Shown here: piece after piece, positions 1-52,522 of the stretch
How the letters are laid out: each line of letters starts with the position of its first letter
Position numbering within the stretch: the stretch's first letter is position 1
DNA from: Candidatus Iainarchaeum sp.
GTDB taxonomy: Archaea > Micrarchaeota > Micrarchaeia > Anstonellales > Bilamarchaeaceae
Length of the DNA: 52,522 nucleotides
Direction: 5' to 3'
Assembly: GCA_028714535.1 (NCBI GenBank)
Contig: JAQTME010000008.1
Coordinates: 1 to 52,522, forward strand
Notes under the pieces: generated by a model
Database searches by the model: none
Seen by the model: only the letters and a program-made list of their open reading frames with translations
Told to the model about the DNA's origin: nothing
Made by a program: the position numbers and the translations under genes

Positions 1-1
1 C

Positions 2-2563
2 AACGAGAGTGGCGGCCTGCTTGAGGCGTTCGAGCCGTACTTTGAGCAAAGGGCAAAGGGCCTGGGGCAGAAGCTCGGCGCCAAGAAGGTCAATGCATTC
101 AGCGCTGTGTTCTCCTTCACGCCATGGATCCCAACCTTCCAAAAGGGCATCCACAGGTCAGGGAGCCACATATCGAGCGCAAAGTCCCAGGTGGTGAATG
201 ACAAATCCGATGGAAACGACGGCAGCGTAGGGTTCACGTACCTGGGGGATTTCCTGGCCTCGCCATCAGCCCAGTCGATCCGCCAGCGCAACATGTATGA
301 CGAGGAGATGAACCAGGTGTATGGCACCAGTGCAGCAGAGCTGGATGCGGCCGGCGATCCGTGGGGCGGGGGAGAGTTCACGAACGACAAGGAAGGGAAG
401 ACGGTCTACCACACGTATAACCTGGGCGTCAGCAAATACCTCATACTCATCAAGTACACCGAGGCAGGCAAGCTGGGGGACTGTGCCATAGACGAGAACA
501 CGCTCCTGCCGCGCATGAGGACGTTCGGCTGGTGCGAGCCGTGCACCACGTCCTCGCTGGCGTTCCAGAACATAACGGCCAATGCAACTGCGTATCTGCC
601 GAACTACACTGCCAAACTGAAGGAGACCGGGGCTCCGAATGCCTACCTCGCCAGCAACGTGCAGCCCATATGCACGTCTACGATTTCCACGCCATCAGGG
701 TCCACGCCAGTGGACAGCGCAACCTGTTTCAACGCTTACATAACCGACATGCAGGACTACTCCGGCTCCCCTGGCGTCCAAGGCTCGCCAAGGACAATCC
801 CGGATGCCACGATAATCAAGGAAAGGCTCGGCAACTATATGAAATCAGGCGTCCTGCCTGTGCTGGACATAAGCCACATCAGCAACTGGAACCTCACGCA
901 CAGTGAAAAAGTGGGCAGCAGCAGCACATACACGGCGATGCCGGATTATACTGAATACGACTTCCAGAGGCTGTTCGGCAGCATGGGCGCCGCAGTGGTC
1001 ATCGTGGACCACGTGAGCAGCAGGGCGGACCTGGAGGCGACGCTGGCCGCGGCGAACGCCAAGCCAGCAGGCGCCACCAAGCTGGACAGGATAATAGCCA
1101 GAAGCGGCATAGTCAGGAACAAATGCCCGAACTGCCTGACCGCGGTCCAGGTTGATACCCCGCGCAGCGTCTACTGCGATGCACGCACGGAGACGAGCAC
1201 CAGCACGTGCTTCAACAACACCGTGACGGCGCTCCTCAGGGACCCAAGGGCGAAGTTCAACATAGACATGATTACGTTCGACTACCCGGTCACGCTCCAC
1301 CCTCAGTCTGGCGCAATCGGGCTGAAAAATAAGAGCGGCGCCGTGGCTGACGATATCGCAGCCTACGGCCGCACAGCGCTGCAGGCAGGCGGCAAGCCGA
1401 GCATGGTTGTCGGGTTCAACGTCGACACCAGCGACCCTGACTGGAGCGGGAATCATGAGTTCCTGTTCAACGCGATCGTCCAGAAGCAGGCGGACCTTAT
1501 CGGGGCAGGCGTCATCGGGATCATATACTCGCCGGTGAGGGACACCGGGTTCGTTACGCAGGGGTCTGTCAGCCCTTTCACAGCCTGCAGTGCCACCACC
1601 GGGTGCACGGACACCGGGCTGTTCATGTGCGGGACTGGCCCGTGCACCACCAACCAGGGATGGTGGGAGCGGAATACGCCCAGCACCCCCCCGGCCTGCA
1701 CCACCACCAACGGCTGCTCGGCGCTTAACCTGTACAGGTGCACGACATTCTGCACAAGCAGCCAGTCAGCGTGGGAGGACGAATGCAGCAGGGTGCAACA
1801 GTATTGCGCCGCCAATCCAAATGGTTGCATAGGCACGAACGGCTGGGTGGGGCAGTGGAGTAACAATTGCGCGAGGAGGGCCAGCAGAGGGACGACCGCC
1901 GGGGCAGGGCTCGTGAATGATGCCACCGGGGTGGGGCTCAAGACCGAGAAATTCTGCGCATACCAGGGCGCCATGGAGAGGATGTCTGCATCTGCGCCTG
2001 TGGCGGTCTTCAGGAGGATAGCGGCGCAGGACATTGCGTGCGTCGCCTGCTCCAGCCTTGACTATACGAATGGCGCATGCAACCTCGCCAGCCCCACGAC
2101 GCAGCTTGAATGCGACGACGGCGGGACCTGCAGCGTGCCGACGGGCATGAGCAGCGGCGAGGTGAAATGCCCGTCCGACGTGGTCACGACAGGATGTACA
2201 TTATGCACGGAAAAAACAGGCGCCTATTCCTGCACATACGCCTACACCAACGGGACGTCCGAAACCGTGGCCGGCAGCCTAAGCGACCTCTCCTCAGACT
2301 TATACTCGGACATAATAGCTGGCCTGCCAAAGCCGGACAAGTGCTGCATAGAGGTCGAGGGCGGAGGGTCGATGTACTCCTACGCCAAGCAGGCGTACCA
2401 GTCGCCCATCAACAAGCCCCTGGTGTTCGCGAAAACCGGGGATGTTGGCATGGACTGCGGCACGGGCGGCACCAGCTCTGGCGACATCGAACAGGTGGGC
2501 AACTTCTGCGGCTACAGCCTGCCGCTGAAGCAGTACGACATCACGTGCACGGTGAGCGGCTGA
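2..2563 (+). CDS. Large Cys-rich, probably secreted protein (5' partial)
   Basis: The reading frame is open from the first codon in the window, so the gene starts upstream; a GTG at 107 is internal. About 850 residues are visible. The middle part (roughly 840-1550) has alternating hydrophobic strands and acidic turns (VLPVLDISH, AAVVIVDH, MITFDYP, SMVVGFNVD, GVIGIIYSP), which looks like a TIM-barrel glycoside-hydrolase-like fold. It is followed by a Cys-rich segment with two related units (ACSATTGCTDTGLF and ACTTTNGCSALNLY, each followed by more Cys and a WE/WW), suggesting disulphides outside the cell. The C-terminus is also Cys-rich, with no membrane anchor. The stop overlaps the next start (TGATG), so the two genes are probably co-transcribed. 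The enzymatic role is unknown; the fold is an inference from the pattern only. Confidence 0.75.
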   Translation, partial: NESGGLLEAFEPYFEQRAKGLGQKLGAKKVNAFSAVFSFTPWIPTFQKGIHRSGSHISSAKSQVVNDKSDGNDGSVGFTYLGDFLASPSAQSIRQRNMYDEEMNQVYGTSAAELDAAGDPWGGGEFTNDKEGKTVYHTYNLGVSKYLILIKYTEAGKLGDCAIDENTLLPRMRTFGWCEPCTTSSLAFQNITANATAYLPNYTAKLKETGAPNAYLASNVQPICTSTISTPSGSTPVDSATCFNAYITDMQDYSGSPGVQGSPRTIPDATIIKERLGNYMKSGVLPVLDISHISNWNLTHSEKVGSSSTYTAMPDYTEYDFQRLFGSMGAAVVIVDHVSSRADLEATLAAANAKPAGATKLDRIIARSGIVRNKCPNCLTAVQVDTPRSVYCDARTETSTSTCFNNTVTALLRDPRAKFNIDMITFDYPVTLHPQSGAIGLKNKSGAVADDIAAYGRTALQAGGKPSMVVGFNVDTSDPDWSGNHEFLFNAIVQKQADLIGAGVIGIIYSPVRDTGFVTQGSVSPFTACSATTGCTDTGLFMCGTGPCTTNQGWWERNTPSTPPACTTTNGCSALNLYRCTTFCTSSQSAWEDECSRVQQYCAANPNGCIGTNGWVGQWSNNCARRASRGTTAGAGLVNDATGVGLKTEKFCAYQGAMERMSASAPVAVFRRIAAQDIACVACSSLDYTNGACNLASPTTQLECDDGGTCSVPTGMSSGEVKCPSDVVTTGCTLCTEKTGAYSCTYAYTNGTSETVAGSLSDLSSDLYSDIIAGLPKPDKCCIEVEGGGSMYSYAKQAYQSPINKPLVFAKTGDVGMDCGTGGTSSGDIEQVGNFCGYSLPLKQYDITCTVSG

Positions 2564-2904
2564 TGGGGCTGGCGGAAGTCATTGGCGGCATGTTCAAGGG
2601 GGGCGGCGCCTCCTCGTCGAGGAGAGGCCAGGTGCAGGCATGCCCCAGTTGCGGGGAGAAGGTCAACCTGAGCATGGAGCGCTGCCCGAAATGCGGCGTG
2701 CGCATAAAGAGCATGTTCCGCAGGAAGTGCCCCAAGTGCGGCGCGCTCAACGAGCTCGACATAAGAAAATGCGCGAAATGCGGCTATGATTTCGAGGCCG
2801 AGCTGGAAAGGGCTAAAAAGACTTATTACGTATGTCCAATATGCGGGTATAAGATGGAGGCAATGCTCACGCAGTGCCCGGCCTGCAATACGCGATTTAT
2901 GTGA
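2563..2904 (+). CDS. Triple zinc-ribbon protein
   Basis: The protein has 113 residues. After a Gly/Ser-rich N-terminus come three CxxC...CxxC modules: CPSCG/CPKCG, CPKCG/CAKCG and CPICG/CPACN. Each pair of knuckles is separated by about 10 residues, typical of rubredoxin-like or DZR-type zinc ribbons that act as structural or nucleic-acid/protein-binding modules. The ATG overlaps the TGA of the upstream secreted-protein gene, and the stop lies just before the start of the next gene, so it sits in a three-gene transcription unit. No signal peptide is visible, so it is probably cytoplasmic. The partner or target cannot be named from sequence. Confidence 0.85.
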   Translation: MGLAEVIGGMFKGGGASSSRRGQVQACPSCGEKVNLSMERCPKCGVRIKSMFRRKCPKCGALNELDIRKCAKCGYDFEAELERAKKTYYVCPICGYKMEAMLTQCPACNTRFM

Positions 2905-2909
2905 ATCAA

Positions 2910-3476
2910 ATGGTTGAGTCCTTCAAGCAGGAGCAGAAGAAGGCAGAGGCCGAAGCTCCGAAGAAGAAGTTCATCCACCTGCTGGACGAGGAAGAGGTCG
3001 AGGTGAAGCGGCTGGAGGCCGACGACGTGGAGGACTGCGTCAAGGTCATGCGCAAGTGCGCCTTCGACGTCACCGACAGCGAGGTGGGCAACATAGTGCA
3101 GTACAGCAGGAGCTTCGGCGCCACCGTGAACCGCATGATAGTCGGCGTCGGCCTCGCCTGGCCGGCCATGCTGGATGTGAACGAGAAAAGGATAACGAGC
3201 GGCGAGCCCAATGCCCTGTACCTCGAGGACCCGGCGGTGCTGCTGGCCTACGAGGGGAGGGGCGTGAGGCGCATACTGCTCAAGGAAAGGGAGAAGGAGG
3301 TCGTAAACGCCGGCATGAAATACGCCATCGCCTACCTTTACGAGGACATCCCGAAGGGCAGCATAAGCGGCTACATAACAGAGGCAGGGAACGCGCTTGA
3401 GAAGCTCTACCTTTCGGAGGATTACGAGTTCTTCAGGACCGAACGCGGCATACTCGCATTCAAGAAGCTAGGGTGA
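2910..3476 (+). CDS. Hypothetical protein, possible GNAT-type acyltransferase fold
   Basis: The protein has 188 residues from the ATG at 2910. A GTG at 2901 overlaps the upstream stop and is an alternative start. A charged Lys/Glu-rich N-terminal tail of about 35 residues precedes a globular domain starting VEVKRLEADDVEDCVKVM, which resembles the first strand and helix of GNAT N-acetyltransferases. The end, with YLSEDYEFFRTERGILAFKK, resembles the last GNAT strands. The acetyl-CoA loop motif Q/RxxGxG/A is not obvious (the closest is YEGRGVRR), so the enzymatic assignment is weak. It is the last gene of the upstream unit and overlaps the end of the opposing larE-like gene by 17 bp. Confidence 0.65.
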   Translation: MVESFKQEQKKAEAEAPKKKFIHLLDEEEVEVKRLEADDVEDCVKVMRKCAFDVTDSEVGNIVQYSRSFGATVNRMIVGVGLAWPAMLDVNEKRITSGEPNALYLEDPAVLLAYEGRGVRRILLKEREKEVVNAGMKYAIAYLYEDIPKGSISGYITEAGNALEKLYLSEDYEFFRTERGILAFKKLG

Positions 3477-4176
3477 GCAGGACCTCTGCGAATCCGAGCG
3501 AGCGCATCTTTTTCTGTATGGCGGCCATGCGGCGGGAGAGCCGCATGAAGTCAGACCTGTTGCCGCTTATCCAGATGTTCCTGCCGCTCACGATGAGGGA
3601 ACATGCCTTGAAGCCGATGGAAACCAGGTAGCGCCTTGCCGATGCCAGCTTTTTGATGAGCGGCGCGCCATTTGGCGCGGGAAGCTTGGCTGATGCCAGC
3701 TTGTCCCAGTTGGGCAGGCCGAACTCCTTCGCCAAAAGGCGTATTTCAGCCTTTGACAGGCCGCTTTCCAGGAGGGGGCTCCTGATGCCTGTATGCCGTG
3801 CGGCCACGAAACTGAAGCCGTTCTCGGCTGCGTCGTCCTTGTGCGAGCCGTCCAGCACGTTCCTGAGCTTCATGCGTGTGGCGATGCCCTTGAGGCTGCT
3901 GTAGATCTTCCCTTTGCACGAAACCGGCTGGTCTGGCTTGTATGTAATGTGCCTGGCGCCGATTATCCTTGCCACCCTGCGCGCAAGCATGAGCTCGGAT
4001 GAGGGGTAGTTGTCGGAAAGCGCGGTCACTGCCACTGCCTTGCCCCCCAGCTCCTCGCGGCAGATGCGCAGCAGCAGGGTGCTGTCCACCCCGCCCGAGT
4101 AGGCGACCAGCGCGCTGTCCATCTTCCGTATGCGGCTCCTGAGGTCCTCGAGCTTGCCTTCCAGTCTCCTGTCCAT
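3460..4176 (-). CDS. larE: LarE-like ATP-dependent PP-loop sulfur transferase family protein
   Basis: The protein has 238 residues. Residues 27-32 form the PP-loop SGGVDS that binds ATP and releases pyrophosphate in N-type ATP pyrophosphatases. The following TLLLR and the later ALSDNYPSSEL segment match the LarE/ExsB-like branch, whose characterised member sacrifices a Cys sulfur to build the nickel-pincer cofactor of lactate racemase. No larA, larB or larC gene is nearby, so the substrate here may differ. The protein is slightly shorter than usual (family about 260-275). It is divergent from the Lon-like gene with a shared promoter, and its stop region overlaps the upstream convergent gene. 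Confidence 0.8.
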   Translation of the reverse strand: MDRRLEGKLEDLRSRIRKMDSALVAYSGGVDSTLLLRICREELGGKAVAVTALSDNYPSSELMLARRVARIIGARHITYKPDQPVSCKGKIYSSLKGIATRMKLRNVLDGSHKDDAAENGFSFVAARHTGIRSPLLESGLSKAEIRLLAKEFGLPNWDKLASAKLPAPNGAPLIKKLASARRYLVSIGFKACSLIVSGRNIWISGNRSDFMRLSRRMAAIQKKMRSLGFAEVLLTLAS

Positions 4177-4198
4177 ACAAGCGGTTTTGTCTTGATAT

Positions 4199-4208
4199 GT
4201 TTATTAAG
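4199..4208. promoter_or_regulatory. Shared bidirectional TATA element (larE-like / Lon-like)
   Basis: TTTATTAA at 4200-4207 is the only AT-rich core between the divergent starts at 4176 and 4229 (53 bp apart). Its centre is about 27 bp from one start and 25 bp from the other, the BoxA distance for a leaderless mRNA in both directions. Confidence 0.65.
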
Positions 4209-4228
4209 TTGCCCTGGGAGAAAATGCC

Positions 4229-5914
4229 ATGAAATGGCTACTGGCCCTCATGGCGGCGATGCTGCTCCAGCTTTCGTCAGCTTCATGCAGCGGCACGATA
4301 TCGCAGTACGTGCCTGCGGTAATGGGGGAGGACGGCGGCCTCGTCAACGTGACGGTGTCGCTTGTGCCTGGCCACGGGGGCGCGTTCGCCACGGTGGAGC
4401 CGCTCACTGCGGTTTCAACGCAGGAGTCAATAGCCCAGGCAGTCAGCTATGCATACGAGCTCTCGGGGAAGTGGGGATGCGATGCCCTGGTGAGCTTCAT
4501 GACTCCGGAGCGGGCGTCGTATGTCGAAGGGCCGAGCGCAGGCGCCGCGCTCGCTGTAATGACCTATGCCCTGCTCGAGAACAGGACCATGCGCCAGGAT
4601 GCAATAATCACCGGCACCATAGATGAAGGGGGCGGCGTAGGCGGCGTCGGCGGGCTGTATGAGAAGGCCACCGGCGCCGCGCAGAAGGGCGCGAAGTATT
4701 TCATAACGCCCACGGAGAGCTTCTACGAGGTCCTCCTGCTGAGGGGCGTTGAGGAAGAATACGGGCTGAAGGTGCTCCAGGCGCGCAACGTGAGCGAGCT
4801 CATAGGGTTCATGATCTACAACATCAGCATAGCGCAGGAGGGCATGGGCACCGAGAAGCGGCCCATCCCCGACCTTCAGCCATATGATACCGCCGGCTTT
4901 GAGCGGTTCGTGCCGGTGGCGCAGGGCATGATAGGCCTAGAGCAGGACGCCATGCTGGCGCTCAACGGGACCGACGAGGAAACTGCCGTGATGAGGGATT
5001 TTTTCCGGAACGAGGTCCTGCGGCAGAACAGGATTCTTGAGCGTGGCTACGCGTTCAGCGCGGCCAACGAGGCATTCCTCAACTACATAGACATTTCCAC
5101 CATCACGGCGATGGTCTCCGGCGGCGTCGACCTGCCGCGGAAGAAAGGCGAGGCCGGCGCGTGCCTTTCGCAGATAAGGAAGCCTGCCATGACAGACGCG
5201 AATTTCGAGTGGGTCATAGGGGCGGACCAGCGGGAGGGCTGGGCATACCAGAAGCTGAACGAGACCGAGACTGACGGCAGGGTCGTGAGCGATGAGAGAT
5301 ATTCCAGGTACAACGACCTGATGTACGCCCAGGCGTGGTGCAGCGTGGCCAAGGGGCTCGCATCAGCCGCGCCCGAGGGAGGCAGGCCGGTCGACGAGAG
5401 CGTGTGGAAGGGCATGGCGGCCGAGAAGCTTGCGCTCGCGCGTTCGGTGCCAGCGGGCGGGCCGGACATCCAGTTCAAGCTGGATACGGCCGCCGCAGCC
5501 TACGAGCAGGGCAGGTATGGCGCGGCGATATATGACGCCTTATACGTGATAACGATGGGCGATGCCGCAGGCAATGCGACGCTGCCGGGCGAAAACCGCA
5601 CATCGCTCTGGGGGAGGATATACCAGTCGCAGGGCGCTTTCCTGGATGCAGAGGGCGAGGATGCGGGGAAGATACTCGCTTTCGCCAGGGCGCTTGATGG
5701 GGCCACGGCTGAGATGAGGGCCGCGCTTCCGGAAGATAATGCGCCCGCTGAGGCGCCTGGCGGTGGCCTGCTCATGCTGGCGGCCGCGTTTGTGCTGACT
5801 TCATCGCTTATCCTAATGTTTTTATTGTTGCTTATGCTAATACTTGGTCGTGGAAATCACTCCCAGGGAACTCGCACGGCTGATAGAGCTAAACAAAAAA
5901 AGGGCAGAGCTTGA
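4229..5914 (+). CDS. Membrane-anchored Lon-type (S16) serine protease without AAA domain
   Basis: The protein has 561 residues. Residues 1-20 form a signal peptide or N-anchor (MKWLLALMAAMLLQL). Residues 28-190 resemble the Lon proteolytic domain: EGPSAGAALAV carries the nucleophile Ser103, and GTIDEGGGVGGVGGLYEKATGA carries the catalytic Lys146, giving the Ser-Lys dyad. No Walker motifs are present. A helical region of about 300 residues follows, and a C-terminal transmembrane segment (about 510-535) precedes a short basic tail. The protease domain is therefore predicted to lie outside the membrane. It overlaps the next gene, suggesting translational coupling. S16-like membrane proteins of this type occur in archaea, but substrates are unknown. 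Confidence 0.85.
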   Translation: MKWLLALMAAMLLQLSSASCSGTISQYVPAVMGEDGGLVNVTVSLVPGHGGAFATVEPLTAVSTQESIAQAVSYAYELSGKWGCDALVSFMTPERASYVEGPSAGAALAVMTYALLENRTMRQDAIITGTIDEGGGVGGVGGLYEKATGAAQKGAKYFITPTESFYEVLLLRGVEEEYGLKVLQARNVSELIGFMIYNISIAQEGMGTEKRPIPDLQPYDTAGFERFVPVAQGMIGLEQDAMLALNGTDEETAVMRDFFRNEVLRQNRILERGYAFSAANEAFLNYIDISTITAMVSGGVDLPRKKGEAGACLSQIRKPAMTDANFEWVIGADQREGWAYQKLNETETDGRVVSDERYSRYNDLMYAQAWCSVAKGLASAAPEGGRPVDESVWKGMAAEKLALARSVPAGGPDIQFKLDTAAAAYEQGRYGAAIYDALYVITMGDAAGNATLPGENRTSLWGRIYQSQGAFLDAEGEDAGKILAFARALDGATAEMRAALPEDNAPAEAPGGGLLMLAAAFVLTSSLILMFLLLLMLILGRGNHSQGTRTADRAKQKKGRA

Positions 5915-6659
5915 ATTCAGGGGCTCGGCCCTCGGAATGGACTGTGCCGCCGAGCTCCGCTCGATAACCGCCAACGCCGATGAGATAGCGTCCAAGGCCA
6001 GGGCCGCGCGGGTCGAGATAATACTTCCGGGCGAAAAAAAACTGCAGGCGCTTGGGGCAGCCCTGTCATCTTTTTCCCCCCAGCAGCTGAAGGAGGCGCT
6101 TGTCGGCAGGGCCGGGCAGGCGTATGAGCTGCTCGTGCAGCGTGGCGGGCTCGTGAAGCAGAACCACGAGAACCGCTTGGAGATAGCGAAGCTCTCGATG
6201 GCGCTCGCGCGCATGCCGTCCCACGACAGGGACATGGTCGCCGCAATGGTCCGCTCTGGCTCTTTCGAAGGCACGCTCCAGCTGGCGTTCACCAGCGAGG
6301 CCGTGGTCAGGGACACCGCGCGGTACCTGAGGCGCTGCGGCATGGGCTGCAAGGCCTCGGGCAGGAGCCTCGCTGCGGACAAGGCGCCGAACGCCGAGGT
6401 GCGCATGGAGCTGTCCAACCGGAAGGTGTGGGTCAGCGAAAGCGTCAGGGCGCAGCTTGAGGAGAACCTGAAGGGGATACACGCGCTGACCGCTGGCATC
6501 CAGCTCAAGAACGCGGAAAGGCAGATAAAGCAGTTCAGCGAGCAGGAGGAGGACGAGTTCGTGACGCTCCAGCGCAAGTACCTGGACCTCCTCAAGCAGC
6601 AGGACGAATTATTGAAGGAGTTCAACGAAGAGGAAAGCGCCTCTTTCAGGCAGGGCTAG
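5850..6659 (+). CDS. Helical hypothetical protein
   Basis: The protein has 269 residues from the GTG at 5850; an in-frame TTG at 5844 is an alternative. The start lies inside the 3' end of the Lon-like gene, so expression is probably coupled. The sequence is almost entirely predicted helix, beginning EITPRELARLIELNKKRAEL, with a C-terminal coiled-coil-like stretch around residues 205-262 (LKNAERQIKQFSEQEEDEF). No transmembrane segment or known catalytic motif is visible. It may be a cytosolic partner of the membrane protease, but that is inferred from gene order only. Its stop shares CTAG with the opposing elp3 stop. Confidence 0.75.
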   Translation: MEITPRELARLIELNKKRAELEFRGSALGMDCAAELRSITANADEIASKARAARVEIILPGEKKLQALGAALSSFSPQQLKEALVGRAGQAYELLVQRGGLVKQNHENRLEIAKLSMALARMPSHDRDMVAAMVRSGSFEGTLQLAFTSEAVVRDTARYLRRCGMGCKASGRSLAADKAPNAEVRMELSNRKVWVSESVRAQLEENLKGIHALTAGIQLKNAERQIKQFSEQEEDEFVTLQRKYLDLLKQQDELLKEFNEEESASFRQG

Positions 6660-8206
6660 AGCCTCTTGTGCATATACGGCCCGAGCAGCGAATAGCCGCG
6701 CTTCCTGTAGTATCCGCGCGCGCCGATGCCGCTGATGACTATCATCCGCCCTTTTCCGGCTTCGCTTGCGAGCGCCTCCGCCTCTTCGAGGAGTTTCGCG
6801 CCGATGCCCCGGTGCTGGACCGCAGCACGGCCGCCCCCAAGCGGGACCTCTGAGCCGTAAACGTGCAGCTCGCGGACGAGCGCGGCATCAGGGGTTATCT
6901 CCATGCGGCCGCTTTCGCGCTGGAAGCGGAGCCGTATGAATCCTGCGATGAGCCCGGCCTCATCCTCGTACGACAGGAAGTTCTCCGTCCCGCCGCTCGC
7001 GTCGTAGGCGATGCGCCTCATGGCGAAATCGCCCGGTGCGAAGCGCCCCTGGCCTCCCTGCAGGCCTATCTCGCGCGAGCGTATCTCACTGGCGATAATC
7101 CCTTTTTCACGGAGTTTCGCATCGACCAGCTCGCGCAGGTTGCTCTTCTTCACGCCCGAGCGGATGCGCGCGGCCGGTATGTCGCGCTGTATGCGCATCA
7201 CGCGCACGTACGGCGGGATATGACGGTAGAATTCGGATATCACGTCCGCCGCTTCCTCCGCATCGTACGGCCTGAACGCGCCGCGCGCCTCCATTTCCGC
7301 GAGCCCGGTGCCTGGGATGACCAGCGTGGGGTAGATCTTCAGCATGTCCGGGCGGAAGCGCGCATCAGAGAAAAGCCGCCTGACGAATGAGATGTCCTTT
7401 TTCCTATTCGAGCCGGGCATGCCTGGCATTATATGGTAGAGGACCTTGAATGCCGCGTTTTTCAGCGCGCGGGTGGCATCGGCCACGTCCTCCACTGTGT
7501 GGCCGCGCTTCACCAGCCTGTAGATGGCATCATCAGCATGCTGGACGCCGAGCTCCACGCGCGTCGCGCCGTAGGAAAGCATCTCGCCGATGTGCCGGAT
7601 GCATACGTCAGGCCGCGTTTCCAGCGTGAGCCCGACCGCGCGGTGGCCGGCGCGCTCGTTCGCGCGGATTGCGCCGGCGAGCGTCTTCGCCTTCCTGCCG
7701 TTTAGGCCCTCATAGACGCCTTTTATGAACGAAACCCTGTACGGTTTGGGCGTCTCGAGGAACGTGCCGCCCATGACGATGACCTCGCACTTGTCAGCCG
7801 GATGGCCGCCGCCCTCGAACTGCTCCACGCGGCCCATGGCCTGCAGCCGGGGGTCGAAGCCGGACTGCCTGCCGCGGAGCGCGGCGGGCTCGTATCCGGT
7901 GTAGCTTTTGGCCGCAAGGCCCGCCGCAGGGCAGTATATGCAATTGTGCGTGCACGAGCCTTCGGGCCGTATCATGACGGCGACCGGAGTGACGCCTGAA
8001 AGCGTGCGGGCCGGCTTTTTGAGGAGCAGGGCGCGCATGCGCATGGTTGCGCGCTTGGGCAGCGCTGCGAGCAGTTCCGGGTTCGTTAGTATGGAGTCAG
8101 GCCTGAACCTCCTGCACGCCTCGCGCTTGAGCCCCTCCACATCGGCCCGGCCGGAAAGTATGCCTTTGATGACGTATCCGACGGCCAGGCGCCTCCTGCC
8201 TTCCAT
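6656..8206 (-). CDS. elp3: Elp3-type tRNA uridine-34 modification enzyme (radical SAM + GNAT)
   Basis: The protein has 516 residues. The radical-SAM cluster motif is SCTHNCIYCPA (Cys85, Cys89, Cys92), followed by GGTFLETP and LTLETRPD typical of Elp3. The C-terminal part (from about 385) is a GNAT domain ending QHRGIGAKLLEEAEALASEAG, with acetyl-CoA loop R/HRGIGxxL. Archaeal Elp3 alone forms the carboxymethyl group on wobble uridine of certain tRNAs using acetyl-CoA and SAM. It is monocistronic with its own promoter. An ATTTTAAAC box lies 27 bp upstream of the ATG, consistent with a leaderless transcript. Confidence 0.95.
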   Translation of the reverse strand: MEGRRRLAVGYVIKGILSGRADVEGLKREACRRFRPDSILTNPELLAALPKRATMRMRALLLKKPARTLSGVTPVAVMIRPEGSCTHNCIYCPAAGLAAKSYTGYEPAALRGRQSGFDPRLQAMGRVEQFEGGGHPADKCEVIVMGGTFLETPKPYRVSFIKGVYEGLNGRKAKTLAGAIRANERAGHRAVGLTLETRPDVCIRHIGEMLSYGATRVELGVQHADDAIYRLVKRGHTVEDVADATRALKNAAFKVLYHIMPGMPGSNRKKDISFVRRLFSDARFRPDMLKIYPTLVIPGTGLAEMEARGAFRPYDAEEAADVISEFYRHIPPYVRVMRIQRDIPAARIRSGVKKSNLRELVDAKLREKGIIASEIRSREIGLQGGQGRFAPGDFAMRRIAYDASGGTENFLSYEDEAGLIAGFIRLRFQRESGRMEITPDAALVRELHVYGSEVPLGGGRAAVQHRGIGAKLLEEAEALASEAGKGRMIVISGIGARGYYRKRGYSLLGPYMHKRL

Positions 8207-8229
8207 TGGGGATATGATGGCTGCTCCGG

Positions 8230-8236
8230 TTTAAAA
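8230..8236 (-). promoter_or_regulatory. TATA box of elp3
   Basis: TTTAAAA is centred about 27 bp upstream of the elp3 start on the minus strand. It sits between that start and the end of the upstream secreted-protein gene. Confidence 0.6.
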
Positions 8237-8243
8237 TCAATAA

Positions 8244-9050
8244 TCATCCGAAGAAATTGGACAGGAGCCCGGCGAGCGCGTATACGGGCGCCTCGAAAAT
8301 AGGGAAAAGCAGCGCGCCGTGGTTGGTCGCCTTCCAGTCCCCGAAAAGGTCAGAACGCACGGTCATGGTGACGTTCTTCTCAGCGGCTATGTTGCCGCTG
8401 GCGAGCGAAACGACGCGTATGGTCGGCGTGTATGCGTCCTCCTCTGCGCCCACGATCTCGTAGTGCAGGGTCTTGGTGGTCTGCGCAGGCACGAAAACAG
8501 GCTTCTTGAAGTCCCACTTCCTCGAGCCCGTTGCGCTCACCTCGAAGGCATCGCTGGCCGAGCCCTTGTTGGTCACGGTTATCGTGAAGCGGGCCGGCTG
8601 GCCGGGGCCAACTGAGATGCGGGTCGGCAGGACATCGAATTCCATCACGTCCCAGGTGACCTTCACCCTGGCCAGGAATGTGATGTTGCCGAGCTTCTCG
8701 CCGTTGTTCTCGTCTATCACCGTTATGCGGAAGGTGTAGTTGCCCTCGGGGGCGTCGGGGTTGGCGCTCACGGTCACCTGGAGCGGGTCCTGGTAGAGCT
8801 TGCTCGGCTGCGTCGCCCATCCGGGCGGAAGGTCCGTGGCGATTGCCTGGTCCATCATGCCGCCGGTGCCATGGATGCCCCCGGTTGTGACGGCCCTGTC
8901 CACGAGTATCGATACGGTCTGGCCCGGGCCTATGGTTCCCAGGTCCACGATGTCGCCATTGCCGGTCTCGCCTGCCTGGGGCGAGATGACAGTGACCGAG
9001 AAGGACAATGCAGCCAATGCCAGTAACAGGAATAACGGCCTTGCGAACAT
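8244..9050 (-). CDS. Secreted protein with NEW3/CARDB-like beta-sandwich domains
   Basis: The protein has 268 residues. A signal peptide (MFARPLFLLLALAALSFS) is followed by two beta-rich domains. The second (about residues 130-225) contains VGPGQPARFTITVTNKGSASDAFEVS, the hallmark of CARDB/NEW3 cell-surface adhesion-like modules. N-glycosylation sequons (NYT, NIT, NVT) fit an exported protein. The C-terminal segment NHGALLFPIFEAPVYALAGLL is hydrophobic and may anchor it to the membrane. It follows its own promoter (ATTAAAAA about 26 bp before the start). Binding partners are unknown. Confidence 0.75.
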   Translation of the reverse strand: MFARPLFLLLALAALSFSVTVISPQAGETGNGDIVDLGTIGPGQTVSILVDRAVTTGGIHGTGGMMDQAIATDLPPGWATQPSKLYQDPLQVTVSANPDAPEGNYTFRITVIDENNGEKLGNITFLARVKVTWDVMEFDVLPTRISVGPGQPARFTITVTNKGSASDAFEVSATGSRKWDFKKPVFVPAQTTKTLHYEIVGAEEDAYTPTIRVVSLASGNIAAEKNVTMTVRSDLFGDWKATNHGALLFPIFEAPVYALAGLLSNFFG

Positions 9051-9071
9051 GCGCCTATATTTCTCTCAAGG

Positions 9072-9079
9072 ATTAAAAA
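9072..9079 (-). promoter_or_regulatory. TATA box of the secreted CARDB-like gene
   Basis: ATTAAAAA (TTTTTAAT on the coding strand) is centred about 25-26 bp upstream of the ATG at 9050. Confidence 0.55.
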
Positions 9080-9102
9080 CTTGATGAAAGGGCACCGGAG
9101 CT

Positions 9103-9582
9103 TCAGCGTGCGAATGCCTTTTTGGGCCGGGGGTTGAGGACCGGCGCCTTGGGAGCCGGAAAAGCCGGCAGTGATGGGGCGTTTTTGTAGATGTGGGCCC
9201 TTGCCAGGGGGCTGTCCACTGGCGGGATTATCTCGTGCGGGCAGCCCCCCATGGTTTTCACATTCAGCTTGAGGCCGCATGCGTCGCCTTCAATGCCCAG
9301 CGTAGCGACCATGACCTTGGATGGCTGCGGGCTGCGCTCAAAATAATAGAGGGTGGGCATGTTGTGGATGCTGCTGTTCGGGACGGCGTCTGGGAGTGCG
9401 CACGCCTCGAACCTTATGTTGCCCTTGTCGAACTCCATCTTTTTGAGGAGCCGCAGGTCAGGCTGGCTGTTGCTGAGCAGGTATGGGCAGTACTGTTCCG
9501 GGACGAAGAGGACTGCCACCACGGGCATCGGGTCGTATCCATTATGCATCATGGTGCCCAGGATTGAGAATGCCCTTTCCAC
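9103..9582 (-). CDS. Unknown protein, paralogue of the adjacent upstream gene (copy 2)
   Basis: The protein has 159 residues with a GTG start. The start is supported by alignment with the neighbouring gene: MERAFSILGTM here against MTKAYLIEGTM there. Other shared blocks are VVAVLFVPE/VVGIAFLPD, IRFEAC/LRFEAV, PTLYYFERS/PTLYFYDKS, VMVATLG/VTLAKLN, IIPPVDS/VIPAISG and the C-terminal AFAR/AYAR. There is no signal peptide, membrane segment or recognised catalytic motif. The alternating pattern suggests a small beta-rich cytosolic domain. It lies 6 bp downstream of its paralogue and is probably co-transcribed with it. Function unknown. Confidence 0.7.
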   Translation of the reverse strand: MERAFSILGTMMHNGYDPMPVVAVLFVPEQYCPYLLSNSQPDLRLLKKMEFDKGNIRFEACALPDAVPNSSIHNMPTLYYFERSPQPSKVMVATLGIEGDACGLKLNVKTMGGCPHEIIPPVDSPLARAHIYKNAPSLPAFPAPKAPVLNPRPKKAFAR

Positions 9583-9588
9583 CTTGGC

Positions 9589-10056
9589 TCACCGTGCGTA
9601 TGCGGGCCTGCGTGCCTGTTGGAATTGGGACGGCCTTTGGAAAGCCTTCGCATCCGGAGAGTTGGACGCATCTGCAAGGCCGACGCGTATGGCCCCGCAA
9701 CCTGATATTGCAGGAATCACATAGCGTGGATGCGCCCCAATCCCCTTATCCAGCACGATGTTAGTGGCTGTGCGTCTGGTACAGTCCGCATTGAGCTTCG
9801 CCAAGGTGACAATCCGGTTGGTGGTGCTCTTGTCGTAGAAGTACAAGGTCGGCTCCAGGGGCGCACCGCCGTTTGTCCCCACTGCTTCGAATCTGAGGAA
9901 CCTGTCGCGATTGGCGGGCCTGAACCCCATGTTCTCTATCATCCTGCTGGTCAGTGTTTTCAGCGTATCCGGCAAAAAAGCGATGCCGACCACACTCGTG
10001 AACCCGCCAGTCCCGCCGTTCGTCATTGTCCCTTCAATTAGATAAGCTTTGGTCAT
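9589..10056 (-). CDS. Unknown protein, paralogue of the adjacent downstream gene (copy 1)
   Basis: The protein has 155 residues, ATG start. It is the upstream member of a tandem pair with the gene at 9103-9582. Diagnostic segments are GTMTNGGTGGFTSVVGIAFL, LRFEAVGTNGGAP and HPRYVIPAISGCGAIRVGLA. No family is recognised. The identity between copies is low and scattered, so the duplication is old or the copies evolved fast. AT-rich sequence around 10097-10110 may hold the promoter, leaving a leader of about 20 nt. Confidence 0.7.
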   Translation of the reverse strand: MTKAYLIEGTMTNGGTGGFTSVVGIAFLPDTLKTLTSRMIENMGFRPANRDRFLRFEAVGTNGGAPLEPTLYFYDKSTTNRIVTLAKLNADCTRRTATNIVLDKGIGAHPRYVIPAISGCGAIRVGLADASNSPDAKAFQRPSQFQQARRPAYAR

Positions 10057-10124
10057 ATCTGCACACCATGGAAGTTTGAGATTAGTGTGGATGGTAAAAT
10101 TTATAACTTAATGTATCTTCCCGA

Positions 10125-10616
10125 TTAGTCGAAGTTCATGCGCCCGAACTTCAGGAAAAGCGGCTTCTCCTGCTTGGGGTCGACGACCGCGATGGCCAGC
10201 TCCTTGCGCAGCCGGCCTGCCATGTCCAGCGATTCCAGCAGCTTCCCGGGCTCGCACTGCCAGTCCTTCCTCACGACCTCTATGAGGCAGAATGTCTTGT
10301 CCTCGCCTGGCCTGAAGCCCTTGCGGTGCAGCCTGAGGTATGGCGTGCCGTCGAGGCTGGGCCGGACGATGTAGCCCCGGTCGCGCAGGTATTTTATCAC
10401 GGAATACTTCTCGTGCGACAATTTGTCGCGCCGGGAGGCGCGGTGTATGAGGTCGTCCTTTTTCAACGGCAGGACGCCGCGGTCGGCGAAATACGCTGCT
10501 TCCAGCAGCGTCAGCTTGGTCTCCTCGGCCTCCTCCACGCCTGCGCCCAGGCTGCGGAGCTTCAGTATGAGCGGCTTTTCCTTCACCACTATGAAATCGT
10601 CGCTTGTTTCCGCCAT
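10125..10616 (-). CDS. tRNA-intron endonuclease-like protein with degenerate active site
   Basis: The protein has 163 residues from the ATG at 10616; a TTG two codons upstream is possible. The N-terminal LTLLEAAYFADRGVLPL and the KYSVIKYLRDRGYIVR segment match the EndA helical and catalytic domains. In EndA the triad is Tyr (xxRLYxRG), His (xEHSxYLVKV) and Lys (VRKKLLIAIVD). Here the aligned positions read LRLHRKG (Tyr to His), EDKTFCLIEV (His to Lys) and LRKELAIAVVD (Lys kept). Two of three catalytic residues are thus replaced, as in the structural subunit of heterotetrameric splicing endonucleases. It is probably co-transcribed with the upstream PH-domain gene (9-bp gap). An intron-containing tRNA-Leu lies 7 kb away. 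Confidence 0.8.
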   Translation of the reverse strand: MAETSDDFIVVKEKPLILKLRSLGAGVEEAEETKLTLLEAAYFADRGVLPLKKDDLIHRASRRDKLSHEKYSVIKYLRDRGYIVRPSLDGTPYLRLHRKGFRPGEDKTFCLIEVVRKDWQCEPGKLLESLDMAGRLRKELAIAVVDPKQEKPLFLKFGRMNFD

Positions 10617-10625
10617 GTGCAAAAC

Positions 10626-11075
10626 CTATATGCCGGAGCCCTTTCCGGTCTTCTTGTTTATCTCCTGGAGCAGCGCCTTTATGTCGTTATAGCGGACGTT
10701 GGACACGTGTATGGCTATAGCTGCGCCGCCCGCGGTGTCTATGCTCACGGTCCCTACGCCGAGGATGCGTTCCAGGAGCCCCTGGGCGTAGCTTGTCTCA
10801 GTTATCTTGGCGTATGGCAGGACAGTGCGCCTGGTCGCGAGAAGGCCGGACGCATATGCTATTGTGTTCTGTTCGAGCGTTATGGTCTGCAGTTTCGCGG
10901 CCAGGACGGCCAGCGCCACGAAAATAATCCCGCCGAGCCAGGCTATCGCCAGGAACGTGAGGAACAGGCCCCGGAGCAGGTCCTGGACCAGCACGAGGAA
11001 TATGGTGACGAGCAGGAGATAAAGGAGGATTTTCACCCCGGCGACGACCGGGCTGGGATGGAACGAATGGGCCAT
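10626..11075 (-). CDS. PH-domain (DUF304-like) membrane protein
   Basis: The protein has 149 residues. Two hydrophobic helices (about residues 14-36 and 38-60) are followed by a bacterial-type PH domain beginning LQTITLEQNTIAYASGLLAT and containing the typical VLPYAKITETSYAQGLLERI strand-loop and GVGTVSIDTAGG. Such proteins are thought to anchor or signal at the membrane, with no known enzymatic activity. The start is 55 bp from the divergent rnhA start with one shared TATA box. The next gene on the strand follows after 9 bp. Confidence 0.85.
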   Translation of the reverse strand: MAHSFHPSPVVAGVKILLYLLLVTIFLVLVQDLLRGLFLTFLAIAWLGGIIFVALAVLAAKLQTITLEQNTIAYASGLLATRRTVLPYAKITETSYAQGLLERILGVGTVSIDTAGGAAIAIHVSNVRYNDIKALLQEINKKTGKGSGI

Positions 11076-11097
11076 GCATCAATCCTCAGGCGAACAG

Positions 11098-11106
11098 TAT
11101 AAAAAT
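11098..11106. promoter_or_regulatory. Shared bidirectional TATA element (PH-domain gene / rnhA)
   Basis: TATAAAAAT lies midway between the minus-strand start at 11075 (27 bp) and the plus-strand ATG at 11130 (28 bp). The spacing argues that rnhA starts at 11130 and not at the ATG at 11115, which is too close to the box. Confidence 0.65.
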
Positions 11107-11129
11107 CGTGCCTCATGGGAGTATTGCGT

Positions 11130-11552
11130 ATGCTTGTGATATTCACGGACGGGTGCTGCCTGGGGAATCCAGGCCCCATGGGCATAGGCGTAGTAATATA
11201 CAGGGACGGCGTGCGCGTCGAGGAGCTGGACGAGTACATAGGCGACGGGACGAACAACGTGGCCGAGTATACGGCGGTGATACGCGCGCTGGAGACCGCA
11301 CATGAGATGGGCGATGCCAAGGTGCACCTGAAAAGCGACAGCCAGCTCCTCATAAGGCAGCTCAACAACGAGTACAAGGTCAAGGACGCCAAGCTGCGCC
11401 CCCTGAAGAAGAGGGTGGAGGGCCTGTGCCACGGGCTTGAGATTCATTTCGAGCACATCCCGCGGGAGAAGAACTCGGAGGCGGACAAGCTGTCCAAGGA
11501 GGCTGCGGAACTGGGAAGGAAGCGGGCAGCAGAAACCCGGGGGATGAAATGA
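11130..11552 (+). CDS. rnhA: Ribonuclease HI, archaeal type 1
   Basis: The protein has 140 residues. It carries the RNase H acidic core: Asp7 in IFTDG, Glu46 in NNVAEYTAV, Asp70 in LKSDSQLL and Asp119 in NSEADKLSK. Together with GNPGPMGIG this is the usual two-metal site that cleaves RNA in RNA-DNA hybrids. No hybrid-binding or reverse-transcriptase domain is attached. An in-frame ATG at 11115 would add five residues, but the TATA box position supports 11130. The 3' end overlaps the next gene by ATGA, so the two are translationally coupled. Confidence 0.93.
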   Translation: MLVIFTDGCCLGNPGPMGIGVVIYRDGVRVEELDEYIGDGTNNVAEYTAVIRALETAHEMGDAKVHLKSDSQLLIRQLNNEYKVKDAKLRPLKKRVEGLCHGLEIHFEHIPREKNSEADKLSKEAAELGRKRAAETRGMK

Positions 11553-12694
11553 AGATAACGAGCCGGCCTGAGCTCGGCAGGCTGATGACGTTCGAGCTCA
11601 GCAAGGAGAAGCCCGTGCACGGCTGGTTCTGGTACAAGGAGGGCTACGCGCCGGAGATCGTCGAATGGGCGCTCCGCGACAGCAGGGCGACGGACGCAGT
11701 CCTCGACCCGTTCTGCGGCGTGGGAACCACGCTGCTCGCAGCGAAAGGCATGGGCATGCGCTCAATAGGCGTGGACGCATCGCCGCTCGCAGCGTTCGCC
11801 TCCAAAACCAAGGCGCAGGACTACGATGCGCCGGACCTGCAGGCAGTGGAGGCGTTCCTGGCGAAGGAAATCAGGCCTGCCGAGGGCACGGACTGGGAAT
11901 TTGAGCTTTTCAGCCCGCGGGCCGCGTTCCCGAAGCGCAACTACAACGAGATACTCGCCATACGGAACGCCATAGAGCACGAGGAGGGCAAGGCACGCGA
12001 CCTGCTTCTCCTGGCGCTGTTGTCGATATTGCCGCAGGCGAGCATAATACTCAAGGACGGCGGCGTGCTCAAGATAATGAAGGACAAGCGCGCGCTGCCT
12101 GCCAAGGAGATATTCAGGCGGAAGGTGAAACGCATGGTGCGCGAGCTGCGGGAAACTCCTGTCAGCGGGCCTGAGCCGCAGGTGTTCCTGGGCGATGCAA
12201 GGGCGCTGGATATGGAGGAAGAATCCGCGGGCATCGTGGTGACGTCGCCACCCTACCTCAACAATATAGACTACTCGAAAATCTACGGGCTGGAGCTCAG
12301 CCTGCTGCACATGAGCGGCAGCGAGGCGGCTGAGATGCGCATGCGCGCAGTGCGCTCTTTCATAGGGAAGAGGATGGAGGTGGGGCAGATGCCCCCTGAA
12401 GTCGGCGACATAGGATACAGGATACCGATAATAGGCACTTACTTCTCTGACATGGAACGCGCAATCATGGAGATGTTCCGGGTCCTGCGGCCGGGGTGCT
12501 CCGCGTACGTGGTCGTGTCCAATTCAGTGATACACGAGACGCACGTGCTGGTCGACGAGATACTCGCGGAAATCGGGCAGCGGGCAGGGTTTTCGGATGT
12601 TGAAATCGCGATCGGCGCCGAGCGCACAGCAGATGTCAGGCCGCAGAAGGTGCGCACAAGGGAGAGTGCGGTCATAATGCGGAAGCAGGCCTAG
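11549..12694 (+). CDS. SAM-dependent DNA methylase (N4/N6 amino-type)
   Basis: The protein has 381 residues. LDPFCGVGTTLLAAKGMG (about residues 51-68) is the SAM-binding FxGxG motif, and VTSPPYLNNIDYS (about 231-243) is the TSPPY catalytic motif of cytosine-N4/adenine-N6 amino methyltransferases. The motif order is SAM site first, catalytic site second. No target-recognition domain or restriction gene is adjacent, so it may be an orphan methylase; some relatives methylate RNA instead. It overlaps rnhA by 4 bp, and its stop shares CTAG with the opposing gene. Confidence 0.85.
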   Translation: MKITSRPELGRLMTFELSKEKPVHGWFWYKEGYAPEIVEWALRDSRATDAVLDPFCGVGTTLLAAKGMGMRSIGVDASPLAAFASKTKAQDYDAPDLQAVEAFLAKEIRPAEGTDWEFELFSPRAAFPKRNYNEILAIRNAIEHEEGKARDLLLLALLSILPQASIILKDGGVLKIMKDKRALPAKEIFRRKVKRMVRELRETPVSGPEPQVFLGDARALDMEEESAGIVVTSPPYLNNIDYSKIYGLELSLLHMSGSEAAEMRMRAVRSFIGKRMEVGQMPPEVGDIGYRIPIIGTYFSDMERAIMEMFRVLRPGCSAYVVVSNSVIHETHVLVDEILAEIGQRAGFSDVEIAIGAERTADVRPQKVRTRESAVIMRKQA

Positions 12695-13785
12695 TACGGG
12701 GGCCTTGTATCGTCCGGCATGGCGTTTTCCATGCGCCGCAGCCGATCTGCAAGCTGTTTCAGGAGCGGCGCCTTCTTCTGGACCCATTCGATTACCGGGG
12801 ACACGGTGGCCAGCGCGGCGTCCAGGGTTTTCGCCAGGTGGAGCAGGTTGTCCGCACCGCCAAGCTCGTTGACCTTCTGCAGGAGCGCCTGCAGCTCCTC
12901 GACCTTCGGCGGGCTGTCGATGGCAGCCACGCCTGTTTCGTACTGCCAGGGCGTGCCGATGATTACCGTCCGCCTGTAATTGAGCGCGTCGGTCGCGTAT
13001 ATGCTTCTCGTGACCGAGCCGTGGTAGCCGGTGCAGCCTTCTATGAACTCTGAGCTGTCAAGCAACCCTGAGAACCTGGCGCCCTCCACGTTCTCGTTGA
13101 TTGGGTGGTTCCTGAGCGGGAATCCGTGCAGGTCCGGGTGCGCCCAGCCGTTCGGCCGCAGGATGTCCACTACGTGGAGGTCGGTTGCAGGGTTGAAGGC
13201 CGCGTTGAACGTGACTTCGCAATAGAGCGTTTCCTGCCCTGTCGGCTTGCCTGAGCCTGGGATTTTGCCGTCCGACAGGCGCCACGTCCTCAGCTCGAGC
13301 TTGTCGATGTCGATTATGCCGAGCCCCCACGCGTCCTTGAGGCTGCGCTTTTCCTGCCTGCCGTCCACGGAAAACGAGACTGGTGCGTCTTTCCATTCGC
13401 CGAAAAGCAGCCTTGCGACCAGCAGCTTTCCGTTTGGCAGGTGCTCCTGCCAGGTCATGGAGTCCCCGAACGGCGTGTAGGGCTGCTTTTCGAAGCCCCT
13501 TCTGTAGAACGCGTATTCCCTTGCCCGCCATATGCCTTCCGGATTGGCTACCATCCTCCAGAACTCGAACCCGGGATAGTCCGGCTGCGGCTGTATCAGT
13601 GTGTCGAGACCGGCGTTGCCAATCACGGTTTCGGAGTTTGACAGGAACATGGGCCTGAGGGCGAAGAGCTGGGGCTGGGTGAAGATCCAGCGCCGCTCGA
13701 TGGCGCCGCCGTTACGGCTCGCCCTCTCGTAGTTCAGTGCCCTGATAGGCCTGCCCTTGAGCAGGCATGTCGCTTCTGGTTGCAT
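12691..13785 (-). CDS. Unknown 364-aa protein
   Basis: No family is recognised. Residues 1-280 are a beta-rich globular region with many Trp and aromatic residues (WRMVANPEGIWRAREYAFYR, MTWQEHLPNGKLLVARLLFG, EFIEGCTGYHGSV). Residues about 290-360 are helical and coiled-coil-like (VEELQALLQKVNELGGADNL, APLLKQLADRLRRMENAM). There is no signal peptide or transmembrane segment. It stands alone on the minus strand, with a possible TATA (TATAAT) near 13803. Its stop overlaps that of the DNA methylase (CTAG). Confidence 0.75.
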   Translation of the reverse strand: MQPEATCLLKGRPIRALNYERASRNGGAIERRWIFTQPQLFALRPMFLSNSETVIGNAGLDTLIQPQPDYPGFEFWRMVANPEGIWRAREYAFYRRGFEKQPYTPFGDSMTWQEHLPNGKLLVARLLFGEWKDAPVSFSVDGRQEKRSLKDAWGLGIIDIDKLELRTWRLSDGKIPGSGKPTGQETLYCEVTFNAAFNPATDLHVVDILRPNGWAHPDLHGFPLRNHPINENVEGARFSGLLDSSEFIEGCTGYHGSVTRSIYATDALNYRRTVIIGTPWQYETGVAAIDSPPKVEELQALLQKVNELGGADNLLHLAKTLDAALATVSPVIEWVQKKAPLLKQLADRLRRMENAMPDDTRPPY

Positions 13786-13872
13786 TAGTCCGCCTCTATT
13801 ATACTCATAGCATATGTGGCAAGTTCCTTAAAAATCTATCGTCCCCCACAATTTACGGCTGGTTTGCGATAC

Positions 13873-13880
13873 AATAAAAA
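13873..13880 (+). promoter_or_regulatory. TATA box of the YchF-type GTPase gene
   Basis: AATAAAAA is centred 27 bp upstream of the ATG at 13904, consistent with a leaderless transcript. Confidence 0.6.
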
Positions 13881-13903
13881 CAGTCCTGCACAGATGCAAT
13901 CCC

Positions 13904-15097
13904 ATGCTGATTGGTATTGTCGGGAAGCCCTCAGGCGGCAAAAGCACGTTCTTCATGGCTGCCACGTCGGTGCCGGTTGAGCGCTCCCCAAGGCCGTTTA
14001 CAACGATAAAGCCGAACCGCGCGGTTGCATACGTCGAAGTCGAGTGCGTGGACAAGGAATTCGGCAAGCAGTGCAACCCGCGCAGCGGCTACTGCGTAAA
14101 CGGCAGGAGGTTCGTGCCTGTCGAACTTCTGGACGTGGCCGGGCTCGTGCCGGGCGCGCACGAAGGCAAGGGCCTTGGCAACAAGTTCCTTGACGACCTG
14201 AGGCAGGCGGACGTGCTAGTCCACATAGTCGACGCGAGCGGCTCGACCAATGAGGTCGGCGAGAAGGTCCCTGTGGGCAGCTACGACCCGTGCAACGACG
14301 TGCGGTTCCTGGAGCAGGAGCTTGACTACTGGATAAAGGGCATACTTGACAACAACTGGCAGAAGCTCGTGCGCGAGGCCAAGCTCAACCGGAAGAAGAA
14401 CGAGGACATACTCACAGAGCAGTTCAGCGGCCTTGGCATGACAAAGGACATCCTCGGGCGGGTCCTGAAGGAGCTGAAGCTGGAGGAGAAGAGCATCGCT
14501 GACTGGAGTGGGGACGAGCGGATGGCGCTCTGCAAGAAAATCAGGCAGATAGGCAAGCCAATAATAATCGCGGCGAACAAGTGCGACCTTTCCACCGGAT
14601 GGGACAACTACCAGAAATTGAAGAAGACGTTCCCGGAATACGTCGTGATAGCGTGCTCGGCAGAGGCCGAGATAGCTCTGAAGGGAGCTGCCAAGAACGG
14701 CTTCATAGATTACATACCCGGCGACAAGGCGTTCACGGTCAAAGGCAAGCTGGACGAGCAGCAGGAGAAGGCGCTGTCCATCATGAAGGCGGTATGCGAC
14801 AGGTACGAAGGGACAGGCGTGCAGAAATGCCTGAACGCGGCCGTGTTCGACTTCCTGCATTACATCGCCATATTCCCGGGCGGCGTGGGCAAGCTGGAGG
14901 ACTCAGAAGGCCGTGTCTTGCCGGACTGCTTCCTGATGCCGCCGCGGACGACGGCGCTGGATTTCGCGTTCAAGCTCCATTCCGACATCGGCCGCGGCTT
15001 CATCAAGGCAATAGACGTGAAGACCCGGCAGGCAGTGGGCAAGGACCACGCCCTGAAGCACCGCGACGTGATAGAGATAGTGTTTAAGAAACCGTAA
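13904..15097 (+). CDS. YchF/Obg-family GTP-binding protein (archaeal, with TGS domain)
   Basis: The protein has 397 residues. The G1 P-loop is GIVGKPSGGKST at the N-terminus; G3 is DVAGLVPGAHEGKGLGNKFL; the G4 position is ANKCD. The C-terminal about 80 residues (FPGGVGKLEDSEGRVLPDCF onward, with DIGRGFIKAIDVKT) match the TGS domain of YchF-like translation-associated NTPases. The strong G-domain and TGS order supports a ribosome- or tRNA-linked role in the cytosol. Downstream cutA follows after 15 bp and may be in the same transcript. Confidence 0.93.
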   Translation: MLIGIVGKPSGGKSTFFMAATSVPVERSPRPFTTIKPNRAVAYVEVECVDKEFGKQCNPRSGYCVNGRRFVPVELLDVAGLVPGAHEGKGLGNKFLDDLRQADVLVHIVDASGSTNEVGEKVPVGSYDPCNDVRFLEQELDYWIKGILDNNWQKLVREAKLNRKKNEDILTEQFSGLGMTKDILGRVLKELKLEEKSIADWSGDERMALCKKIRQIGKPIIIAANKCDLSTGWDNYQKLKKTFPEYVVIACSAEAEIALKGAAKNGFIDYIPGDKAFTVKGKLDEQQEKALSIMKAVCDRYEGTGVQKCLNAAVFDFLHYIAIFPGGVGKLEDSEGRVLPDCFLMPPRTTALDFAFKLHSDIGRGFIKAIDVKTRQAVGKDHALKHRDVIEIVFKKP

Positions 15098-15112
15098 TCC
15101 GAAACGGAAAAC

Positions 15113-15421
15113 ATGATAGTTGCATTCTCGACTTATCCGGACAGCAAGAGCGCGAGGAAGGCGGCCAGGGACATCGTGACGAAGAAGCTGGCGGCGTGCG
15201 TAAGCATCATCAACGTCGAGGAATCCTATTACCGCTGGAAAGGCAGGGTGGACAGGCAGCCGGAATACCTGCTCATCATAAAGACGAGCAGGACTGCATA
15301 CGCCAGGCTTGAGGCGTTCATAAAAAAGGGCCACCCGCACAAGGTCCCTGAGATAATCTGGATGGACGTAAAAGGCGGCCTGGGGGAATACCTCGCCTGG
15401 GTGCAGGCGAACTCAGGATAG
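15113..15421 (+). CDS. cutA: CutA1-like divalent cation tolerance protein
   Basis: The protein has 102 residues. It shows the CutA1 pattern: AFSTYPDSKSARKAARDIV, KKLAACVSIINVEESYYRWK, EYLLIIKTSRTAYARLEAFI and HPHKVPEIIWMDV. CutA1 forms very stable trimers; its role in metal tolerance is debated. Full length for the family. The last 9 bp overlap the opposing rnp2 gene. Confidence 0.93.
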   Translation: MIVAFSTYPDSKSARKAARDIVTKKLAACVSIINVEESYYRWKGRVDRQPEYLLIIKTSRTAYARLEAFIKKGHPHKVPEIIWMDVKGGLGEYLAWVQANSG

Positions 15422-15721
15422 GCTCTTTATCGTGCCGCTGGACTTGAGCGCGACTACGCGCGCCGGCGCGCCGTCAAGCGAATCGAGGAGTGCGAGGAAT
15501 CCGAGCACTTTTTCCAGGTAATCGCGTTCGCAGCGCAGCATGCCCTGCTTCTTCGCCTTGTCATAGGAAACGAGCTTGAGCGCGGCGTAGGAAAGGCCGA
15601 ACTCGCCGAAAAAGCTGAGCGCCTCGTTGTAGAGCGAGCGTTTCAACAGCTCCTCGCCCAGATCGGCGCCGCGCAGCTCGAATAGTATGTAGCGTTTCCT
15701 CAGCGACCGTGCCTTGGCCAT
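15413..15721 (-). CDS. rnp2: Ribonuclease P protein component 2 (Pop5 homologue)
   Basis: The protein has 102 residues from the ATG at 15721 (MAKARSLRKRYILFEL). An upstream in-frame ATG at 15739 would add six residues but sits too close to the TATA element. The RRM-like alpha-beta fold with RYILFELRGADL and LKLVSYDKAKKQGMLRCERD fits archaeal Rnp2/Pop5, which pairs with Rnp3 and activates RNase P RNA for 5' tRNA maturation. It is divergent from purE with a shared promoter. Confidence 0.85.
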   Translation of the reverse strand: MAKARSLRKRYILFELRGADLGEELLKRSLYNEALSFFGEFGLSYAALKLVSYDKAKKQGMLRCERDYLEKVLGFLALLDSLDGAPARVVALKSSGTIKSLS

Positions 15722-15745
15722 GAGATAGCTTTGTTGCATAATGGA

Positions 15746-15752
15746 TTTTAAA
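15746..15752. promoter_or_regulatory. Shared bidirectional TATA element (rnp2 / purE)
   Basis: TTTTAAA lies between the starts at 15721 (about 28 bp) and 15775 (about 26 bp), which are 54 bp apart. It supports the shorter Rnp2 start. Confidence 0.65.
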
Positions 15753-15774
15753 CTGCACCAGCCTAGAGATTAAT

Positions 15775-16212
15775 ATGGAAAAAGTGCTCATACTCTCGGG
15801 AAGCAAGAGCGACGAGGAGATAGCGAAGCAGGCGATGGAAGTGCTCAACGTCTTCGGCGTGCCCTGCAGGTACGAGGTCGCCTCCGCGCACAGGAACCCT
15901 GACAAGGTGGACAGGCTGGTGAGGGAGAGCACCGCCCAGGTGTTCATAGCCATCGCCGGGCTCAGCGCGGCGCTTCCAGGCGTTGTCGCATCGAAAACGG
16001 TCAAACCTGTCATCGGCGTGCCGGTCGGCGCAGCCCTAGGAGGGCTTGACGCGCTGCTCGCCACTGCGCAGATGCCGCCCAACGTGCCCGTGGCATCGGT
16101 GGGCATAGGCATGGGCAAGAATGCAGGCCTCCTGGCCGTGGAGATACTCGCACTTAACGATGCCGTGCTCGCTTCCAGGCTTGCTGAATTCAAGGAGAAG
16201 CTCAAGGCGTGA
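15775..16212 (+). CDS. purE: N5-carboxyaminoimidazole ribonucleotide mutase
   Basis: The protein has 145 residues. LSGSKSD at residues 7-13 is the phosphate-binding loop and SAHRNP (His39) is the active-site motif of class I PurE. GLSAALPGVVA and PVIGVP follow as in the family. PurE moves the carboxylate of N5-CAIR to C4 in de novo purine synthesis. No purK or other pur gene is in the window. A methyltransferase gene follows after 4 bp, probably in the same transcript. Confidence 0.96.
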   Translation: MEKVLILSGSKSDEEIAKQAMEVLNVFGVPCRYEVASAHRNPDKVDRLVRESTAQVFIAIAGLSAALPGVVASKTVKPVIGVPVGAALGGLDALLATAQMPPNVPVASVGIGMGKNAGLLAVEILALNDAVLASRLAEFKEKLKA

Positions 16213-16216
16213 AACC

Positions 16217-16798
16217 ATGTGGAAACCGGACTTTCATTTTCCCCCGTTACTGAGAAAGCTGAAACGCGGCGGCCCCGCCATAACCCTGCCCAAGGACGCA
16301 GGCATGGTCATCGCTTATACCGGCATCGGCAAGGATTCTAAAGTTGTCGAGCTAGGGAGCGGCTCGGGCTTCATGACCGCCCAGCTCGCCAACGTGGCCA
16401 AGGAGGTCGTGAGCTACGAGAAGAGGAAGGAGTTCCTGGACCTGGCCGAGGCGAACGTGAAACGCGCCGGGCTGCCCAACGTGACGTTCAGGCTCCACGA
16501 CGCGCTCCACGGCATCGAGGAGAAGGACTGCTCGTGGGACCTTGTGTTCTGCGACATAGCCGACGCTGAGAAGATCGTGCCATACGCCCTGGCCGCGCTG
16601 AAGAAAGGCGGCTATCTGGCCGCGCACTGCCTTCATTCCGAGCAGGCCAAGGCGCTGCACCTGGAATGCGCGAAAAGTTTCTCAGAGGTCTTCACAGCCG
16701 AAGTGATGATGAGGGAATACGAGGTGCGGGATTTCGGGTTCAGGCCTGCGCATTTCGGCCTGATGCACACGGCATACCTCGTGTTCGCGAGGAAATGA
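16217..16798 (+). CDS. trmI: tRNA (adenine-58-N1) methyltransferase-like protein
   Basis: The protein has 193 residues. It starts with ITLPKDAGMVIAYTGIGKDS, close to the PKD-x-G entry of TrmI. The SAM-binding VVELGSGSGFMTAQLANV and acidic YEKRKEFLDLAEANV follow. VFCDIADAE replaces the catalytic DxPxP motif often seen in TrmI, so the exact substrate is less certain. It is shorter than full TrmI (about 250-280) and lacks the N-terminal beta domain. It lies directly after purE. Confidence 0.75.
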   Translation: MWKPDFHFPPLLRKLKRGGPAITLPKDAGMVIAYTGIGKDSKVVELGSGSGFMTAQLANVAKEVVSYEKRKEFLDLAEANVKRAGLPNVTFRLHDALHGIEEKDCSWDLVFCDIADAEKIVPYALAALKKGGYLAAHCLHSEQAKALHLECAKSFSEVFTAEVMMREYEVRDFGFRPAHFGLMHTAYLVFARK

Positions 16799-16843
16799 AG
16801 ATTTTAATTCGTTTCATGCGATGAAGGATGAGGAAGTGATTAC

Positions 16844-17116
16844 ATGGCAACGGTTGAGATAAAGAACGACAAGAAAGAGGTCACGATACCAGACGGCTCG
16901 CTGCTGGCAGAGCTCGACGGAAAATGCTCTATCCTGTTCGCATGCAAGGTGGGGAGCTGCGGCTCGTGCAAATGCAAGGTGACGAAGGGCATGGAGAACC
17001 TGGAGCAGCCCAACGACATCGAAAAGGCAGGGCTTTCTGCCTTCGGCAATGACCCGTCGGAACGGCTGCCGTGCGTGGCGAAAATAAAGAAGGGCAAGGT
17101 CACGCTGGAATACTGA
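16844..17116 (+). CDS. 2Fe-2S ferredoxin
   Basis: The protein has 90 residues. Cys34-x4-Cys39-x2-Cys42 (ACKVGSCGSC) and distant Cys77 (RLPCVAK) form the plant-type [2Fe-2S] ligand set; Cys28 and Cys44 are extra. It is a small soluble electron carrier. The ATG is preceded by a GAGG-like ribosome-binding sequence and a TTTTAATT box about 37 bp upstream, so the mRNA probably has a short leader. No oxidoreductase partner is adjacent. Confidence 0.92.
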   Translation: MATVEIKNDKKEVTIPDGSLLAELDGKCSILFACKVGSCGSCKCKVTKGMENLEQPNDIEKAGLSAFGNDPSERLPCVAKIKKGKVTLEY

Positions 17117-17218
17117 TTGCTTTATTTTTTCTTCTTTTCCTATCTTTGGAGTGGATATTAACACGCAGGGGCGTAGTCGCTCGGCATTCCGAGCGCCAAA
17201 CCCAGCTCACATTCGTTC

Positions 17219-17411
17219 GCAGGGGTAGCGAAGTGGTCAAACGCGGCAGACTCAAGAGGCTTTTTTGACCTCTGGTTTTACCAGGGCAAAAACCCTGGAA
17301 AAAAGCCATGAGGCCTTTAAAGCGGCGCAGCTGCGTCCGTTCCCCTTTCAATAGGGAAATGGGAAATCTGTTGGCCTAGCGCCTTCGAAGGTTCAAATCC
17401 TTCCCCCTGCA
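17219..17411 (+). tRNA. tRNA-Leu(CAA) with an intron at 37/38
   Basis: Acceptor GCAGGGG (17219-17225) pairs with CCCCTGC (17404-17410), with discriminator A at 17411 and no encoded CCA. The D stem is GCG/CGC. The anticodon stem GCAGA (17246-17250) pairs with TCTGT (17367-17371). The anticodon CAA is at 17253-17255. A long variable arm (GGC/GCC, class II) and a T arm GAAGG/CCTTC with loop TTCAAAT complete it. The intron is 17257-17365, between G37 and A38, the canonical archaeal position. Confidence 0.92.
17257..17365 (+). other. 109-nt tRNA-Leu intron with strong secondary structure
   Basis: Intron nucleotides 17258-17266 (GGCTTTTTT) pair with 17299-17307 (AAAAAAGCC), enclosing the hairpin CCAGGG/CCCTGG (17281-17286/17293-17298). 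Anticodon-loop CTCA (17251-17254) can pair either with TGAG (17309-17312), putting the 5' junction in a three-nucleotide bulge, or with TGGG (17360-17363), putting AA^A at the 3' junction. These are half bulge-helix-bulge elements for the splicing endonuclease. Length is unusually large for an archaeal tRNA intron. Confidence 0.8.
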
Positions 17412-17434
17412 AAAACTTTTTTGGAAAAAGTTTT
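17412..17434 (+). terminator. AT-rich stem-loop directly after tRNA-Leu
   Basis: A perfect 10-bp stem (AAAACTTTTT/AAAAAGTTTT, loop TGG) with a T-run starts right after the discriminator base. It may terminate or delimit the pre-tRNA. Confidence 0.45.
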
Positions 17435-17466
17435 ATCAAAAACGGGTTGATAGGGGAATCTTGAAC

Positions 17467-17490
17467 GAAGTTCAAGCCCTTCCCCCTGCA
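17467..17490 (+). repeat. Imperfect duplicate of the tRNA-Leu 3' end
   Basis: GAAGTTCAAGCCCTTCCCCC followed by TGCA resembles the T arm plus acceptor end at 17387-17411. It also forms the 3' half of an imperfect hairpin with AGGGGAA...TTGAAC just upstream. A GCAGGGG copy of the tRNA 5' end also occurs at 17165-17171. It could be a tRNA-end remnant of rearrangement or integration, or a structured RNA in its own right. Confidence 0.5.
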
Positions 17491-17495
17491 TTTTT

Positions 17496-17528
17496 GTTCA
17501 CTGGCCGAGCCGAAGGCTCGGCGTGAAC
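17496..17528. terminator. GC-rich inverted repeat between tRNA-Leu and ABC operon
   Basis: GTTCAC-TG-GCCGAGCC-GAA-GGCTCGGC-GTGAAC forms a 14-bp stem with a 2-nt bulge, preceded by TTTTT. It lies between the tRNA and the end of the minus-strand permease gene, so it could end transcription of either. Confidence 0.45.
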
Positions 17529-17565
17529 ACAGAGTTGTCCCTGCATATATTTCACAGGCGGCAGG

Positions 17566-18822
17566 TCATTCGTATCTCAATGCCTCCACCGGAGGTATCG
17601 CTTCCGCGCTCCTCGCAGGGAACACGCCCGCCACGACGCCTATGAGTATGGAGAACAGCAGGGTCCCGATTATCAGCTCCGCGGATATGGAGGTGGGCAC
17701 GTTGAATGAGCCCAGCACGGCCGATGCCGCGAAGCTCAGCAGCACGCCGAGCAGGCCACCTACGAAGCCGATTATGGCCGCCTCGGAGAGGAAAAGGGCC
17801 GTGACGTCCCGGTTTTTAGCGCCAAGGGACTTGAGGACGCCGATGTCCTTGGTCTGCTCGAGCACGCTCATGAACATGGTGTTGGCAACGCCGATGCCGC
17901 CCACAAGGAGCGAGATGGACGCTATCCCTCCGAGAAGCATGGTGAGGGTGTCGCTCACGCTCGAGACGGTCGACTGCATCTTTGCCGCGGTCATCACCTG
18001 GAAGTCCTCGGTCTGCTCGGTGACATGGTGGAGGGTTATGAGCCGCGATTCCACGGTGCCGGCGACAGTGTCGGTATCATAGCCGGAATTGGCCACTATA
18101 ACGACCTGGCTCACCGCGCTGGTGGCGCTAGTCAGGTTGAACATGCTCCTGGCAACTGCCTGGGGTATGAAAACAGTGGTATCGGTGCTGCCGCTGCCGG
18201 ATTCTGCCAGGATGCCGACCACGCGGAAGGAATTGCCGTCTATCTTTATCTCCTTGTTCAGCATGCTCAGGTCATTGAATGTCGCGTTTGCCACCCTGAA
18301 TCCTACCACGGCGGAATGCTGGTCGCTTGTGCTGAGATACCGCCCGTAGAGCATGTCCACGCCCACGGAATCCTGGAACGCCAGCGGCTGGGTGCCGACA
18401 ATCGTCAATGAGCTGTTCTTGTCCTTGTATTTTACGGTTTTTCGCGCCTCAACGCGGGCATCGAGCTTATATACCCCCGGAAGAGTCCGGAGGTCGTCGG
18501 CTTCCCTGAAGGTTATCTTGGCCGTCTGCTCCCCACGCTCGCGCCCGGGAGGCGCCGCCCCCTCGAAACCGCCGCCTGCCCCAATCACACCGAAGCCGCC
18601 GCCGGCGCCAAACGCCCTCATGCCGCCCGCGGAAACTGTTATGATGTTGCTGCCGAGGGCAGTCATGCGCTCGTTTATGCTCTCGCTTATCCCCATGCTT
18701 ATGCCGATGAGGGTGACTATGGATGCCATCCCTATCACTATGCCGAGGATGGTGAGCCAGCTCCGCAGGCTCCTGTGGCGGATGCTGTTCAGCGCCAGTG
18801 ATAATATGTCCTTGAGCTTCAT
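17566..18822 (-). CDS. MacB/FtsX-type ABC transporter permease
   Basis: The protein has 418 residues. It starts at MKLKDILSLALNSIRHRSLR, the typical MacB-PCD beginning; the frame is open further upstream but that region encodes another gene. TM1 is about residues 20-42. A large periplasmic-type extracytoplasmic domain (about 45-285) follows. Three C-terminal transmembrane helices include GGIASISLLVGGIGVANTMF and EQTKDIGVLKSLGAKNRDV, the FtsX-family coupling region. The extracellular loop has a Gly-rich stretch near residues 65-90. It is the last gene of a four-gene operon and overlaps the preceding 34-codon gene by TGATG. Confidence 0.93.
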   Translation of the reverse strand: MKLKDILSLALNSIRHRSLRSWLTILGIVIGMASIVTLIGISMGISESINERMTALGSNIITVSAGGMRAFGAGGGFGVIGAGGGFEGAAPPGRERGEQTAKITFREADDLRTLPGVYKLDARVEARKTVKYKDKNSSLTIVGTQPLAFQDSVGVDMLYGRYLSTSDQHSAVVGFRVANATFNDLSMLNKEIKIDGNSFRVVGILAESGSGSTDTTVFIPQAVARSMFNLTSATSAVSQVVIVANSGYDTDTVAGTVESRLITLHHVTEQTEDFQVMTAAKMQSTVSSVSDTLTMLLGGIASISLLVGGIGVANTMFMSVLEQTKDIGVLKSLGAKNRDVTALFLSEAAIIGFVGGLLGVLLSFAASAVLGSFNVPTSISAELIIGTLLFSILIGVVAGVFPARSAEAIPPVEALRYE

Positions 18823-18926
18823 CAGCCTGCCACCTTCCTGCCCTTCAGTTTCCTGCTGGCGATGTGCCACATGGCCAGCAGCGTCGCTGTGCCAATCAGC
18901 AGGACGTACATGAGGGCTTCGCTCAT
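18822..18926 (-). CDS. 34-aa single-pass membrane peptide in the ABC operon
   Basis: The ORF reads MSEALMYVLLIGTATLLAMW followed by a basic tail RKLKGRKVAG. The start ATG overlaps the stop of the upstream CARDB-like gene (ATGA), and its TGA overlaps the permease ATG (TGATG), so it is tightly coupled on both sides. One hydrophobic helix of about 17 residues is followed by positive charges (cytosolic side). The tail resembles the end of the CARDB-like protein (RKWKGGKVAAK), suggesting duplication of that anchor. It is too short for most gene callers. Confidence 0.6.
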   Translation of the reverse strand: MSEALMYVLLIGTATLLAMWHIASRKLKGRKVAG

Positions 18927-20521
18927 TTCGCAGCCACCTTTCCGCCTTTCCATTTGCGGTAGGCGAAGTAGCCAATCACCGCCACCACCAGCGCGCCAGC
19001 GAACAGGGGCAGCGAGCCGAGGCCGAAGATGCCGTTTCCTCCAGCCGCACCGTTGGTTCTGGGCCTGAAGCCGGAAGCCGACGCGTTGCCGTTGCCTGTG
19101 AAGCCCTGCCCGGAGGAGACGGTTATCTCCGCATACTTAGTAATCGTCTGCTCCTCGTTCTTGCTGTCCTTGAACCTTATAGTTATGGGGATGCCGTACT
19201 TGCCAGGGGCCAGGCCTGGCGCCACGTTCACGGTAAGATCGAAGGTAACGTAGTCGTCGACGTTCAGGGTGCCGATGAACTTATCCGTGGTTCCGGTCAA
19301 AGTCAGATCGTTTGCAGATGACGCCAGGACGTATACACTCCTGAGCGGGCCGTTCCCGACGTTGGAGATCTGCGCCGACACCGTGACGCCGTCGGTGCCG
19401 CTGGCGACGCTTGCCGGGTCGGTCTGGGTGCTCATTATCAGGTCAGGGGTCGCTGTGACCAGCACCCCGATATTCTGGGTGTATGTGTTGCCGTTGCTCG
19501 TTATGTTGATGGGGAAATTGAAGTAGTCGGTGAGGAGGGTCCCGGTCACCCCCACGGTTATTATCTTCGTCTGGTTCCCTCCTGGCGCAAGCGCGTCAAA
19601 ATAGATGCGCGTAGGGCCCAGAGGGACGAAATCGCTGCTTTGGGCGAGGTCAACTATGACAGATGAAGCGCCCTCGCCGAGGTTTTCCAGGGTCAATGCG
19701 AACTGCGCCTCTGACCCGACCTCAGTTGGCGTGAGCGGGACCAGGTAAACCCTCATCTGCGATGATGCGTCTTCAACGATGACAGGCCCGATGGAAACGG
19801 TCTGGTTGAGGGTGTTCTGCAGCGCATCCTGGTAGCTGACCACAACCGGAACAGTGTATTTGCCGGTTGCCGCGGAAGAGGAGGAAACGAGGGTCATCGA
19901 AACCGTCCTGGTGCTGTTGAAAGGCACGCTGCCTATCGACATCTGCGAGCCCCCGCCGATGGAGAACGACGATGAATCAGGCATGCTGATGACGGCGTTG
20001 TTCATGACACCGCCGGTGTTGGTGATTTCAAGCTGTGCGGTGATGGAACCCCCAGGTGCAACGGCCTGTGGCGCTACCGAAAGGGTCCTGACGGCGAGGA
20101 CCTGGTGCTGTGCGACGGCTATGGGAATTGAAAGGGATGTGCTTTTTGCGGCAGAGGAGCCCTGGTTTGCCAGGCCGCTCGCATAGCTGATCTGCAGGTC
20201 GACGACGAAGTAGCCGCTCGCCATCTGCTGCGGGACCGTAAAGGGCACCGAAGCCATCGCTGTGGAGCCCGCGCCGATGTCACCGAGGTAGATCTGGGAG
20301 TATTCTGTTTCGCCAGGTATCCTATAATAGATGGTGACGCCTTCTGCGCTATCAGCCCCTGAATTCTGTATCGTCATCTGGAGCTGCGTCGCTGCGCCTG
20401 CATAGACGGTTTCCGGAATGGTGGTGTGGTCCACCACCTGCAGCGCAGCCTCGGCATGCGCTGCGCCGGCAAACGCCAGCAGAGACAAAAATATCATTCC
20501 CAGGTATATCCCATATTTCAT
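18923..20521 (-). CDS. CARDB/S-layer-like multi-domain surface protein of the ABC operon
   Basis: The protein has 532 residues from MKYGIYLGMIFLSLLAF; an upstream in-frame Met pair (20527) is less likely. A signal peptide cleaved near AHA-EA is followed by about four Ig-like/CARDB repeats (NSGADSAEGVTIYY, NTGGVMNNAVISM, NLGEGASSVIVDL, NVGNGPLRSVYVL). A Gly/Asn linker and one C-terminal transmembrane helix (about 498-518) with RKWKGGKVAAK follow. This COG1361-like architecture often accompanies MacB-like ABC systems in archaea and probably acts as the extracytoplasmic adaptor. Several NxT/S sequons are present. Confidence 0.88.
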   Translation of the reverse strand: MKYGIYLGMIFLSLLAFAGAAHAEAALQVVDHTTIPETVYAGAATQLQMTIQNSGADSAEGVTIYYRIPGETEYSQIYLGDIGAGSTAMASVPFTVPQQMASGYFVVDLQISYASGLANQGSSAAKSTSLSIPIAVAQHQVLAVRTLSVAPQAVAPGGSITAQLEITNTGGVMNNAVISMPDSSSFSIGGGSQMSIGSVPFNSTRTVSMTLVSSSSAATGKYTVPVVVSYQDALQNTLNQTVSIGPVIVEDASSQMRVYLVPLTPTEVGSEAQFALTLENLGEGASSVIVDLAQSSDFVPLGPTRIYFDALAPGGNQTKIITVGVTGTLLTDYFNFPINITSNGNTYTQNIGVLVTATPDLIMSTQTDPASVASGTDGVTVSAQISNVGNGPLRSVYVLASSANDLTLTGTTDKFIGTLNVDDYVTFDLTVNVAPGLAPGKYGIPITIRFKDSKNEEQTITKYAEITVSSGQGFTGNGNASASGFRPRTNGAAGGNGIFGLGSLPLFAGALVVAVIGYFAYRKWKGGKVAAK

Positions 20522-20536
20522 GCACAATCCCTCGTT

Positions 20537-21274
20537 TTACATCGGTTTTATCTTGATGCTGCTCCCGTCTTTCGCGATACGGGGCTTCTGGAGCGTTTCC
20601 TTCTCTATCTGCCCGTCCCTCAGGTGGATTACCCTCTCGCTGTACGCCGCGACGACAGGCTCGTGTGTGACTATGACCACGGTTATCTTTTTTTCGCTCC
20701 ACAGCCGCGAAAGGAAGTCCATCACGTCCTTGCCGGACTTGGAATCCAGGTTGCCTGTCGGCTCGTCGGCGAGTATCATGCCGGGGCTGTTGGCGAGCGC
20801 CCGTGCGATGGCGACCCTCTGCCGCTCGCCGCCGCTCAGCTGGGACGGCTTGTTGTCGTGTTTGGGGGAAAGGCCGACGCCTGCCAGGCGCGCCTCAACG
20901 ATGCCGGCCCGCTCAGCCTCGCCCATCTCGCGTATTATCAGCGGCAGTTCCACGTTCTTGAAGACCGTGAGCGTAGGCGCGAGGTTGAACGCCTGGAACA
21001 CGAAGCCTATAGTCCTGTTCCTGGCTTCTGCCAGCTGGCTCTCGGTCATCTTTGAGACGGGCACGCCGTCAAGGTATACCTCGCCCGAAGTCGGGACGTC
21101 AAGGCAGCCGAGGAGGTGCAGGAGGGTGCTCTTTCCGCTGCCGGACGGGCCGACAATGGAGATGAATTCGCCTTTCCGTATCTTGAGGCTGACGCCCCTG
21201 AGCGCCTGGAAGTGAGTATTGCCGGTGACATACTCCTTGGTCGCTTTGTCTATTTCCAGTATGAATTCAGACAT
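20537..21274 (-). CDS. ABC transporter ATP-binding protein (MacB/LolD type)
   Basis: The protein has 245 residues. Walker A is GPSGSGKS (42-49), followed by LGCLDVPTSGEVYLDG, the Q-loop VFQAFNLAPTLTV, signature LSGGERQRVAIARALAN, Walker B ILADEPTGNLD and H-loop VTHEP. The LolD/MacB subfamily couples ATP hydrolysis to mechanotransmission or export, not classical transport. It is first in the operon, followed by the CARDB-like protein, the 34-aa peptide and the permease. The divergent membrane protein and regulator begin 112 bp away. Confidence 0.95.
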   Translation of the reverse strand: MSEFILEIDKATKEYVTGNTHFQALRGVSLKIRKGEFISIVGPSGSGKSTLLHLLGCLDVPTSGEVYLDGVPVSKMTESQLAEARNRTIGFVFQAFNLAPTLTVFKNVELPLIIREMGEAERAGIVEARLAGVGLSPKHDNKPSQLSGGERQRVAIARALANSPGMILADEPTGNLDSKSGKDVMDFLSRLWSEKKITVVIVTHEPVVAAYSERVIHLRDGQIEKETLQKPRIAKDGSSIKIKPM

Positions 21275-21385
21275 GACATCGCCTTCGGGTCTTCCAATCG
21301 CGTAGCAATCCTTTTGTAATGCTAATGTAACCTTAAAGTAATAATGTTTATTAAGCTATCGCGGGCATTAACTGCAGGTGAGGCT

Positions 21386-21730
21386 ATGGTTGGGGAATTT
21401 GGGCCGATGTTCGGGCAGCCGGACATTATACTGATTGGGATTTTCGGCGCGCTGCACATACTCGCAGCCGCGAGCGTCGTGGTCGCGGTGTTTTTCGCTT
21501 TCAAGCTGTACCGGGAAACCGACGGTGCGTGGTACTGGCTTTCGCTGCTGCTGTCGGCGTTCTTTTTCGCGCTCGGGCAGATGATCAAGATAGTGGCGCC
21601 CGGCGGGCCGCGTTTCGCGCTGTTCGGGATACTGAATGAGGGCGGCGACATAATAGCGACGCTGCTGCTCGCGGTATCCTGCTATGGCATCTACAAGACC
21701 ATGAAGGATATACGGAAGAGAGTGGAATGA
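21386..21730 (+). CDS. Small three-helix membrane protein
   Basis: The protein has 114 residues from the ATG at 21386. This start is chosen because GGTGAGG (21377-21383) gives a ribosome-binding site, and a TTTATTAAG box lies about 35 bp upstream; an ATG at 21344 overlaps that box. Three hydrophobic segments (IILIGIFGALHILAAASVVV, WYWLSLLLSAFFFALGQMI, IIATLLLAVSCYGIY) and a basic tail suggest a sensor- or accessory-type membrane protein. No family is recognised. It overlaps the next regulator gene by ATGA. Confidence 0.75.
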   Translation: MVGEFGPMFGQPDIILIGIFGALHILAAASVVVAVFFAFKLYRETDGAWYWLSLLLSAFFFALGQMIKIVAPGGPRFALFGILNEGGDIIATLLLAVSCYGIYKTMKDIRKRVE

Positions 21731-22017
21731 AGACCATCCTTTTCTACTGGAGCAAGGGCGCGGACACCCGGGTAAGGGTACTCCGGACCATCCAGCGCTG
21801 CAATGCGAGTGGCAAGGGCTGCTACCTCAATACCATCGCCGCCGCCCTGAAGCTGAGCCATGTCGCAATAAAGAAGCACCTTGACCTCCTCATCGAGGAG
21901 GGGTACGTGAAGATTATCAATCCCGGCGGCAAGCCGGTCTTCCTTGAGCTGAGCCGCAAGGGGCTCGAAGTCATGGATGAGTTCTCTCATAAGGCCGCTT
22001 CTGAGAAACGGCAGTGA
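21727..22017 (+). CDS. Winged helix-turn-helix transcriptional regulator
   Basis: The protein has 96 residues. Residues 14-80 form a wHTH: VRVLRTIQRCNASG, LNTIAAALKLSHVAIKKHLD (recognition helix) and LLIEEGYVKIINPGGKPVFL (wing). It resembles ArsR/MarR-like archaeal regulators. It is coupled by ATGA to the membrane protein upstream, a one-component membrane-plus-regulator arrangement. It may control the divergent ABC operon, by position only. Confidence 0.85.
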   Translation: MKTILFYWSKGADTRVRVLRTIQRCNASGKGCYLNTIAAALKLSHVAIKKHLDLLIEEGYVKIINPGGKPVFLELSRKGLEVMDEFSHKAASEKRQ

Positions 22018-22057
22018 ACACTGGCCGGATGGCCGGCAGGTTGGGCGCTGGAAACGG

Positions 22058-22065
22058 ATTTAATT
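22058..22065 (+). promoter_or_regulatory. TATA box of the coiled-coil membrane protein gene
   Basis: ATTTAATT is centred about 25 bp upstream of the ATG at 22086. It supports that start over an in-frame GTG at 22014. Confidence 0.55.
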
Positions 22066-22085
22066 GTAGCGTTTGCATTACAGCC

Positions 22086-22739
22086 ATGGCAAAGAAGAAG
22101 GAAGAGGCGGACGGCCCGCACGCGGGCTGGAAAAAGCTGCTTTACGGCGCATCGATACTGATTTCTTTCGTGGGCTCGCTGGTGCTGCTGGCGTTCACGT
22201 TCCTGATAAACGACGCCCTGGACAAGACGCGCGACCTGACGCTGACAAGCGTGGAGGGCATCCAGGGCGACCTTGCCGCGCTGGACAACGCCCTGGCAAG
22301 CGCCGAGCAGGAGCTGAACGTGGTCAACGACACGCTGAGCGGCCTGCAGGGGGCGTTCACGCCCCTGGAGTCCGGCCTGGAGAAAACCGGCGATTCCATA
22401 GAGAGCCTGGCGGATGCCGCCTCCAGCATACCGCTGATAGGGTCGACAGTGCCGACCGCGGCCTTGAAGGAAGCGTCCGGCTCCATGAAGGCGGCTGCGG
22501 CAGAGCTCAGCCTGACAGCTGCCACGTTCGAAGAGCACAAGACCACGATGGGCGAACTGCAGTCCAAGGTGGGCGAGATACGGCAGACGGTGTCCGCACA
22601 GCGGACGACGCTCGCAGAGACGGCAACATCGATACAGGACGTCTTCGGCCTCATCAAGCTGGCCAACTTCCTGTTCTTCCTGGTCGTGATAAGCATGTTC
22701 AGCATGCTCGTCATCAATTCTGCGGCCGGGCTCCTCTAG
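22086..22739 (+). CDS. Two-helix membrane protein with long helical external region
   Basis: The protein has 217 residues. A basic N-terminus (MAKKKEEADG) and TM1 (about 22-44) are followed by about 140 residues of heptad-like helix (TLTSVEGIQGDLAALDNALA; MGELQSKVGEIRQTV). TM2 lies near the C-terminus (about 190-214). The layout resembles methyl-accepting or tape-measure-like helical hairpins but no family motif is present. It is monocistronic and its stop shares CTAG with the opposing lipoprotein gene. Confidence 0.75.
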   Translation: MAKKKEEADGPHAGWKKLLYGASILISFVGSLVLLAFTFLINDALDKTRDLTLTSVEGIQGDLAALDNALASAEQELNVVNDTLSGLQGAFTPLESGLEKTGDSIESLADAASSIPLIGSTVPTAALKEASGSMKAAAAELSLTAATFEEHKTTMGELQSKVGEIRQTVSAQRTTLAETATSIQDVFGLIKLANFLFFLVVISMFSMLVINSAAGLL

Positions 22740-23248
22740 CCGAAGATGGTGACGTCTGCCCATTCAGTGCCGCCATAGCCAGCGGCCACCTTTTTCACGA
22801 AAATGCGGTAGGCATGGCCGTCCGGCGCGATCCAGGTGCGGGACTGACCTGGACAGGCCACGAACCGGTCCACGACCGTGCCGTTGGCGGCTATGCTGAA
22901 GATGCCACACGGCTCTGATGACGACGGGATTATGGAAACGTCGTCCAGCACCAGCGAGTAGTTGCCGAACTGGATGCCGGCCGGGAGCGGCGCGGTTGCG
23001 TTTGCAGTGGCGTTGGGAAGAGTGCCGTTGCTGATATTTGAAACGTTGCCAGTGCTGGCGTTCTGGGCCGTCATGTTGCTCTCATTGATGACGGACTCGC
23101 CTGGCGTGAGGTTCTGCACCGGTTGGGTCTGGTTATCCGCAGGAACGGTAGCGTTCGGAGTGCCGTTTGCAGGCGTGGGATTTTCCGTGGGCTGCTGGGT
23201 GCAGCCGAGCAGCAACAGCATGGAGAGTGCAATCAGCATGATGCGCAT
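22736..23248 (-). CDS. Asn/Thr-rich lipoprotein
   Basis: The protein has 170 residues. The signal peptide ends in lipobox LLLLGC, giving a lipid-anchored Cys. Residues 17-92 are a low-complexity Asn/Thr/Pro linker with about ten NxT/S sequons, probably heavily glycosylated. A C-terminal beta-rich domain of about 75 residues (FGNYSLVLDDVSIIPSSSEP, with two Cys, ending EWADVTIFG) follows. The function of that domain is unknown. It is divergent from the DUF424 gene with a shared promoter. Confidence 0.8.
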   Translation of the reverse strand: MRIMLIALSMLLLLGCTQQPTENPTPANGTPNATVPADNQTQPVQNLTPGESVINESNMTAQNASTGNVSNISNGTLPNATANATAPLPAGIQFGNYSLVLDDVSIIPSSSEPCGIFSIAANGTVVDRFVACPGQSRTWIAPDGHAYRIFVKKVAAGYGGTEWADVTIFG

Positions 23249-23273
23249 GAAAGCATATGGAAAAGCAAAACAG

Positions 23274-23279
23274 ATAAAT
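23274..23279. promoter_or_regulatory. Shared bidirectional TATA element (lipoprotein / DUF424)
   Basis: ATAAAT lies between the starts at 23248 (about 28 bp) and 23302 (about 26 bp), which are 54 bp apart. It supports the DUF424 start at 23302. Confidence 0.6.
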
Positions 23280-23301
23280 GATGCGTACGAATGCTGAAAC
23301 G

Positions 23302-23598
23302 ATGTACCTGAAGATACACGAGGGTGGCGGGCAGCGGGTCGTTGCCGTATGCGATGAGGAGCTCATAGGCAAGGTGCTCACGGACGGGAAGACCTACCTG
23401 GACCTTGACGCGCACAGGGGCTTCTACGTGGGCGAAAAGGCAGAGGCTGCCAACGTGAAGAAAGCGCTCGCCAGCTTCACATCGGCCAATCTTGTCGGCA
23501 AAAATGCGGTGAAAGTGGCGCTGGGCATGGGCCTTGCGTCCGACGACGACGTTATGTATATAAATAGGATACCGTATATCCAAATCTACAAAATCTAG
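23302..23598 (+). CDS. DUF424 family protein
   Basis: The protein has 98 residues. MYLKIHEGGGQRVVAVCDEE, LIGKVL and FYVGEKAE match the DUF424 signature (VAVCDxELIGK...FYxGE...NxVGxxAV). Family members are small archaeal proteins of unknown function; a role in tRNA/rRNA metabolism has been suggested from neighbourhoods but is unproven. In-frame upstream Met codons (23278, 23281) are rejected because they fall on the promoter. The ACT-domain gene follows after 11 bp. Confidence 0.88.
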   Translation: MYLKIHEGGGQRVVAVCDEELIGKVLTDGKTYLDLDAHRGFYVGEKAEAANVKKALASFTSANLVGKNAVKVALGMGLASDDDVMYINRIPYIQIYKI

Positions 23599-23609
23599 AG
23601 GTGGGGCAG

Positions 23610-24017
23610 ATGAAGGTACTTACGATAGTTGCGGACGACAAGGTGGGGCTTCTCGCGGACATATCATACATACTCAGCAAGAGCAGGATAAACATCGACT
23701 CCGTGAACGTGGATGTCGTGTCCGGAAAGGCGATAATAACGCTCAGCATATCAGACGTCATCAAGGGCAAAACAGTGCTCGAAGCTTCTGGCTACTCGGT
23801 CGAGGGCGGCGAGGCGGTCATAGTGAAGATGCCTGACCAGCCCGGCGAGCTCAACAGGATAACCGCCATGCTGTCCAAGGAGAGCATAAACATAGAGAAC
23901 GTGCACACCCTGTCCAAGGACGGCAAGAGCACAGTGCTTTCCATACGCACGGACAAGCCGAAAAGGGCTGCGACGGTCCTCAAGGCCTACCTCATAACCA
24001 GGGAATCGACCTACTGA
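23610..24017 (+). CDS. Double ACT-domain protein
   Basis: The protein has 135 residues. The ATG at 23610 has an upstream GAGGTGG ribosome-binding sequence; the GTG at 23601 is inside it. Two ACT domains are visible: VLTIVADDKVGLLADISYIL (1-70) and VIVKMPDQPGELNRITAMLS (about 73-132), with the glycine turn DKVGLL and DQPGEL where amino acids or other small ligands bind. It is a stand-alone allosteric-type regulator. It overlaps the 3' end of the opposing NFACT gene by 7 bp. Confidence 0.9.
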   Translation: MKVLTIVADDKVGLLADISYILSKSRINIDSVNVDVVSGKAIITLSISDVIKGKTVLEASGYSVEGGEAVIVKMPDQPGELNRITAMLSKESINIENVHTLSKDGKSTVLSIRTDKPKRAATVLKAYLITRESTY

Positions 24018-25003
24018 AGCTCGATTTCCAGCGATTTCCCCTTCTTGTCTATCTTCGCGCCCAGCTTTTCCAGCTCTTCGAATTTCCCTTCCTTGGCCAG
24101 CGCCAGCAGGCGTTCTATTTCCGCGTAGTGCGCGTAGATGAAGTCGCCCTTCTGCTTGTCCAGCTTCTCCTCTTCCATCAGTTCCTGCAGCCTTTCCTTC
24201 TGCTTCTCCAGCCTGCGCACGAGCTTTTCCGCCTCCGGGTTCGGCAACTCGACGTTGGCGTAATATTCGTCGGCCGCCTCTGACAGCGACGCGCATGCGC
24301 GCGCTTCGCTGCCCTTGTGCCTGGAAAGCCGGGCGAGCGCGAAATCAACAGGCTTGCCGTTCTCGTAGAAGATGACGGGCTTGGCGGACGAGCGCAGATT
24401 CTCAAGCTCCTGCTCCAGCCTGAGCAGCTCGCCGCTGCCCAGCTTGTTTCCGGGCGTCTTCTCATCGATGCCGGCCCTGGCTAGCGCCTCTGCGGCGTAT
24501 TCCTTGCCGAATGGCAGCTTCATCAGCGAGACGATTATGTACCTGTCGGACGTTTCGAGCGCAGGCGGAGGCGCTGCGGGAGGCGAATATGGCTTTCCTG
24601 CCGCGATTTCCCTTCCGGCCCATTTCTCGTATTTCACCGCGCACAGCGTGATGCCGTTGCGGACCAGGATTGCGTTGCCCTTGCCGAACATCTCGAAGAC
24701 GAGCGCGCCCTTGTCGAACGTGAATGAGACTATGCGGTCGTTGTTCACCTGCTCCAGCGAGAGGAGCCGGGCGTTGTCAAGCTCCTTCGCCGCCTTTTCG
24801 GTGAACTTGTCGCCTTCGGCTTCGGTGATGTAGCGCGTCTCGTGGATGCGGACGCCAAGCTCGCACAATATCTCGCAGGTGCCGATTTTCATGCGATAGG
24901 CGTTCTCGCCCAGCTTCCTGATGCGGCCGAAGTGCTTCCCGACGATTTTTGGCGCAAGCTCGGCTGTGATGAATGAGTATTCCAGCGCTGACATTTCATG
25001 CAT
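24011..25003 (-). CDS. Shortened NFACT (Rqc2/RqcH-like) protein
   Basis: The protein has 330 residues. The start MHEMSALEYSFITAELA and the segment NNDRIVSFTFDKG (with the conserved DR pair of NFACT-N) identify the N-terminal domain. A helix-hairpin-helix-like part (about 155-205) and the first coiled coil (LVRRLEKQKERLQELMEEEK) follow. The protein ends in the coiled coil, so the second coiled-coil half and the NFACT-R domain found in full archaeal RqcH (about 600-700 residues) are missing. RqcH homologues act in ribosome-associated quality control. An internal ATG at 24994 is an alternative start. Confidence 0.85.
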   Translation of the reverse strand: MHEMSALEYSFITAELAPKIVGKHFGRIRKLGENAYRMKIGTCEILCELGVRIHETRYITEAEGDKFTEKAAKELDNARLLSLEQVNNDRIVSFTFDKGALVFEMFGKGNAILVRNGITLCAVKYEKWAGREIAAGKPYSPPAAPPPALETSDRYIIVSLMKLPFGKEYAAEALARAGIDEKTPGNKLGSGELLRLEQELENLRSSAKPVIFYENGKPVDFALARLSRHKGSEARACASLSEAADEYYANVELPNPEAEKLVRRLEKQKERLQELMEEEKLDKQKGDFIYAHYAEIERLLALAKEGKFEELEKLGAKIDKKGKSLEIELQ

Positions 25004-25026
25004 AATCCAGATGTTCCGCCATTCGT

Positions 25027-25034
25027 CTTAAATG
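25027..25034. promoter_or_regulatory. Shared bidirectional TATA element (NFACT / caspase-like giant)
   Basis: CTTAAATG lies between the NFACT start at 25003 (about 27 bp) and the TTG at 25055 (about 26 bp), which are 52 bp apart. It argues that the giant protein starts at 25055, not at the ATG at 24998, which is upstream of the box. Confidence 0.6.
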
Positions 25035-25054
25035 TTTGCCTGCATAGACGTATA

Positions 25055-28000
25055 TTGAAGGGGATAATCATAGGGAAATTCAAGATAGCGGATGGTGCAG
25101 CCGCGGAAAAGCAGCTGCTGGAGGCCGTTCCCAGTGTCGCAGCGCCAAGCAGCACCTACGTTCCGGTGCGGCTTGAGAGAAGCATAGTGGAGAAGCACGC
25201 CCTTGCAGTGAATTTAGAAAACGCCGCCGAAAAGATCAGGCTGGCGAAGAAGTGCAATGAGGAGCTGTGGGCCATCCCGGAAAAGGGCAGGGAGAAACTG
25301 CTGGGTCAGATGGGCTACACCAAGGAGCAGATAAAGTATTACATGGGCGGGCTGGACTATTTCAACGACTATAACAACGCCATCATCACCCAGGCGAAGT
25401 CCATTGTCAAGAACGGCGCGACGGTGAAGGATCCGAAGCTCAGGGAGGCGATGACGAAATCAGCCAATGCCCTTGCAGGTAGCATCCTTGTGGCCTACAC
25501 ACCATACATTCTGTGGAAAGCCAAAGAGGCGAGGGCCAGCGAAGCCGCAAAGGCGCTGACACAGCTTGAAGATGCGCATTCTTACGTCGCCTACGCCAAG
25601 ATGTTCAATCTGTATAGCATGAAGGGCGACATAAACGGCAAGACAGCCTACGTGGCCGAAACGAATGGAGGCCTTGAGGCGAGGTATTACCGGCTGCTTG
25701 AAGCGCATCCGTCAGCCGTCAAGGCCAAGAGCCTGGATAGCTATAGGAAGGCGGTGGATGAGTTCTACAAGTACCACTCGGAATATTCACAGAAGCAGAT
25801 GGCCAGCTTCCAGAGCGAAACGGAGATAGGCAAGGCCAGGGGCCTGGAAAAGGCACGCCTCATCGCAAGCCCGTACATGGAAGCGTCGGTTCCCCTGTTG
25901 GCGGCAGGTCTGATGGGGGTTGGAGGCCCCGGCGGCTTCGCATTGGGCGCGTTCTATTTCGGCAATCAGGCAAAGGAATCGTTCGGAAGCGGCCACTACA
26001 TAACAGGCTCGCTTATCTCGCTGACGCTGATGACCCCATTCTTCTCGGCACTGAGGGCGACTCCCGTAGCCGCGGCGCGGACCGCAGGCAGGCTTGGCGG
26101 CGCTGCCAGTGCAGGGGCAGGGCTCGTATTCCAGGTCGGCATGGCGAAGGATGCGTTCAGCATAGTGTTTGACGCGTCCAGGACTGGCTGGACCAGTCAG
26201 GACGCCGCTGCGCTCATGAACATAGGCGGATTCATGGCAATGCCCCTTGCCAGCGCCAGGGCTGCAAAAGCTGCCGGGCCTAAAGAGGGGTTACAAACGA
26301 CTGGTTTCCTGGCAGCGCAGCCAGAACCAATTGGGAAGCCGAGGATGAAGATGGCTGACGCTAAAGAGGGTGCGGGTCCAAAGGAGAGCGGGGGGACCAA
26401 CGTCCAGCTCAGCGAAGCGTCGCTCAAACCCATCCGCGACAAATATGGCAGCATCGTAGGGATTATGGAAATGATCGTGCCTGCACTGGCCGATGCGGTG
26501 GCAAAGGAATCCGATAAGGATAGCATCTGGGGAACAAAGAAAAGCGCTGAAAGTTTTGCAGAGGAACTTTGTGCGCCAGATGCCGTGAAGGCAGCCATGA
26601 CGTACAAAAACAATCCTGAAGTCGCCGCAACAGTGGTCCTGCAGTTCCTGCACTCGGCCCAATACCGCAGGGATGTGAATGAAGCGGCACGGAACCTGTC
26701 GAGGAAGGAGGTCGTAGATGTGCTCGGCCGCATCCGGGTGGATATCAAGACCGCAGAAGGCATTGCCAAGCTTTTTGCTTCCACGAATGACTTGGAAACA
26801 CGGGCGTGCTGCCGTACGATAATGGGGCTACTGAAAATCCCTGGTGCACTTGAAGGGGTCGTGGATAGCTTCCCACAAGCTCTGGCAATGCACTGGCCGA
26901 GAAACTTGGAGGGGTTGGACAAGCCGGAAGTGATGGCTGCCCTATCCAGATATGCGGCCGTACCTGAGGCTGCAAGGACCGTAGCATATTCACTTACCGA
27001 GGCAGTGATGAATAGCAGGGATTTGACACAGCTGGCAGTCAGACTCGCGAAACCAGAGGTGGTTCGTGCGATAACCGCACTCGGAAGTGTGCCCGAAGCC
27101 GCAGAAGCGATGGCAGGTTCTTTCGCAGCGCTGGCGGCACGGAGCGAAGGCAATCCAGTGGCAGTCGCAAAGAAGATTTTGGACCCGAAAATGGACATAG
27201 ATGCGATAGTCAGGGGCATTAAAGGCCCTGGGGTTGCCGCCAGCTTGAAAAGGGATATTGCCATCTACCTGTTCGGTGTTTCTTACAAACCGTCCCTAGT
27301 GGCACTTACCTTTGAGATTTGCGGTGAAGCAGGAAAATCAAGGGGGCGCCAGACAGGTACGGCTGTACTTTCAGACGTGGCTCGGCTAATGAAAACGCCG
27401 CAATTGGCAGATAAGGTGGCCAGGGCCTTCCCGGCCCTTGCAAATGGGAAAGTGAATCCGGAAGTGATTGCAGAAGGGCTGAAAAAATTCGATGCGCCGG
27501 ACCGGCAGAAGATTATGAGCGAGTATTTCCACCTCTTCTTTGCGAAGGATGATAGAGCCGCAGCGAAGGAAAATGGCCTGCGAGAGGAGAATTTAGCATA
27601 TGAAAGGTGGGCGGGCTATGGTCCGGTTGATTGGGATTTTAAGACAGGGTATGAAGCGTGGGCCAGGGTATTGGAGGTGGAGGGGGAACGTCCCGGCATA
27701 TGTTCGGCGCTATACAAGCAGAATGGGATAAGGTTCTTTGAGAGGTATAGCATGCCGACCCTTCTGCGCATTTACGATAATCTGGGTAAGCGAAAAAAGG
27801 GTAAACCAGTCCTGCTCGTATTCACTGGGGTGGCGGACCATAATGGTGCGTTCAAGCCCAAGCCGGTCAGTATGCTTCAGGCGGTTCGGGAACAGGACAT
27901 CATAGGCGACTTCTGGAAGGATTTTGACGTGCACATCGTCGAGGCGGGAAGCAGGTACGAAGCGGCGAGAAGGATAATAGGCATCAGCAACACGTACGGG

Positions 28001-28375
28001 AAACCGAAGGTCCTGTATTTCAACGCCCATGGCAATGTCGATCGAGCGAAGCTCGGCTGGAAAGAGGATGAGGTAGTCAATGTGAAGGGCCTTGTCTCCG
28101 GCGCCGACCTTTCCAGGTATTTTGATGAACGCCCCACCGTCGTTCTTGCATCGTGCTCAACTGGTGCAAAAGGCGGATTTGCAGAGCAGACGCAGGCGCG
28201 ATTCGGAAATACGCTAATGTACGCTCCGAAAATTCCCACTGCCACAAACAGCGTGAAATTTTTGGGGATGACGGGGGGTTGGGCAATATTTGATGTTGCA
28301 TATGCTGAAGGGGACATAACGGCCGAGTTCACACCCAAAAATAAGCAGGTTGGCAGCATCGCTTCGAATAAGTAG
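25055..28375 (+). CDS. Giant protein with C-terminal caspase-like (clan CD) peptidase domain
   Basis: The protein has 1,106 residues from the TTG. Residues about 1-270 are helical. Residues 270-420 hold hydrophobic Gly/Ala-rich segments (VPLLAAGLMGVGGPGGFALG, ITGSLISLTLMTPFFSAL). Residues about 490-840 contain HEAT-like repeats (KPEVMAALSRYAAVPEAART, KPEVVRAITALGSVPEAAEA). The C-terminal about 200 residues look like a caspase/gingipain-type fold: VLLVFTGVADHNG, then VLYFNAHGN with His992 and TVVLASCSTGAKG with Cys1034, the His-Gly and Ser-Cys dyad context of clan CD. It is an intracellular candidate protease; activity and trigger are unknown. Confidence 0.8.
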   Translation: MKGIIIGKFKIADGAAAEKQLLEAVPSVAAPSSTYVPVRLERSIVEKHALAVNLENAAEKIRLAKKCNEELWAIPEKGREKLLGQMGYTKEQIKYYMGGLDYFNDYNNAIITQAKSIVKNGATVKDPKLREAMTKSANALAGSILVAYTPYILWKAKEARASEAAKALTQLEDAHSYVAYAKMFNLYSMKGDINGKTAYVAETNGGLEARYYRLLEAHPSAVKAKSLDSYRKAVDEFYKYHSEYSQKQMASFQSETEIGKARGLEKARLIASPYMEASVPLLAAGLMGVGGPGGFALGAFYFGNQAKESFGSGHYITGSLISLTLMTPFFSALRATPVAAARTAGRLGGAASAGAGLVFQVGMAKDAFSIVFDASRTGWTSQDAAALMNIGGFMAMPLASARAAKAAGPKEGLQTTGFLAAQPEPIGKPRMKMADAKEGAGPKESGGTNVQLSEASLKPIRDKYGSIVGIMEMIVPALADAVAKESDKDSIWGTKKSAESFAEELCAPDAVKAAMTYKNNPEVAATVVLQFLHSAQYRRDVNEAARNLSRKEVVDVLGRIRVDIKTAEGIAKLFASTNDLETRACCRTIMGLLKIPGALEGVVDSFPQALAMHWPRNLEGLDKPEVMAALSRYAAVPEAARTVAYSLTEAVMNSRDLTQLAVRLAKPEVVRAITALGSVPEAAEAMAGSFAALAARSEGNPVAVAKKILDPKMDIDAIVRGIKGPGVAASLKRDIAIYLFGVSYKPSLVALTFEICGEAGKSRGRQTGTAVLSDVARLMKTPQLADKVARAFPALANGKVNPEVIAEGLKKFDAPDRQKIMSEYFHLFFAKDDRAAAKENGLREENLAYERWAGYGPVDWDFKTGYEAWARVLEVEGERPGICSALYKQNGIRFFERYSMPTLLRIYDNLGKRKKGKPVLLVFTGVADHNGAFKPKPVSMLQAVREQDIIGDFWKDFDVHIVEAGSRYEAARRIIGISNTYGKPKVLYFNAHGNVDRAKLGWKEDEVVNVKGLVSGADLSRYFDERPTVVLASCSTGAKGGFAEQTQARFGNTLMYAPKIPTATNSVKFLGMTGGWAIFDVAYAEGDITAEFTPKNKQVGSIASNK

Positions 28376-28392
28376 GTGCGAAGTAACTAATC

Positions 28393-28399
28393 TTTAAAT
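28393..28399 (+). promoter_or_regulatory. TATA box of the OB-fold protein gene
   Basis: TTTAAAT is centred 26 bp upstream of the ATG at 28422, just after the stop of the caspase-like gene. Confidence 0.6.
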
Positions 28400-28421
28400 C
28401 GCTTCACTGCGAAGGGGACGC

Positions 28422-29102
28422 ATGGACCAGGAGGCAGAGCTTCTCAAAGCCCTTGGGAAGGACGGGCTCGAGCAGGCAATCGATGCCAAAATCAGCTCGT
28501 TCCACGGGCTGCTGACGCGCGATGCCGCCCTCAGGCTGATTGCGAAGGAAAGGGGCCTCATCAGGGAAAAGGAATGCACCCTGGCCAAAATCCCAAAAGG
28601 CGCGAGGGAGGTAAGCTTCAGCGCCAGCGTCAGGAAAATCTGGCCGGTCGCGGTTTACCCCTCAGGGAAACGCTCGCGCGTGGTCGAGGTCGCTGACAAC
28701 GAAGGCGCCAGGCCGCTCGTGCTGTGGAACGGGGACGTCGAAAAGGCCGGGGGGCTGCGCACCCGCGACAGGATAACTGTGCACGGCGCCTATGAAAGGG
28801 GCGGCGAGCTGCACCTGGGCCAGGGCGGCGCGCTAGAGATTTCACAAAAGGCCGCGTTCGCACCGCTGGGCTCGCTCGAGGAAGGCCAGGAGGCGCACGT
28901 CCGCGGCGTCGTAACCGCAGCGGAGGGCTTCGCGTTCACCATCTCTGACGGCAGCAGTGAAAGGCGCTGCGTGATGCGCCAGGGGCTTGACAGGGCGGCG
29001 AAGATACGGCCGGGCGACGAAGTGATAGTAGAGGACGGCCGGGTAACCCGGGGCGACATAGACATATCCGCCAGCAGGCTGCTGGTGAAAAGGAAAATCT
29101 GA
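28422..29102 (+). CDS. OB-fold nucleic-acid-binding protein (RPA-like)
   Basis: The protein has 226 residues. The N-terminal 45 residues (LGKDGLEQAIDAKISSFHGL, DAALRLIAKERGL) match the helical module in front of many archaeal RPA subunits. One OB fold follows (about 65-140; RVVEVADNEGARPLVLWNGD, DRITVHGAYERGGELHL), then a probable second OB fold (about 150-226; EEGQEAHVRGVVTAAEGFAF). It presumably binds single-stranded DNA in replication or repair. No zinc finger is present. Promoter spacing suggests a leaderless mRNA. Confidence 0.85.
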   Translation: MDQEAELLKALGKDGLEQAIDAKISSFHGLLTRDAALRLIAKERGLIREKECTLAKIPKGAREVSFSASVRKIWPVAVYPSGKRSRVVEVADNEGARPLVLWNGDVEKAGGLRTRDRITVHGAYERGGELHLGQGGALEISQKAAFAPLGSLEEGQEAHVRGVVTAAEGFAFTISDGSSERRCVMRQGLDRAAKIRPGDEVIVEDGRVTRGDIDISASRLLVKRKI

Positions 29103-29228
29103 GGGGGAGGAGCGCCAGGGCAATGCCCGCGCTGGGCTGCATCGCGCCCTCGCTGCCCTTAAAAGGATAGCCGGTAAATATCAGGATTGCGGGCGCATGA
29201 AGGCGCCGGATAACGCACAGGTGGTAAC

Positions 29229-31376
29229 GTGCCGGGAATCTCTCTCAAGGTCGCTGAAGCGTTCCAGAACGACATAGGCAGGGGCATAGCGCGCATAGAC
29301 TCCAAGGCCAAGAACGAGCTCGGGGTGTCCACCGGCGACATAGTCAGGCTCACGGGCAAGAAGGCAGCGCTCGCCATCGTCTGGCAGGCGCACCCGGACG
29401 ACGAGGGCCTCGAGATGATAAGGATGGACGGCATCCTCAGGCAGAACGTAGGCGTCGGCCTGGGCGAGAAGGTCAAGATAGACCCTGTCCAGACCAAGGT
29501 GGCCAAGAAAATCGTGCTCGCGCCCCAGGAGCCGGTCCGCTATTCCGTGGGCTTTGATCAGTATGTCAAGAAAAGGCTGGTGGGCAAGCCGGTGCTGAAG
29601 GGCAACCTGCTGCCCGTGGGCATCTTCGGGACGTCGGTGCCGCTGGTGGTCGCGCAGGTCTTCCCCCAGGGCCCGGTCATGATAACGGAAGAAACGGAGA
29701 TTCGCATACAGAAGGAGCCTGCAAAGGAGATGGCGGCTGTCCCGAACATAACATACGACGACGTTGGCGGGCTCAAGGACGCCATACAGAAGGTCCGGGA
29801 GATGATAGAGCTGCCGCTGCGCCACCCTGAGATATTCGAGCGGCTGGGCATAGACCCGCCTAAGGGCGTGCTGCTCTACGGGGCGCCCGGCACAGGAAAA
29901 ACCCTGCTGGCCAAGGCGGTGGCAAACGAGAGCGACGCGAACTTCTTCTACGTGGGCGGGCCAGAGATAATCAGCAAGTACGTGGGCGAGAGCGAGGAGC
30001 GGCTGAGGAAGCTGTTCGCCGAGGCACAGGAGAACGCGCCCTCGATCATATTCATAGACGAGGTGGACGCCATAGCGCCCAAGCGCGAGGAGGTCGTGGG
30101 CGAGGTGGAGAAGCGGATGGTGTCGCAGCTGCTCACCACCATGGACGGACTTAAGGCGCGGGGCGAGGTCATCGTCATCGCAGCCACGAACCGCCCCGAT
30201 TCCATAGACCCCGCGCTCCGCAGGCCTGGCAGGTTCGACCGGGAGATAGAGATAGGCGTGCCTGACAAGCAGGACAGGAACGAGATACTCAACATCCACG
30301 TGCGCAACATGCCGCTCACAGCGGATGTCAACGTGGCAGAGATAGCCGCGGTGACGCACGGGTATACCGGCGCTGACCTTTCCCTGCTCACCAAGGAGGC
30401 GGCGCTCAAGGCGCTGAGGCGCGTGCTGCCCATGATAAACATAGAGGAGGAGACGCTCTCCCCTGAGATACTCGACAGGATAAAGGTCTGCAGGGACGAC
30501 TTCTACAACGGCATGCACGAGATACAGCCGTCCGCGCTGCGCGAGGTGTTCGTGGAGAAGCCGTCGGTCAAATGGGGCGACATAGGAGGCCTTGAGGAGC
30601 TCAAGCGCGAGCTGCAGGAGGCGGTGGAGCTGCCGCTGAAGAAGCCGGAGATATTCGAGAAGATGGGCATACGGACCATAAAGGGAATCCTGCTCTACGG
30701 CCCGCCGGGAACAGGCAAGACGCTGCTGGCCAAGGCGGTCGCAAACGAAACGGAGGCGAATTTCATATCCATAAGCGGCGCGCAGGTGCTCACGAAATAC
30801 GTGGGCGAATCGGAAAAGACCGTGCGCGAGCTGTTCAGGAAGGCCAGGATGGCGGCGCCATGCGTGCTGTTCATAGACGAGATAGACGCGGTCGCCCCGC
30901 GCCGGAGCGGCTCGGGCGAGGGAGGGACGATGGTGACCGAGCGCGTGGTGGATACGCTGCTCACTGAGATGGACGGGCTGCGGAGCCTGAAGAACGTGGT
31001 GGTCATAGCGGCGACCAACAGGCCTGACATAGTGGACCCTGCGCTGCTGAGGCCTGGCAGGTTCGACCGGCTCATAGAGGTGGTCGCACCTGACGAGAAG
31101 GCCAGGCTGCAGATATTCAGGATCTGCACCGCCAGGATGCCCATGGACAAGGACGTCAGCCTGAAGGACCTTGCGAAGATAACCGAGGGCTACACCGGCG
31201 CCGACATAGACAACCTCGTCAGGGAAGCCGGCATGACCGCCATACGCGAGGATGCGAAGAAGGTCTCTGCACGGCATTTCGAGCTCTCCTTCAAGATGAT
31301 AGTGCCGAGCATAAAGAAGGAACACGTGGAAAGCGTGCAGAAGTTCAAGACGGCAGCGGCGACCATGTACCGCTAG
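29229..31376 (+). CDS. cdc48: CDC48/VAT-type AAA+ ATPase
   Basis: The protein has 715 residues. The N domains (1-180) are followed by two AAA modules: D1 with GAPGTGKT (about 218-225) and [10 protein letters not shown], and D2 with GPPGTGKT (about 491-498) and [10 protein letters not shown]. Both have the second-region-of-homology arginines (AATNRPD...RPGRFDR). The hexamer unfolds proteins, often for degradation. GTG is the only start after an in-frame stop at 29211; GGTGGT at 29220-29225 may serve as ribosome-binding site. A site-2 protease, Bud32 and a histidine kinase follow. Confidence 0.97.
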
Positions 31377-31389
31377 CCACGGGTGTGTT

Positions 31390-32082
31390 ATGCACAGTTT
31401 ATTCTATATCGAGCAGGACGAGGCAATGCAGATAATCATCAGCGTCATCGCCATATCATTCGCCTTCTCGCTGGTGTTCGCAGGCCTGGGCGGCATGCTA
31501 AGCTACCCGAAGGAGTTCCTGGTGTTCACGGCACTTTCCCTGGTCACGGTCGGGAGCGGGTTCATACTGCACGAGATGGGGCACAAGCTCGTGGCCATGT
31601 ATTACGGGGCTACGGCGGCGTTCAGGATGTGGACGAACGGGCTCCTTTTCATGCTGCTCACTTCCGCATTCGGCGTGCTGATCGCGGCGCCCGGCGCGGT
31701 CTATATCTACTCAAAAACCATAACCCGCAGGCAGAATGGCATAATCTCAGTGGTCGGCCCGATGGTCAACCTGGCCCTGGTGGGGTTCTTCATGGGGCTG
31801 GCCGCGCTGACGCCGGTGGTCATCCACCTGTCGTTCATACCGGGCGCCCTGAACGTGTGGGCCTTCGGCGCGAAGCTGAACCTGATACTGGCCCTGTTCA
31901 ACATGATACCGGTGTTCCCGCTTGACGGGAGCAAGGTCTTCGGGTGGAGCAAGGCGGTGTGGGTGGCATGCACGTTCCTGATGCTCTGGCTCAGCATGGG
32001 CATGCTCGGGCCAGGCATGCTTGTGAGCTGGATAATACTGCTCGTGATGGTGTTCGTATTCTCTAAGCTGGCGTTCGGGTGA
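31390..32082 (+). CDS. Site-2 protease (M50 family) membrane metalloprotease
   Basis: The protein has 230 residues with about six hydrophobic segments. HEMGH (His61, Glu62, His65) binds zinc and NMIPVFPLDG supplies the third ligand Asp179. VVGPMVNLALVGF is the usual intramembrane loop. There is no PDZ or CBS domain. It cleaves substrates within the membrane; the substrate is unknown. It lies 13 bp after cdc48 with a GGTG sequence before its ATG, so it is probably in the same operon. Confidence 0.92.
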   Translation: MHSLFYIEQDEAMQIIISVIAISFAFSLVFAGLGGMLSYPKEFLVFTALSLVTVGSGFILHEMGHKLVAMYYGATAAFRMWTNGLLFMLLTSAFGVLIAAPGAVYIYSKTITRRQNGIISVVGPMVNLALVGFFMGLAALTPVVIHLSFIPGALNVWAFGAKLNLILALFNMIPVFPLDGSKVFGWSKAVWVACTFLMLWLSMGMLGPGMLVSWIILLVMVFVFSKLAFG

Positions 32083-32086
32083 AACG

Positions 32087-32629
32087 ATGAGAGGGGCTGA
32101 AGCGGTATTGAGGAAGGCCACTGTGCTTGGCAGGGCGGCGGTGGTCAAGGAACGGGTCGCTAAAAATTACCGCGAGGCCCAGCTGGACCGCAGGCTCAGG
32201 CGCGAGCGCACCCGCGGCGAGGCGAGGCTGCTCCACAGGGCCAAATTGGCAGGGGTTGCGTGCCCGGTGGTGCTGGAAGTGGGCGAGTTCACGATAACCA
32301 TGGGCTTCATCGGCGGCGCACGGCCGGAGATGGGCGCTGCCGACGCGAGGGAGGCGGGGGGTATGCTCGCGAAGCTTCATGCCGCGGACATAATCCACGG
32401 CGACTACACGCCCGCCAACCTCATCCGCGGCGAAACGCTTTACGTGATAGATTTCGGGCTCGGCTTCGTGTCCAGCGACATAGAGGACAAGGCGGTCGAT
32501 GTCTTCACCATGCTGCGGGCGATAACGCAGAAAGAGGCGTTCATCCAGGGCTATGGGGCATATTCGAAAGCGGATGCGGTGCTCGCCCGCGTGAAAGGCG
32601 TTGAGAAGCGGGTAAGGTACGCGTTCTGA
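32087..32629 (+). CDS. bud32: KEOPS complex kinase Bud32
   Basis: The protein has 180 residues. Lys21 (VVKERVAKNYR), the RRLRRERTRGEARLLHRAK helix, HGDYTPANLI with catalytic Asp106, and IDFGLGFVSSDIEDKAVDVF with the metal-binding Asp122 are diagnostic of Bud32. Within KEOPS it regulates Kae1 in threonylcarbamoyl-adenosine formation at position 37 of ANN-decoding tRNAs. It is separate from kae1, unlike the fused form in many euryarchaea. It is 4 bp after the site-2 protease gene. Confidence 0.95.
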   Translation: MRGAEAVLRKATVLGRAAVVKERVAKNYREAQLDRRLRRERTRGEARLLHRAKLAGVACPVVLEVGEFTITMGFIGGARPEMGAADAREAGGMLAKLHAADIIHGDYTPANLIRGETLYVIDFGLGFVSSDIEDKAVDVFTMLRAITQKEAFIQGYGAYSKADAVLARVKGVEKRVRYAF

Positions 32630-32663
32630 CGCAGATTGTCTTAAAAAGTGTTTGTGCAGGCAA

Positions 32664-33665
32664 ATGATAATAGGTAATTCTATGAGTGGGCCAGGCAGTG
32701 TTGAAAAAAAAGGCGACCAGCCCCACCCAGGCAGCGGGTGCGTGCAACAGAAGAAAACGCCTGGCGTCATAACCGCATATGTCAGAGGCAAGGACCCCAT
32801 CTTGGACACTCTGCTCACAGAGCTGGAGACGCTAAAGGCCACCCACGGCAGGGTGGTGGGGGCGGCCGGCGACGAAATGATGGCCCACCGCAAAACGCAA
32901 GAACGGCTGGAGACGGCGCTGGCCTCGGCGCGCCACGCAGAGAAACTGCTGGATCAGGAAAAGGCGGCGTCGGCGAGGCTGTCGCTCGTCATATCCTGGA
33001 TACACCACGACCTGAGGACCCCGCTCACGGTCGTCATTGGCTACGCGCCCATGCTCAGTGAGGCGCTATCAGGTGCCGTGCCTAAAGGCGTGGACCCAAA
33101 GCACCTGGCAAACCGCATAGAACGCAGCGGCACAAGGATGCACCAGGCGCTGGACATGGCCAGGGACTACCTGCGGCTTGTGCCAGGCCTGCTTCAGATT
33201 GAAACCGGAAGGGTGGACCTCTGCGGGGAGGCGGCCGATGCGGCGGGAATCATGGGGCAGAGGGCCGCGGAGAAGGGCCTCGCGCTGGAACACAGCCACG
33301 CCTCGGGGGCTTATGCCGTGGTGGACCAGAAGCTGCTGAGGCACGCGCTCATCAGCCTCATCAGGAGCTCGATCGCATGCGCCCCGAAAGGCAGCACGGT
33401 GACCCTGGCCGCGGGCGCAGCGGATGGCCGTGCGACCATAAGCGTGAGCGACATAGGCAAGGCAGTGACGAAGGAGGAGATGGCATTCGCATTTGGCACT
33501 CCTGAAGCAGGGGAAAGCATCGGGGAGACGGACTTCAGGGGGCTCGGCTTGATTGTCGCCAGGGCGTTCACAGAACGCATGGGCGGCACGGTCAGCGTGG
33601 ACAGCGCTGAGGGGACCACCACGGTCACCATGGCATTTCCGCTTGCGCAGCAGGCACAAAAGTAG
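32664..33665 (+). CDS. Orphan cytosolic histidine kinase with altered ATP site
   Basis: The protein has 333 residues from the ATG at 32664, about 20-24 bp after a TTAAAAA box; an ATG at 32682 is an alternative. The H-box is SWIHHDLRTPLTVVIGY, phospho-acceptor His115. In the ATPase domain the N-box Asn is replaced (LISLIRSSIACAPKG), the G1 box reads VSDIGKAV instead of DxGxG, while the G2 box RGLGLIVARAF is intact. No transmembrane segment, PAS or receiver domain is visible. No response regulator gene lies nearby. Activity is therefore uncertain. Confidence 0.85.
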   Translation: MIIGNSMSGPGSVEKKGDQPHPGSGCVQQKKTPGVITAYVRGKDPILDTLLTELETLKATHGRVVGAAGDEMMAHRKTQERLETALASARHAEKLLDQEKAASARLSLVISWIHHDLRTPLTVVIGYAPMLSEALSGAVPKGVDPKHLANRIERSGTRMHQALDMARDYLRLVPGLLQIETGRVDLCGEAADAAGIMGQRAAEKGLALEHSHASGAYAVVDQKLLRHALISLIRSSIACAPKGSTVTLAAGAADGRATISVSDIGKAVTKEEMAFAFGTPEAGESIGETDFRGLGLIVARAFTERMGGTVSVDSAEGTTTVTMAFPLAQQAQK

Positions 33666-33735
33666 CAAACGGCCCGGGCACGGGGCTGCGCCTATATGAT
33701 TTAAACTCTTAAGACGGATAGGAAAACGGATTCTT

Positions 33736-36081
33736 ATGCTCCAACAGCGCTATGACAGGGCCATCGAGGAAAAATGGCAGAAGAGATGGGAGACGGAGGG
33801 CACCTACCGCTTCGACGACAAAAATACGTCGCGGCCGCTCTACACCATAGACACGCCGCCGCCATTCACCAGCGGCGAGCTGCACATGGGCCACGTGCTT
33901 TCATACAGCTACATCGACTTCACAGCCCGCTACAAGCGGATGGCCGGGTTCAACGTCTACTACCCCCAAGGGTGGGACACGCAGGGGTTCCCCACCGAGG
34001 TCAAGGTGGAGAAGAAATACGGCAGGCTCAACCCGGTGGAGTTCAGGCAGAAATGCGTGGAATGGACCGTTGACATGATAGCGCGGATGAAGACCCAGAT
34101 GAAGGAGATGGGCTTCAGCCCGGACTGGCGCTACGAATACAAGACCATGGACAGCGAATACCACCGCAAGGTCCAGCTGTCGCTCATCAGGATGTACGGG
34201 GACAAGCTGGTCTACCGCGACAAATACCCTGTTTTCTGGTGCCCGCGGTGCGGCTCGGCAGTGGCAAAGGCGGAGCTTGATGACGAGGAGAAAGCCGGCA
34301 CGCTCAACTACATAAATTTCACCGGCCCGAACGGGGAGAAATTGCCCATAGCGACATCGAGGCCGGAGCTCATGACCGCCTGCGTGGCGGTGCTCTTCAA
34401 CCCCGAGGACGCGCGCTACAGGCACCTGGAGGGCAAGACGGTCACGACCGCGCTCGGCAAGCAGGTGCCGGTGTTCTCGGACAAGGACGTTGAGAAGGAG
34501 TTCGGCACGGGCCTGCTCATGGTGTGCACCTTCGGCGACAAGATGGACGTCGTGTGGCTGCACCGCCACAAGCTGCCGCTCATAGAGGCCATAGACCGGC
34601 ACGGCAGGATGCAGAACTCAGGCGAGCTCAACGGCCTGAAGGTGGAGGAAGCGCGCAAGAAGGTCATCGAGATCCTCGGCGAAAAAGTCTTCAAGAAAGA
34701 ACCGCTCAGGCAGACGGTCAAGGTCCACGACAGGTGCAGGACGCCCGTGGAGCTCATACCGTCGCTCCAGTGGTTCGCCGACATACGGACCACGGCGAAG
34801 CATATCAAGGCGCTCGCAGAGAAGGTGAGGTGGGTGCCTGACTTCGGCATCAGCTACCTCATAGACTGGGTGGAGGGCGCCGAGTGGGACTGGGTTATCT
34901 CAAGGCAGCGCGTTTTCGGCACGCCATTGCCGTTCTACGCGTGCGAATGCGGCGCGACGGCGGCCGCAGGCGAGGACGAGCTGCCTTTCTATCCCGAGAA
35001 GGCGAAGGGGAAGGCGTGCGGATGCGGAAAACGCATGGTTGCCGAGACCAGCACCTGCGACTGCTGGGTGGACTCGAGCATAACCCCGCTCATAATAGCC
35101 GGCTGGCCCGACGAGAAGAAGATGGAACGCTTCTACCCCTCTTCCCTGCGCCCGCAGGGCGTGGAAATCGTGCGCACATGGGCGTTCTATACCATTTACA
35201 GGAGCGGCGTGGCCCTCACTGGCATGCCGCCATGGGAGACGATACTGCTCAACGGCAACGTACTGGCGCCGGACGGCAAGAAGATGAGCAAGTCGCTCGG
35301 CAACATAATATCGCCCGCGGAACTGCTGCGGGATTACCCGACCGATGCCATAAGGCAATGGGCGGCCCTCAGCGGCGCCATGGCAAAGGACAGGCCGTTC
35401 AGCTACGAGGACATAAAGCACGCGAAGAGCTTCCTGGCCAAGGTCTGGAACGCCGCGCGGTTCGTGGAGAACGCGCTCAAGGACGAGATAAGGGCGGAAA
35501 CGGCAGAGCCGGAGCTCTCGACCATAGACAGGTGGATAATCGGCAGGCTCAACACCACCATAAAGCAGTGCACCGAGCACATGGAGCGGTTCGAGTTCCA
35601 TTATGCGATGAGCAAGCTGCAGGCGTTCTTCTGGGGCGACCTGTGCGACAACTACCTGGAATATGTCAAGCACAGGGTGTATGAGGACGGCAATGGCGCA
35701 GGCAGGGCTGCTGCCGCCTACACGCTGAGGAAGGTGCTCAACGACTCCATGCTGCTGCTCGCGCCCTTCGCGCCGCACATGGCAGAGGAGCTGAACGGCG
35801 AGCTGTTCAGCAGGAAAACGAGCATCCACCATGCGCAATGGCCAGAGGCGGGGCCTGAATACGCCGACGAAGTGGCTAAAGTGACGCTGCTCAACGCCAT
35901 CGTGAGCGAGCTGCGCCAGCACAAGGCCAGGAACCGGCTCGCACAGAACGCAGAGCTGGCCAAGGTCAGGCTGTCGCTGCCGCAGGGGATGGACGCTGAG
36001 CTGCTCTCTGAACTGCAGAAGATAAGCAAGATAAAGGAACTCGAAACGGTAAAGGGCGAGTTCGGCGTAAGCGTACTGTAG
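33736..36081 (+). CDS. valS: Valyl-tRNA synthetase
   Basis: The protein has 781 residues. It shows HMGH (50-53, the HIGH motif), PQGWDTQGFPTEVKVEKKYG typical of ValS, an editing domain with ATSRPELM, a zinc-knuckle-like CPRCG and CECG/CGCG cysteines, and KKMSKSLGN (about 515-523). The family is usually 850-950 long; the C-terminal coiled coil is short or absent. A TTTAAACT box lies about 33 bp before the ATG. The stop directly abuts the opposing pilin gene. Confidence 0.97.
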   Translation: MLQQRYDRAIEEKWQKRWETEGTYRFDDKNTSRPLYTIDTPPPFTSGELHMGHVLSYSYIDFTARYKRMAGFNVYYPQGWDTQGFPTEVKVEKKYGRLNPVEFRQKCVEWTVDMIARMKTQMKEMGFSPDWRYEYKTMDSEYHRKVQLSLIRMYGDKLVYRDKYPVFWCPRCGSAVAKAELDDEEKAGTLNYINFTGPNGEKLPIATSRPELMTACVAVLFNPEDARYRHLEGKTVTTALGKQVPVFSDKDVEKEFGTGLLMVCTFGDKMDVVWLHRHKLPLIEAIDRHGRMQNSGELNGLKVEEARKKVIEILGEKVFKKEPLRQTVKVHDRCRTPVELIPSLQWFADIRTTAKHIKALAEKVRWVPDFGISYLIDWVEGAEWDWVISRQRVFGTPLPFYACECGATAAAGEDELPFYPEKAKGKACGCGKRMVAETSTCDCWVDSSITPLIIAGWPDEKKMERFYPSSLRPQGVEIVRTWAFYTIYRSGVALTGMPPWETILLNGNVLAPDGKKMSKSLGNIISPAELLRDYPTDAIRQWAALSGAMAKDRPFSYEDIKHAKSFLAKVWNAARFVENALKDEIRAETAEPELSTIDRWIIGRLNTTIKQCTEHMERFEFHYAMSKLQAFFWGDLCDNYLEYVKHRVYEDGNGAGRAAAAYTLRKVLNDSMLLLAPFAPHMAEELNGELFSRKTSIHHAQWPEAGPEYADEVAKVTLLNAIVSELRQHKARNRLAQNAELAKVRLSLPQGMDAELLSELQKISKIKELETVKGEFGVSVL

Positions 36082-36573
36082 CTATTTCGTGAGCACCTTG
36101 CCGGTCACGCGGCCGGTCACGGAGTGCGGCGAGCCCTCGTTGCAGTCCCGCCCGATCTCAGGGGCGCAGGAGACGTAGGTCAGGTTGCCGGAGAATTTCT
36201 GGACTGTACCCTCACCGAGCAGGCTGGCGAAATCGCCGGTGAGCGTCACGTTGTCGCCGCTTTCAAGCACCAGCGGGACCGCCCCTTCGGCCCATGTGAA
36301 CTTTGCGCCGGTATCGCTCTTCAGGTCGATGCTATCTATCCTTATCTTGTAGGCGAAGCCGTTGAAGAGGCGGAGCGAGATCTTTGTTGTGCCGCCGTCG
36401 TTGAACAGCGCGAACTCGCATGGAACGTTGGAGCCGAATGTGCATTCCTCTGATAACGCCATGCTTGGCGAGAGGATGCCGCTGGAGAGCAGCACGGCCA
36501 CGAGTATGACCAGGACGAGTATCGCCCAGCCGTAGGTCGTGAGGTATTCCACTGCCGCCTGCCCTTTGCGCAT
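36082..36573 (-). CDS. Type IV pilin-like protein with class III signal peptide
   Basis: The protein has 163 residues from MRKGQAAVEYLTTYGWAILV. KGQAAVEYL is the archaeal prepilin peptidase site (cleavage after Gly) and the next about 25 residues form the hydrophobic pilus helix. A beta-rich head with four Cys (ECTFG/PCEF, SCAPEIGRDC) suggests two disulphides. The start at 36573 is supported by the promoter; an ATG three codons upstream also exists. There is no pilus assembly ATPase nearby. Confidence 0.88.
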   Translation of the reverse strand: MRKGQAAVEYLTTYGWAILVLVILVAVLLSSGILSPSMALSEECTFGSNVPCEFALFNDGGTTKISLRLFNGFAYKIRIDSIDLKSDTGAKFTWAEGAVPLVLESGDNVTLTGDFASLLGEGTVQKFSGNLTYVSCAPEIGRDCNEGSPHSVTGRVTGKVLTK

Positions 36574-36595
36574 GGTTAGCATTCCCTGAATAGCA

Positions 36596-36603
36596 ATTAA
36601 ATA
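36596..36603 (-). promoter_or_regulatory. TATA box of the pilin gene
   Basis: AATTAAAT is centred about 26 bp from the pilin start at 36573 on the minus strand. Confidence 0.55.
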
Positions 36604-36665
36604 GCTTTCTATGATATAACCTCTGAGAAGGGAATTTTGTATAATCGAATTAAGGAGTGATATTC

Positions 36666-36854
36666 ATGTCCATAGAAACATGCGGAAGATGCGGAAGCCA
36701 GACTGCAAAGCTCCAGAAATGCGACTACTGCGCAAGGAAGATATGCACGCCCTGCGTGAAGAGCCAGAAGAGGAAGAAGATAGACCACCGCTACATCTGC
36801 AAGAGCTGCTGGTCCAGCATATCCAAGAGGAGCATGTTCAAGAGCATGAACTGA
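36666..36854 (+). CDS. Small zinc-finger protein
   Basis: The protein has 62 residues. CGRCG, CDYCARKICTPC and CKSC form two CxxC-based zinc sites in a treble-clef/FYVE-like arrangement, and the tail is basic (KSQKRKKIDHR, SKRSMFKSMN), suitable for RNA or protein binding. A strong ribosome-binding sequence AAGGAG precedes the ATG and a TATAAT box lies about 25 nt further up. It ends 2 bp before the opposing ileS stop. Confidence 0.85.
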   Translation: MSIETCGRCGSQTAKLQKCDYCARKICTPCVKSQKRKKIDHRYICKSCWSSISKRSMFKSMN

Positions 36855-36856
36855 GG

Positions 36857-39688
36857 CTATTTCTCCATCTTCTTCAGCGCGAGCTTCACCAGGCGCCCGT
36901 CTATCTCGTACTCGTTCATCGTCTTGTGCGGCTCGTAATCGGCCTTGCCGGCGTTGACCTCGCCCATCAGCCGCGCCTCGTGCTTCTTCAGGATGGCCTC
37001 GAGCTCCTTCTCGCAGCTGATGCTCAGGTGGATCCGGTCGTGCTCGATGAGCTGCGCCTCCTTGCGCATGATCTGGACGCGCCGTTTCACTTCGTTGACC
37101 ATGCCCTCCTCGTATAACGCCTCGTCGATCTTCTTCTCTATGTGCACGGTCCCGTTGGAAAACGCCTCGCTGGCGATGTCGCCCGCCGGCGGCGCCTCCA
37201 CGGTCTTGAGCTCCTTGGCGTTCATGAGCGCGAGCAGGGTGTCGCGGAACGCGTTGACAGAGTCAGCGGCCTCGTGGGACTTGGTCTCCAGGTAGAGCGT
37301 CCTGATGGGCCAGCGGACCTTTATGCCGGCCTTCTGCCTTGCCACCATGGCGATGGACACCACCTCCTTCACGGCCTCCATCTGCTTCTCGGCGAGCGCG
37401 TTTATCTTCGCGTCGTCAGCGGGCTCCAGCTTCAGGAAGAACAGCGATTCCTCCTTCTCGAATTTCCTGAAGAACTGTTGGTAGATGTATTCGCTGAGCA
37501 TGGGGCTGAAGCAGCCGAGCATCTTCAGCGACGCGAGCAGCGCGTGGTAGAGCGCATAGAGCGCGCCGTCCGCGTTATCGCCTGACGATATCCGCTCCTT
37601 GGCTATCTTCATGTAGAACCTGCTGACGTCCTCGACTATGAAATTGCGCAATGCCTTCGCCGCGCGGTTGAGCTCGTAGGCATCGAAGCAGGCCCTGAAC
37701 TCCTTCACCGTGGAGTTCATCCTGCTTATCATCCACGCGTCAAGTGGCGTCAGTTTCGGATTGTCAGGCTTCTTCGCATGGAACCGCTGCAGGAAGATTG
37801 CCAGGTTGAACACGATGTTCAAATCCGCCTTGGACTTCTTCATCTCGTCCCAGCTGAACTTGAGCTCCTCCCAGACCGTGTTGCTCGCGCCCCACAGCCT
37901 GAAGCTGTCCGCGCCGTATTTCACGAGTATCTGCTCCAGGGGGATGAAATTGCCCACGGACTTGCTCATCTTCTCCCCCTTCTCGTCGACGAAGAAGCCG
38001 TGCATGAGTATGCGCTTGTACGGGCAGGCGCCGTAGCGGACCACGCCCATGCCCAGCAGGGAGTAGAACCAGCCCCTTATCTGGTCCTGGCCCTCTATGA
38101 TGAGGTCGGCGCGCTCGCCGAACGTCTTGGCATCCTCCGGGCTGAGCGGCGCCCAGACCGCGTTGCCCGAGTCGAACCACACGTCAAGCACGTCGGGGAT
38201 GCGCTTCATACTCTTGCCGCACTCGCAGCCCAGCTCCACCTCGTCCAGGTAGGGCCTGTGGAGCTCCTTCACCTTCGGCAGCTCGTCGCGCGAGCCTACG
38301 ACCTTCAGCTTGCCGCAGGAGGCGCACTTCCAGATGGGGAGCGGGATGCCCCAGTAGCGCTGGCGCGAGATGCACCAGTCGGGCGCCCCGGATACGAACT
38401 CGCGGAAACGGTCCTTGGCGAAGCCAGGGTGCCATTCGGTGTTCTCTATGCCGTTGAGCATCTGCTCCTTTATCTTGGATATGGTGATGAACCACTGGTT
38501 GGTCGTGAGGAATATGAGCGGCGTCTTGCAGCGCCAGCAGTGCGGATACCTGTGGCGGATGCGTGATTCGTACACCAGGGAGCCGTTATCCTTCATGACC
38601 TCGATGATTGCCGGGTTGGTTTCGCGCACGTTCTTGCCTTCGAACGCACCGGCGTCGGCAGTATACCTGCCGTGCCCGTCCACGGGGGAGAACGGCTCTA
38701 TGTCATAGCGCTTGCCGATTATGAAGTCTGCCGGCCCGTGCCCTGGCGCGGTGTGCACAAGCCCGGTGCCCTCCTCCAGCGTGACGTATTCGTCGCTCAT
38801 GACGATTTTCCTGTCGTAGAACTTGTGTATCTTGTCCTGGAAGGGGTGGATATATGCCACGTCTTTCAGCTTCCTGCCTGGAAGCTCCTCCAGCACAGTG
38901 GCGCTTTTCCCGACCAGCGTGAGCAGGTGGTCCAGCCGCTCCTTGGCCATTATCCAGACCTCGCCGTCCACCTTTGCGCGGACGTAGGAGAACGTCGGAT
39001 GGGCCATGACCGCCATGTTGGACACGAGCGTCCATGGCGTGGTGGTCCAGATTATCAGGAATTCGCCGGGCTTGTCCTTGACCTGGAACTTGACGTAGAC
39101 GCTCGGGTCCGTCTCGTCGTCGTATTCCAGCTCGTAGTTGGCCATGGTCGTCTCGCACCTGTAGCAGTATGGCAGCACGTAGACGCCCTCGTGCATGAGG
39201 CCCTTCTCGTGGGCCGTCTTCAGCGTCTTCCAGGACGAGTTGATGTAGTCGTCATGGTAGGTGATGTACGGCGTGTCGAAGTCCATCCAGACGCCGAGGG
39301 ACTCGAACTGGCCGCCCATGACCGACACGTACTTCGTGGCGAACGCTTTGCATTTGTCTATGAATTTGCCTATCCCGTACGCCTCGATGTCGTTCTTGTT
39401 CTTGAATTTGAGCTCCTGCTCCACCTTGACCTCGATTGGCAGGCCGTGGGTGTCGTAGCCGGCCTGCACCCTGACGTTCCTGCCGCACATGCGCTGGTAC
39501 CTGCAGACCGCGTCCTTTATCGTCTTGTTCCAGCCGGTGCCCGGATGTATCTGGCCGGTCGCATATGGCGGCCCGTCGCAGAAATAAAACGGCTCGCCGT
39601 GGGTGTTCCTGTGCTTCAGCTTCCCATATGTCCCTTCCTTCTTCCAGAAGTCAAGGGATTCCTTCTCCACCTTCACATGATCGTACAT
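36857..39688 (-). CDS. ileS: Isoleucyl-tRNA synthetase
   Basis: The protein has 943 residues from MYDHVKVEKESLDFWKKEGT; a TTG four codons upstream is possible. HPGTGWNKTIKD (48-59) is the archaeal/eukaryotic HIGH-type motif, TTTPWTLVSN lies in the editing domain and EKMSKSVGN is the KMSKS loop. Zinc-binding-like CASC/CECG cysteines are visible. The anticodon-binding and C-terminal domains are complete. It is monocistronic, opposite valS with two small genes between. Confidence 0.97.
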   Translation of the reverse strand: MYDHVKVEKESLDFWKKEGTYGKLKHRNTHGEPFYFCDGPPYATGQIHPGTGWNKTIKDAVCRYQRMCGRNVRVQAGYDTHGLPIEVKVEQELKFKNKNDIEAYGIGKFIDKCKAFATKYVSVMGGQFESLGVWMDFDTPYITYHDDYINSSWKTLKTAHEKGLMHEGVYVLPYCYRCETTMANYELEYDDETDPSVYVKFQVKDKPGEFLIIWTTTPWTLVSNMAVMAHPTFSYVRAKVDGEVWIMAKERLDHLLTLVGKSATVLEELPGRKLKDVAYIHPFQDKIHKFYDRKIVMSDEYVTLEEGTGLVHTAPGHGPADFIIGKRYDIEPFSPVDGHGRYTADAGAFEGKNVRETNPAIIEVMKDNGSLVYESRIRHRYPHCWRCKTPLIFLTTNQWFITISKIKEQMLNGIENTEWHPGFAKDRFREFVSGAPDWCISRQRYWGIPLPIWKCASCGKLKVVGSRDELPKVKELHRPYLDEVELGCECGKSMKRIPDVLDVWFDSGNAVWAPLSPEDAKTFGERADLIIEGQDQIRGWFYSLLGMGVVRYGACPYKRILMHGFFVDEKGEKMSKSVGNFIPLEQILVKYGADSFRLWGASNTVWEELKFSWDEMKKSKADLNIVFNLAIFLQRFHAKKPDNPKLTPLDAWMISRMNSTVKEFRACFDAYELNRAAKALRNFIVEDVSRFYMKIAKERISSGDNADGALYALYHALLASLKMLGCFSPMLSEYIYQQFFRKFEKEESLFFLKLEPADDAKINALAEKQMEAVKEVVSIAMVARQKAGIKVRWPIRTLYLETKSHEAADSVNAFRDTLLALMNAKELKTVEAPPAGDIASEAFSNGTVHIEKKIDEALYEEGMVNEVKRRVQIMRKEAQLIEHDRIHLSISCEKELEAILKKHEARLMGEVNAGKADYEPHKTMNEYEIDGRLVKLALKKMEK

Positions 39689-39790
39689 TATGCATCCCAA
39701 GTAGCCCGCTCAGCGTTATCTTTGCAGGCGGTTGTTATATCCATCCCAGCAAGGCTTTTTAAGGGGGGTGCAGGCGGGCCAGTGCATTCG

Positions 39791-39798
39791 TTTAAAAA
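39791..39798 (+). promoter_or_regulatory. TATA box of the transglutaminase-like TPR gene
   Basis: TTTAAAAA is centred about 28 bp before the ATG at 39822. The 130-bp interval to ileS contains nothing else recognisable. Confidence 0.6.
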
Positions 39799-39821
39799 CA
39801 CGATTAACAACATAATAAACC

Positions 39822-40820
39822 ATGAAACTGGGTTTTTTACAGCACAGGCACATGCATTATCAGCCACTGGCCAGGGCCGCAGGGAGGGCCCTCGTGGCAG
39901 GCCTGGCGTTCGGGGCCATGGCTCCGGCCATCGACGGCATATCCACAGTGGCAGCCCAGGTGCGCGACAGCGGCTACAGCATGAGGACAGACCCGTTCCT
40001 TGCTGACGCAGCCATAACGGACATAGCCAACGCCATGATGAGGACGGCAAAGGATACCCGAGGCAGAATGGCAGCGCTCCATAGCCTCCTCAAGGCATCC
40101 TCGCAATCAGGAATACGGGTGGTTCCAAGCACAGACAGGCACCCCAACACCGCGGCAGAAACCCTGGACAAGGGGGGCGACTGCACCGAATTCGCATATG
40201 TAGTGCTCGCGGTCATAAATGCCATGAACACGATGGGCGCGGGCATACAAGCCGACGCCTCAGTGGTCCATTTCAGGGACTCGCCGCCTGACAAGGACCA
40301 CATGATAGTGAGCGTCATGATGAAAGGCAAGAGGACGGTGATTGACCTGCAGTCCGACGCCTTCGGCAAGACGGCGAAGGGGCAGTATGACGTCCTGCTG
40401 AGGTTCACGCCGGAGATGGCAGCGGCTGTCTACCACCGCGAATACGGGGACTACCTGAGGGATGCCGGAAACCCGAGTGTGGCAATGTTGGCCTACCTGA
40501 GGGCGGCGGAGATATTCGATGGCGACGCGTATGTGCAGCAGAACCTCGGCATCCTTTACGAAAAGATAGGCAGGCCGGAGGCGGCGAGGGAATATTTCGA
40601 GAGGGCGAACGAGCTCGCCCCTGGCAGGTATGCGAAGGACGTGGCAAGGGGCGATTACAACACCGAACTCAAGCTTGGCGAGGATGCCTATAACAACGGC
40701 GACTGGGCAGGGGGCAAGGAGCACTTCACCAACGCGCTCAGGCTCGGAACACGGCTCAAGCACGGCGACAGCGCCGTCATAAACGAATATATAACCGACT
40801 GCGAAGCGAGGCTGAAATGA
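39822..40820 (+). CDS. Transglutaminase-like cysteine protease fold fused to TPR repeats
   Basis: The protein has 332 residues. A possible signal or anchor lies at about 19-40. Residues 105-180 hold a transglutaminase-like core: GGDCTEFAYVVLAVI (Cys121), DKDHMIVSVMM (His160) and TVIDLQSDA (Asp175), in the order and spacing of a Cys-His-Asp triad. Residues about 205-330 contain TPR-like repeats (YLRDAGNPSVAMLAYLRAAE, YVQQNLGILYEKIGRPEAAR, GEDAYNNGDWAGGKEHFTNA). The substrate is unknown. It overlaps the next gene by ATGA, pointing to a two-gene operon. Confidence 0.8.
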   Translation: MKLGFLQHRHMHYQPLARAAGRALVAGLAFGAMAPAIDGISTVAAQVRDSGYSMRTDPFLADAAITDIANAMMRTAKDTRGRMAALHSLLKASSQSGIRVVPSTDRHPNTAAETLDKGGDCTEFAYVVLAVINAMNTMGAGIQADASVVHFRDSPPDKDHMIVSVMMKGKRTVIDLQSDAFGKTAKGQYDVLLRFTPEMAAAVYHREYGDYLRDAGNPSVAMLAYLRAAEIFDGDAYVQQNLGILYEKIGRPEAAREYFERANELAPGRYAKDVARGDYNTELKLGEDAYNNGDWAGGKEHFTNALRLGTRLKHGDSAVINEYITDCEARLK

Positions 40821-41182
40821 TGCACGTGCCCGTGCAGAAGAAGACTGGCGGCAGCCAACCCGCGGCGCCGTTCCCGGTAAAGCAGCCGCTGACCGAAAGC
40901 AACGGCTACGAGTATTACGTAGTTTACATGCTCAAACCGAAAAATGGGGGGCAGGCAGCTTATGGTGCTGTGCGGCTGTCACGGAAAGACGCAACCACCA
41001 TCAGAGAACTCGACCGGCGCCTGACCGACAATGCATACGACTTATACACAGTGCGCAGCGAAAGAACACTGTTCTTCACCGAACGCGCACGGGATTTCAA
41101 GGCATTTATGGCGCCTGCAGACAAGTATGACTTCGGGTTCATGCCTGCGGCTGACGCACAGCGCCTGGTAATGAAAATATAA
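40817..41182 (+). CDS. Unknown protein coupled to the transglutaminase-like gene
   Basis: The protein has 121 residues. A Pro/Lys-rich N-terminal 30 residues precede a small alpha-beta domain (YEYYVVYMLKPKNGG, AYGAVRLSRKDATTIRELDR, LYTVRSERTLFFTERARDFK). There is no signal peptide or known motif. The start overlaps the upstream stop (ATGATG), implying coupled translation and perhaps a partner or substrate of the upstream protein. It ends 3 bp before the opposing KaiC-like gene. Confidence 0.7.
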   Translation: MMHVPVQKKTGGSQPAAPFPVKQPLTESNGYEYYVVYMLKPKNGGQAAYGAVRLSRKDATTIRELDRRLTDNAYDLYTVRSERTLFFTERARDFKAFMAPADKYDFGFMPAADAQRLVMKI

Positions 41183-41185
41183 GAA

Positions 41186-41872
41186 TCAGAAGACCTTTTC
41201 CCCGACGTACACCTTGACGCCGGATGGCGTTACCTTGAACGGCACCAGGTCGCGGGAATGGTCCGTTCCGCGCATCTTGAACACTTCCATGGCGCGTATG
41301 CGGCGGTCCTCGCGGTCCAGGTTGTAGAGGTTTATGATGCCATCCATGACGAAATGCTCTATGTCGTAGCGCATCTCCTCCCTTTTCGAGGTGCTGGCCT
41401 CGAGGGTTGTTATCGAGGTCACGTCCAGGTTGCGGAGCAGGGAGAGGAATTCGAATAGGGTCTGCCTGTACTCGATGTCATTCTTGAACGACAGCCGGAT
41501 CATTGTCGCGGAGTCTATGACCGCCCTCTTTATCCCGTTGGAGGTTATGCGGTCCTCGAGCAGGTTCGCGACCTCCTCCAGCTCCAGCTTGTCGGGCTTG
41601 ATTATCTCCAGCTTCTTGCTTGAGACCAGCTTGCCGATTTCCGACAGCATGGGGAACGTGTTCTTCATGTTCTCCACGATGTCGTCTGGAGTCTCCTCGA
41701 GCGTCACGTAGAGTCCCGGCTCGCCCATCTGCGCGCCATGGTAGAGGAATTCATAGCAGAACGACGTTTTGCCAGCGCCGGGGCCGCCGTACAGGGCCAC
41801 GTGCCTGCCTATCGGTATCCCGCCATTGAGCATCTCATCCAGTCCGGAGATTCCTGTCTTGACACGGTCCAT
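41186..41872 (-). CDS. Single-domain KaiC/RAD55-like ATPase
   Basis: The protein has 228 residues. GISGLDEMLNGGIPIGRHVA and Walker A GGPGAGKTS, then YVTLEETPDDIVENMK, AVIDSATMIRL (Walker B) and ITTLEAS identify the KaiC-like RecA superfamily branch common in archaea. Unlike KaiC it has one domain. Such proteins often sit with signalling or motility genes; none are adjacent here. It is divergent from rfcS with an overlapping promoter. Confidence 0.92.
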   Translation of the reverse strand: MDRVKTGISGLDEMLNGGIPIGRHVALYGGPGAGKTSFCYEFLYHGAQMGEPGLYVTLEETPDDIVENMKNTFPMLSEIGKLVSSKKLEIIKPDKLELEEVANLLEDRITSNGIKRAVIDSATMIRLSFKNDIEYRQTLFEFLSLLRNLDVTSITTLEASTSKREEMRYDIEHFVMDGIINLYNLDREDRRIRAMEVFKMRGTDHSRDLVPFKVTPSGVKVYVGEKVF

Positions 41873-41897
41873 GTAAACACTTGGAAGCCCTTCTCGG

Positions 41898-41914
41898 ATA
41901 AAATTTATATATAT
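41898..41914. promoter_or_regulatory. Overlapping bidirectional TATA elements (KaiC-like / rfcS)
   Basis: ATAAAATTTATATATAT contains a box about 25 bp from the rfcS GTG at 41933 and a complementary-strand box about 28 bp from the KaiC-like start at 41872. The starts are 61 bp apart. Confidence 0.6.
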
Positions 41915-41932
41915 GCGTTCCGAAGTCTGCCT

Positions 41933-42892
41933 GTGACAGGCAAGACAGACATACTTCCGTGGACCGAGAAATACAGGCCGGGCAGGCTCGAGGACGTGGC
42001 AGGCCAGCAGGACATCGTGGCAGGCCTCAGGGCTTTCGTAAAGGCCAGGAACATGCCCAACATGCTGTTCGCGGGGCCGCCGGGCGTCGGGAAGACCACC
42101 TGCGCCATAGCGCTGGCGCGCGAGCTGTTCGGCGACGAGATGGGGGCGAACTTCCTGGAATTGAACGCCAGCGACGAGCGAGGCATAGACGTGGTGCGCG
42201 GCAGGATAAAGGACTTCGCGCGCTCTGTCTCCATGGGCAAGGTGCCCTTCAAGCTCATATTCCTGGACGAGGCGGACGCGCTGACGGCAGATGCGCAGCA
42301 GGCGCTGCGCCGCACCATGGAATCCAGCTCAGCGGTCACGCGCTTCATAATATCGGCCAACTACTCGTCCCGCATCATCGAGCCCATACAGAGCAGGTGC
42401 GCGGTGTTCCGCTTCATGCCATTGCAGGAGAAAGACGTCCGCAAGATGCTGGCCCACGTGTCCAAGGAGGAGAAGCTGCACGCGGACGAGGAGGCTGAGA
42501 AGGCCATATTCTACGTCTCCGAAGGCGACATGCGGAGGGCGCTAAACATACTCCAGGGCTGCGCGATGCATTCGGCGAAAATCACTGCCGAGCTCGTCCA
42601 CAAGACCAGCAGCAGGGCTACGCCGAAGGAAGTGAAGGAGATGGTGGAGCTGGCATTGAAGGGCAGCTTCCAGGGGGCGCGCGAGAACCTTGACAAGCTC
42701 ATCATAACCTACGGCCTGAGCGGCGAGGACATCATGCTCCAGGTGTACCGGGAGGTGCCGAAGCTCGACATACCGGAAAGGGACAAGATGAGGCTCATAG
42801 AGCTCATCGGGGAATATAATTTCAGGCTGGTGCAGGGCGCAAACGAGCGCATCCAGCTCGAGTCCCTGCTGGCGCAGTTCGCCAAGAAGTGA
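41933..42892 (+). CDS. rfcS: Replication factor C small subunit
   Basis: The protein has 319 residues from a GTG (MTGKTDILPWTEKYRPGRLE). The frame is open further upstream, but that would run through the promoter. Walker A is GPPGVGKT (48-55), Walker B LIFLDEADAL (DEAD 112-115), sensor ATRFIISANYSSRIIEPIQS and the SRC arginine-finger motif follow. It forms the clamp loader with RfcL to load PCNA. Downstream secreted-protein genes follow after 4 bp. Confidence 0.96.
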   Translation: MTGKTDILPWTEKYRPGRLEDVAGQQDIVAGLRAFVKARNMPNMLFAGPPGVGKTTCAIALARELFGDEMGANFLELNASDERGIDVVRGRIKDFARSVSMGKVPFKLIFLDEADALTADAQQALRRTMESSSAVTRFIISANYSSRIIEPIQSRCAVFRFMPLQEKDVRKMLAHVSKEEKLHADEEAEKAIFYVSEGDMRRALNILQGCAMHSAKITAELVHKTSSRATPKEVKEMVELALKGSFQGARENLDKLIITYGLSGEDIMLQVYREVPKLDIPERDKMRLIELIGEYNFRLVQGANERIQLESLLAQFAKK

Positions 42893-42896
42893 GCTG

Positions 42897-43577
42897 ATGC
42901 ATGCAAAGACGCTTGCGCTGCTCCTGGCGCTGTTTTTGCCGCTCCTCCACGCCAATGTCGTCATACCGCCCACTGTTTACGAGCAGGATGATTTCGGGGA
43001 CCCGGTCCTGCTCCAGGACTTCACCTATTCGCTGAGCGTGGACTGCACCGCAGCGACAATAAGCGTCATCGCCATGGACGAGCAGAACAAGCCGGTCGAG
43101 GGCGCGTACACCTACCTGAAATACATTGACTTCTCCAGCCCGCTCATATCCAAGGGGCCGACCGACCGCGAAGGATTCGTCCTCCACAAGCTGCCGGGGA
43201 GCACGAAGCTCATGCGCGGGCTTTTCGTGCTTGTCATGGAGAAAAACGGGTTCCGCGGCAAGGAGGTCCATTTCGACATATCCGGGTGCTACTCCAACGG
43301 GACTGTGCAGCCGAAGCCGCCTGCTGCCAAGCCGCCGGCAAACAACACGACCACGGCCCCCCCTGCGGACGTCCCGCCGCCTTTCAACTACACGCCGCTG
43401 CCCACCGGTGCGAATAACACGACAGGAAACCAAAGCGGCGCCCCGGGCACCGGCGCGGAAAACGCATCCGGGATGTGCCTGCCCGCGTTCCTGATCGCGC
43501 TTTCCATGGCCATGGTGGTGATTTTTAAATTCCTCAAGAGAGGGAAGCCCAGAAGGTGGATGAAACATGGTGCATGA
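42897..43577 (+). CDS. Secreted carboxypeptidase-regulatory-like protein with C-terminal anchor (copy 1)
   Basis: The protein has 226 residues. The signal peptide MHAKTLALLLALFLPLLHA is followed by a beta-sandwich of about 100 residues (VDCTAATISVIAMDEQNKPV, LVMEKNGFRGKEVHFDISGC) like peptidase-regulatory domains. A Pro/Asn/Thr linker with several sequons precedes C-terminal MCLPAFLIALSMAMVVIFKF and a basic tail. The next gene is a clear paralogue. It is probably surface-displayed; no partner is known. Confidence 0.8.
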   Translation: MHAKTLALLLALFLPLLHANVVIPPTVYEQDDFGDPVLLQDFTYSLSVDCTAATISVIAMDEQNKPVEGAYTYLKYIDFSSPLISKGPTDREGFVLHKLPGSTKLMRGLFVLVMEKNGFRGKEVHFDISGCYSNGTVQPKPPAAKPPANNTTTAPPADVPPPFNYTPLPTGANNTTGNQSGAPGTGAENASGMCLPAFLIALSMAMVVIFKFLKRGKPRRWMKHGA

Positions 43578-44202
43578 CATGAGGCTTCTGCTCATCGCGC
43601 TGCTTGCGGCTGGCATGTGCACGGCGTTCAGCGTGCAGCCCACGCACATCGCAACCAAGGACACGGGCAGCCAGAACCTGCCGGCGATGAACGTGGATAT
43701 TACAATAGACTGCGATACGAAAACGCTCACCGTGACCGCAAGGTCCAACCAGACCGGAGAGCCGGTTGTGGGCGCCAGAACGTATCTTTTCTATACCAAT
43801 TACGCCTACCAGGTCATAGCGACCGGCGCGACAGGGGAGGACGGCACCGGCAGCATGGACGTCATCGGCAACCGCGATTACCTCACGTCGCTGTTCATCC
43901 TGCGCACAGACCATACGGAGTTCAGGAGCAGGGAGATAGAGTTCACGTACCAGAAATGCTTCGAGGCGCCGCCGCCAGGCCCTGTGCGCCCGGCAAACCA
44001 GACCCAGCCCGGCAACACATCGACGCCGAACGGCAATGCGCACAACGCCAGCAACGAAACCCCGCCCCAAAACCAGACGCCACTGGCGAACGTGACCAAG
44101 CCGGCCGGGAACGGGCATAGGCCTTCCGCCGGGCCGTCAGTGCCATGCCTTCCTGCGCTCCTCGTCCCCCTGCTAACGATTTTTAAATGCATTAAGCCAT
44201 GA
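43567..44202 (+). CDS. Secreted carboxypeptidase-regulatory-like protein (copy 2)
   Basis: The protein has 211 residues; an ATG at 43579 is an alternative start. It has a signal peptide (RLLLIALLAAGMCTAFS), a domain matching copy 1 (IDCDTKTLTVTARSNQTGEP; FRSREIEFTYQKC), an Asn/Pro/Thr-rich linker and C-terminal VPCLPALLVPLLTIFKCIKP. The shared CLPA-hydrophobic-IFK ending resembles copy 1. It overlaps copy 1 by 11 bp and its 3' end contains the TATA box of the next gene. Confidence 0.78.
   Translation: MVHDMRLLLIALLAAGMCTAFSVQPTHIATKDTGSQNLPAMNVDITIDCDTKTLTVTARSNQTGEPVVGARTYLFYTNYAYQVIATGATGEDGTGSMDVIGNRDYLTSLFILRTDHTEFRSREIEFTYQKCFEAPPPGPVRPANQTQPGNTSTPNGNAHNASNETPPQNQTPLANVTKPAGNGHRPSAGPSVPCLPALLVPLLTIFKCIKP
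44180..44188 (+). promoter_or_regulatory. TATA box of the Cys-repeat lipoprotein, inside the upstream coding region
   Basis: TTTTTAAAT is centred 26 bp before the ATG at 44210 and encodes part of IFK at the end of the upstream protein. Confidence 0.55.
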
Positions 44203-44209
44203 ACAGTGC

Positions 44210-45280
44210 ATGTCTCTCAAGCCATACTTCCTGATTCTGGCGATGGCGATGGTTCTCGGCTGCACCGGCCCGGCTACGCCCGCAGGCGAGGCAGTCGCAT
44301 GCAACGATACGGACGGCGGGATTAATGGCAATGTCCAGGGCAAGGTAATCCTCACCAGCGGCCTGCAGCAGAAAATATTCGAGGACACGTGCCTCAATAT
44401 GACCACGGTCATGGAGTACTACTGCGACAACGGGAACGTGAGCGGCCTGGAAATCGGGTGCGGAGCTGAATATGCATGCGAGAATGCCGCGTGCGTGCGC
44501 CAGCCGTGCGTCCGTTCAACACAGCAGAACGGCCCTGGAATCACCAGCAAAGGGCAGATCCGCTTCACTGACACGTGCAGCGGGGCGTCCGGCGGCACAG
44601 AGTATTACTGCGAGGACGACGGCGGCATAGCTGAAAGGCCTTTCACATGCCCGGGAGGCACGACATGCACGGACGGCAAATGCATGCAGGTGCTGTGCAC
44701 TGACAGCGATGGCAGGGACAGCTACACGAAGGGCAACGTGACAGCCGGCGCGAATGTCTATGAGGATACGTGCACGAGCCTGACGGTGCTTAAGGAGTAC
44801 TACTGCGACGGGAACCTCGCGACTTATGAGACAATCACGTGCAAAGCCGGATGCAATGCAGGCAAGTGCGCCAAAACCGCTTCCGGCTGCACAGAAACGG
44901 ACGGCGGCAGGGACATCTACAACGGAGGCAGCCTCACGGTGAAGACAGGCCTGATAGAAGCAGAATACCTGGACAAATGCATAGACAACGACACTGTCAA
45001 GGAATACTACTGCACAGAAGAGGGCTACAAGGATGAGATAGTGGACTGCCCCGCAGGCCTCAGGTGCGTCCAGGCAGGATGCAGGGAGGAGCTGTGCGTG
45101 GACACGGATGAATACAACATCAACCGCAAGGGCGTCGTGACCAAGGGCAGCGAGAGGGCCGATGACACATGCACCGACACCACGGGCGGGATCGAATACG
45201 TGTGCGAAGGCAACAACATAACCGCAAAGGCATTCAAATGCCCGTCCGGCAGCCACTGCGCCGACGGCGCGTGCAAGTAG
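44210..45280 (+). CDS. Lipoprotein with five Cys-rich repeats
   Basis: The protein has 356 residues. The signal peptide ends in lipobox MVLGC. Five repeats of about 65 residues follow, starting near residues 31, 100, 162, 223 and 295. Each carries the pattern C-x-(D/E)-(T/S)-D...G...(D)-x-C...EYYC...C...G...C, best seen in EDTCLNMTTVMEYYC, EDTCTSLTVLKEYYC and LDKCIDNDTVKEYYC. About six Cys per repeat suggest disulphides and an extracellular, elongated protein. No enzymatic motif. An adhesion or receptor role is possible but unproven. Confidence 0.85.
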   Translation: MSLKPYFLILAMAMVLGCTGPATPAGEAVACNDTDGGINGNVQGKVILTSGLQQKIFEDTCLNMTTVMEYYCDNGNVSGLEIGCGAEYACENAACVRQPCVRSTQQNGPGITSKGQIRFTDTCSGASGGTEYYCEDDGGIAERPFTCPGGTTCTDGKCMQVLCTDSDGRDSYTKGNVTAGANVYEDTCTSLTVLKEYYCDGNLATYETITCKAGCNAGKCAKTASGCTETDGGRDIYNGGSLTVKTGLIEAEYLDKCIDNDTVKEYYCTEEGYKDEIVDCPAGLRCVQAGCREELCVDTDEYNINRKGVVTKGSERADDTCTDTTGGIEYVCEGNNITAKAFKCPSGSHCADGACK

Positions 45281-45291
45281 CCGGGGATCGG

Positions 45292-46704
45292 ATGAGGACA
45301 GAGGAGGACTTCATAGGCAGGGTGCATGTGCCCGACGGCGCCTATTACGGCTCGTTCACCGCCCGCGCGGCGGAGAACTTCAGGCTCAGCGGCATGAAGG
45401 TGCACCCTGAGCTCATACGCAGCGTGGCGCTCATAAAGAAATGCGCAGCGCTCGCCAACAGGGGCCTGGGAAGGCTGGATGGGAAGCAGGCCGATGCCAT
45501 AGCGAAGGCGGCTGAAGAGGTCATCGCAGGCAGGCTCGACAACGAATTCGTGCTGGACGCATTCCAGGCGGGCGCAGGCACTCCTTTGCACATGAACGTC
45601 AACGAAGTCATCGCCAACCGGGCTGAGGAATTGCTCGGAGGGAAGAAAGGCCAGTACAAACTCGTGCACCCCAACAACCACGTGAACATGTCGCAGAGTT
45701 CCAACGACGTGACGCCGACCGCGATAAGGCTCGCGGCCCTGAAGCTGTCCAGGGCGGTGCTGAAGGAGGCCGATGCGCTGCGGGCTGCGTTCGCAAAGAA
45801 GGCGGCTGAATACGATGGCACCATGAAAATCGGCAGGACGCATCTGCAGGATGCGGTGCCCATGACCTACGGCCAGACGTTCGCGGCATGGGCGCGTGCC
45901 ATAGAGAAGGACGCCGCGGAGATTGGTAGGGCGGCGGAATGCCTGGAGGAGCTTGGCATCGGCGGCACTGCCACCGGAAGCGGGATAACCGCGCATCCGA
46001 AGTTCCGCCACATGCTCGTCGCGAAGCTCGCGGAAGAAACGGGTTTCGGCCTGAAGCCTGCGAAAGACCCGGTCGAGATGGCCCAGGACATGAACGACTT
46101 CATCACGTTCTCGTCGTCGCTGAAGCGCTACGCGGCAACGCTCAGCCGCATAGCCAACGACATCAGGCTGCTCGTTTCCGGCCCGAAGGGCGGCATCGCG
46201 GAGCTCATAATCCCCGAGGTAGAGCCGGGCTCGTCCATAATGCCTGGCAAGGTCAACCCGTCCATACCGGAAGCAGTTAACATGGCATGCTGGCAGGCGA
46301 TAGCCAACGACCTGGCAGTGCTGCTCGCCGCGCAGTCAGGGCAGCTGGAGCTCAATTTCGCCACGCCGCTCATAGCGCACAACATCCTCCAGAGCGAGGA
46401 GCTGCTAGCCAACGCATCGTCGATGTTCAGGAGGCTCTGCATCGACGGGCTGGAAGTGGATAAGAAGCGCACTGCAGAGAATTTCGAGCGCTCGTTCGGA
46501 TATGCGACCGCGCTCAATCCGTATCTCGGCTACAAGGAGGTGTCGCTGCTGGTGAAGGAGGCCTACGCCAGCGGGGCGACGCTGCGCGAGCTCATCCTGA
46601 AGAAGGGCATCATGCGGAAAGATGACCTGGAAGCGGTCATAAAAAGCGCAAGCGGCCCGTCGGAAGTCGACGCAGCGATACTGAAAAGGGTGAAGAGAGG
46701 TTAG
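45292..46704 (+). CDS. Fumarase/aspartase superfamily lyase
   Basis: The protein has 470 residues. The superfamily signature GSSIMPGKVNPSIPEAVN is intact, as are MNVNEVIANRA, NNHVNMSQSSNDVTPTA and GRTHLQDAVPMTYGQ. GRTH and SSND favour class II fumarase over aspartase (GRTQ, STND). GAGTPLHMN deviates from both. It reversibly forms malate or aspartate from fumarate. It converges with malic enzyme and, with PEP carboxylase nearby, marks a C4-acid node. The start at 45292 follows a GGGGATC sequence. Confidence 0.9.
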   Translation: MRTEEDFIGRVHVPDGAYYGSFTARAAENFRLSGMKVHPELIRSVALIKKCAALANRGLGRLDGKQADAIAKAAEEVIAGRLDNEFVLDAFQAGAGTPLHMNVNEVIANRAEELLGGKKGQYKLVHPNNHVNMSQSSNDVTPTAIRLAALKLSRAVLKEADALRAAFAKKAAEYDGTMKIGRTHLQDAVPMTYGQTFAAWARAIEKDAAEIGRAAECLEELGIGGTATGSGITAHPKFRHMLVAKLAEETGFGLKPAKDPVEMAQDMNDFITFSSSLKRYAATLSRIANDIRLLVSGPKGGIAELIIPEVEPGSSIMPGKVNPSIPEAVNMACWQAIANDLAVLLAAQSGQLELNFATPLIAHNILQSEELLANASSMFRRLCIDGLEVDKKRTAENFERSFGYATALNPYLGYKEVSLLVKEAYASGATLRELILKKGIMRKDDLEAVIKSASGPSEVDAAILKRVKRG

Positions 46705-47828
46705 ACCGCTTCGCTCACGCGCCTGACGATGTTCTTCAGCACCTTTTTGTCGAACGCGTCCGGGACTATCCTGTCCCTTGTGGGCTTCTTTACGCTCTCC
46801 GCTATGCCCTTCGCGGCTGCAATCTTCATCACGTCTGTTATTTTCTTCACGCGGAGGTCAAGTAGCGCGCGCAGGAAACCCGGGAAGCAGACCGAGTTGT
46901 TTATCTGGTTGGGGTAGTCGCTCCTGCCTGTGCCGAAAACGTCTATGGAGAGCTCGCGCGCCTCATCGAGCGAGATTTCCGGGACCGGGTTCGCCATCGC
47001 GAACACTATGTTCGGCTTTCGCATGGCCCTGATTGTCTCATGAGGAAGCGCGCCTGGCGATGCGGCAGAGATCAGCACGTCAGCCCCTTTGAACCCTGCG
47101 AGCGTGCCTGTGAAGCCTGACGCGTTGAACGCGGCGAGCGGCTTTTTGTATTCCTCAAGTCCTGCACGGCCGGCGTGGATGGCGCCGGAGCTGTCGAACA
47201 CGACGATGTCGCAGAAGCCGGCGGCATGGAGCAGCTTTGCTATCGCATAGCCCGCGCTACCCGCGCCAACGATCCCTATTTTTACGCCGAGCCCGTCAGC
47301 CCTTCCTGTGGCCTTAAGCGCGTTGTACAATCCTGCGAGCGTGACCATGGCCGTGCCGTGCTGGTCGTCGTGGAAGACAGGGATGTTGAGCTCCTCGGTC
47401 AGCCGTTTCTCTATCCTGAACACCTTCGGCGTCTCTATGTCCTCCAGGTTTATGGCGCCGAAGCCAGGCGATATCGCCTTGACGGTGCGCACTATTTCGT
47501 CCTCGTCCTTCGTCGCGAGGCAGATCGGGAACGCGTCTATGCCTGCGAACTGCTGCATGATGAGCGCCTTGCCCTCCATGACAGGCAATGCAGCTTCCGG
47601 GCCGATGTCGCCCAGGCCGAGCACGCGCGTGCCGTCGGTGACTATGGCGACCGCATTGCCCTTCATCGTATAATCGTAGGCCAGCGAGCGGTCCTTCGCG
47701 ATCAGTTTGCAGGGCTCGGCGACACCAGGCGTATATAGTGTGGCCAGGTCTTCGCTGGTCTTTATCCTGGCTTTCGCCCCGATGAAGATTTTGCCCCTGA
47801 GCGTTTTGTGGATTGCGATAGGGTCCAT
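46701..47828 (-). CDS. NAD(P)-dependent malic enzyme
   Basis: The protein has 375 residues from MDPIAIHKTLRGKIFIGAKA. The frame continues 34 codons upstream through the promoter, which is rejected. YTPGVAEPCK, FHDDQHGTAMV and the Rossmann motif GIVGAGSAGYAIAK are diagnostic. It converts malate to pyruvate and CO2 while reducing NAD(P)+. It is the short form, without phosphotransacetylase fusion. The stop overlaps that of the fumarase-like gene (TTAG). Confidence 0.95.
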   Translation of the reverse strand: MDPIAIHKTLRGKIFIGAKARIKTSEDLATLYTPGVAEPCKLIAKDRSLAYDYTMKGNAVAIVTDGTRVLGLGDIGPEAALPVMEGKALIMQQFAGIDAFPICLATKDEDEIVRTVKAISPGFGAINLEDIETPKVFRIEKRLTEELNIPVFHDDQHGTAMVTLAGLYNALKATGRADGLGVKIGIVGAGSAGYAIAKLLHAAGFCDIVVFDSSGAIHAGRAGLEEYKKPLAAFNASGFTGTLAGFKGADVLISAASPGALPHETIRAMRKPNIVFAMANPVPEISLDEARELSIDVFGTGRSDYPNQINNSVCFPGFLRALLDLRVKKITDVMKIAAAKGIAESVKKPTRDRIVPDAFDKKVLKNIVRRVSEAV

Positions 47829-47850
47829 GAACCCTGCTTTCCTGGGAAAA

Positions 47851-47859
47851 CTTAAAATG
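47851..47859 (-). promoter_or_regulatory. TATA box of the malic enzyme gene
   Basis: CTTAAAATG (CATTTTAAG on the coding strand) is centred about 26 bp from the start at 47828. Confidence 0.6.
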
Positions 47860-47990
47860 ATATCCTGGTGCCAGCAGGAGGATTGCGGCGGGAACTTTGT
47901 AAGCACAATGTTTGGGATTAATAGGCACATTTTGCCAGTTGTGGTTTTAGCAGATAAGATTTAGGCGAGGTAAGCAACGCTTAAATAGCG

Positions 47991-47998
47991 ATGCTGTC
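47991..47998 (+). promoter_or_regulatory. TATA box of the secreted amidotransferase-like gene
   Basis: TTAAATAG lies about 31 bp before the ATG at 48025. The stretch between this gene and malic enzyme shows only the two promoters. Confidence 0.5.
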
Positions 47999-48024
47999 TT
48001 CCTTAAGAAAAAAGAGGCGCTTGT

Positions 48025-49626
48025 ATGGGAAAGGGATATTTAGCATTGTTGGCCGGAATCATCATGTTTTCTGTTTTTCCATCGGCAGTTAATGCCACCA
48101 TAACCCCGCATACCGCAGACTTTGCCGTGTATGTGGATACAGGAGTATGGGCAGACGGCGTTACTGCGATAGAGGCGTTCCTGACCTGGAAGAATCTCAC
48201 ATGGCAGGAAATCGATGCGGGCACGATAAACAGCTACAATATCTCCCAGTATTACAAGGGGATCTGGATGCCCGGCGGATGGGCTGACGACTACAAGGCA
48301 AGCATAAGCGACACCGGCGACGCGAGGATACGGGAACTCGTGAGGAATGGCGGGGCCTATGTGGGGACCTGCGCCGGCGCATTCTACGCGTGCAGCAAGC
48401 ACGTCTGGAAAGGCAAGAGGTATAATTTCCCGCTCCAGCTCTACAACGGCACCTGCACAGGGCCGATAAATGAGATTGCGGTATATCCCGCGTATGGGAT
48501 GGGGGACATAAGCATAAACCAGTCGCACCCGGCCAACATCTTCGAACCGGCACAGAGAAGCGTGCTCTATTACGGCGGGCCGTATTTCACCCCTGACGCA
48601 AACCAGGAATCACAGGTCATGGCGAGGTATCTCGTGCCTTCGAATCCGGCAATCAACAACAAGCCGGCGGTAGTGGCATTCAACTATGGAAATGGCCGCG
48701 CGGTCCTGATAGGCCCGCACCCTGAAAACGAGGAGGACAGCGCAAGGGACAATACGGAATTCGCGGATGAGCTGTCAGACGGCCCGGACGGTTCAGACTG
48801 GCCTATGATGTGGACTGCAATGGACTGGGCATTCAACAAAACAATAACCCAGGCCCCGCCGGAAAACCCACCGGTAAACGACACTACGCCGCCTGTGATA
48901 GGCGGCATCGCGGATTATCCGGACCCGGTAGCCGCGCCAAACGAGATAACGTTCGAGGCGAACGTGACCGATGACTACGGAGTCAATAAAGTAGAGGTCG
49001 AGTTCAACGCAGCGAACCACACCATGGCAAAGGAAGAATCACACGTGGAGCTTTTCTTTGACGGATTTGAGTCTGGCTCGTTCGCAGCAGGGGGCTGGGC
49101 CACATACGGCACGGGCAACAGCAACTGGAGCGTCAAGACAGTGGCCCCGTACGCCGGCACATACCATGCGGAGGTAAAATACACCGGCTCATCGAAATAC
49201 TCCTACATGGAAGCGGCAATGGGCACCGGCGGCTACACCAACGTAACACTGACATATTACAGGCAGCTGCTCGGCCTGGACTCGGTGGACGGGTTCTCTG
49301 CGGAATGGTGGAGCGGCACCCAATGGAACGCGGCGGAAAGCGTCACCGTGGCAGATGATGCCGTCTACGCCAGCAGGAACTTCGCATTGCCGAGCGCGGC
49401 GGGAAACAACCCGAACTTCAAGGTAAGGTTCATGTGCGAAGCGAACGCATTCAGCGAAGGATGCCGCATCGACAACGTGGGCATTGCCGGGGAACGGAGC
49501 ACGGACAGGTGGCTGTACACGCATAACACCACTGGGATGGAGCCCGGGACGTATAATTACACCGTGCATGCTACCGACACCTCGAACAACACGGCGAGCG
49601 CCTCCGGTACGTTCGTCGTGCAGTGA
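48025..49626 (+). CDS. Secreted class I glutamine-amidotransferase-like protein with Ig-like domain
   Basis: The protein has 533 residues. A signal peptide (about 1-24) is followed by a BPL-N/GATase1-like domain: WMPGGWADDY, then AYVGTCAGAFYACS with nucleophile-elbow Cys116, and AVLIGPHPENEED with His232 and Glu234. Residues about 290-345 and 500-533 form parts of an Ig-like domain (DTTPPVIGGIADYPDPVAAP; YNYTVHATDTSNNTASAS), with a beta-rich insertion resembling a jelly-roll carbohydrate-binding module between (FFDGFESGSFAAGGW). There is no membrane anchor. The reaction outside the cell is unknown. Confidence 0.82.
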   Translation: MGKGYLALLAGIIMFSVFPSAVNATITPHTADFAVYVDTGVWADGVTAIEAFLTWKNLTWQEIDAGTINSYNISQYYKGIWMPGGWADDYKASISDTGDARIRELVRNGGAYVGTCAGAFYACSKHVWKGKRYNFPLQLYNGTCTGPINEIAVYPAYGMGDISINQSHPANIFEPAQRSVLYYGGPYFTPDANQESQVMARYLVPSNPAINNKPAVVAFNYGNGRAVLIGPHPENEEDSARDNTEFADELSDGPDGSDWPMMWTAMDWAFNKTITQAPPENPPVNDTTPPVIGGIADYPDPVAAPNEITFEANVTDDYGVNKVEVEFNAANHTMAKEESHVELFFDGFESGSFAAGGWATYGTGNSNWSVKTVAPYAGTYHAEVKYTGSSKYSYMEAAMGTGGYTNVTLTYYRQLLGLDSVDGFSAEWWSGTQWNAAESVTVADDAVYASRNFALPSAAGNNPNFKVRFMCEANAFSEGCRIDNVGIAGERSTDRWLYTHNTTGMEPGTYNYTVHATDTSNNTASASGTFVVQ

Positions 49627-49743
49627 CGTGCAGGCGTGGGAAAGCAGGGAGATTGCAGCGTTGTGGCCAGTGCCCAGCCGGGCCGCCGGAAATGCGATTC
49701 GCCACCCGGAGCCTTCTTAATCTTTTTCGACGTATTATGCCAC

Positions 49744-50013
49744 ATGCAGGGGTTGTTGTGCCAAAGAATATGCAGGGAGATGACCAAGAACGCGCAGGCG
49801 CACGGAATAACTGTTTTCCATGGCAGGCGAGCCGGCATGGTTCCCTGGAATAAGCTGAAGATAACCTTCAGGTGGGAGGGCCAGCCGGAGCGGACCATGA
49901 CGCTGGCTGATTACTTCAGGCGTATTAAGAAGTCTGATGAGCTGGGGAGAAAGAACTCCGTCATGGTCTGGAGCGAGAGGGACGAAATGCTCTCCCGGAT
50001 GCATTCCAGATAG
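49744..50013 (+). CDS. Small hypothetical protein
   Basis: The protein has 89 residues from the ATG at 49744, chosen because TTCTTAATC lies about 26 bp upstream; an ATG at 49780 is an alternative. It is basic (RRAGMVPWNKLKITFRWEGQ, MTLADYFRRIKKSDELGRKN) and not hydrophobic, perhaps a small ubiquitin-like or nucleic-acid-binding fold, but no family is recognised. It ends 8 bp before the opposing PEP carboxylase gene. Confidence 0.55.
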   Translation: MQGLLCQRICREMTKNAQAHGITVFHGRRAGMVPWNKLKITFRWEGQPERTMTLADYFRRIKKSDELGRKNSVMVWSERDEMLSRMHSR

Positions 50014-50021
50014 GATGAACA

Positions 50022-51485
50022 TTAGCCGAGGAACCTTCTCTTCCACGCGGCAGCCTTGACGTCCTCGGTTATGTGCGTGTGCTTCCCTGCCTTGTAGTTC
50101 TCGTATATGCGCGTCGTCAGCTCCGCGTACTCGTCGTCGGGCTCGCAGTCCACCCATCCGAGCACCTTGGTGACGCCGTCGCGCACGGGCTTGGGCATCC
50201 TGCCCAGGTTCACCTTGTTCAGGTATTTCGCCGAGTCCTTCAGGTCCTCGTCCACCTTCACGTAGAGTTCGTGCAGCTCGTCGAATTCCCTGTCGCTGAG
50301 CGCGGAGATGCCGAGCAGTTCCGGCGGGATTCCGATCGAGTAGAACGAGGCGCAGAACTTTATCGCGCGTGGCAGCTTTATGCCCTTCATGGAGCGTGCG
50401 TAGCCGAAGAGGCCGATGTGCAGCTTCCTCGCACGGCGGCCCGGGACGAACACGGACAGCCCGTTTACCAGGTCTGCGACCTGGCTGAGCTGGGCCTGGT
50501 ATTCCTTGACGATCTTGTTGGCGAACGCCAGGGCCTTTTTCCCGTCTACGTGGCGGGGCGGGCCGCGGCGGGCGTCGTTCATGATGTCGACCGCGTTCAC
50601 CACGTCCCTGAACGGGTGGTCGTACTTGAACGACGACTGCGCAGTGAACGTCTGCACGCTCGGGTATTCCTCGCCGCAGTTGCTGACGTTGTTGGGCGTG
50701 AAGTTGCCGCGGAACGGCGCCCCTCCCACGCCCAGTATGGGCAGTATCGGGATGCCGGTCTTCTCCTCCACGGCATGGAGCTTCTGCAGGGCGACCTTGG
50801 CCAACAGCACCGCGGTGGCAGAGCCGTAATTAAGCGCCGGGTCGCTCCGCGCGAGGAAAACACGCTGGTACTCGGGATTCTTCCCTTTCAGGTATTTCAG
50901 CACCACCTCGTCGCACGAGGAGATGGACTCGAAGTCCTCGAAAAGCGGTATTATGTTGATGTGCTCCGGCTGGAAGTCGCCCACCCAGTCCCGGACAGAT
51001 ATCTTCTCAGCGCCGAGCCTCGTCTCCTTCTGGCCGATTAGCACCTGCTCGTAGTAGTTGCGCACGCGCTCCAGTTCCAGGTGCGAGGTAGTCATGGGCA
51101 GGATTACCTCGAATATGGGCGGGGTGTCTATGCCTGCCGCCTTGGCCACGTCGTAGGCGCGCGGGATGCTGTGCAGCGTCTCCAGCAGTATCTTGCCCTG
51201 GCCCTTCTCCACGGACGGGTTGGGCACGCGGTAGGTGAGCCTGAATTCCCTCCCCAGCCTGTTCTTGCTGAAGAAGTCCAGGTAGCGCGAGAGCAGCTTC
51301 TCCACGACCTGGTTGTCAGCTTCCTTCCCTTCGCTGTCCCACATCTGCTCCCTGCAGCCCATCTGGGAGAAGACGAAGAAAGCCTCCTTGACCTCGGCCT
51401 CGCCCGCGAGGATTTCCGAGTCGGAAAAGAACGGGGTAGCTATGTTGTCCGGATGCTGCGTGCTCATGCACCGTGGAACGCTCAT
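50022..51485 (-). CDS. ppcA: Archaeal-type phosphoenolpyruvate carboxylase
   Basis: The protein has 487 residues from MSVPRCMSTQHPDN; an ATG at 51467 is an alternative. MSTQHPDN, VILPMTTSHLELERV, ILGVGGAPFRGNFTPNN and SVQTFTAQSSFKYDH are hallmarks of the short archaeal PEPC, half the size of the bacterial enzyme. It carboxylates PEP to oxaloacetate. The frame is open well upstream to 52022 on this strand but that stretch belongs to the divergent membrane gene. It shares a palindromic TATA box with that gene. Confidence 0.96.
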   Translation of the reverse strand: MSVPRCMSTQHPDNIATPFFSDSEILAGEAEVKEAFFVFSQMGCREQMWDSEGKEADNQVVEKLLSRYLDFFSKNRLGREFRLTYRVPNPSVEKGQGKILLETLHSIPRAYDVAKAAGIDTPPIFEVILPMTTSHLELERVRNYYEQVLIGQKETRLGAEKISVRDWVGDFQPEHINIIPLFEDFESISSCDEVVLKYLKGKNPEYQRVFLARSDPALNYGSATAVLLAKVALQKLHAVEEKTGIPILPILGVGGAPFRGNFTPNNVSNCGEEYPSVQTFTAQSSFKYDHPFRDVVNAVDIMNDARRGPPRHVDGKKALAFANKIVKEYQAQLSQVADLVNGLSVFVPGRRARKLHIGLFGYARSMKGIKLPRAIKFCASFYSIGIPPELLGISALSDREFDELHELYVKVDEDLKDSAKYLNKVNLGRMPKPVRDGVTKVLGWVDCEPDDEYAELTTRIYENYKAGKHTHITEDVKAAAWKRRFLG

Positions 51486-51508
51486 AACAAGTAAGAGGCG
51501 GGGGTCTG

Positions 51509-51516
51509 ATTTAAAT
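51509..51516. promoter_or_regulatory. Palindromic shared TATA box (ppcA / membrane protein)
   Basis: ATTTAAAT is a perfect palindrome whose centre is 27.5 bp from each of the starts at 51485 and 51540 (55 bp apart). Confidence 0.7.
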
Positions 51517-51539
51517 GTTTTCCTTTTGATAGATACGTC

Positions 51540-52283
51540 ATGATTGCCAGCCTCTCCAGAGCGTTCAGTGCCTATTCCAAGAAGCCGTTCAATTTCGTGT
51601 GGTGCTCCCTCACTTACCTGATCCTGCTCATCCTCTTCACGCTCGCCTGCATCGGCATCTTCATCGTCTACTTCCTTTTCGCGTCGGTGTTCAACAAGGC
51701 AGTGAGCTTCTCTTCCATATCCACGATAATAGTCTCGACATTCGTGGTGATAATATTCCTGTTCTTCGCAAACGGCCTGAACGGCGCGCTGGCCATGTCC
51801 TACCGCAAGGCCATGGGCAAGGAGAAGACAAGCCTCGTTGCGTTCTATTCCTACGCGCTCGGCAGGGCGCCGGTCATGTTTGCGCTGATGCTGGTCCGCG
51901 ACCTCATCTGGCTGGTGGCCATAGGGCCCTTCATAGCCGCCTATGTCTATGCATTCCAGGGCATGGCGTACATGGATGCGGTGCTGGCCGCCTATGCGCT
52001 GTTCATGACCTTCATAATCCACATGCTATTCACGCCGGCATTCCTGTCAGCCGGGGCCTACGGCACGGGCATGATGGCGTCGCTGCGCAATGCCGTCAGG
52101 CTGCTGCGCAGGAAGCACATATTCTTCATATGCCTCTATGCGCTGTTCGCGCTGGTATGGCTGCTGAATTTTGTGCCGTTCATCCAGCTCGCGACGCTGT
52201 TCTTCGTCTATCCTGTGGTGTACGGGGCCATGATATCCCTGCTCGAGACCGGCATGAGGATTGAGACCGAGGAGGAAGACTGA
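51540..52283 (+). CDS. Multi-pass membrane protein
   Basis: The protein has 247 residues with about six hydrophobic helices (LTYLILLILFTLACIGIFIV, ISTIIVSTFVVIIFLFFANG, APVMFALMLVRDLIWLVAIG and others) and an acidic C-terminus (IETEEED). The layout resembles small archaeal membrane proteins of unknown function (DUF975/DUF7847-like), with SLRNAVRLLRRKH as a cytosolic basic loop. It overlaps the next gene by TGATG, so the two are probably co-translated. Confidence 0.8.
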   Translation: MIASLSRAFSAYSKKPFNFVWCSLTYLILLILFTLACIGIFIVYFLFASVFNKAVSFSSISTIIVSTFVVIIFLFFANGLNGALAMSYRKAMGKEKTSLVAFYSYALGRAPVMFALMLVRDLIWLVAIGPFIAAYVYAFQGMAYMDAVLAAYALFMTFIIHMLFTPAFLSAGAYGTGMMASLRNAVRLLRRKHIFFICLYALFALVWLLNFVPFIQLATLFFVYPVVYGAMISLLETGMRIETEEED

Positions 52284-52522
52284 TGTACCGCGTATATGAG
52301 TACGAGCCGGCAAAGAAGGCGGAGGTCGCCAAGATACTCGAGGCAGACCCGTACGCAACTGACAGCTTCGCGCGCACCGGCTACAAGGTCAAGGACGGCA
52401 GCGCGCTGAACGAGGACAAGGCGAAGTCCTACCTTTACATCTCTGCTTCAGAGGACTTCCTCAAAAAGGCCGACGCGAGGCTGAAGGGGCTAGTGGGACG
52501 CTGCAAGGAGGATGTGGAGAAG
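52283..52522 (+). CDS. Unknown protein (3' partial)
   Basis: The ATG overlaps the stop of the membrane-protein gene (TGATG) and the frame stays open to the window edge; 80 residues are seen. MYRVYEYEPAKKAEVAKILE, then DPYATDSFARTGYKVKDG and SYLYISASEDFLKKADARLK, indicates a soluble alpha-beta protein with a charged helical part. No family is recognised. Confidence 0.7.
   Translation, partial: MYRVYEYEPAKKAEVAKILEADPYATDSFARTGYKVKDGSALNEDKAKSYLYISASEDFLKKADARLKGLVGRCKEDVEK

Follow-up and report, generated by a model that had tools for sequence, protein, structure and literature searches.

In haloarchaeal leaderless promoters the TATA element lies ∼26 bp upstream of the start codon; a box ∼26 bp before the start, as in the leaderless promoters of Haloferax volcanii, was measured here in the organism's own genome by a promoter model. 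Warman et al. (2021) reportedly described symmetric promoters of bacteria and archaea that are transcribed divergently, a direction-less core element firing both ways owing to DNA symmetry, and a direction-less symmetric core element of this kind is predicted here from sequence. In Haloferax volcanii, the mRNAs of leaderless promoters begin at the start codon (PMC4983044). Pyrococcus furiosus has BRE-TATA-BRE promoters, one of which has 49 bp between both transcription start sites (TSSs) in vitro, and its primary TSSs are preceded at ∼50 bp by an antisense signal (PMC6640164). A single near-symmetric TATA element between oppositely directed starts is common to those promoters and to the ones considered here (PMC6640164). 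In Pyrococcus furiosus, however, the second transcript was studied chiefly as an antisense RNA arising upstream of genes in head-to-tail order, most mRNAs carry leaders and BREs are found on both sides (PMC6640164), whereas here both transcripts are predicted leaderless mRNAs, a second BRE is not evident and it is a start-codon spacing that is conserved in orthologs. In bacteria, divergent TSSs arise from the -10 element and usually lie 18 bp from each other, and the passages describing them state no start-codon spacing rule (PMC10268837). Bidirectional archaeal promoters are already known; the conserved start-codon spacing is new, and no report of such a rule was found in a full-text literature search, most subscription papers lying outside its scope.

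The stretch analysed (the window, 52 522 nucleotides) is part of a Micrarchaeota genome. The earlier note had listed seven divergent pairs in it with a shared core promoter, and start codons are present at all seven pairs of positions, with spacings of 53, 55, 54, 54, 52, 61 and 55 bp; they are ATG as it had claimed, except for the plus-strand starts 25055 (TTG) and 41933 (GTG). Pair 1 joins a PP-loop ATPase-like gene (3460..4176, minus strand; weak Asn_synthase and ATP_bind_3 matches) and a gene for a Lon protease-domain membrane-like protein (4229..5914, plus strand); the predicted shared TATA box TTTATTAA (4200..4207), kept in orthologs, is centred 25.5 bp from the plus start and 27.5 bp from the minus start. 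In pair 2, a bPH_2 domain protein (10626..11075, minus) and an RNase H (11130..11552, plus) flank the box TATAAAAA (11098..11105; 28.5 and 26.5 bp from the plus and minus starts), the spacing of which is kept in orthologs; in pair 3, an Rpp14/Pop5-family RNase P subunit (15413..15721, minus) and a PurE-like AIR carboxylase (15775..16212, plus) flank ATTTTAAA (15745..15752; 26.5 and 27.5 bp, respectively), again with orthologs. Pair 4 consists of a gene without a Pfam match, lipoprotein-like at its start by eye (22736..23248, minus), and a DUF424 gene (23302..23598, plus). The AT-rich box expected at every midpoint is weak there, the candidate AGATAAAT (23272..23279) scoring 2.0 and 2.6 bits. 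Pair 5 comprises an NFACT_N gene (24011..25003, minus) and a gene for 1106 amino acids without a Pfam match and with the putative TTG start (25055..28375, plus); its candidate shared box TCTTAAAT (25026..25033) is 25.5 bp away from the TTG, with 26.5 bp to the minus start at 25003. In pair 6, a KaiC-family ATPase (41186..41872, minus) and the replication factor C small subunit (41933..42892, plus) flank TTTATATA (41904..41911). This box lies 25.5 bp from the GTG and ∼35.5 bp from the minus start, for which a leader is likely, so that the claim of a box 25–30 bp from both starts stands on the plus side only in this pair. Pair 7, an archaeal-type PEP carboxylase (PEPcase_2; 50022..51485, minus) and a membrane-like protein without a Pfam match (51540..52283, plus), has the shared box ATTTAAAT (51509..51516), a perfect palindrome with its centre 27.5 bp from each start.

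A caller that assigns starts from codon usage alone, with no promoter information, recovered four of the seven pairs unaided (those of 4176, 11075, 15721 and 23248). For two genes it chose downstream starts (24994 instead of 25003, and 51467 instead of 51485); the Pfam PEPcase_2 match spans residues 3–487 of 487 in the 51485 gene, which supports the start of the earlier note. The 41872 gene was missed, and its plus-strand neighbour was extended upstream to 41738 instead. An artefact of start-codon choice, or chance, could draw on these 3/7 pairs with starts that the promoter-blind caller did not pick; the distance peak, however, arose from promoter-blind starts. With such starts, 13 of the 74 divergent pairs in a 452 kb sample of the same genome were spaced by 51–55 bp start-to-start, whereas the 20 flanking values held six (binomial P 6.5e-6). 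Nine of these 13 pairs lie outside the window, where the count was 9/63 versus five in flanking values (P 3.8e-4); the sharp peak that the earlier note had proposed to look for in the remaining genome was thus present in the 400 kb sampled there. Under a stricter null, in which all distances were jittered, the peak was left inside the null and every 5 bp bin was scanned, P was 0.0045, 0.0015 and 0/4000 for the whole sample (jitter 10, 15 and 25 bp) and, outside the window, 0.054, 0.036 and 0.0125; the latter scan-corrected range (0.0125–0.054) is the second point in favour of chance or artefact. Tandem gaps had no comparable bin (8/93 gaps of 20–100 bp at 50–54). Start-agnostic CAT...ATG counts were governed by codon periodicity and are little informative, although a distance of 53 was the highest of 101 values (238; next 231); with an AT core required at the midpoint there was a modest bump (26 at 51–56, versus 11 at 45–50 and 10 at 57–62). 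The start-codon spacing peak is real and extends beyond the window.

Pooled over six genomes of the same genus or order, 51–55 bp held 20/175 pairs and the 20 values flanking that range held 17 (P 4.7e-6); 14 of these 20 pairs came from two genomes, and three relatives taken singly had no peak (G009 1/32, G016 2/38, G039 1/24). With the own genome and the six relatives together, 53 (12 pairs) and 54 bp (11 pairs) were the commonest distances. In a first sample of four other genomes the peak was weak and lost significance on scan correction (4/63, scan-corrected P 0.958), and with five genomes the count was 6/104 versus six flanking (P 0.019). No peak was seen in the Thermococcaceae plus Methanoperedenaceae samples (1/49 pairs). 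Two haloarchaeal replicons also differed from this genome in having no 51–55 bp peak (1/35 pairs), with a median divergent distance of 180 bp versus 94 bp. The counts support a pattern that appears genome-wide and conserved in relatives. The pooled recurrence in relatives, the absence from tandem gaps and the conservation of the spacing in orthologs (see below) all argue against artefact or chance, which we regard as extremely improbable.

The promoter model was trained on 153 upstream regions of other genes, divergent pairs less than 100 bp apart being excluded, and placed the TATA centre at -26.5 from the start codon; one box common to two leaderless genes therefore predicts 53 bp. Best plus and minus boxes coincided within 2 bp in 27/34 pairs at distances of 49–100 bp and in 2/36 above 100 bp, and 25 of the 27 coinciding pairs had no separate second box of at least 5 bits within reach. 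Since the box is near-palindromic, the coincidence mainly indicates that there is a single box. The claim of one TATA-like box per pair, positioned for both genes, was borne out by these 27/34 pairs. It is most likely, judging from box position and spacing, that the starts are ∼53 bases apart because both genes use one central promoter box. Compaction of the genome might instead have squeezed two independent promoters, with no common box, to a minimal spacing: the genome is compact, with coding sequence making up 91 % of the sample, and in 4/74 own pairs at 29–38 bp the boxes of opposite genes are 14–32 bp apart. Distances at a minimum would heap at an edge; instead, the peak is narrow, with four pairs at 39–48 bp versus 33 at 51–55 bp in the own genome and six relatives, and the two best boxes coincide. 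Two squeezed promoters are accordingly a very unlikely source of the spacing.

Ortholog starts were taken as those nearest to the start of the window protein, and the orthologs are not mutually independent. Loci with one partner missing were dropped (pair 1, 2/16; pair 2, 1/14; pair 3, 8/15; pair 4, 12/15; pair 6, 9/29; pair 7, 10/26), as were one pair 3 locus whose partners were separated by 874 bp, one pair 6 locus that was not divergent and another without a start codon near the expected place. Distances of 51–57 bp were kept in 9/14 orthologs of pair 1, 10/13 of pair 2 and 3/6 of pair 3, the remaining three of pair 3 being at 50 bp. They were little or not kept in pair 4 (0/3), pair 6 (0/18) and pair 7 (2/16), and for pair 5 no subject matched both partners among the relatives searched. 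Box-to-start half distances in orthologs of pairs 1–3 had SDs of 0.0–1.6 bp on both sides (the half-distance and Shine–Dalgarno analyses of orthologs cover pairs up to 100 bp). The distance peak, the position of the box, its singleness and its conservation in orthologs are features of the sequence itself.

A box might serve only one gene of each pair, the other having its own promoter elsewhere or receiving weak antisense leakage, with the spacing as a by-product. BRE-like sequence is indeed mostly on a single side, and near-palindromic boxes can seem bidirectional without being so. On the weaker side of peak pairs, BRE and box scores did not exceed those of 28 ordinary promoters of the one-way kind read in reverse (P 0.81 and 0.63, n=12). 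Both half distances are nevertheless held within ∼1–2 bp in orthologs of pairs 1–3, the 25/27 pairs mentioned above lack another box of at least 5 bits within reach, and the side with the A-rich BRE stretch varies among 25 orthologs (plus only in eight, minus only in six, both in three, neither in eight), which makes use by one gene only unlikely. A purpose-built symmetric promoter with BREs on both sides was also considered, but in this small sample a second BRE found no support. The word "design" in the earlier note is too strong, because 41872/41933 reads as one leaderless gene joined to one with a short leader, and a symmetric BRE promoter was not found; a TATA box of the ordinary near-palindromic kind, with a gene at each of the two places from which it can initiate transcription, fits better.

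We consider it very probable that one near-palindromic TATA box midway between the divergent genes is the core promoter of both and sets their spacing. TBP would bind the central box, TFB would set the direction at each initiation event, and the polymerase would depart in one of the two directions, with a single polymerase leaving each time. With both mRNAs leaderless, each start codon would lie ∼26.5 bp from the box centre, so that the start-to-start distance would be fixed at 53±2 bp; the same shared-box layout would give ∼60–90 bp if one of the two mRNAs carried a short Shine–Dalgarno leader. Transcription both ways, the TSS at the start codon and the single polymerase are what we infer from the sequence. 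A common initiation complex would by inference imply mutual exclusion, and some pairs remain together in relatives; pairing could then be a co-regulation device that keeps two products balanced or alternating. The partners are unrelated genes whose functions show no obvious connection (e.g. RNase P subunit and AIR carboxylase, bPH_2 protein and RNase H; the check outside the window covered 16/18 proteins of peak pairs), and both were present in only 7/15 (pair 3) and 3/15 (pair 4) loci, although short loci may miss some. The co-regulation suggested earlier is not supported, and such a device seems unlikely.

For this Micrarchaeota order, slightly better than even odds may be given to a joint reading in which direction-less TATA boxes form a regular unit of genome layout: about a third of divergent pairs would share a box, leaderless translation would make the fixed TBP-to-TSS distance a fixed start-codon distance, selection would hold that distance on either flank of the box, and the stronger BRE could switch sides between species with the pair intact. 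If true, promoter direction would be readable from genome sequence alone, with start-codon spacing reporting TSS spacing; a small genome would be seen running two genes from one core promoter; and the conserved two-way promoters would provide a natural collection on which to test how TBP, TFB and BRE choose direction. Where uncultured archaea have divergent pairs at 51–57 bp, these could also help to put annotated start codons right.

Both genes of peak pairs are probably leaderless, as suggested by box position and Shine–Dalgarno content. In the ortholog set, Shine–Dalgarno matches of at least 4 nt were found in 18/77 near-box genes versus 26/36 far-box genes (P 1.1e-6), near-box genes being about at the chance rate of 0.24; in the own sample the contrast was not significant (14/36 versus 12/20, P 0.17). 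A C at -1, only suggestive as a sign of a TSS at the start codon, was found on the two sides of peak pairs in 10/13 and 8/13 cases (18/26 starts) and in 41/128 operon-internal genes, and divergent genes that do not belong to the peak had it just as often. Wider pairs often had a common box too, the farther gene carrying a Shine–Dalgarno leader.

The seven divergent start-codon pairs placed by the earlier note are present in the sequence at 4176/4229, 11075/11130, 15721/15775, 23248/23302, 25003/25055, 41872/41933 and 51485/51540 (pairs 1–7). The window belongs to a genome of 1.14 Mb, and its replication factor C has its closest matches in Candidatus Micrarchaeota (best 80% identity). GC content is 56–63% per 4 kb, and the genome has two TFB-type genes, seen as four half matches to PF00382 spread over two contigs; its promoters are therefore rightly read in terms of archaeal TBP and TFB. 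GC content is spread widely among genomes listed as one genus: this one has 0.59, and the parts sampled from two relatives have 0.40 and 0.41.

Genes were predicted in the window and 400 kb more of the genome by using a purpose-written caller with codon usage and start-codon type as its only inputs; 431 genes and 74 divergent pairs were obtained. Start-to-start distances of 51–55 bp were found in 13/74 pairs, compared with six across the 20 flanking values (41–50 and 56–65 bp; binomial P = 6.5e-6), and, with the window excluded, in 9/63 pairs versus five in the flanks (P = 3.8e-4). In a stricter jitter test (10, 15 and 25 bp), the peak was kept inside its own null and scanning was corrected for; P was 0.0045, 0.0015 and 0/4000 for the whole sample, and only 0.054, 0.036 and 0.0125 with the window excluded. 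Tandem gaps had no comparable bin (8/93). The regular spacing reported for the window was thus confirmed and extended to the rest of the sample.

A motif model was trained on 153 upstream regions, divergent genes less than 100 bp apart being left out. It returned a TTTWTAAA box preceded by an A-rich BRE; the box spans −30 to −23, with its centre at −26.5, and the motif was present in about 61% of the regions (mixture weight). This position, learned without the peak pairs, implies a distance of 53 bp where two leaderless genes share one box; the commonest distances in this genome and six relatives pooled were 53 bp (12 pairs) and 54 bp (11 pairs). Operon-internal genes carry Shine–Dalgarno matches instead (91/128). 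C at −1 was found in 10/13 and 8/13 cases on the two sides of peak pairs and was equally common in divergent genes outside the peak.

When both strands were scanned, the best boxes of the two genes coincided (≤2 bp) in 27/34 pairs at 49–100 bp and in only 2/36 beyond 100 bp, which, the box being near-palindromic, shows chiefly that one box exists. No second box of at least 5 bits lay within reach in 25 of the 27 shared-box pairs. Four of the 74 divergent pairs, 29–38 bp apart, have an interlocked, face-to-face layout unlike that of shared-box pairs, in which each promoter would reach into or beside the opposite gene's start; L024:6018-6047 and L015:8738-8772 (loci of this genome) are examples.

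In wider pairs the box lies about 26 bp from one gene (near) and 33 bp or more from the other (far). Shine–Dalgarno matches of at least 4 nt, with a chance rate of about 0.24, precede 26/36 far and 18/77 near genes in the ortholog set (P = 1.1e-6); the contrast in the genome's own sample had the same direction and was not significant (12/20 versus 14/36, P = 0.17). Pair 41872/41933 has this layout, with the box 25.5 bp from replication factor C and about 35.5 bp from KaiC. What the two layouts have in common is thus the shared box, of which a spacing of 53 bp represents the fully leaderless case. At one orthologous locus (L107) KaiC and replication factor C are only about 49 bp apart and the Shine–Dalgarno-like stretch of other relatives is missing, as if a leadered start had turned leaderless.

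In six relatives of the same genus or order (99–200 kb apiece), 20/175 pairs fell at 51–55 bp, compared with 17 over the flanking values (P = 4.7e-6), and their distribution was uneven: G032 10/40, G028 4/22, G034 2/19, G016 2/38, G009 1/32 and G039 1/24. Five more distant genomes found through replication factor C matches (one Diapherotrites, one Micrarchaeota, three labelled only "archaeon") gave 6/104 versus six (P = 0.019). The peak was absent from a Thermococcaceae and Methanoperedenaceae sample (1/49 versus six) and from two haloarchaeal replicons taken from plasmid records (1/35). PMC4983044 gives 72% leaderless for Haloferax, from which a mostly leaderless state was carried over to the two other genera sampled here; on that footing, leaderless transcription alone is insufficient for the peak, which seems to require short intergenic regions as well.

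Orthologous divergent pairs were read by taking the start nearest to that of the window protein; for this reason, and because relatives are non-independent, the counts at 51–57 bp are descriptive: 9/14 for pair 1, 10/13 for pair 2, 3/6 for pair 3 (the remaining three at 50 bp) and 0/3 for pair 4, which was divergent in only three fetched loci. In the close versions of pairs 1–3, the box lay 25.6/27.1, 26.6/25.5 and 26.5/25.0 bp, respectively, from the two starts (SD 0.0–1.6); these distances were kept although the box and its surroundings differ (for example, ATTATAAA versus ATTTAAAT in pair 2). Spacing ranged from 49 to 250 bp in pair 6 and from 52 to 314 bp in pair 7; in most sequences a single box block was visibly conserved, resembling AAAATTTATATA and ATTTAAATAATTTGC, respectively.

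No second BRE was evident: the weaker sides of peak pairs (n = 12) did not outscore the reverse sides of one-way promoters (n = 28). Among 25 orthologs, an A-rich flank lay on both sides in three, on the plus side only in eight, on the minus side only in six and on neither in eight. An ordinary bidirectional box is thus the simplest mechanism. PMC6640164 shows for P. furiosus that a near-palindromic TATA box is bidirectional by nature, with 49 bp between TSSs from one TATA element in vitro; the box here would act likewise, with the second gene placed where the reverse transcript begins. By inference, transcription would leave the box both ways and begin at each start codon, and the two genes would compete. 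The bidirectional archaeal promoter is already known; in this variant it would show up as start-codon spacing, via leaderless genes in a compact genome. Among the pair 2 orthologs (L281–L293), an A-rich stretch accompanies the box on the plus side in some and is absent there in others, with the spacing kept; promoter polarity may drift among these relatives.

Partner functions within each window pair are unrelated: PP-loop/Lon-domain (pair 1), bPH_2/RNase H (2), Pop5-like/AIR carboxylase (3), no match/DUF424 (4), NFACT/no match (5), KaiC/replication factor C (6) and PEP carboxylase/no match (7). No functional link was evident in nine pairs outside the window (16/18 proteins scanned, two spanning stretch joints being left out). 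The earlier interpretation is partly supported: the shared box and genome-wide geometry are, whereas a symmetric design, with no second BRE evident, and co-regulation, with no evident link between the partners, are not supported. The gene at 25055–28375, with a candidate TTG start, encodes a protein of 1106 aa to which no Pfam family matched at E 0.01. In 5/16 relatives (L297, L301, L302, L305 and L306), the best match to the Lon-domain protein (gene at 4229–5914) is interrupted in frame by one or two stop codons, mostly TGA.

What the first reader, a model, noticed from the sequence alone, without database searches (positions are those of the whole stretch)
25055..28375. Roughly 1,100-aa protein ending in a predicted caspase/gingipain-type peptidase
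The C-terminus has a Rossmann-like strand pattern with VLYFNAHGN (His992) and TVVLASCSTGAKG (Cys1034), about 42 residues apart, the typical clan CD His-Gly...Ser-Cys arrangement. It is preceded by HEAT-like repeats and hydrophobic Gly-rich segments reminiscent of membrane-inserting regions. Long regulatory arm plus caspase-like protease is the plan of immune or cell-death effectors, not commonly described in such small archaea. The gene is divergent from an NFACT quality-control gene.
Basis: partly seen in the sequence, partly recalled or inferred. Interest (0 to 1): 0.8.

Follow-up and report, generated by a model that had tools for sequence, protein, structure and literature searches.

The report
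Archaeal caspase-like protease with helical arm
A tiny, probably host-dependent archaeon (Micrarchaeota) carries a large protein ending in a caspase-like cutting enzyme, and it belongs to a mix-and-match family of conflict-type proteins, so such weapons or death switches may be common in these poorly understood microbes.

Summary
The window is Candidatus Micrarchaeota; the 1,106-aa frame at 25055-28375 is intact. Its C-terminal ~240 aa is a clan CD (caspase/CHAT-like) cysteine peptidase domain. AlphaFold gives pLDDT 85.7; the best PDB folds are caspases, the T6SS effector Tce1 (DUF4347) and SAVED-CHAT. D928, E963, H992, G993 and C1034 are invariant in 42 aligned relatives. Pfam alone sees almost nothing (CHAT E=0.23). 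The helical repeats are real.

(2) The window's peptidase belongs to a clade of long modular proteins. Its N-terminal helical/hydrophobic module is joined elsewhere to GNAT, ankyrin or other modules. (3) Where the peptidase is internal, a kinase-like domain follows, and a small partner gene abuts that kinase-like gene in 6 of 6 cases, a polymorphic-toxin layout. (4) The gene fills a variable insertion site (NFACT/OB-fold) that is empty in most congeners. In one congener the site holds a repeat protein with a different caspase-like domain.

Best reading: a modular effector with a peptidase warhead, delivered to other cells (favoured) or acting inside. Activity is untested. New variant of a known kind.

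The parts
25055..28375 (+). Whole gene, 1,106 aa from a TTG start (an upstream ATG at 24998 is possible but overlaps the NFACT start)
   Evidence: open frame; TATA-like CTTAAATG at 25027 and 51-bp spacer equal to that of the empty sites
25027..25034 (+). Promoter-like TATA element CTTAAATG, 28 nt upstream of the TTG start
   Evidence: compared with TTTAAATC about 30 nt before the OB-gene start in the window and relatives; inference
25112..26290 (+). N-terminal all-helical module (aa ~20-412), its second half Gly-rich and hydrophobic (aa ~267-412)
   Evidence: shared at 26-36% identity with long proteins of other families that carry other C-termini; predicted helical, pLDDT about 60-89 over aa 41-410; no fold match
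26405..27649 (+). Alpha-helical repeat arm (aa 451-865), about 43-aa repeats
   Evidence: self-similarity 78 and 60 vs shuffle maximum 50; helical but low-confidence model
27641..28372 (+). Caspase/CHAT-like cysteine peptidase domain (aa 863-1106)
   Evidence: alignment A1, AlphaFold pLDDT 85.7, pTM 0.85, Foldseek to caspases, Tce1 and SAVED-CHAT
27836..27838 (+). D928, invariant Asp just after strand 1 (D-x-NGAF motif); possible S1-pocket acid
   Evidence: invariant in 42 sequences; role inferred
27941..27943 (+). E963, invariant Glu at the end of strand 2
   Evidence: invariant in 42 sequences
28028..28033 (+). H992-G993, predicted catalytic His and following Gly
   Evidence: invariant; after strand 3
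28154..28156 (+). C1034, predicted nucleophile in ASCSTG
   Evidence: invariant; after strand 4
24011..25003 (-). NFACT-family gene, divergent; left edge of the variable insertion site
   Evidence: found in 16 of 17 genomes of the genus, beside the OB gene in 13 other genomes
28422..29102 (+). OB-fold-type gene, right edge of the insertion site
   Evidence: its start lies about 52 bp from the NFACT start in six congeners that lack the insert; OB-fold is an assignment by eye

Best explanation
A modular conflict effector of a Micrarchaeon whose warhead is a caspase/CHAT-like cysteine peptidase. The N-terminal helical, partly hydrophobic module would insert into or cross a membrane (inferred). 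The helical repeat arm would bind a target or hold the peptidase inactive until it does (inferred, by analogy with separase and Csx29). The C-terminal peptidase, with H992 and C1034, would then cut a protein in the target cell or release itself (dyad shown by conservation and fold, activity inferred). Relatives use similar modules with the peptidase placed just before a kinase-like C-terminal domain that has an abutting partner gene. The family therefore behaves like polymorphic toxins, in which caspase-like domains act as processing peptidases when internal and as toxins when last. In the window the peptidase is last. I favour delivery to a neighbouring or host cell over action inside the producer.
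For: Fold and dyad. Module swapping: the same N-terminal module in five proteins with different C-termini (ankyrin L031, GNAT L035, a HEMVH zincin-like motif by eye in L063, unknown L033, peptidase in the window). The hydrophobic sub-module is in 19 of 301 genomes, with HATPase, GNAT plus methyltransferase, or ankyrin modules. Peptidase internal and followed by a kinase-like module in L034, L036, L053, L069. An unannotated partner gene of about 205-235 aa lies directly 3' of all 6 strong kinase-module genes and nowhere else in 301 genomes. Insertion site: empty, about 50 bp, in six congeners; filled with unrelated cargo in others. The window's peptidase domain falls in the long-protein clade, 99/96 support. 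Zhang et al. 2012 describes this internal/terminal use of caspase-like domains (PMC3482391). The best non-caspase structure is Tce1, a T6SS putative cysteine protease effector (PMC13323088).
Against: No signal peptide was seen by eye, no secretion system was looked for or linked, and the N-terminal module matches no known translocation domain. The window gene has no partner or immunity-like gene; its 3' neighbour is a conserved gene. Short relatives (36 of 42) are mostly plain repeat arm plus peptidase without the hydrophobic module, as expected of an intracellular sensor-protease. No peptidase activity is shown. Kinase identity rests on motifs and weak profile matches.
Confidence: 0.48

Rival explanations
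1. Intracellular immune or cell-death protease: the repeat arm senses a virus or damage and activates the caspase-like domain, which cuts a cellular protein and stops the cell, as in Csx29 or SAVED-CHAT systems.
For: Most relatives are simply repeat arm plus peptidase (36 of 42 in the tree); seven diverged paralogs in tandem in G032; patchy presence (7 of 17 in the genus) and a variable insertion site, as for defence genes. One congener has a repeat arm homologous to that of the short relatives but with a different caspase-like domain, next to a HepT gene, at the same site. Structural likeness to SAVED-CHAT.
Against: No PADLOC match to the peptidase or the window protein; only the ankyrin part of L037 matches. 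No recurrent neighbour, effector or substrate gene next to the peptidase-only members in this sample. The hydrophobic module and swapped enzymes of the window's own clade are not explained.
Confidence: 0.3
2. Endogenous regulatory or surface-processing protease with a normal cell function, separase-like in plan: helical arm plus C-terminal caspase-like domain.
For: Arm-plus-caspase anatomy as in separase and Csx29 (PMC10028731); an intact frame with its own promoter-like element.
Against: Absent from most congeners and in a site otherwise empty; extreme divergence and tandem expansion are unlike a housekeeping gene.
Confidence: 0.12
3. Non-proteolytic domain: the fold is used for binding, the His and Cys being structural.
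For: Some caspase-like repeats in toxins lack catalysis (PMC3482391); no activity is shown.
Against: His and Cys are invariant among 42 sequences that differ nearly everywhere else.
Confidence: 0.07

Closest known systems
Tce1 (PA0256), DUF4347 putative cysteine protease effector of the Pseudomonas aeruginosa H3-T6SS (9qpe)
   Same: Best non-caspase fold match, TM 0.62 on Tce1; best PDB profile hit, E 0.0038; His and Cys in equivalent positions along the profile
   Different: 310 aa, loaded in Hcp; no helical arm or hydrophobic module; 16% identity
DUF4347 (PF14252)
   Same: 25 of 42 relatives match, best 2.6e-7
   Different: The window protein itself does not match
CHAT peptidases: Csx29 (TPR-CHAT) and SAVED-CHAT
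   Same: Repeat arm plus caspase-like domain (Csx29); SAVED-CHAT is a fold match
   Different: CHAT profile only E 0.23; no CRISPR or SAVED partner seen beside the gene; repeats are not recognised TPRs
Caspases / C14 and C80 (TcdB, MARTX autoprocessing domains)
   Same: Caspase fold; internal position before an effector domain in some relatives, as in MARTX/TcdB (from general knowledge)
   Different: No C14 match in the genome; C80 only E 0.2 in one relative
Bacterial polymorphic toxins with caspase-like processing or toxin domains (Zhang et al. 2012, PMC3482391)
   Same: Swapped C-terminal modules, peptidase internal or last, small gene directly 3' of the C-terminal module in kinase-bearing relatives
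   Different: Archaeal, none of the recognised delivery domains, different partner family, and the window gene has no partner

Membership tests
Clan CD (caspase-hemoglobinase fold) peptidases | Sheet order with His-Gly after strand 3 and Cys after strand 4 | tested here: met
   strands 57-63, 96-102, 122-128 (then H130-G131), 166-170 (then C172) in the model; Foldseek to caspases E 2e-5
Clan CD (caspase-hemoglobinase fold) peptidases | Conserved His/Cys dyad | tested here: met
   invariant in 42 of 42
Clan CD (caspase-hemoglobinase fold) peptidases | His and Cys side by side in space; peptidase activity | not testable with these tools
   no coordinates returned; needs a structure and an assay
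CHAT (PF12770) | Match above the family cut-off | tested here: not met
   11.3 bits against a cut-off of 24; 3 of 42 relatives match, best E 5.3e-4
DUF4347 (PF14252) | Match above the family cut-off | tested here: not met
   no match for the window protein; relatives up to 2.6e-7, so a distant kin family
Peptidase C14 | Match to PF00656 | tested here: not met
   0 in the whole genome
Polymorphic toxin systems | Shared N-terminal part with swapped C-terminal domains | tested here: met
Polymorphic toxin systems | Immunity-type gene directly 3' of the toxin gene | tested here: not met
   met only for the kinase-bearing relatives, 6 of 6; the window gene is followed by the conserved OB gene
Polymorphic toxin systems | Recognised export or delivery domain | tested here: not met
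   no Pfam or PDB match to the N-terminal module
Csx29 / TPR-CHAT | Partner Cas7-11 and TPR repeats | tested here: not met
   no TPR match; ORFs directly beside the gene are NFACT and OB; a genome-wide Cas7-11 search was not made
Known anti-phage defence proteins | PADLOC match | tested here: not met

The most novel reading that the evidence does not exclude
Micrarchaeota hold an archaeal, MARTX-like class of multi-module effectors (hydrophobic delivery module, helical arm, caspase-like processing or killing peptidase, swappable enzymes including a kinase-like domain with a cognate partner) that these symbionts use on their host archaea or on rivals. The window protein is a protease-armed member.
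Probability: 0.35. Interest if true: 0.85.

Novelty: new variant of a known kind. Interest (0 to 1): 0.62.

Why it matters
How DPANN archaea act on their hosts and rivals is largely unknown. A recognisable, mutable enzyme (C1034) in a recurring modular family, with a defined partner gene in its kinase-bearing relatives and an empty-site control in congeners, makes that question testable. It also adds a caspase-like lineage, invisible to Pfam in the window's own protein, that may link separase/CHAT-like arm-plus-protease proteins with secreted effectors.

Tried and rejected
Pfam, PADLOC and NCBIfam scans of the window protein or its peptidase domain: nothing significant. Single-protein scan of genome contigs: no relative; an alignment-derived pattern found 8 loci, all Micrarchaeota. 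Viral contigs and plasmids: none. Fold search of the N-terminal part: no significant match, and the model is poor beyond residue 410. Paralog repeat profile on the window arm: no match, so the window repeats are only generically similar. Recurrent neighbours of peptidase-only members: none convincing. The PVGGTAF linker peptide as a cleavage site: rejected, only in two proteins, one of them without the peptidase. DUF4347 as the family name: cut-off not reached.

Full report
The gene at 25055-28375 (+) is an intact 1,106-codon frame. The relatives found in a named collection are all Candidatus Micrarchaeota, and the window's genome is 1.14 Mb in 34 contigs. A TATA-like element 28 nt before the TTG at 25055, and a 51-bp gap to the divergent NFACT start, favour that start codon.

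The peptidase domain. Family libraries barely see it: CHAT at E=0.23 and no C14 in the genome. A whole-genome search of 99 relatives with the protein found related C-termini in many of them. Forty-two such domains align with only D928, E963, H992, G993 and C1034 invariant. Scanned one by one, 25 of the 42 match DUF4347, best 2.6e-7; by profile the nearest solved chain is Tce1, E=0.0038. AlphaFold with this alignment gives pLDDT 85.7 and pTM 0.85. Foldseek ranks caspase-3, Tce1, procaspases, CED-3 and SAVED-CHAT first. The strand order and the positions of His-Gly and Cys are those of clan CD. The domain is therefore a clan CD peptidase by fold and dyad; activity is inferred.

Distribution. With the alignment as profile, 42 of 301 Micrarchaeota genomes hold the domain, 7 of 17 in the window's genus. 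One genome has seven tandem paralogs (pairwise 35-46% over the long matches) plus two more. These short members mostly have a repeat arm of similar helical units (HEAT or armadillo-like, ankyrin in one) followed by the peptidase. A tree puts the window's domain in a separate, supported clade (99/96) with domains from long proteins.

Architecture of the window's clade. The first ~412 residues form a helical module whose second half is Gly-rich and hydrophobic. The same module starts four other long proteins from other families of the order, which then carry ankyrin repeats, a GNAT domain, a HEMVH motif, or nothing recognised. Its hydrophobic half alone is found in 19 of 301 genomes, in proteins with histidine-kinase-type ATPase, GNAT and methyltransferase-like, or ankyrin modules. 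In L034, L036, L053 and L069 the peptidase is internal and a ~300-aa C-terminal domain follows, with invariant K, D-x-x-x-x-N and I-D. It resembles ABC1/PI3K-type kinase-like folds weakly. Directly 3' of every strong member of that domain (6 of 6, overlapping or within 20 bp) lies a gene of about 205-235 aa from one unannotated family. That family was found nowhere else in 301 genomes. This is the layout of a toxin with an immunity protein, or an effector with its chaperone.

The insertion site. In 13 other genomes of the genus the NFACT and OB genes sit side by side, divergent. In six the gap is 51-54 bp and in two more about 154 and 237 bp without an evident gene. In the window the gap holds the present gene. 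In others it holds small proteins that look secreted (G005, G007, G008), a predicted membrane protein (G016), or, in G003, a HepT gene plus a 626-aa repeat protein. That protein's arm is homologous to the arms of the short peptidase paralogs (E 8e-20), but its C-terminus is a different domain with FDKxDT, FRGHS and PGSCG motifs. It is not detectably related by profile to the window's family, though similar in the order of motifs. Relatives of it occur in 6 of 43 genomes of the family. So one site has received two different arm-plus-caspase-like genes in one genus; that the second is also a clan CD peptidase is inferred from its motifs, not from a fold.

How it most likely works. Zhang et al. 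2012 describe caspase-like domains in bacterial polymorphic toxins as processing peptidases when internal and as toxins when last (PMC3482391). Both positions occur here, and in the window the peptidase is last. The most economical reading is a modular effector whose hydrophobic module meets a membrane, whose arm binds a target or controls the enzyme, and whose peptidase cuts a target protein. Shown: the fold, dyad, modules, swapping, partner gene of the kinase-bearing relatives, and insertion site. Inferred: membrane role, delivery, target, peptidase activity. The main rival, an intracellular immune or death protease, is kept at 0.3 because most short relatives look exactly like that, and because site and paralog behaviour also fit defence genes.

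Novelty. Fold and general plan are known kinds; the family, its architectures, its partner gene and its setting in Micrarchaeota were not found in the papers searched. That search covers open-licence papers only, and one directly relevant paper on archaeal polymorphic toxins (PMC6509191) was not held. Giant nanohaloarchaeal surface proteins are a different, Sec-exported type (PMC10266531).

Noticed in passing
L101:952-2829 (-), and L112-L120: A second arm-plus-caspase-like family (FDKxDT, FRGHS, PGSCG motifs) in 6 of 43 family genomes; in G003 it sits at the same NFACT/OB site, next to a HepT gene.
   Followed up: partly
L034:13414-14115 (+), L036:6661-7314 (-), L053:3181-3807 (+), L069:3768-4382 (-), L084:3621-4289 (-), L094:2321-2947 (-): Unannotated 205-235-aa gene family always directly 3' of kinase-like-domain genes; candidate immunity protein or chaperone.
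   Followed up: yes
L039:4229-18530 (-): Tandem array of seven arm-plus-peptidase paralogs with a conserved N-terminal KLSL(T/K)P motif and about 34-38-aa repeats.
   Followed up: partly
L034:6869-13417 (+), L035:6971-11875 (+): Short linker peptide (P)VGGTAF recurs between modules (four copies in L034); meaning unknown.
   Followed up: partly
L099, L100, L102 insertion sites: Families of small proteins with a hydrophobic N-terminus and a Cys, lipoprotein-like, fill the same NFACT/OB site in other congeners.
   Followed up: no
L063:5948-9541 (+): Long protein with the same N-terminal module and a HEMVH...E zincin-like motif near its C-terminus, seen by eye only.
   Followed up: no
window 32652-33665 (+): Putative histidine kinase-like frame between conserved genes, seen by eye only.
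   Followed up: no
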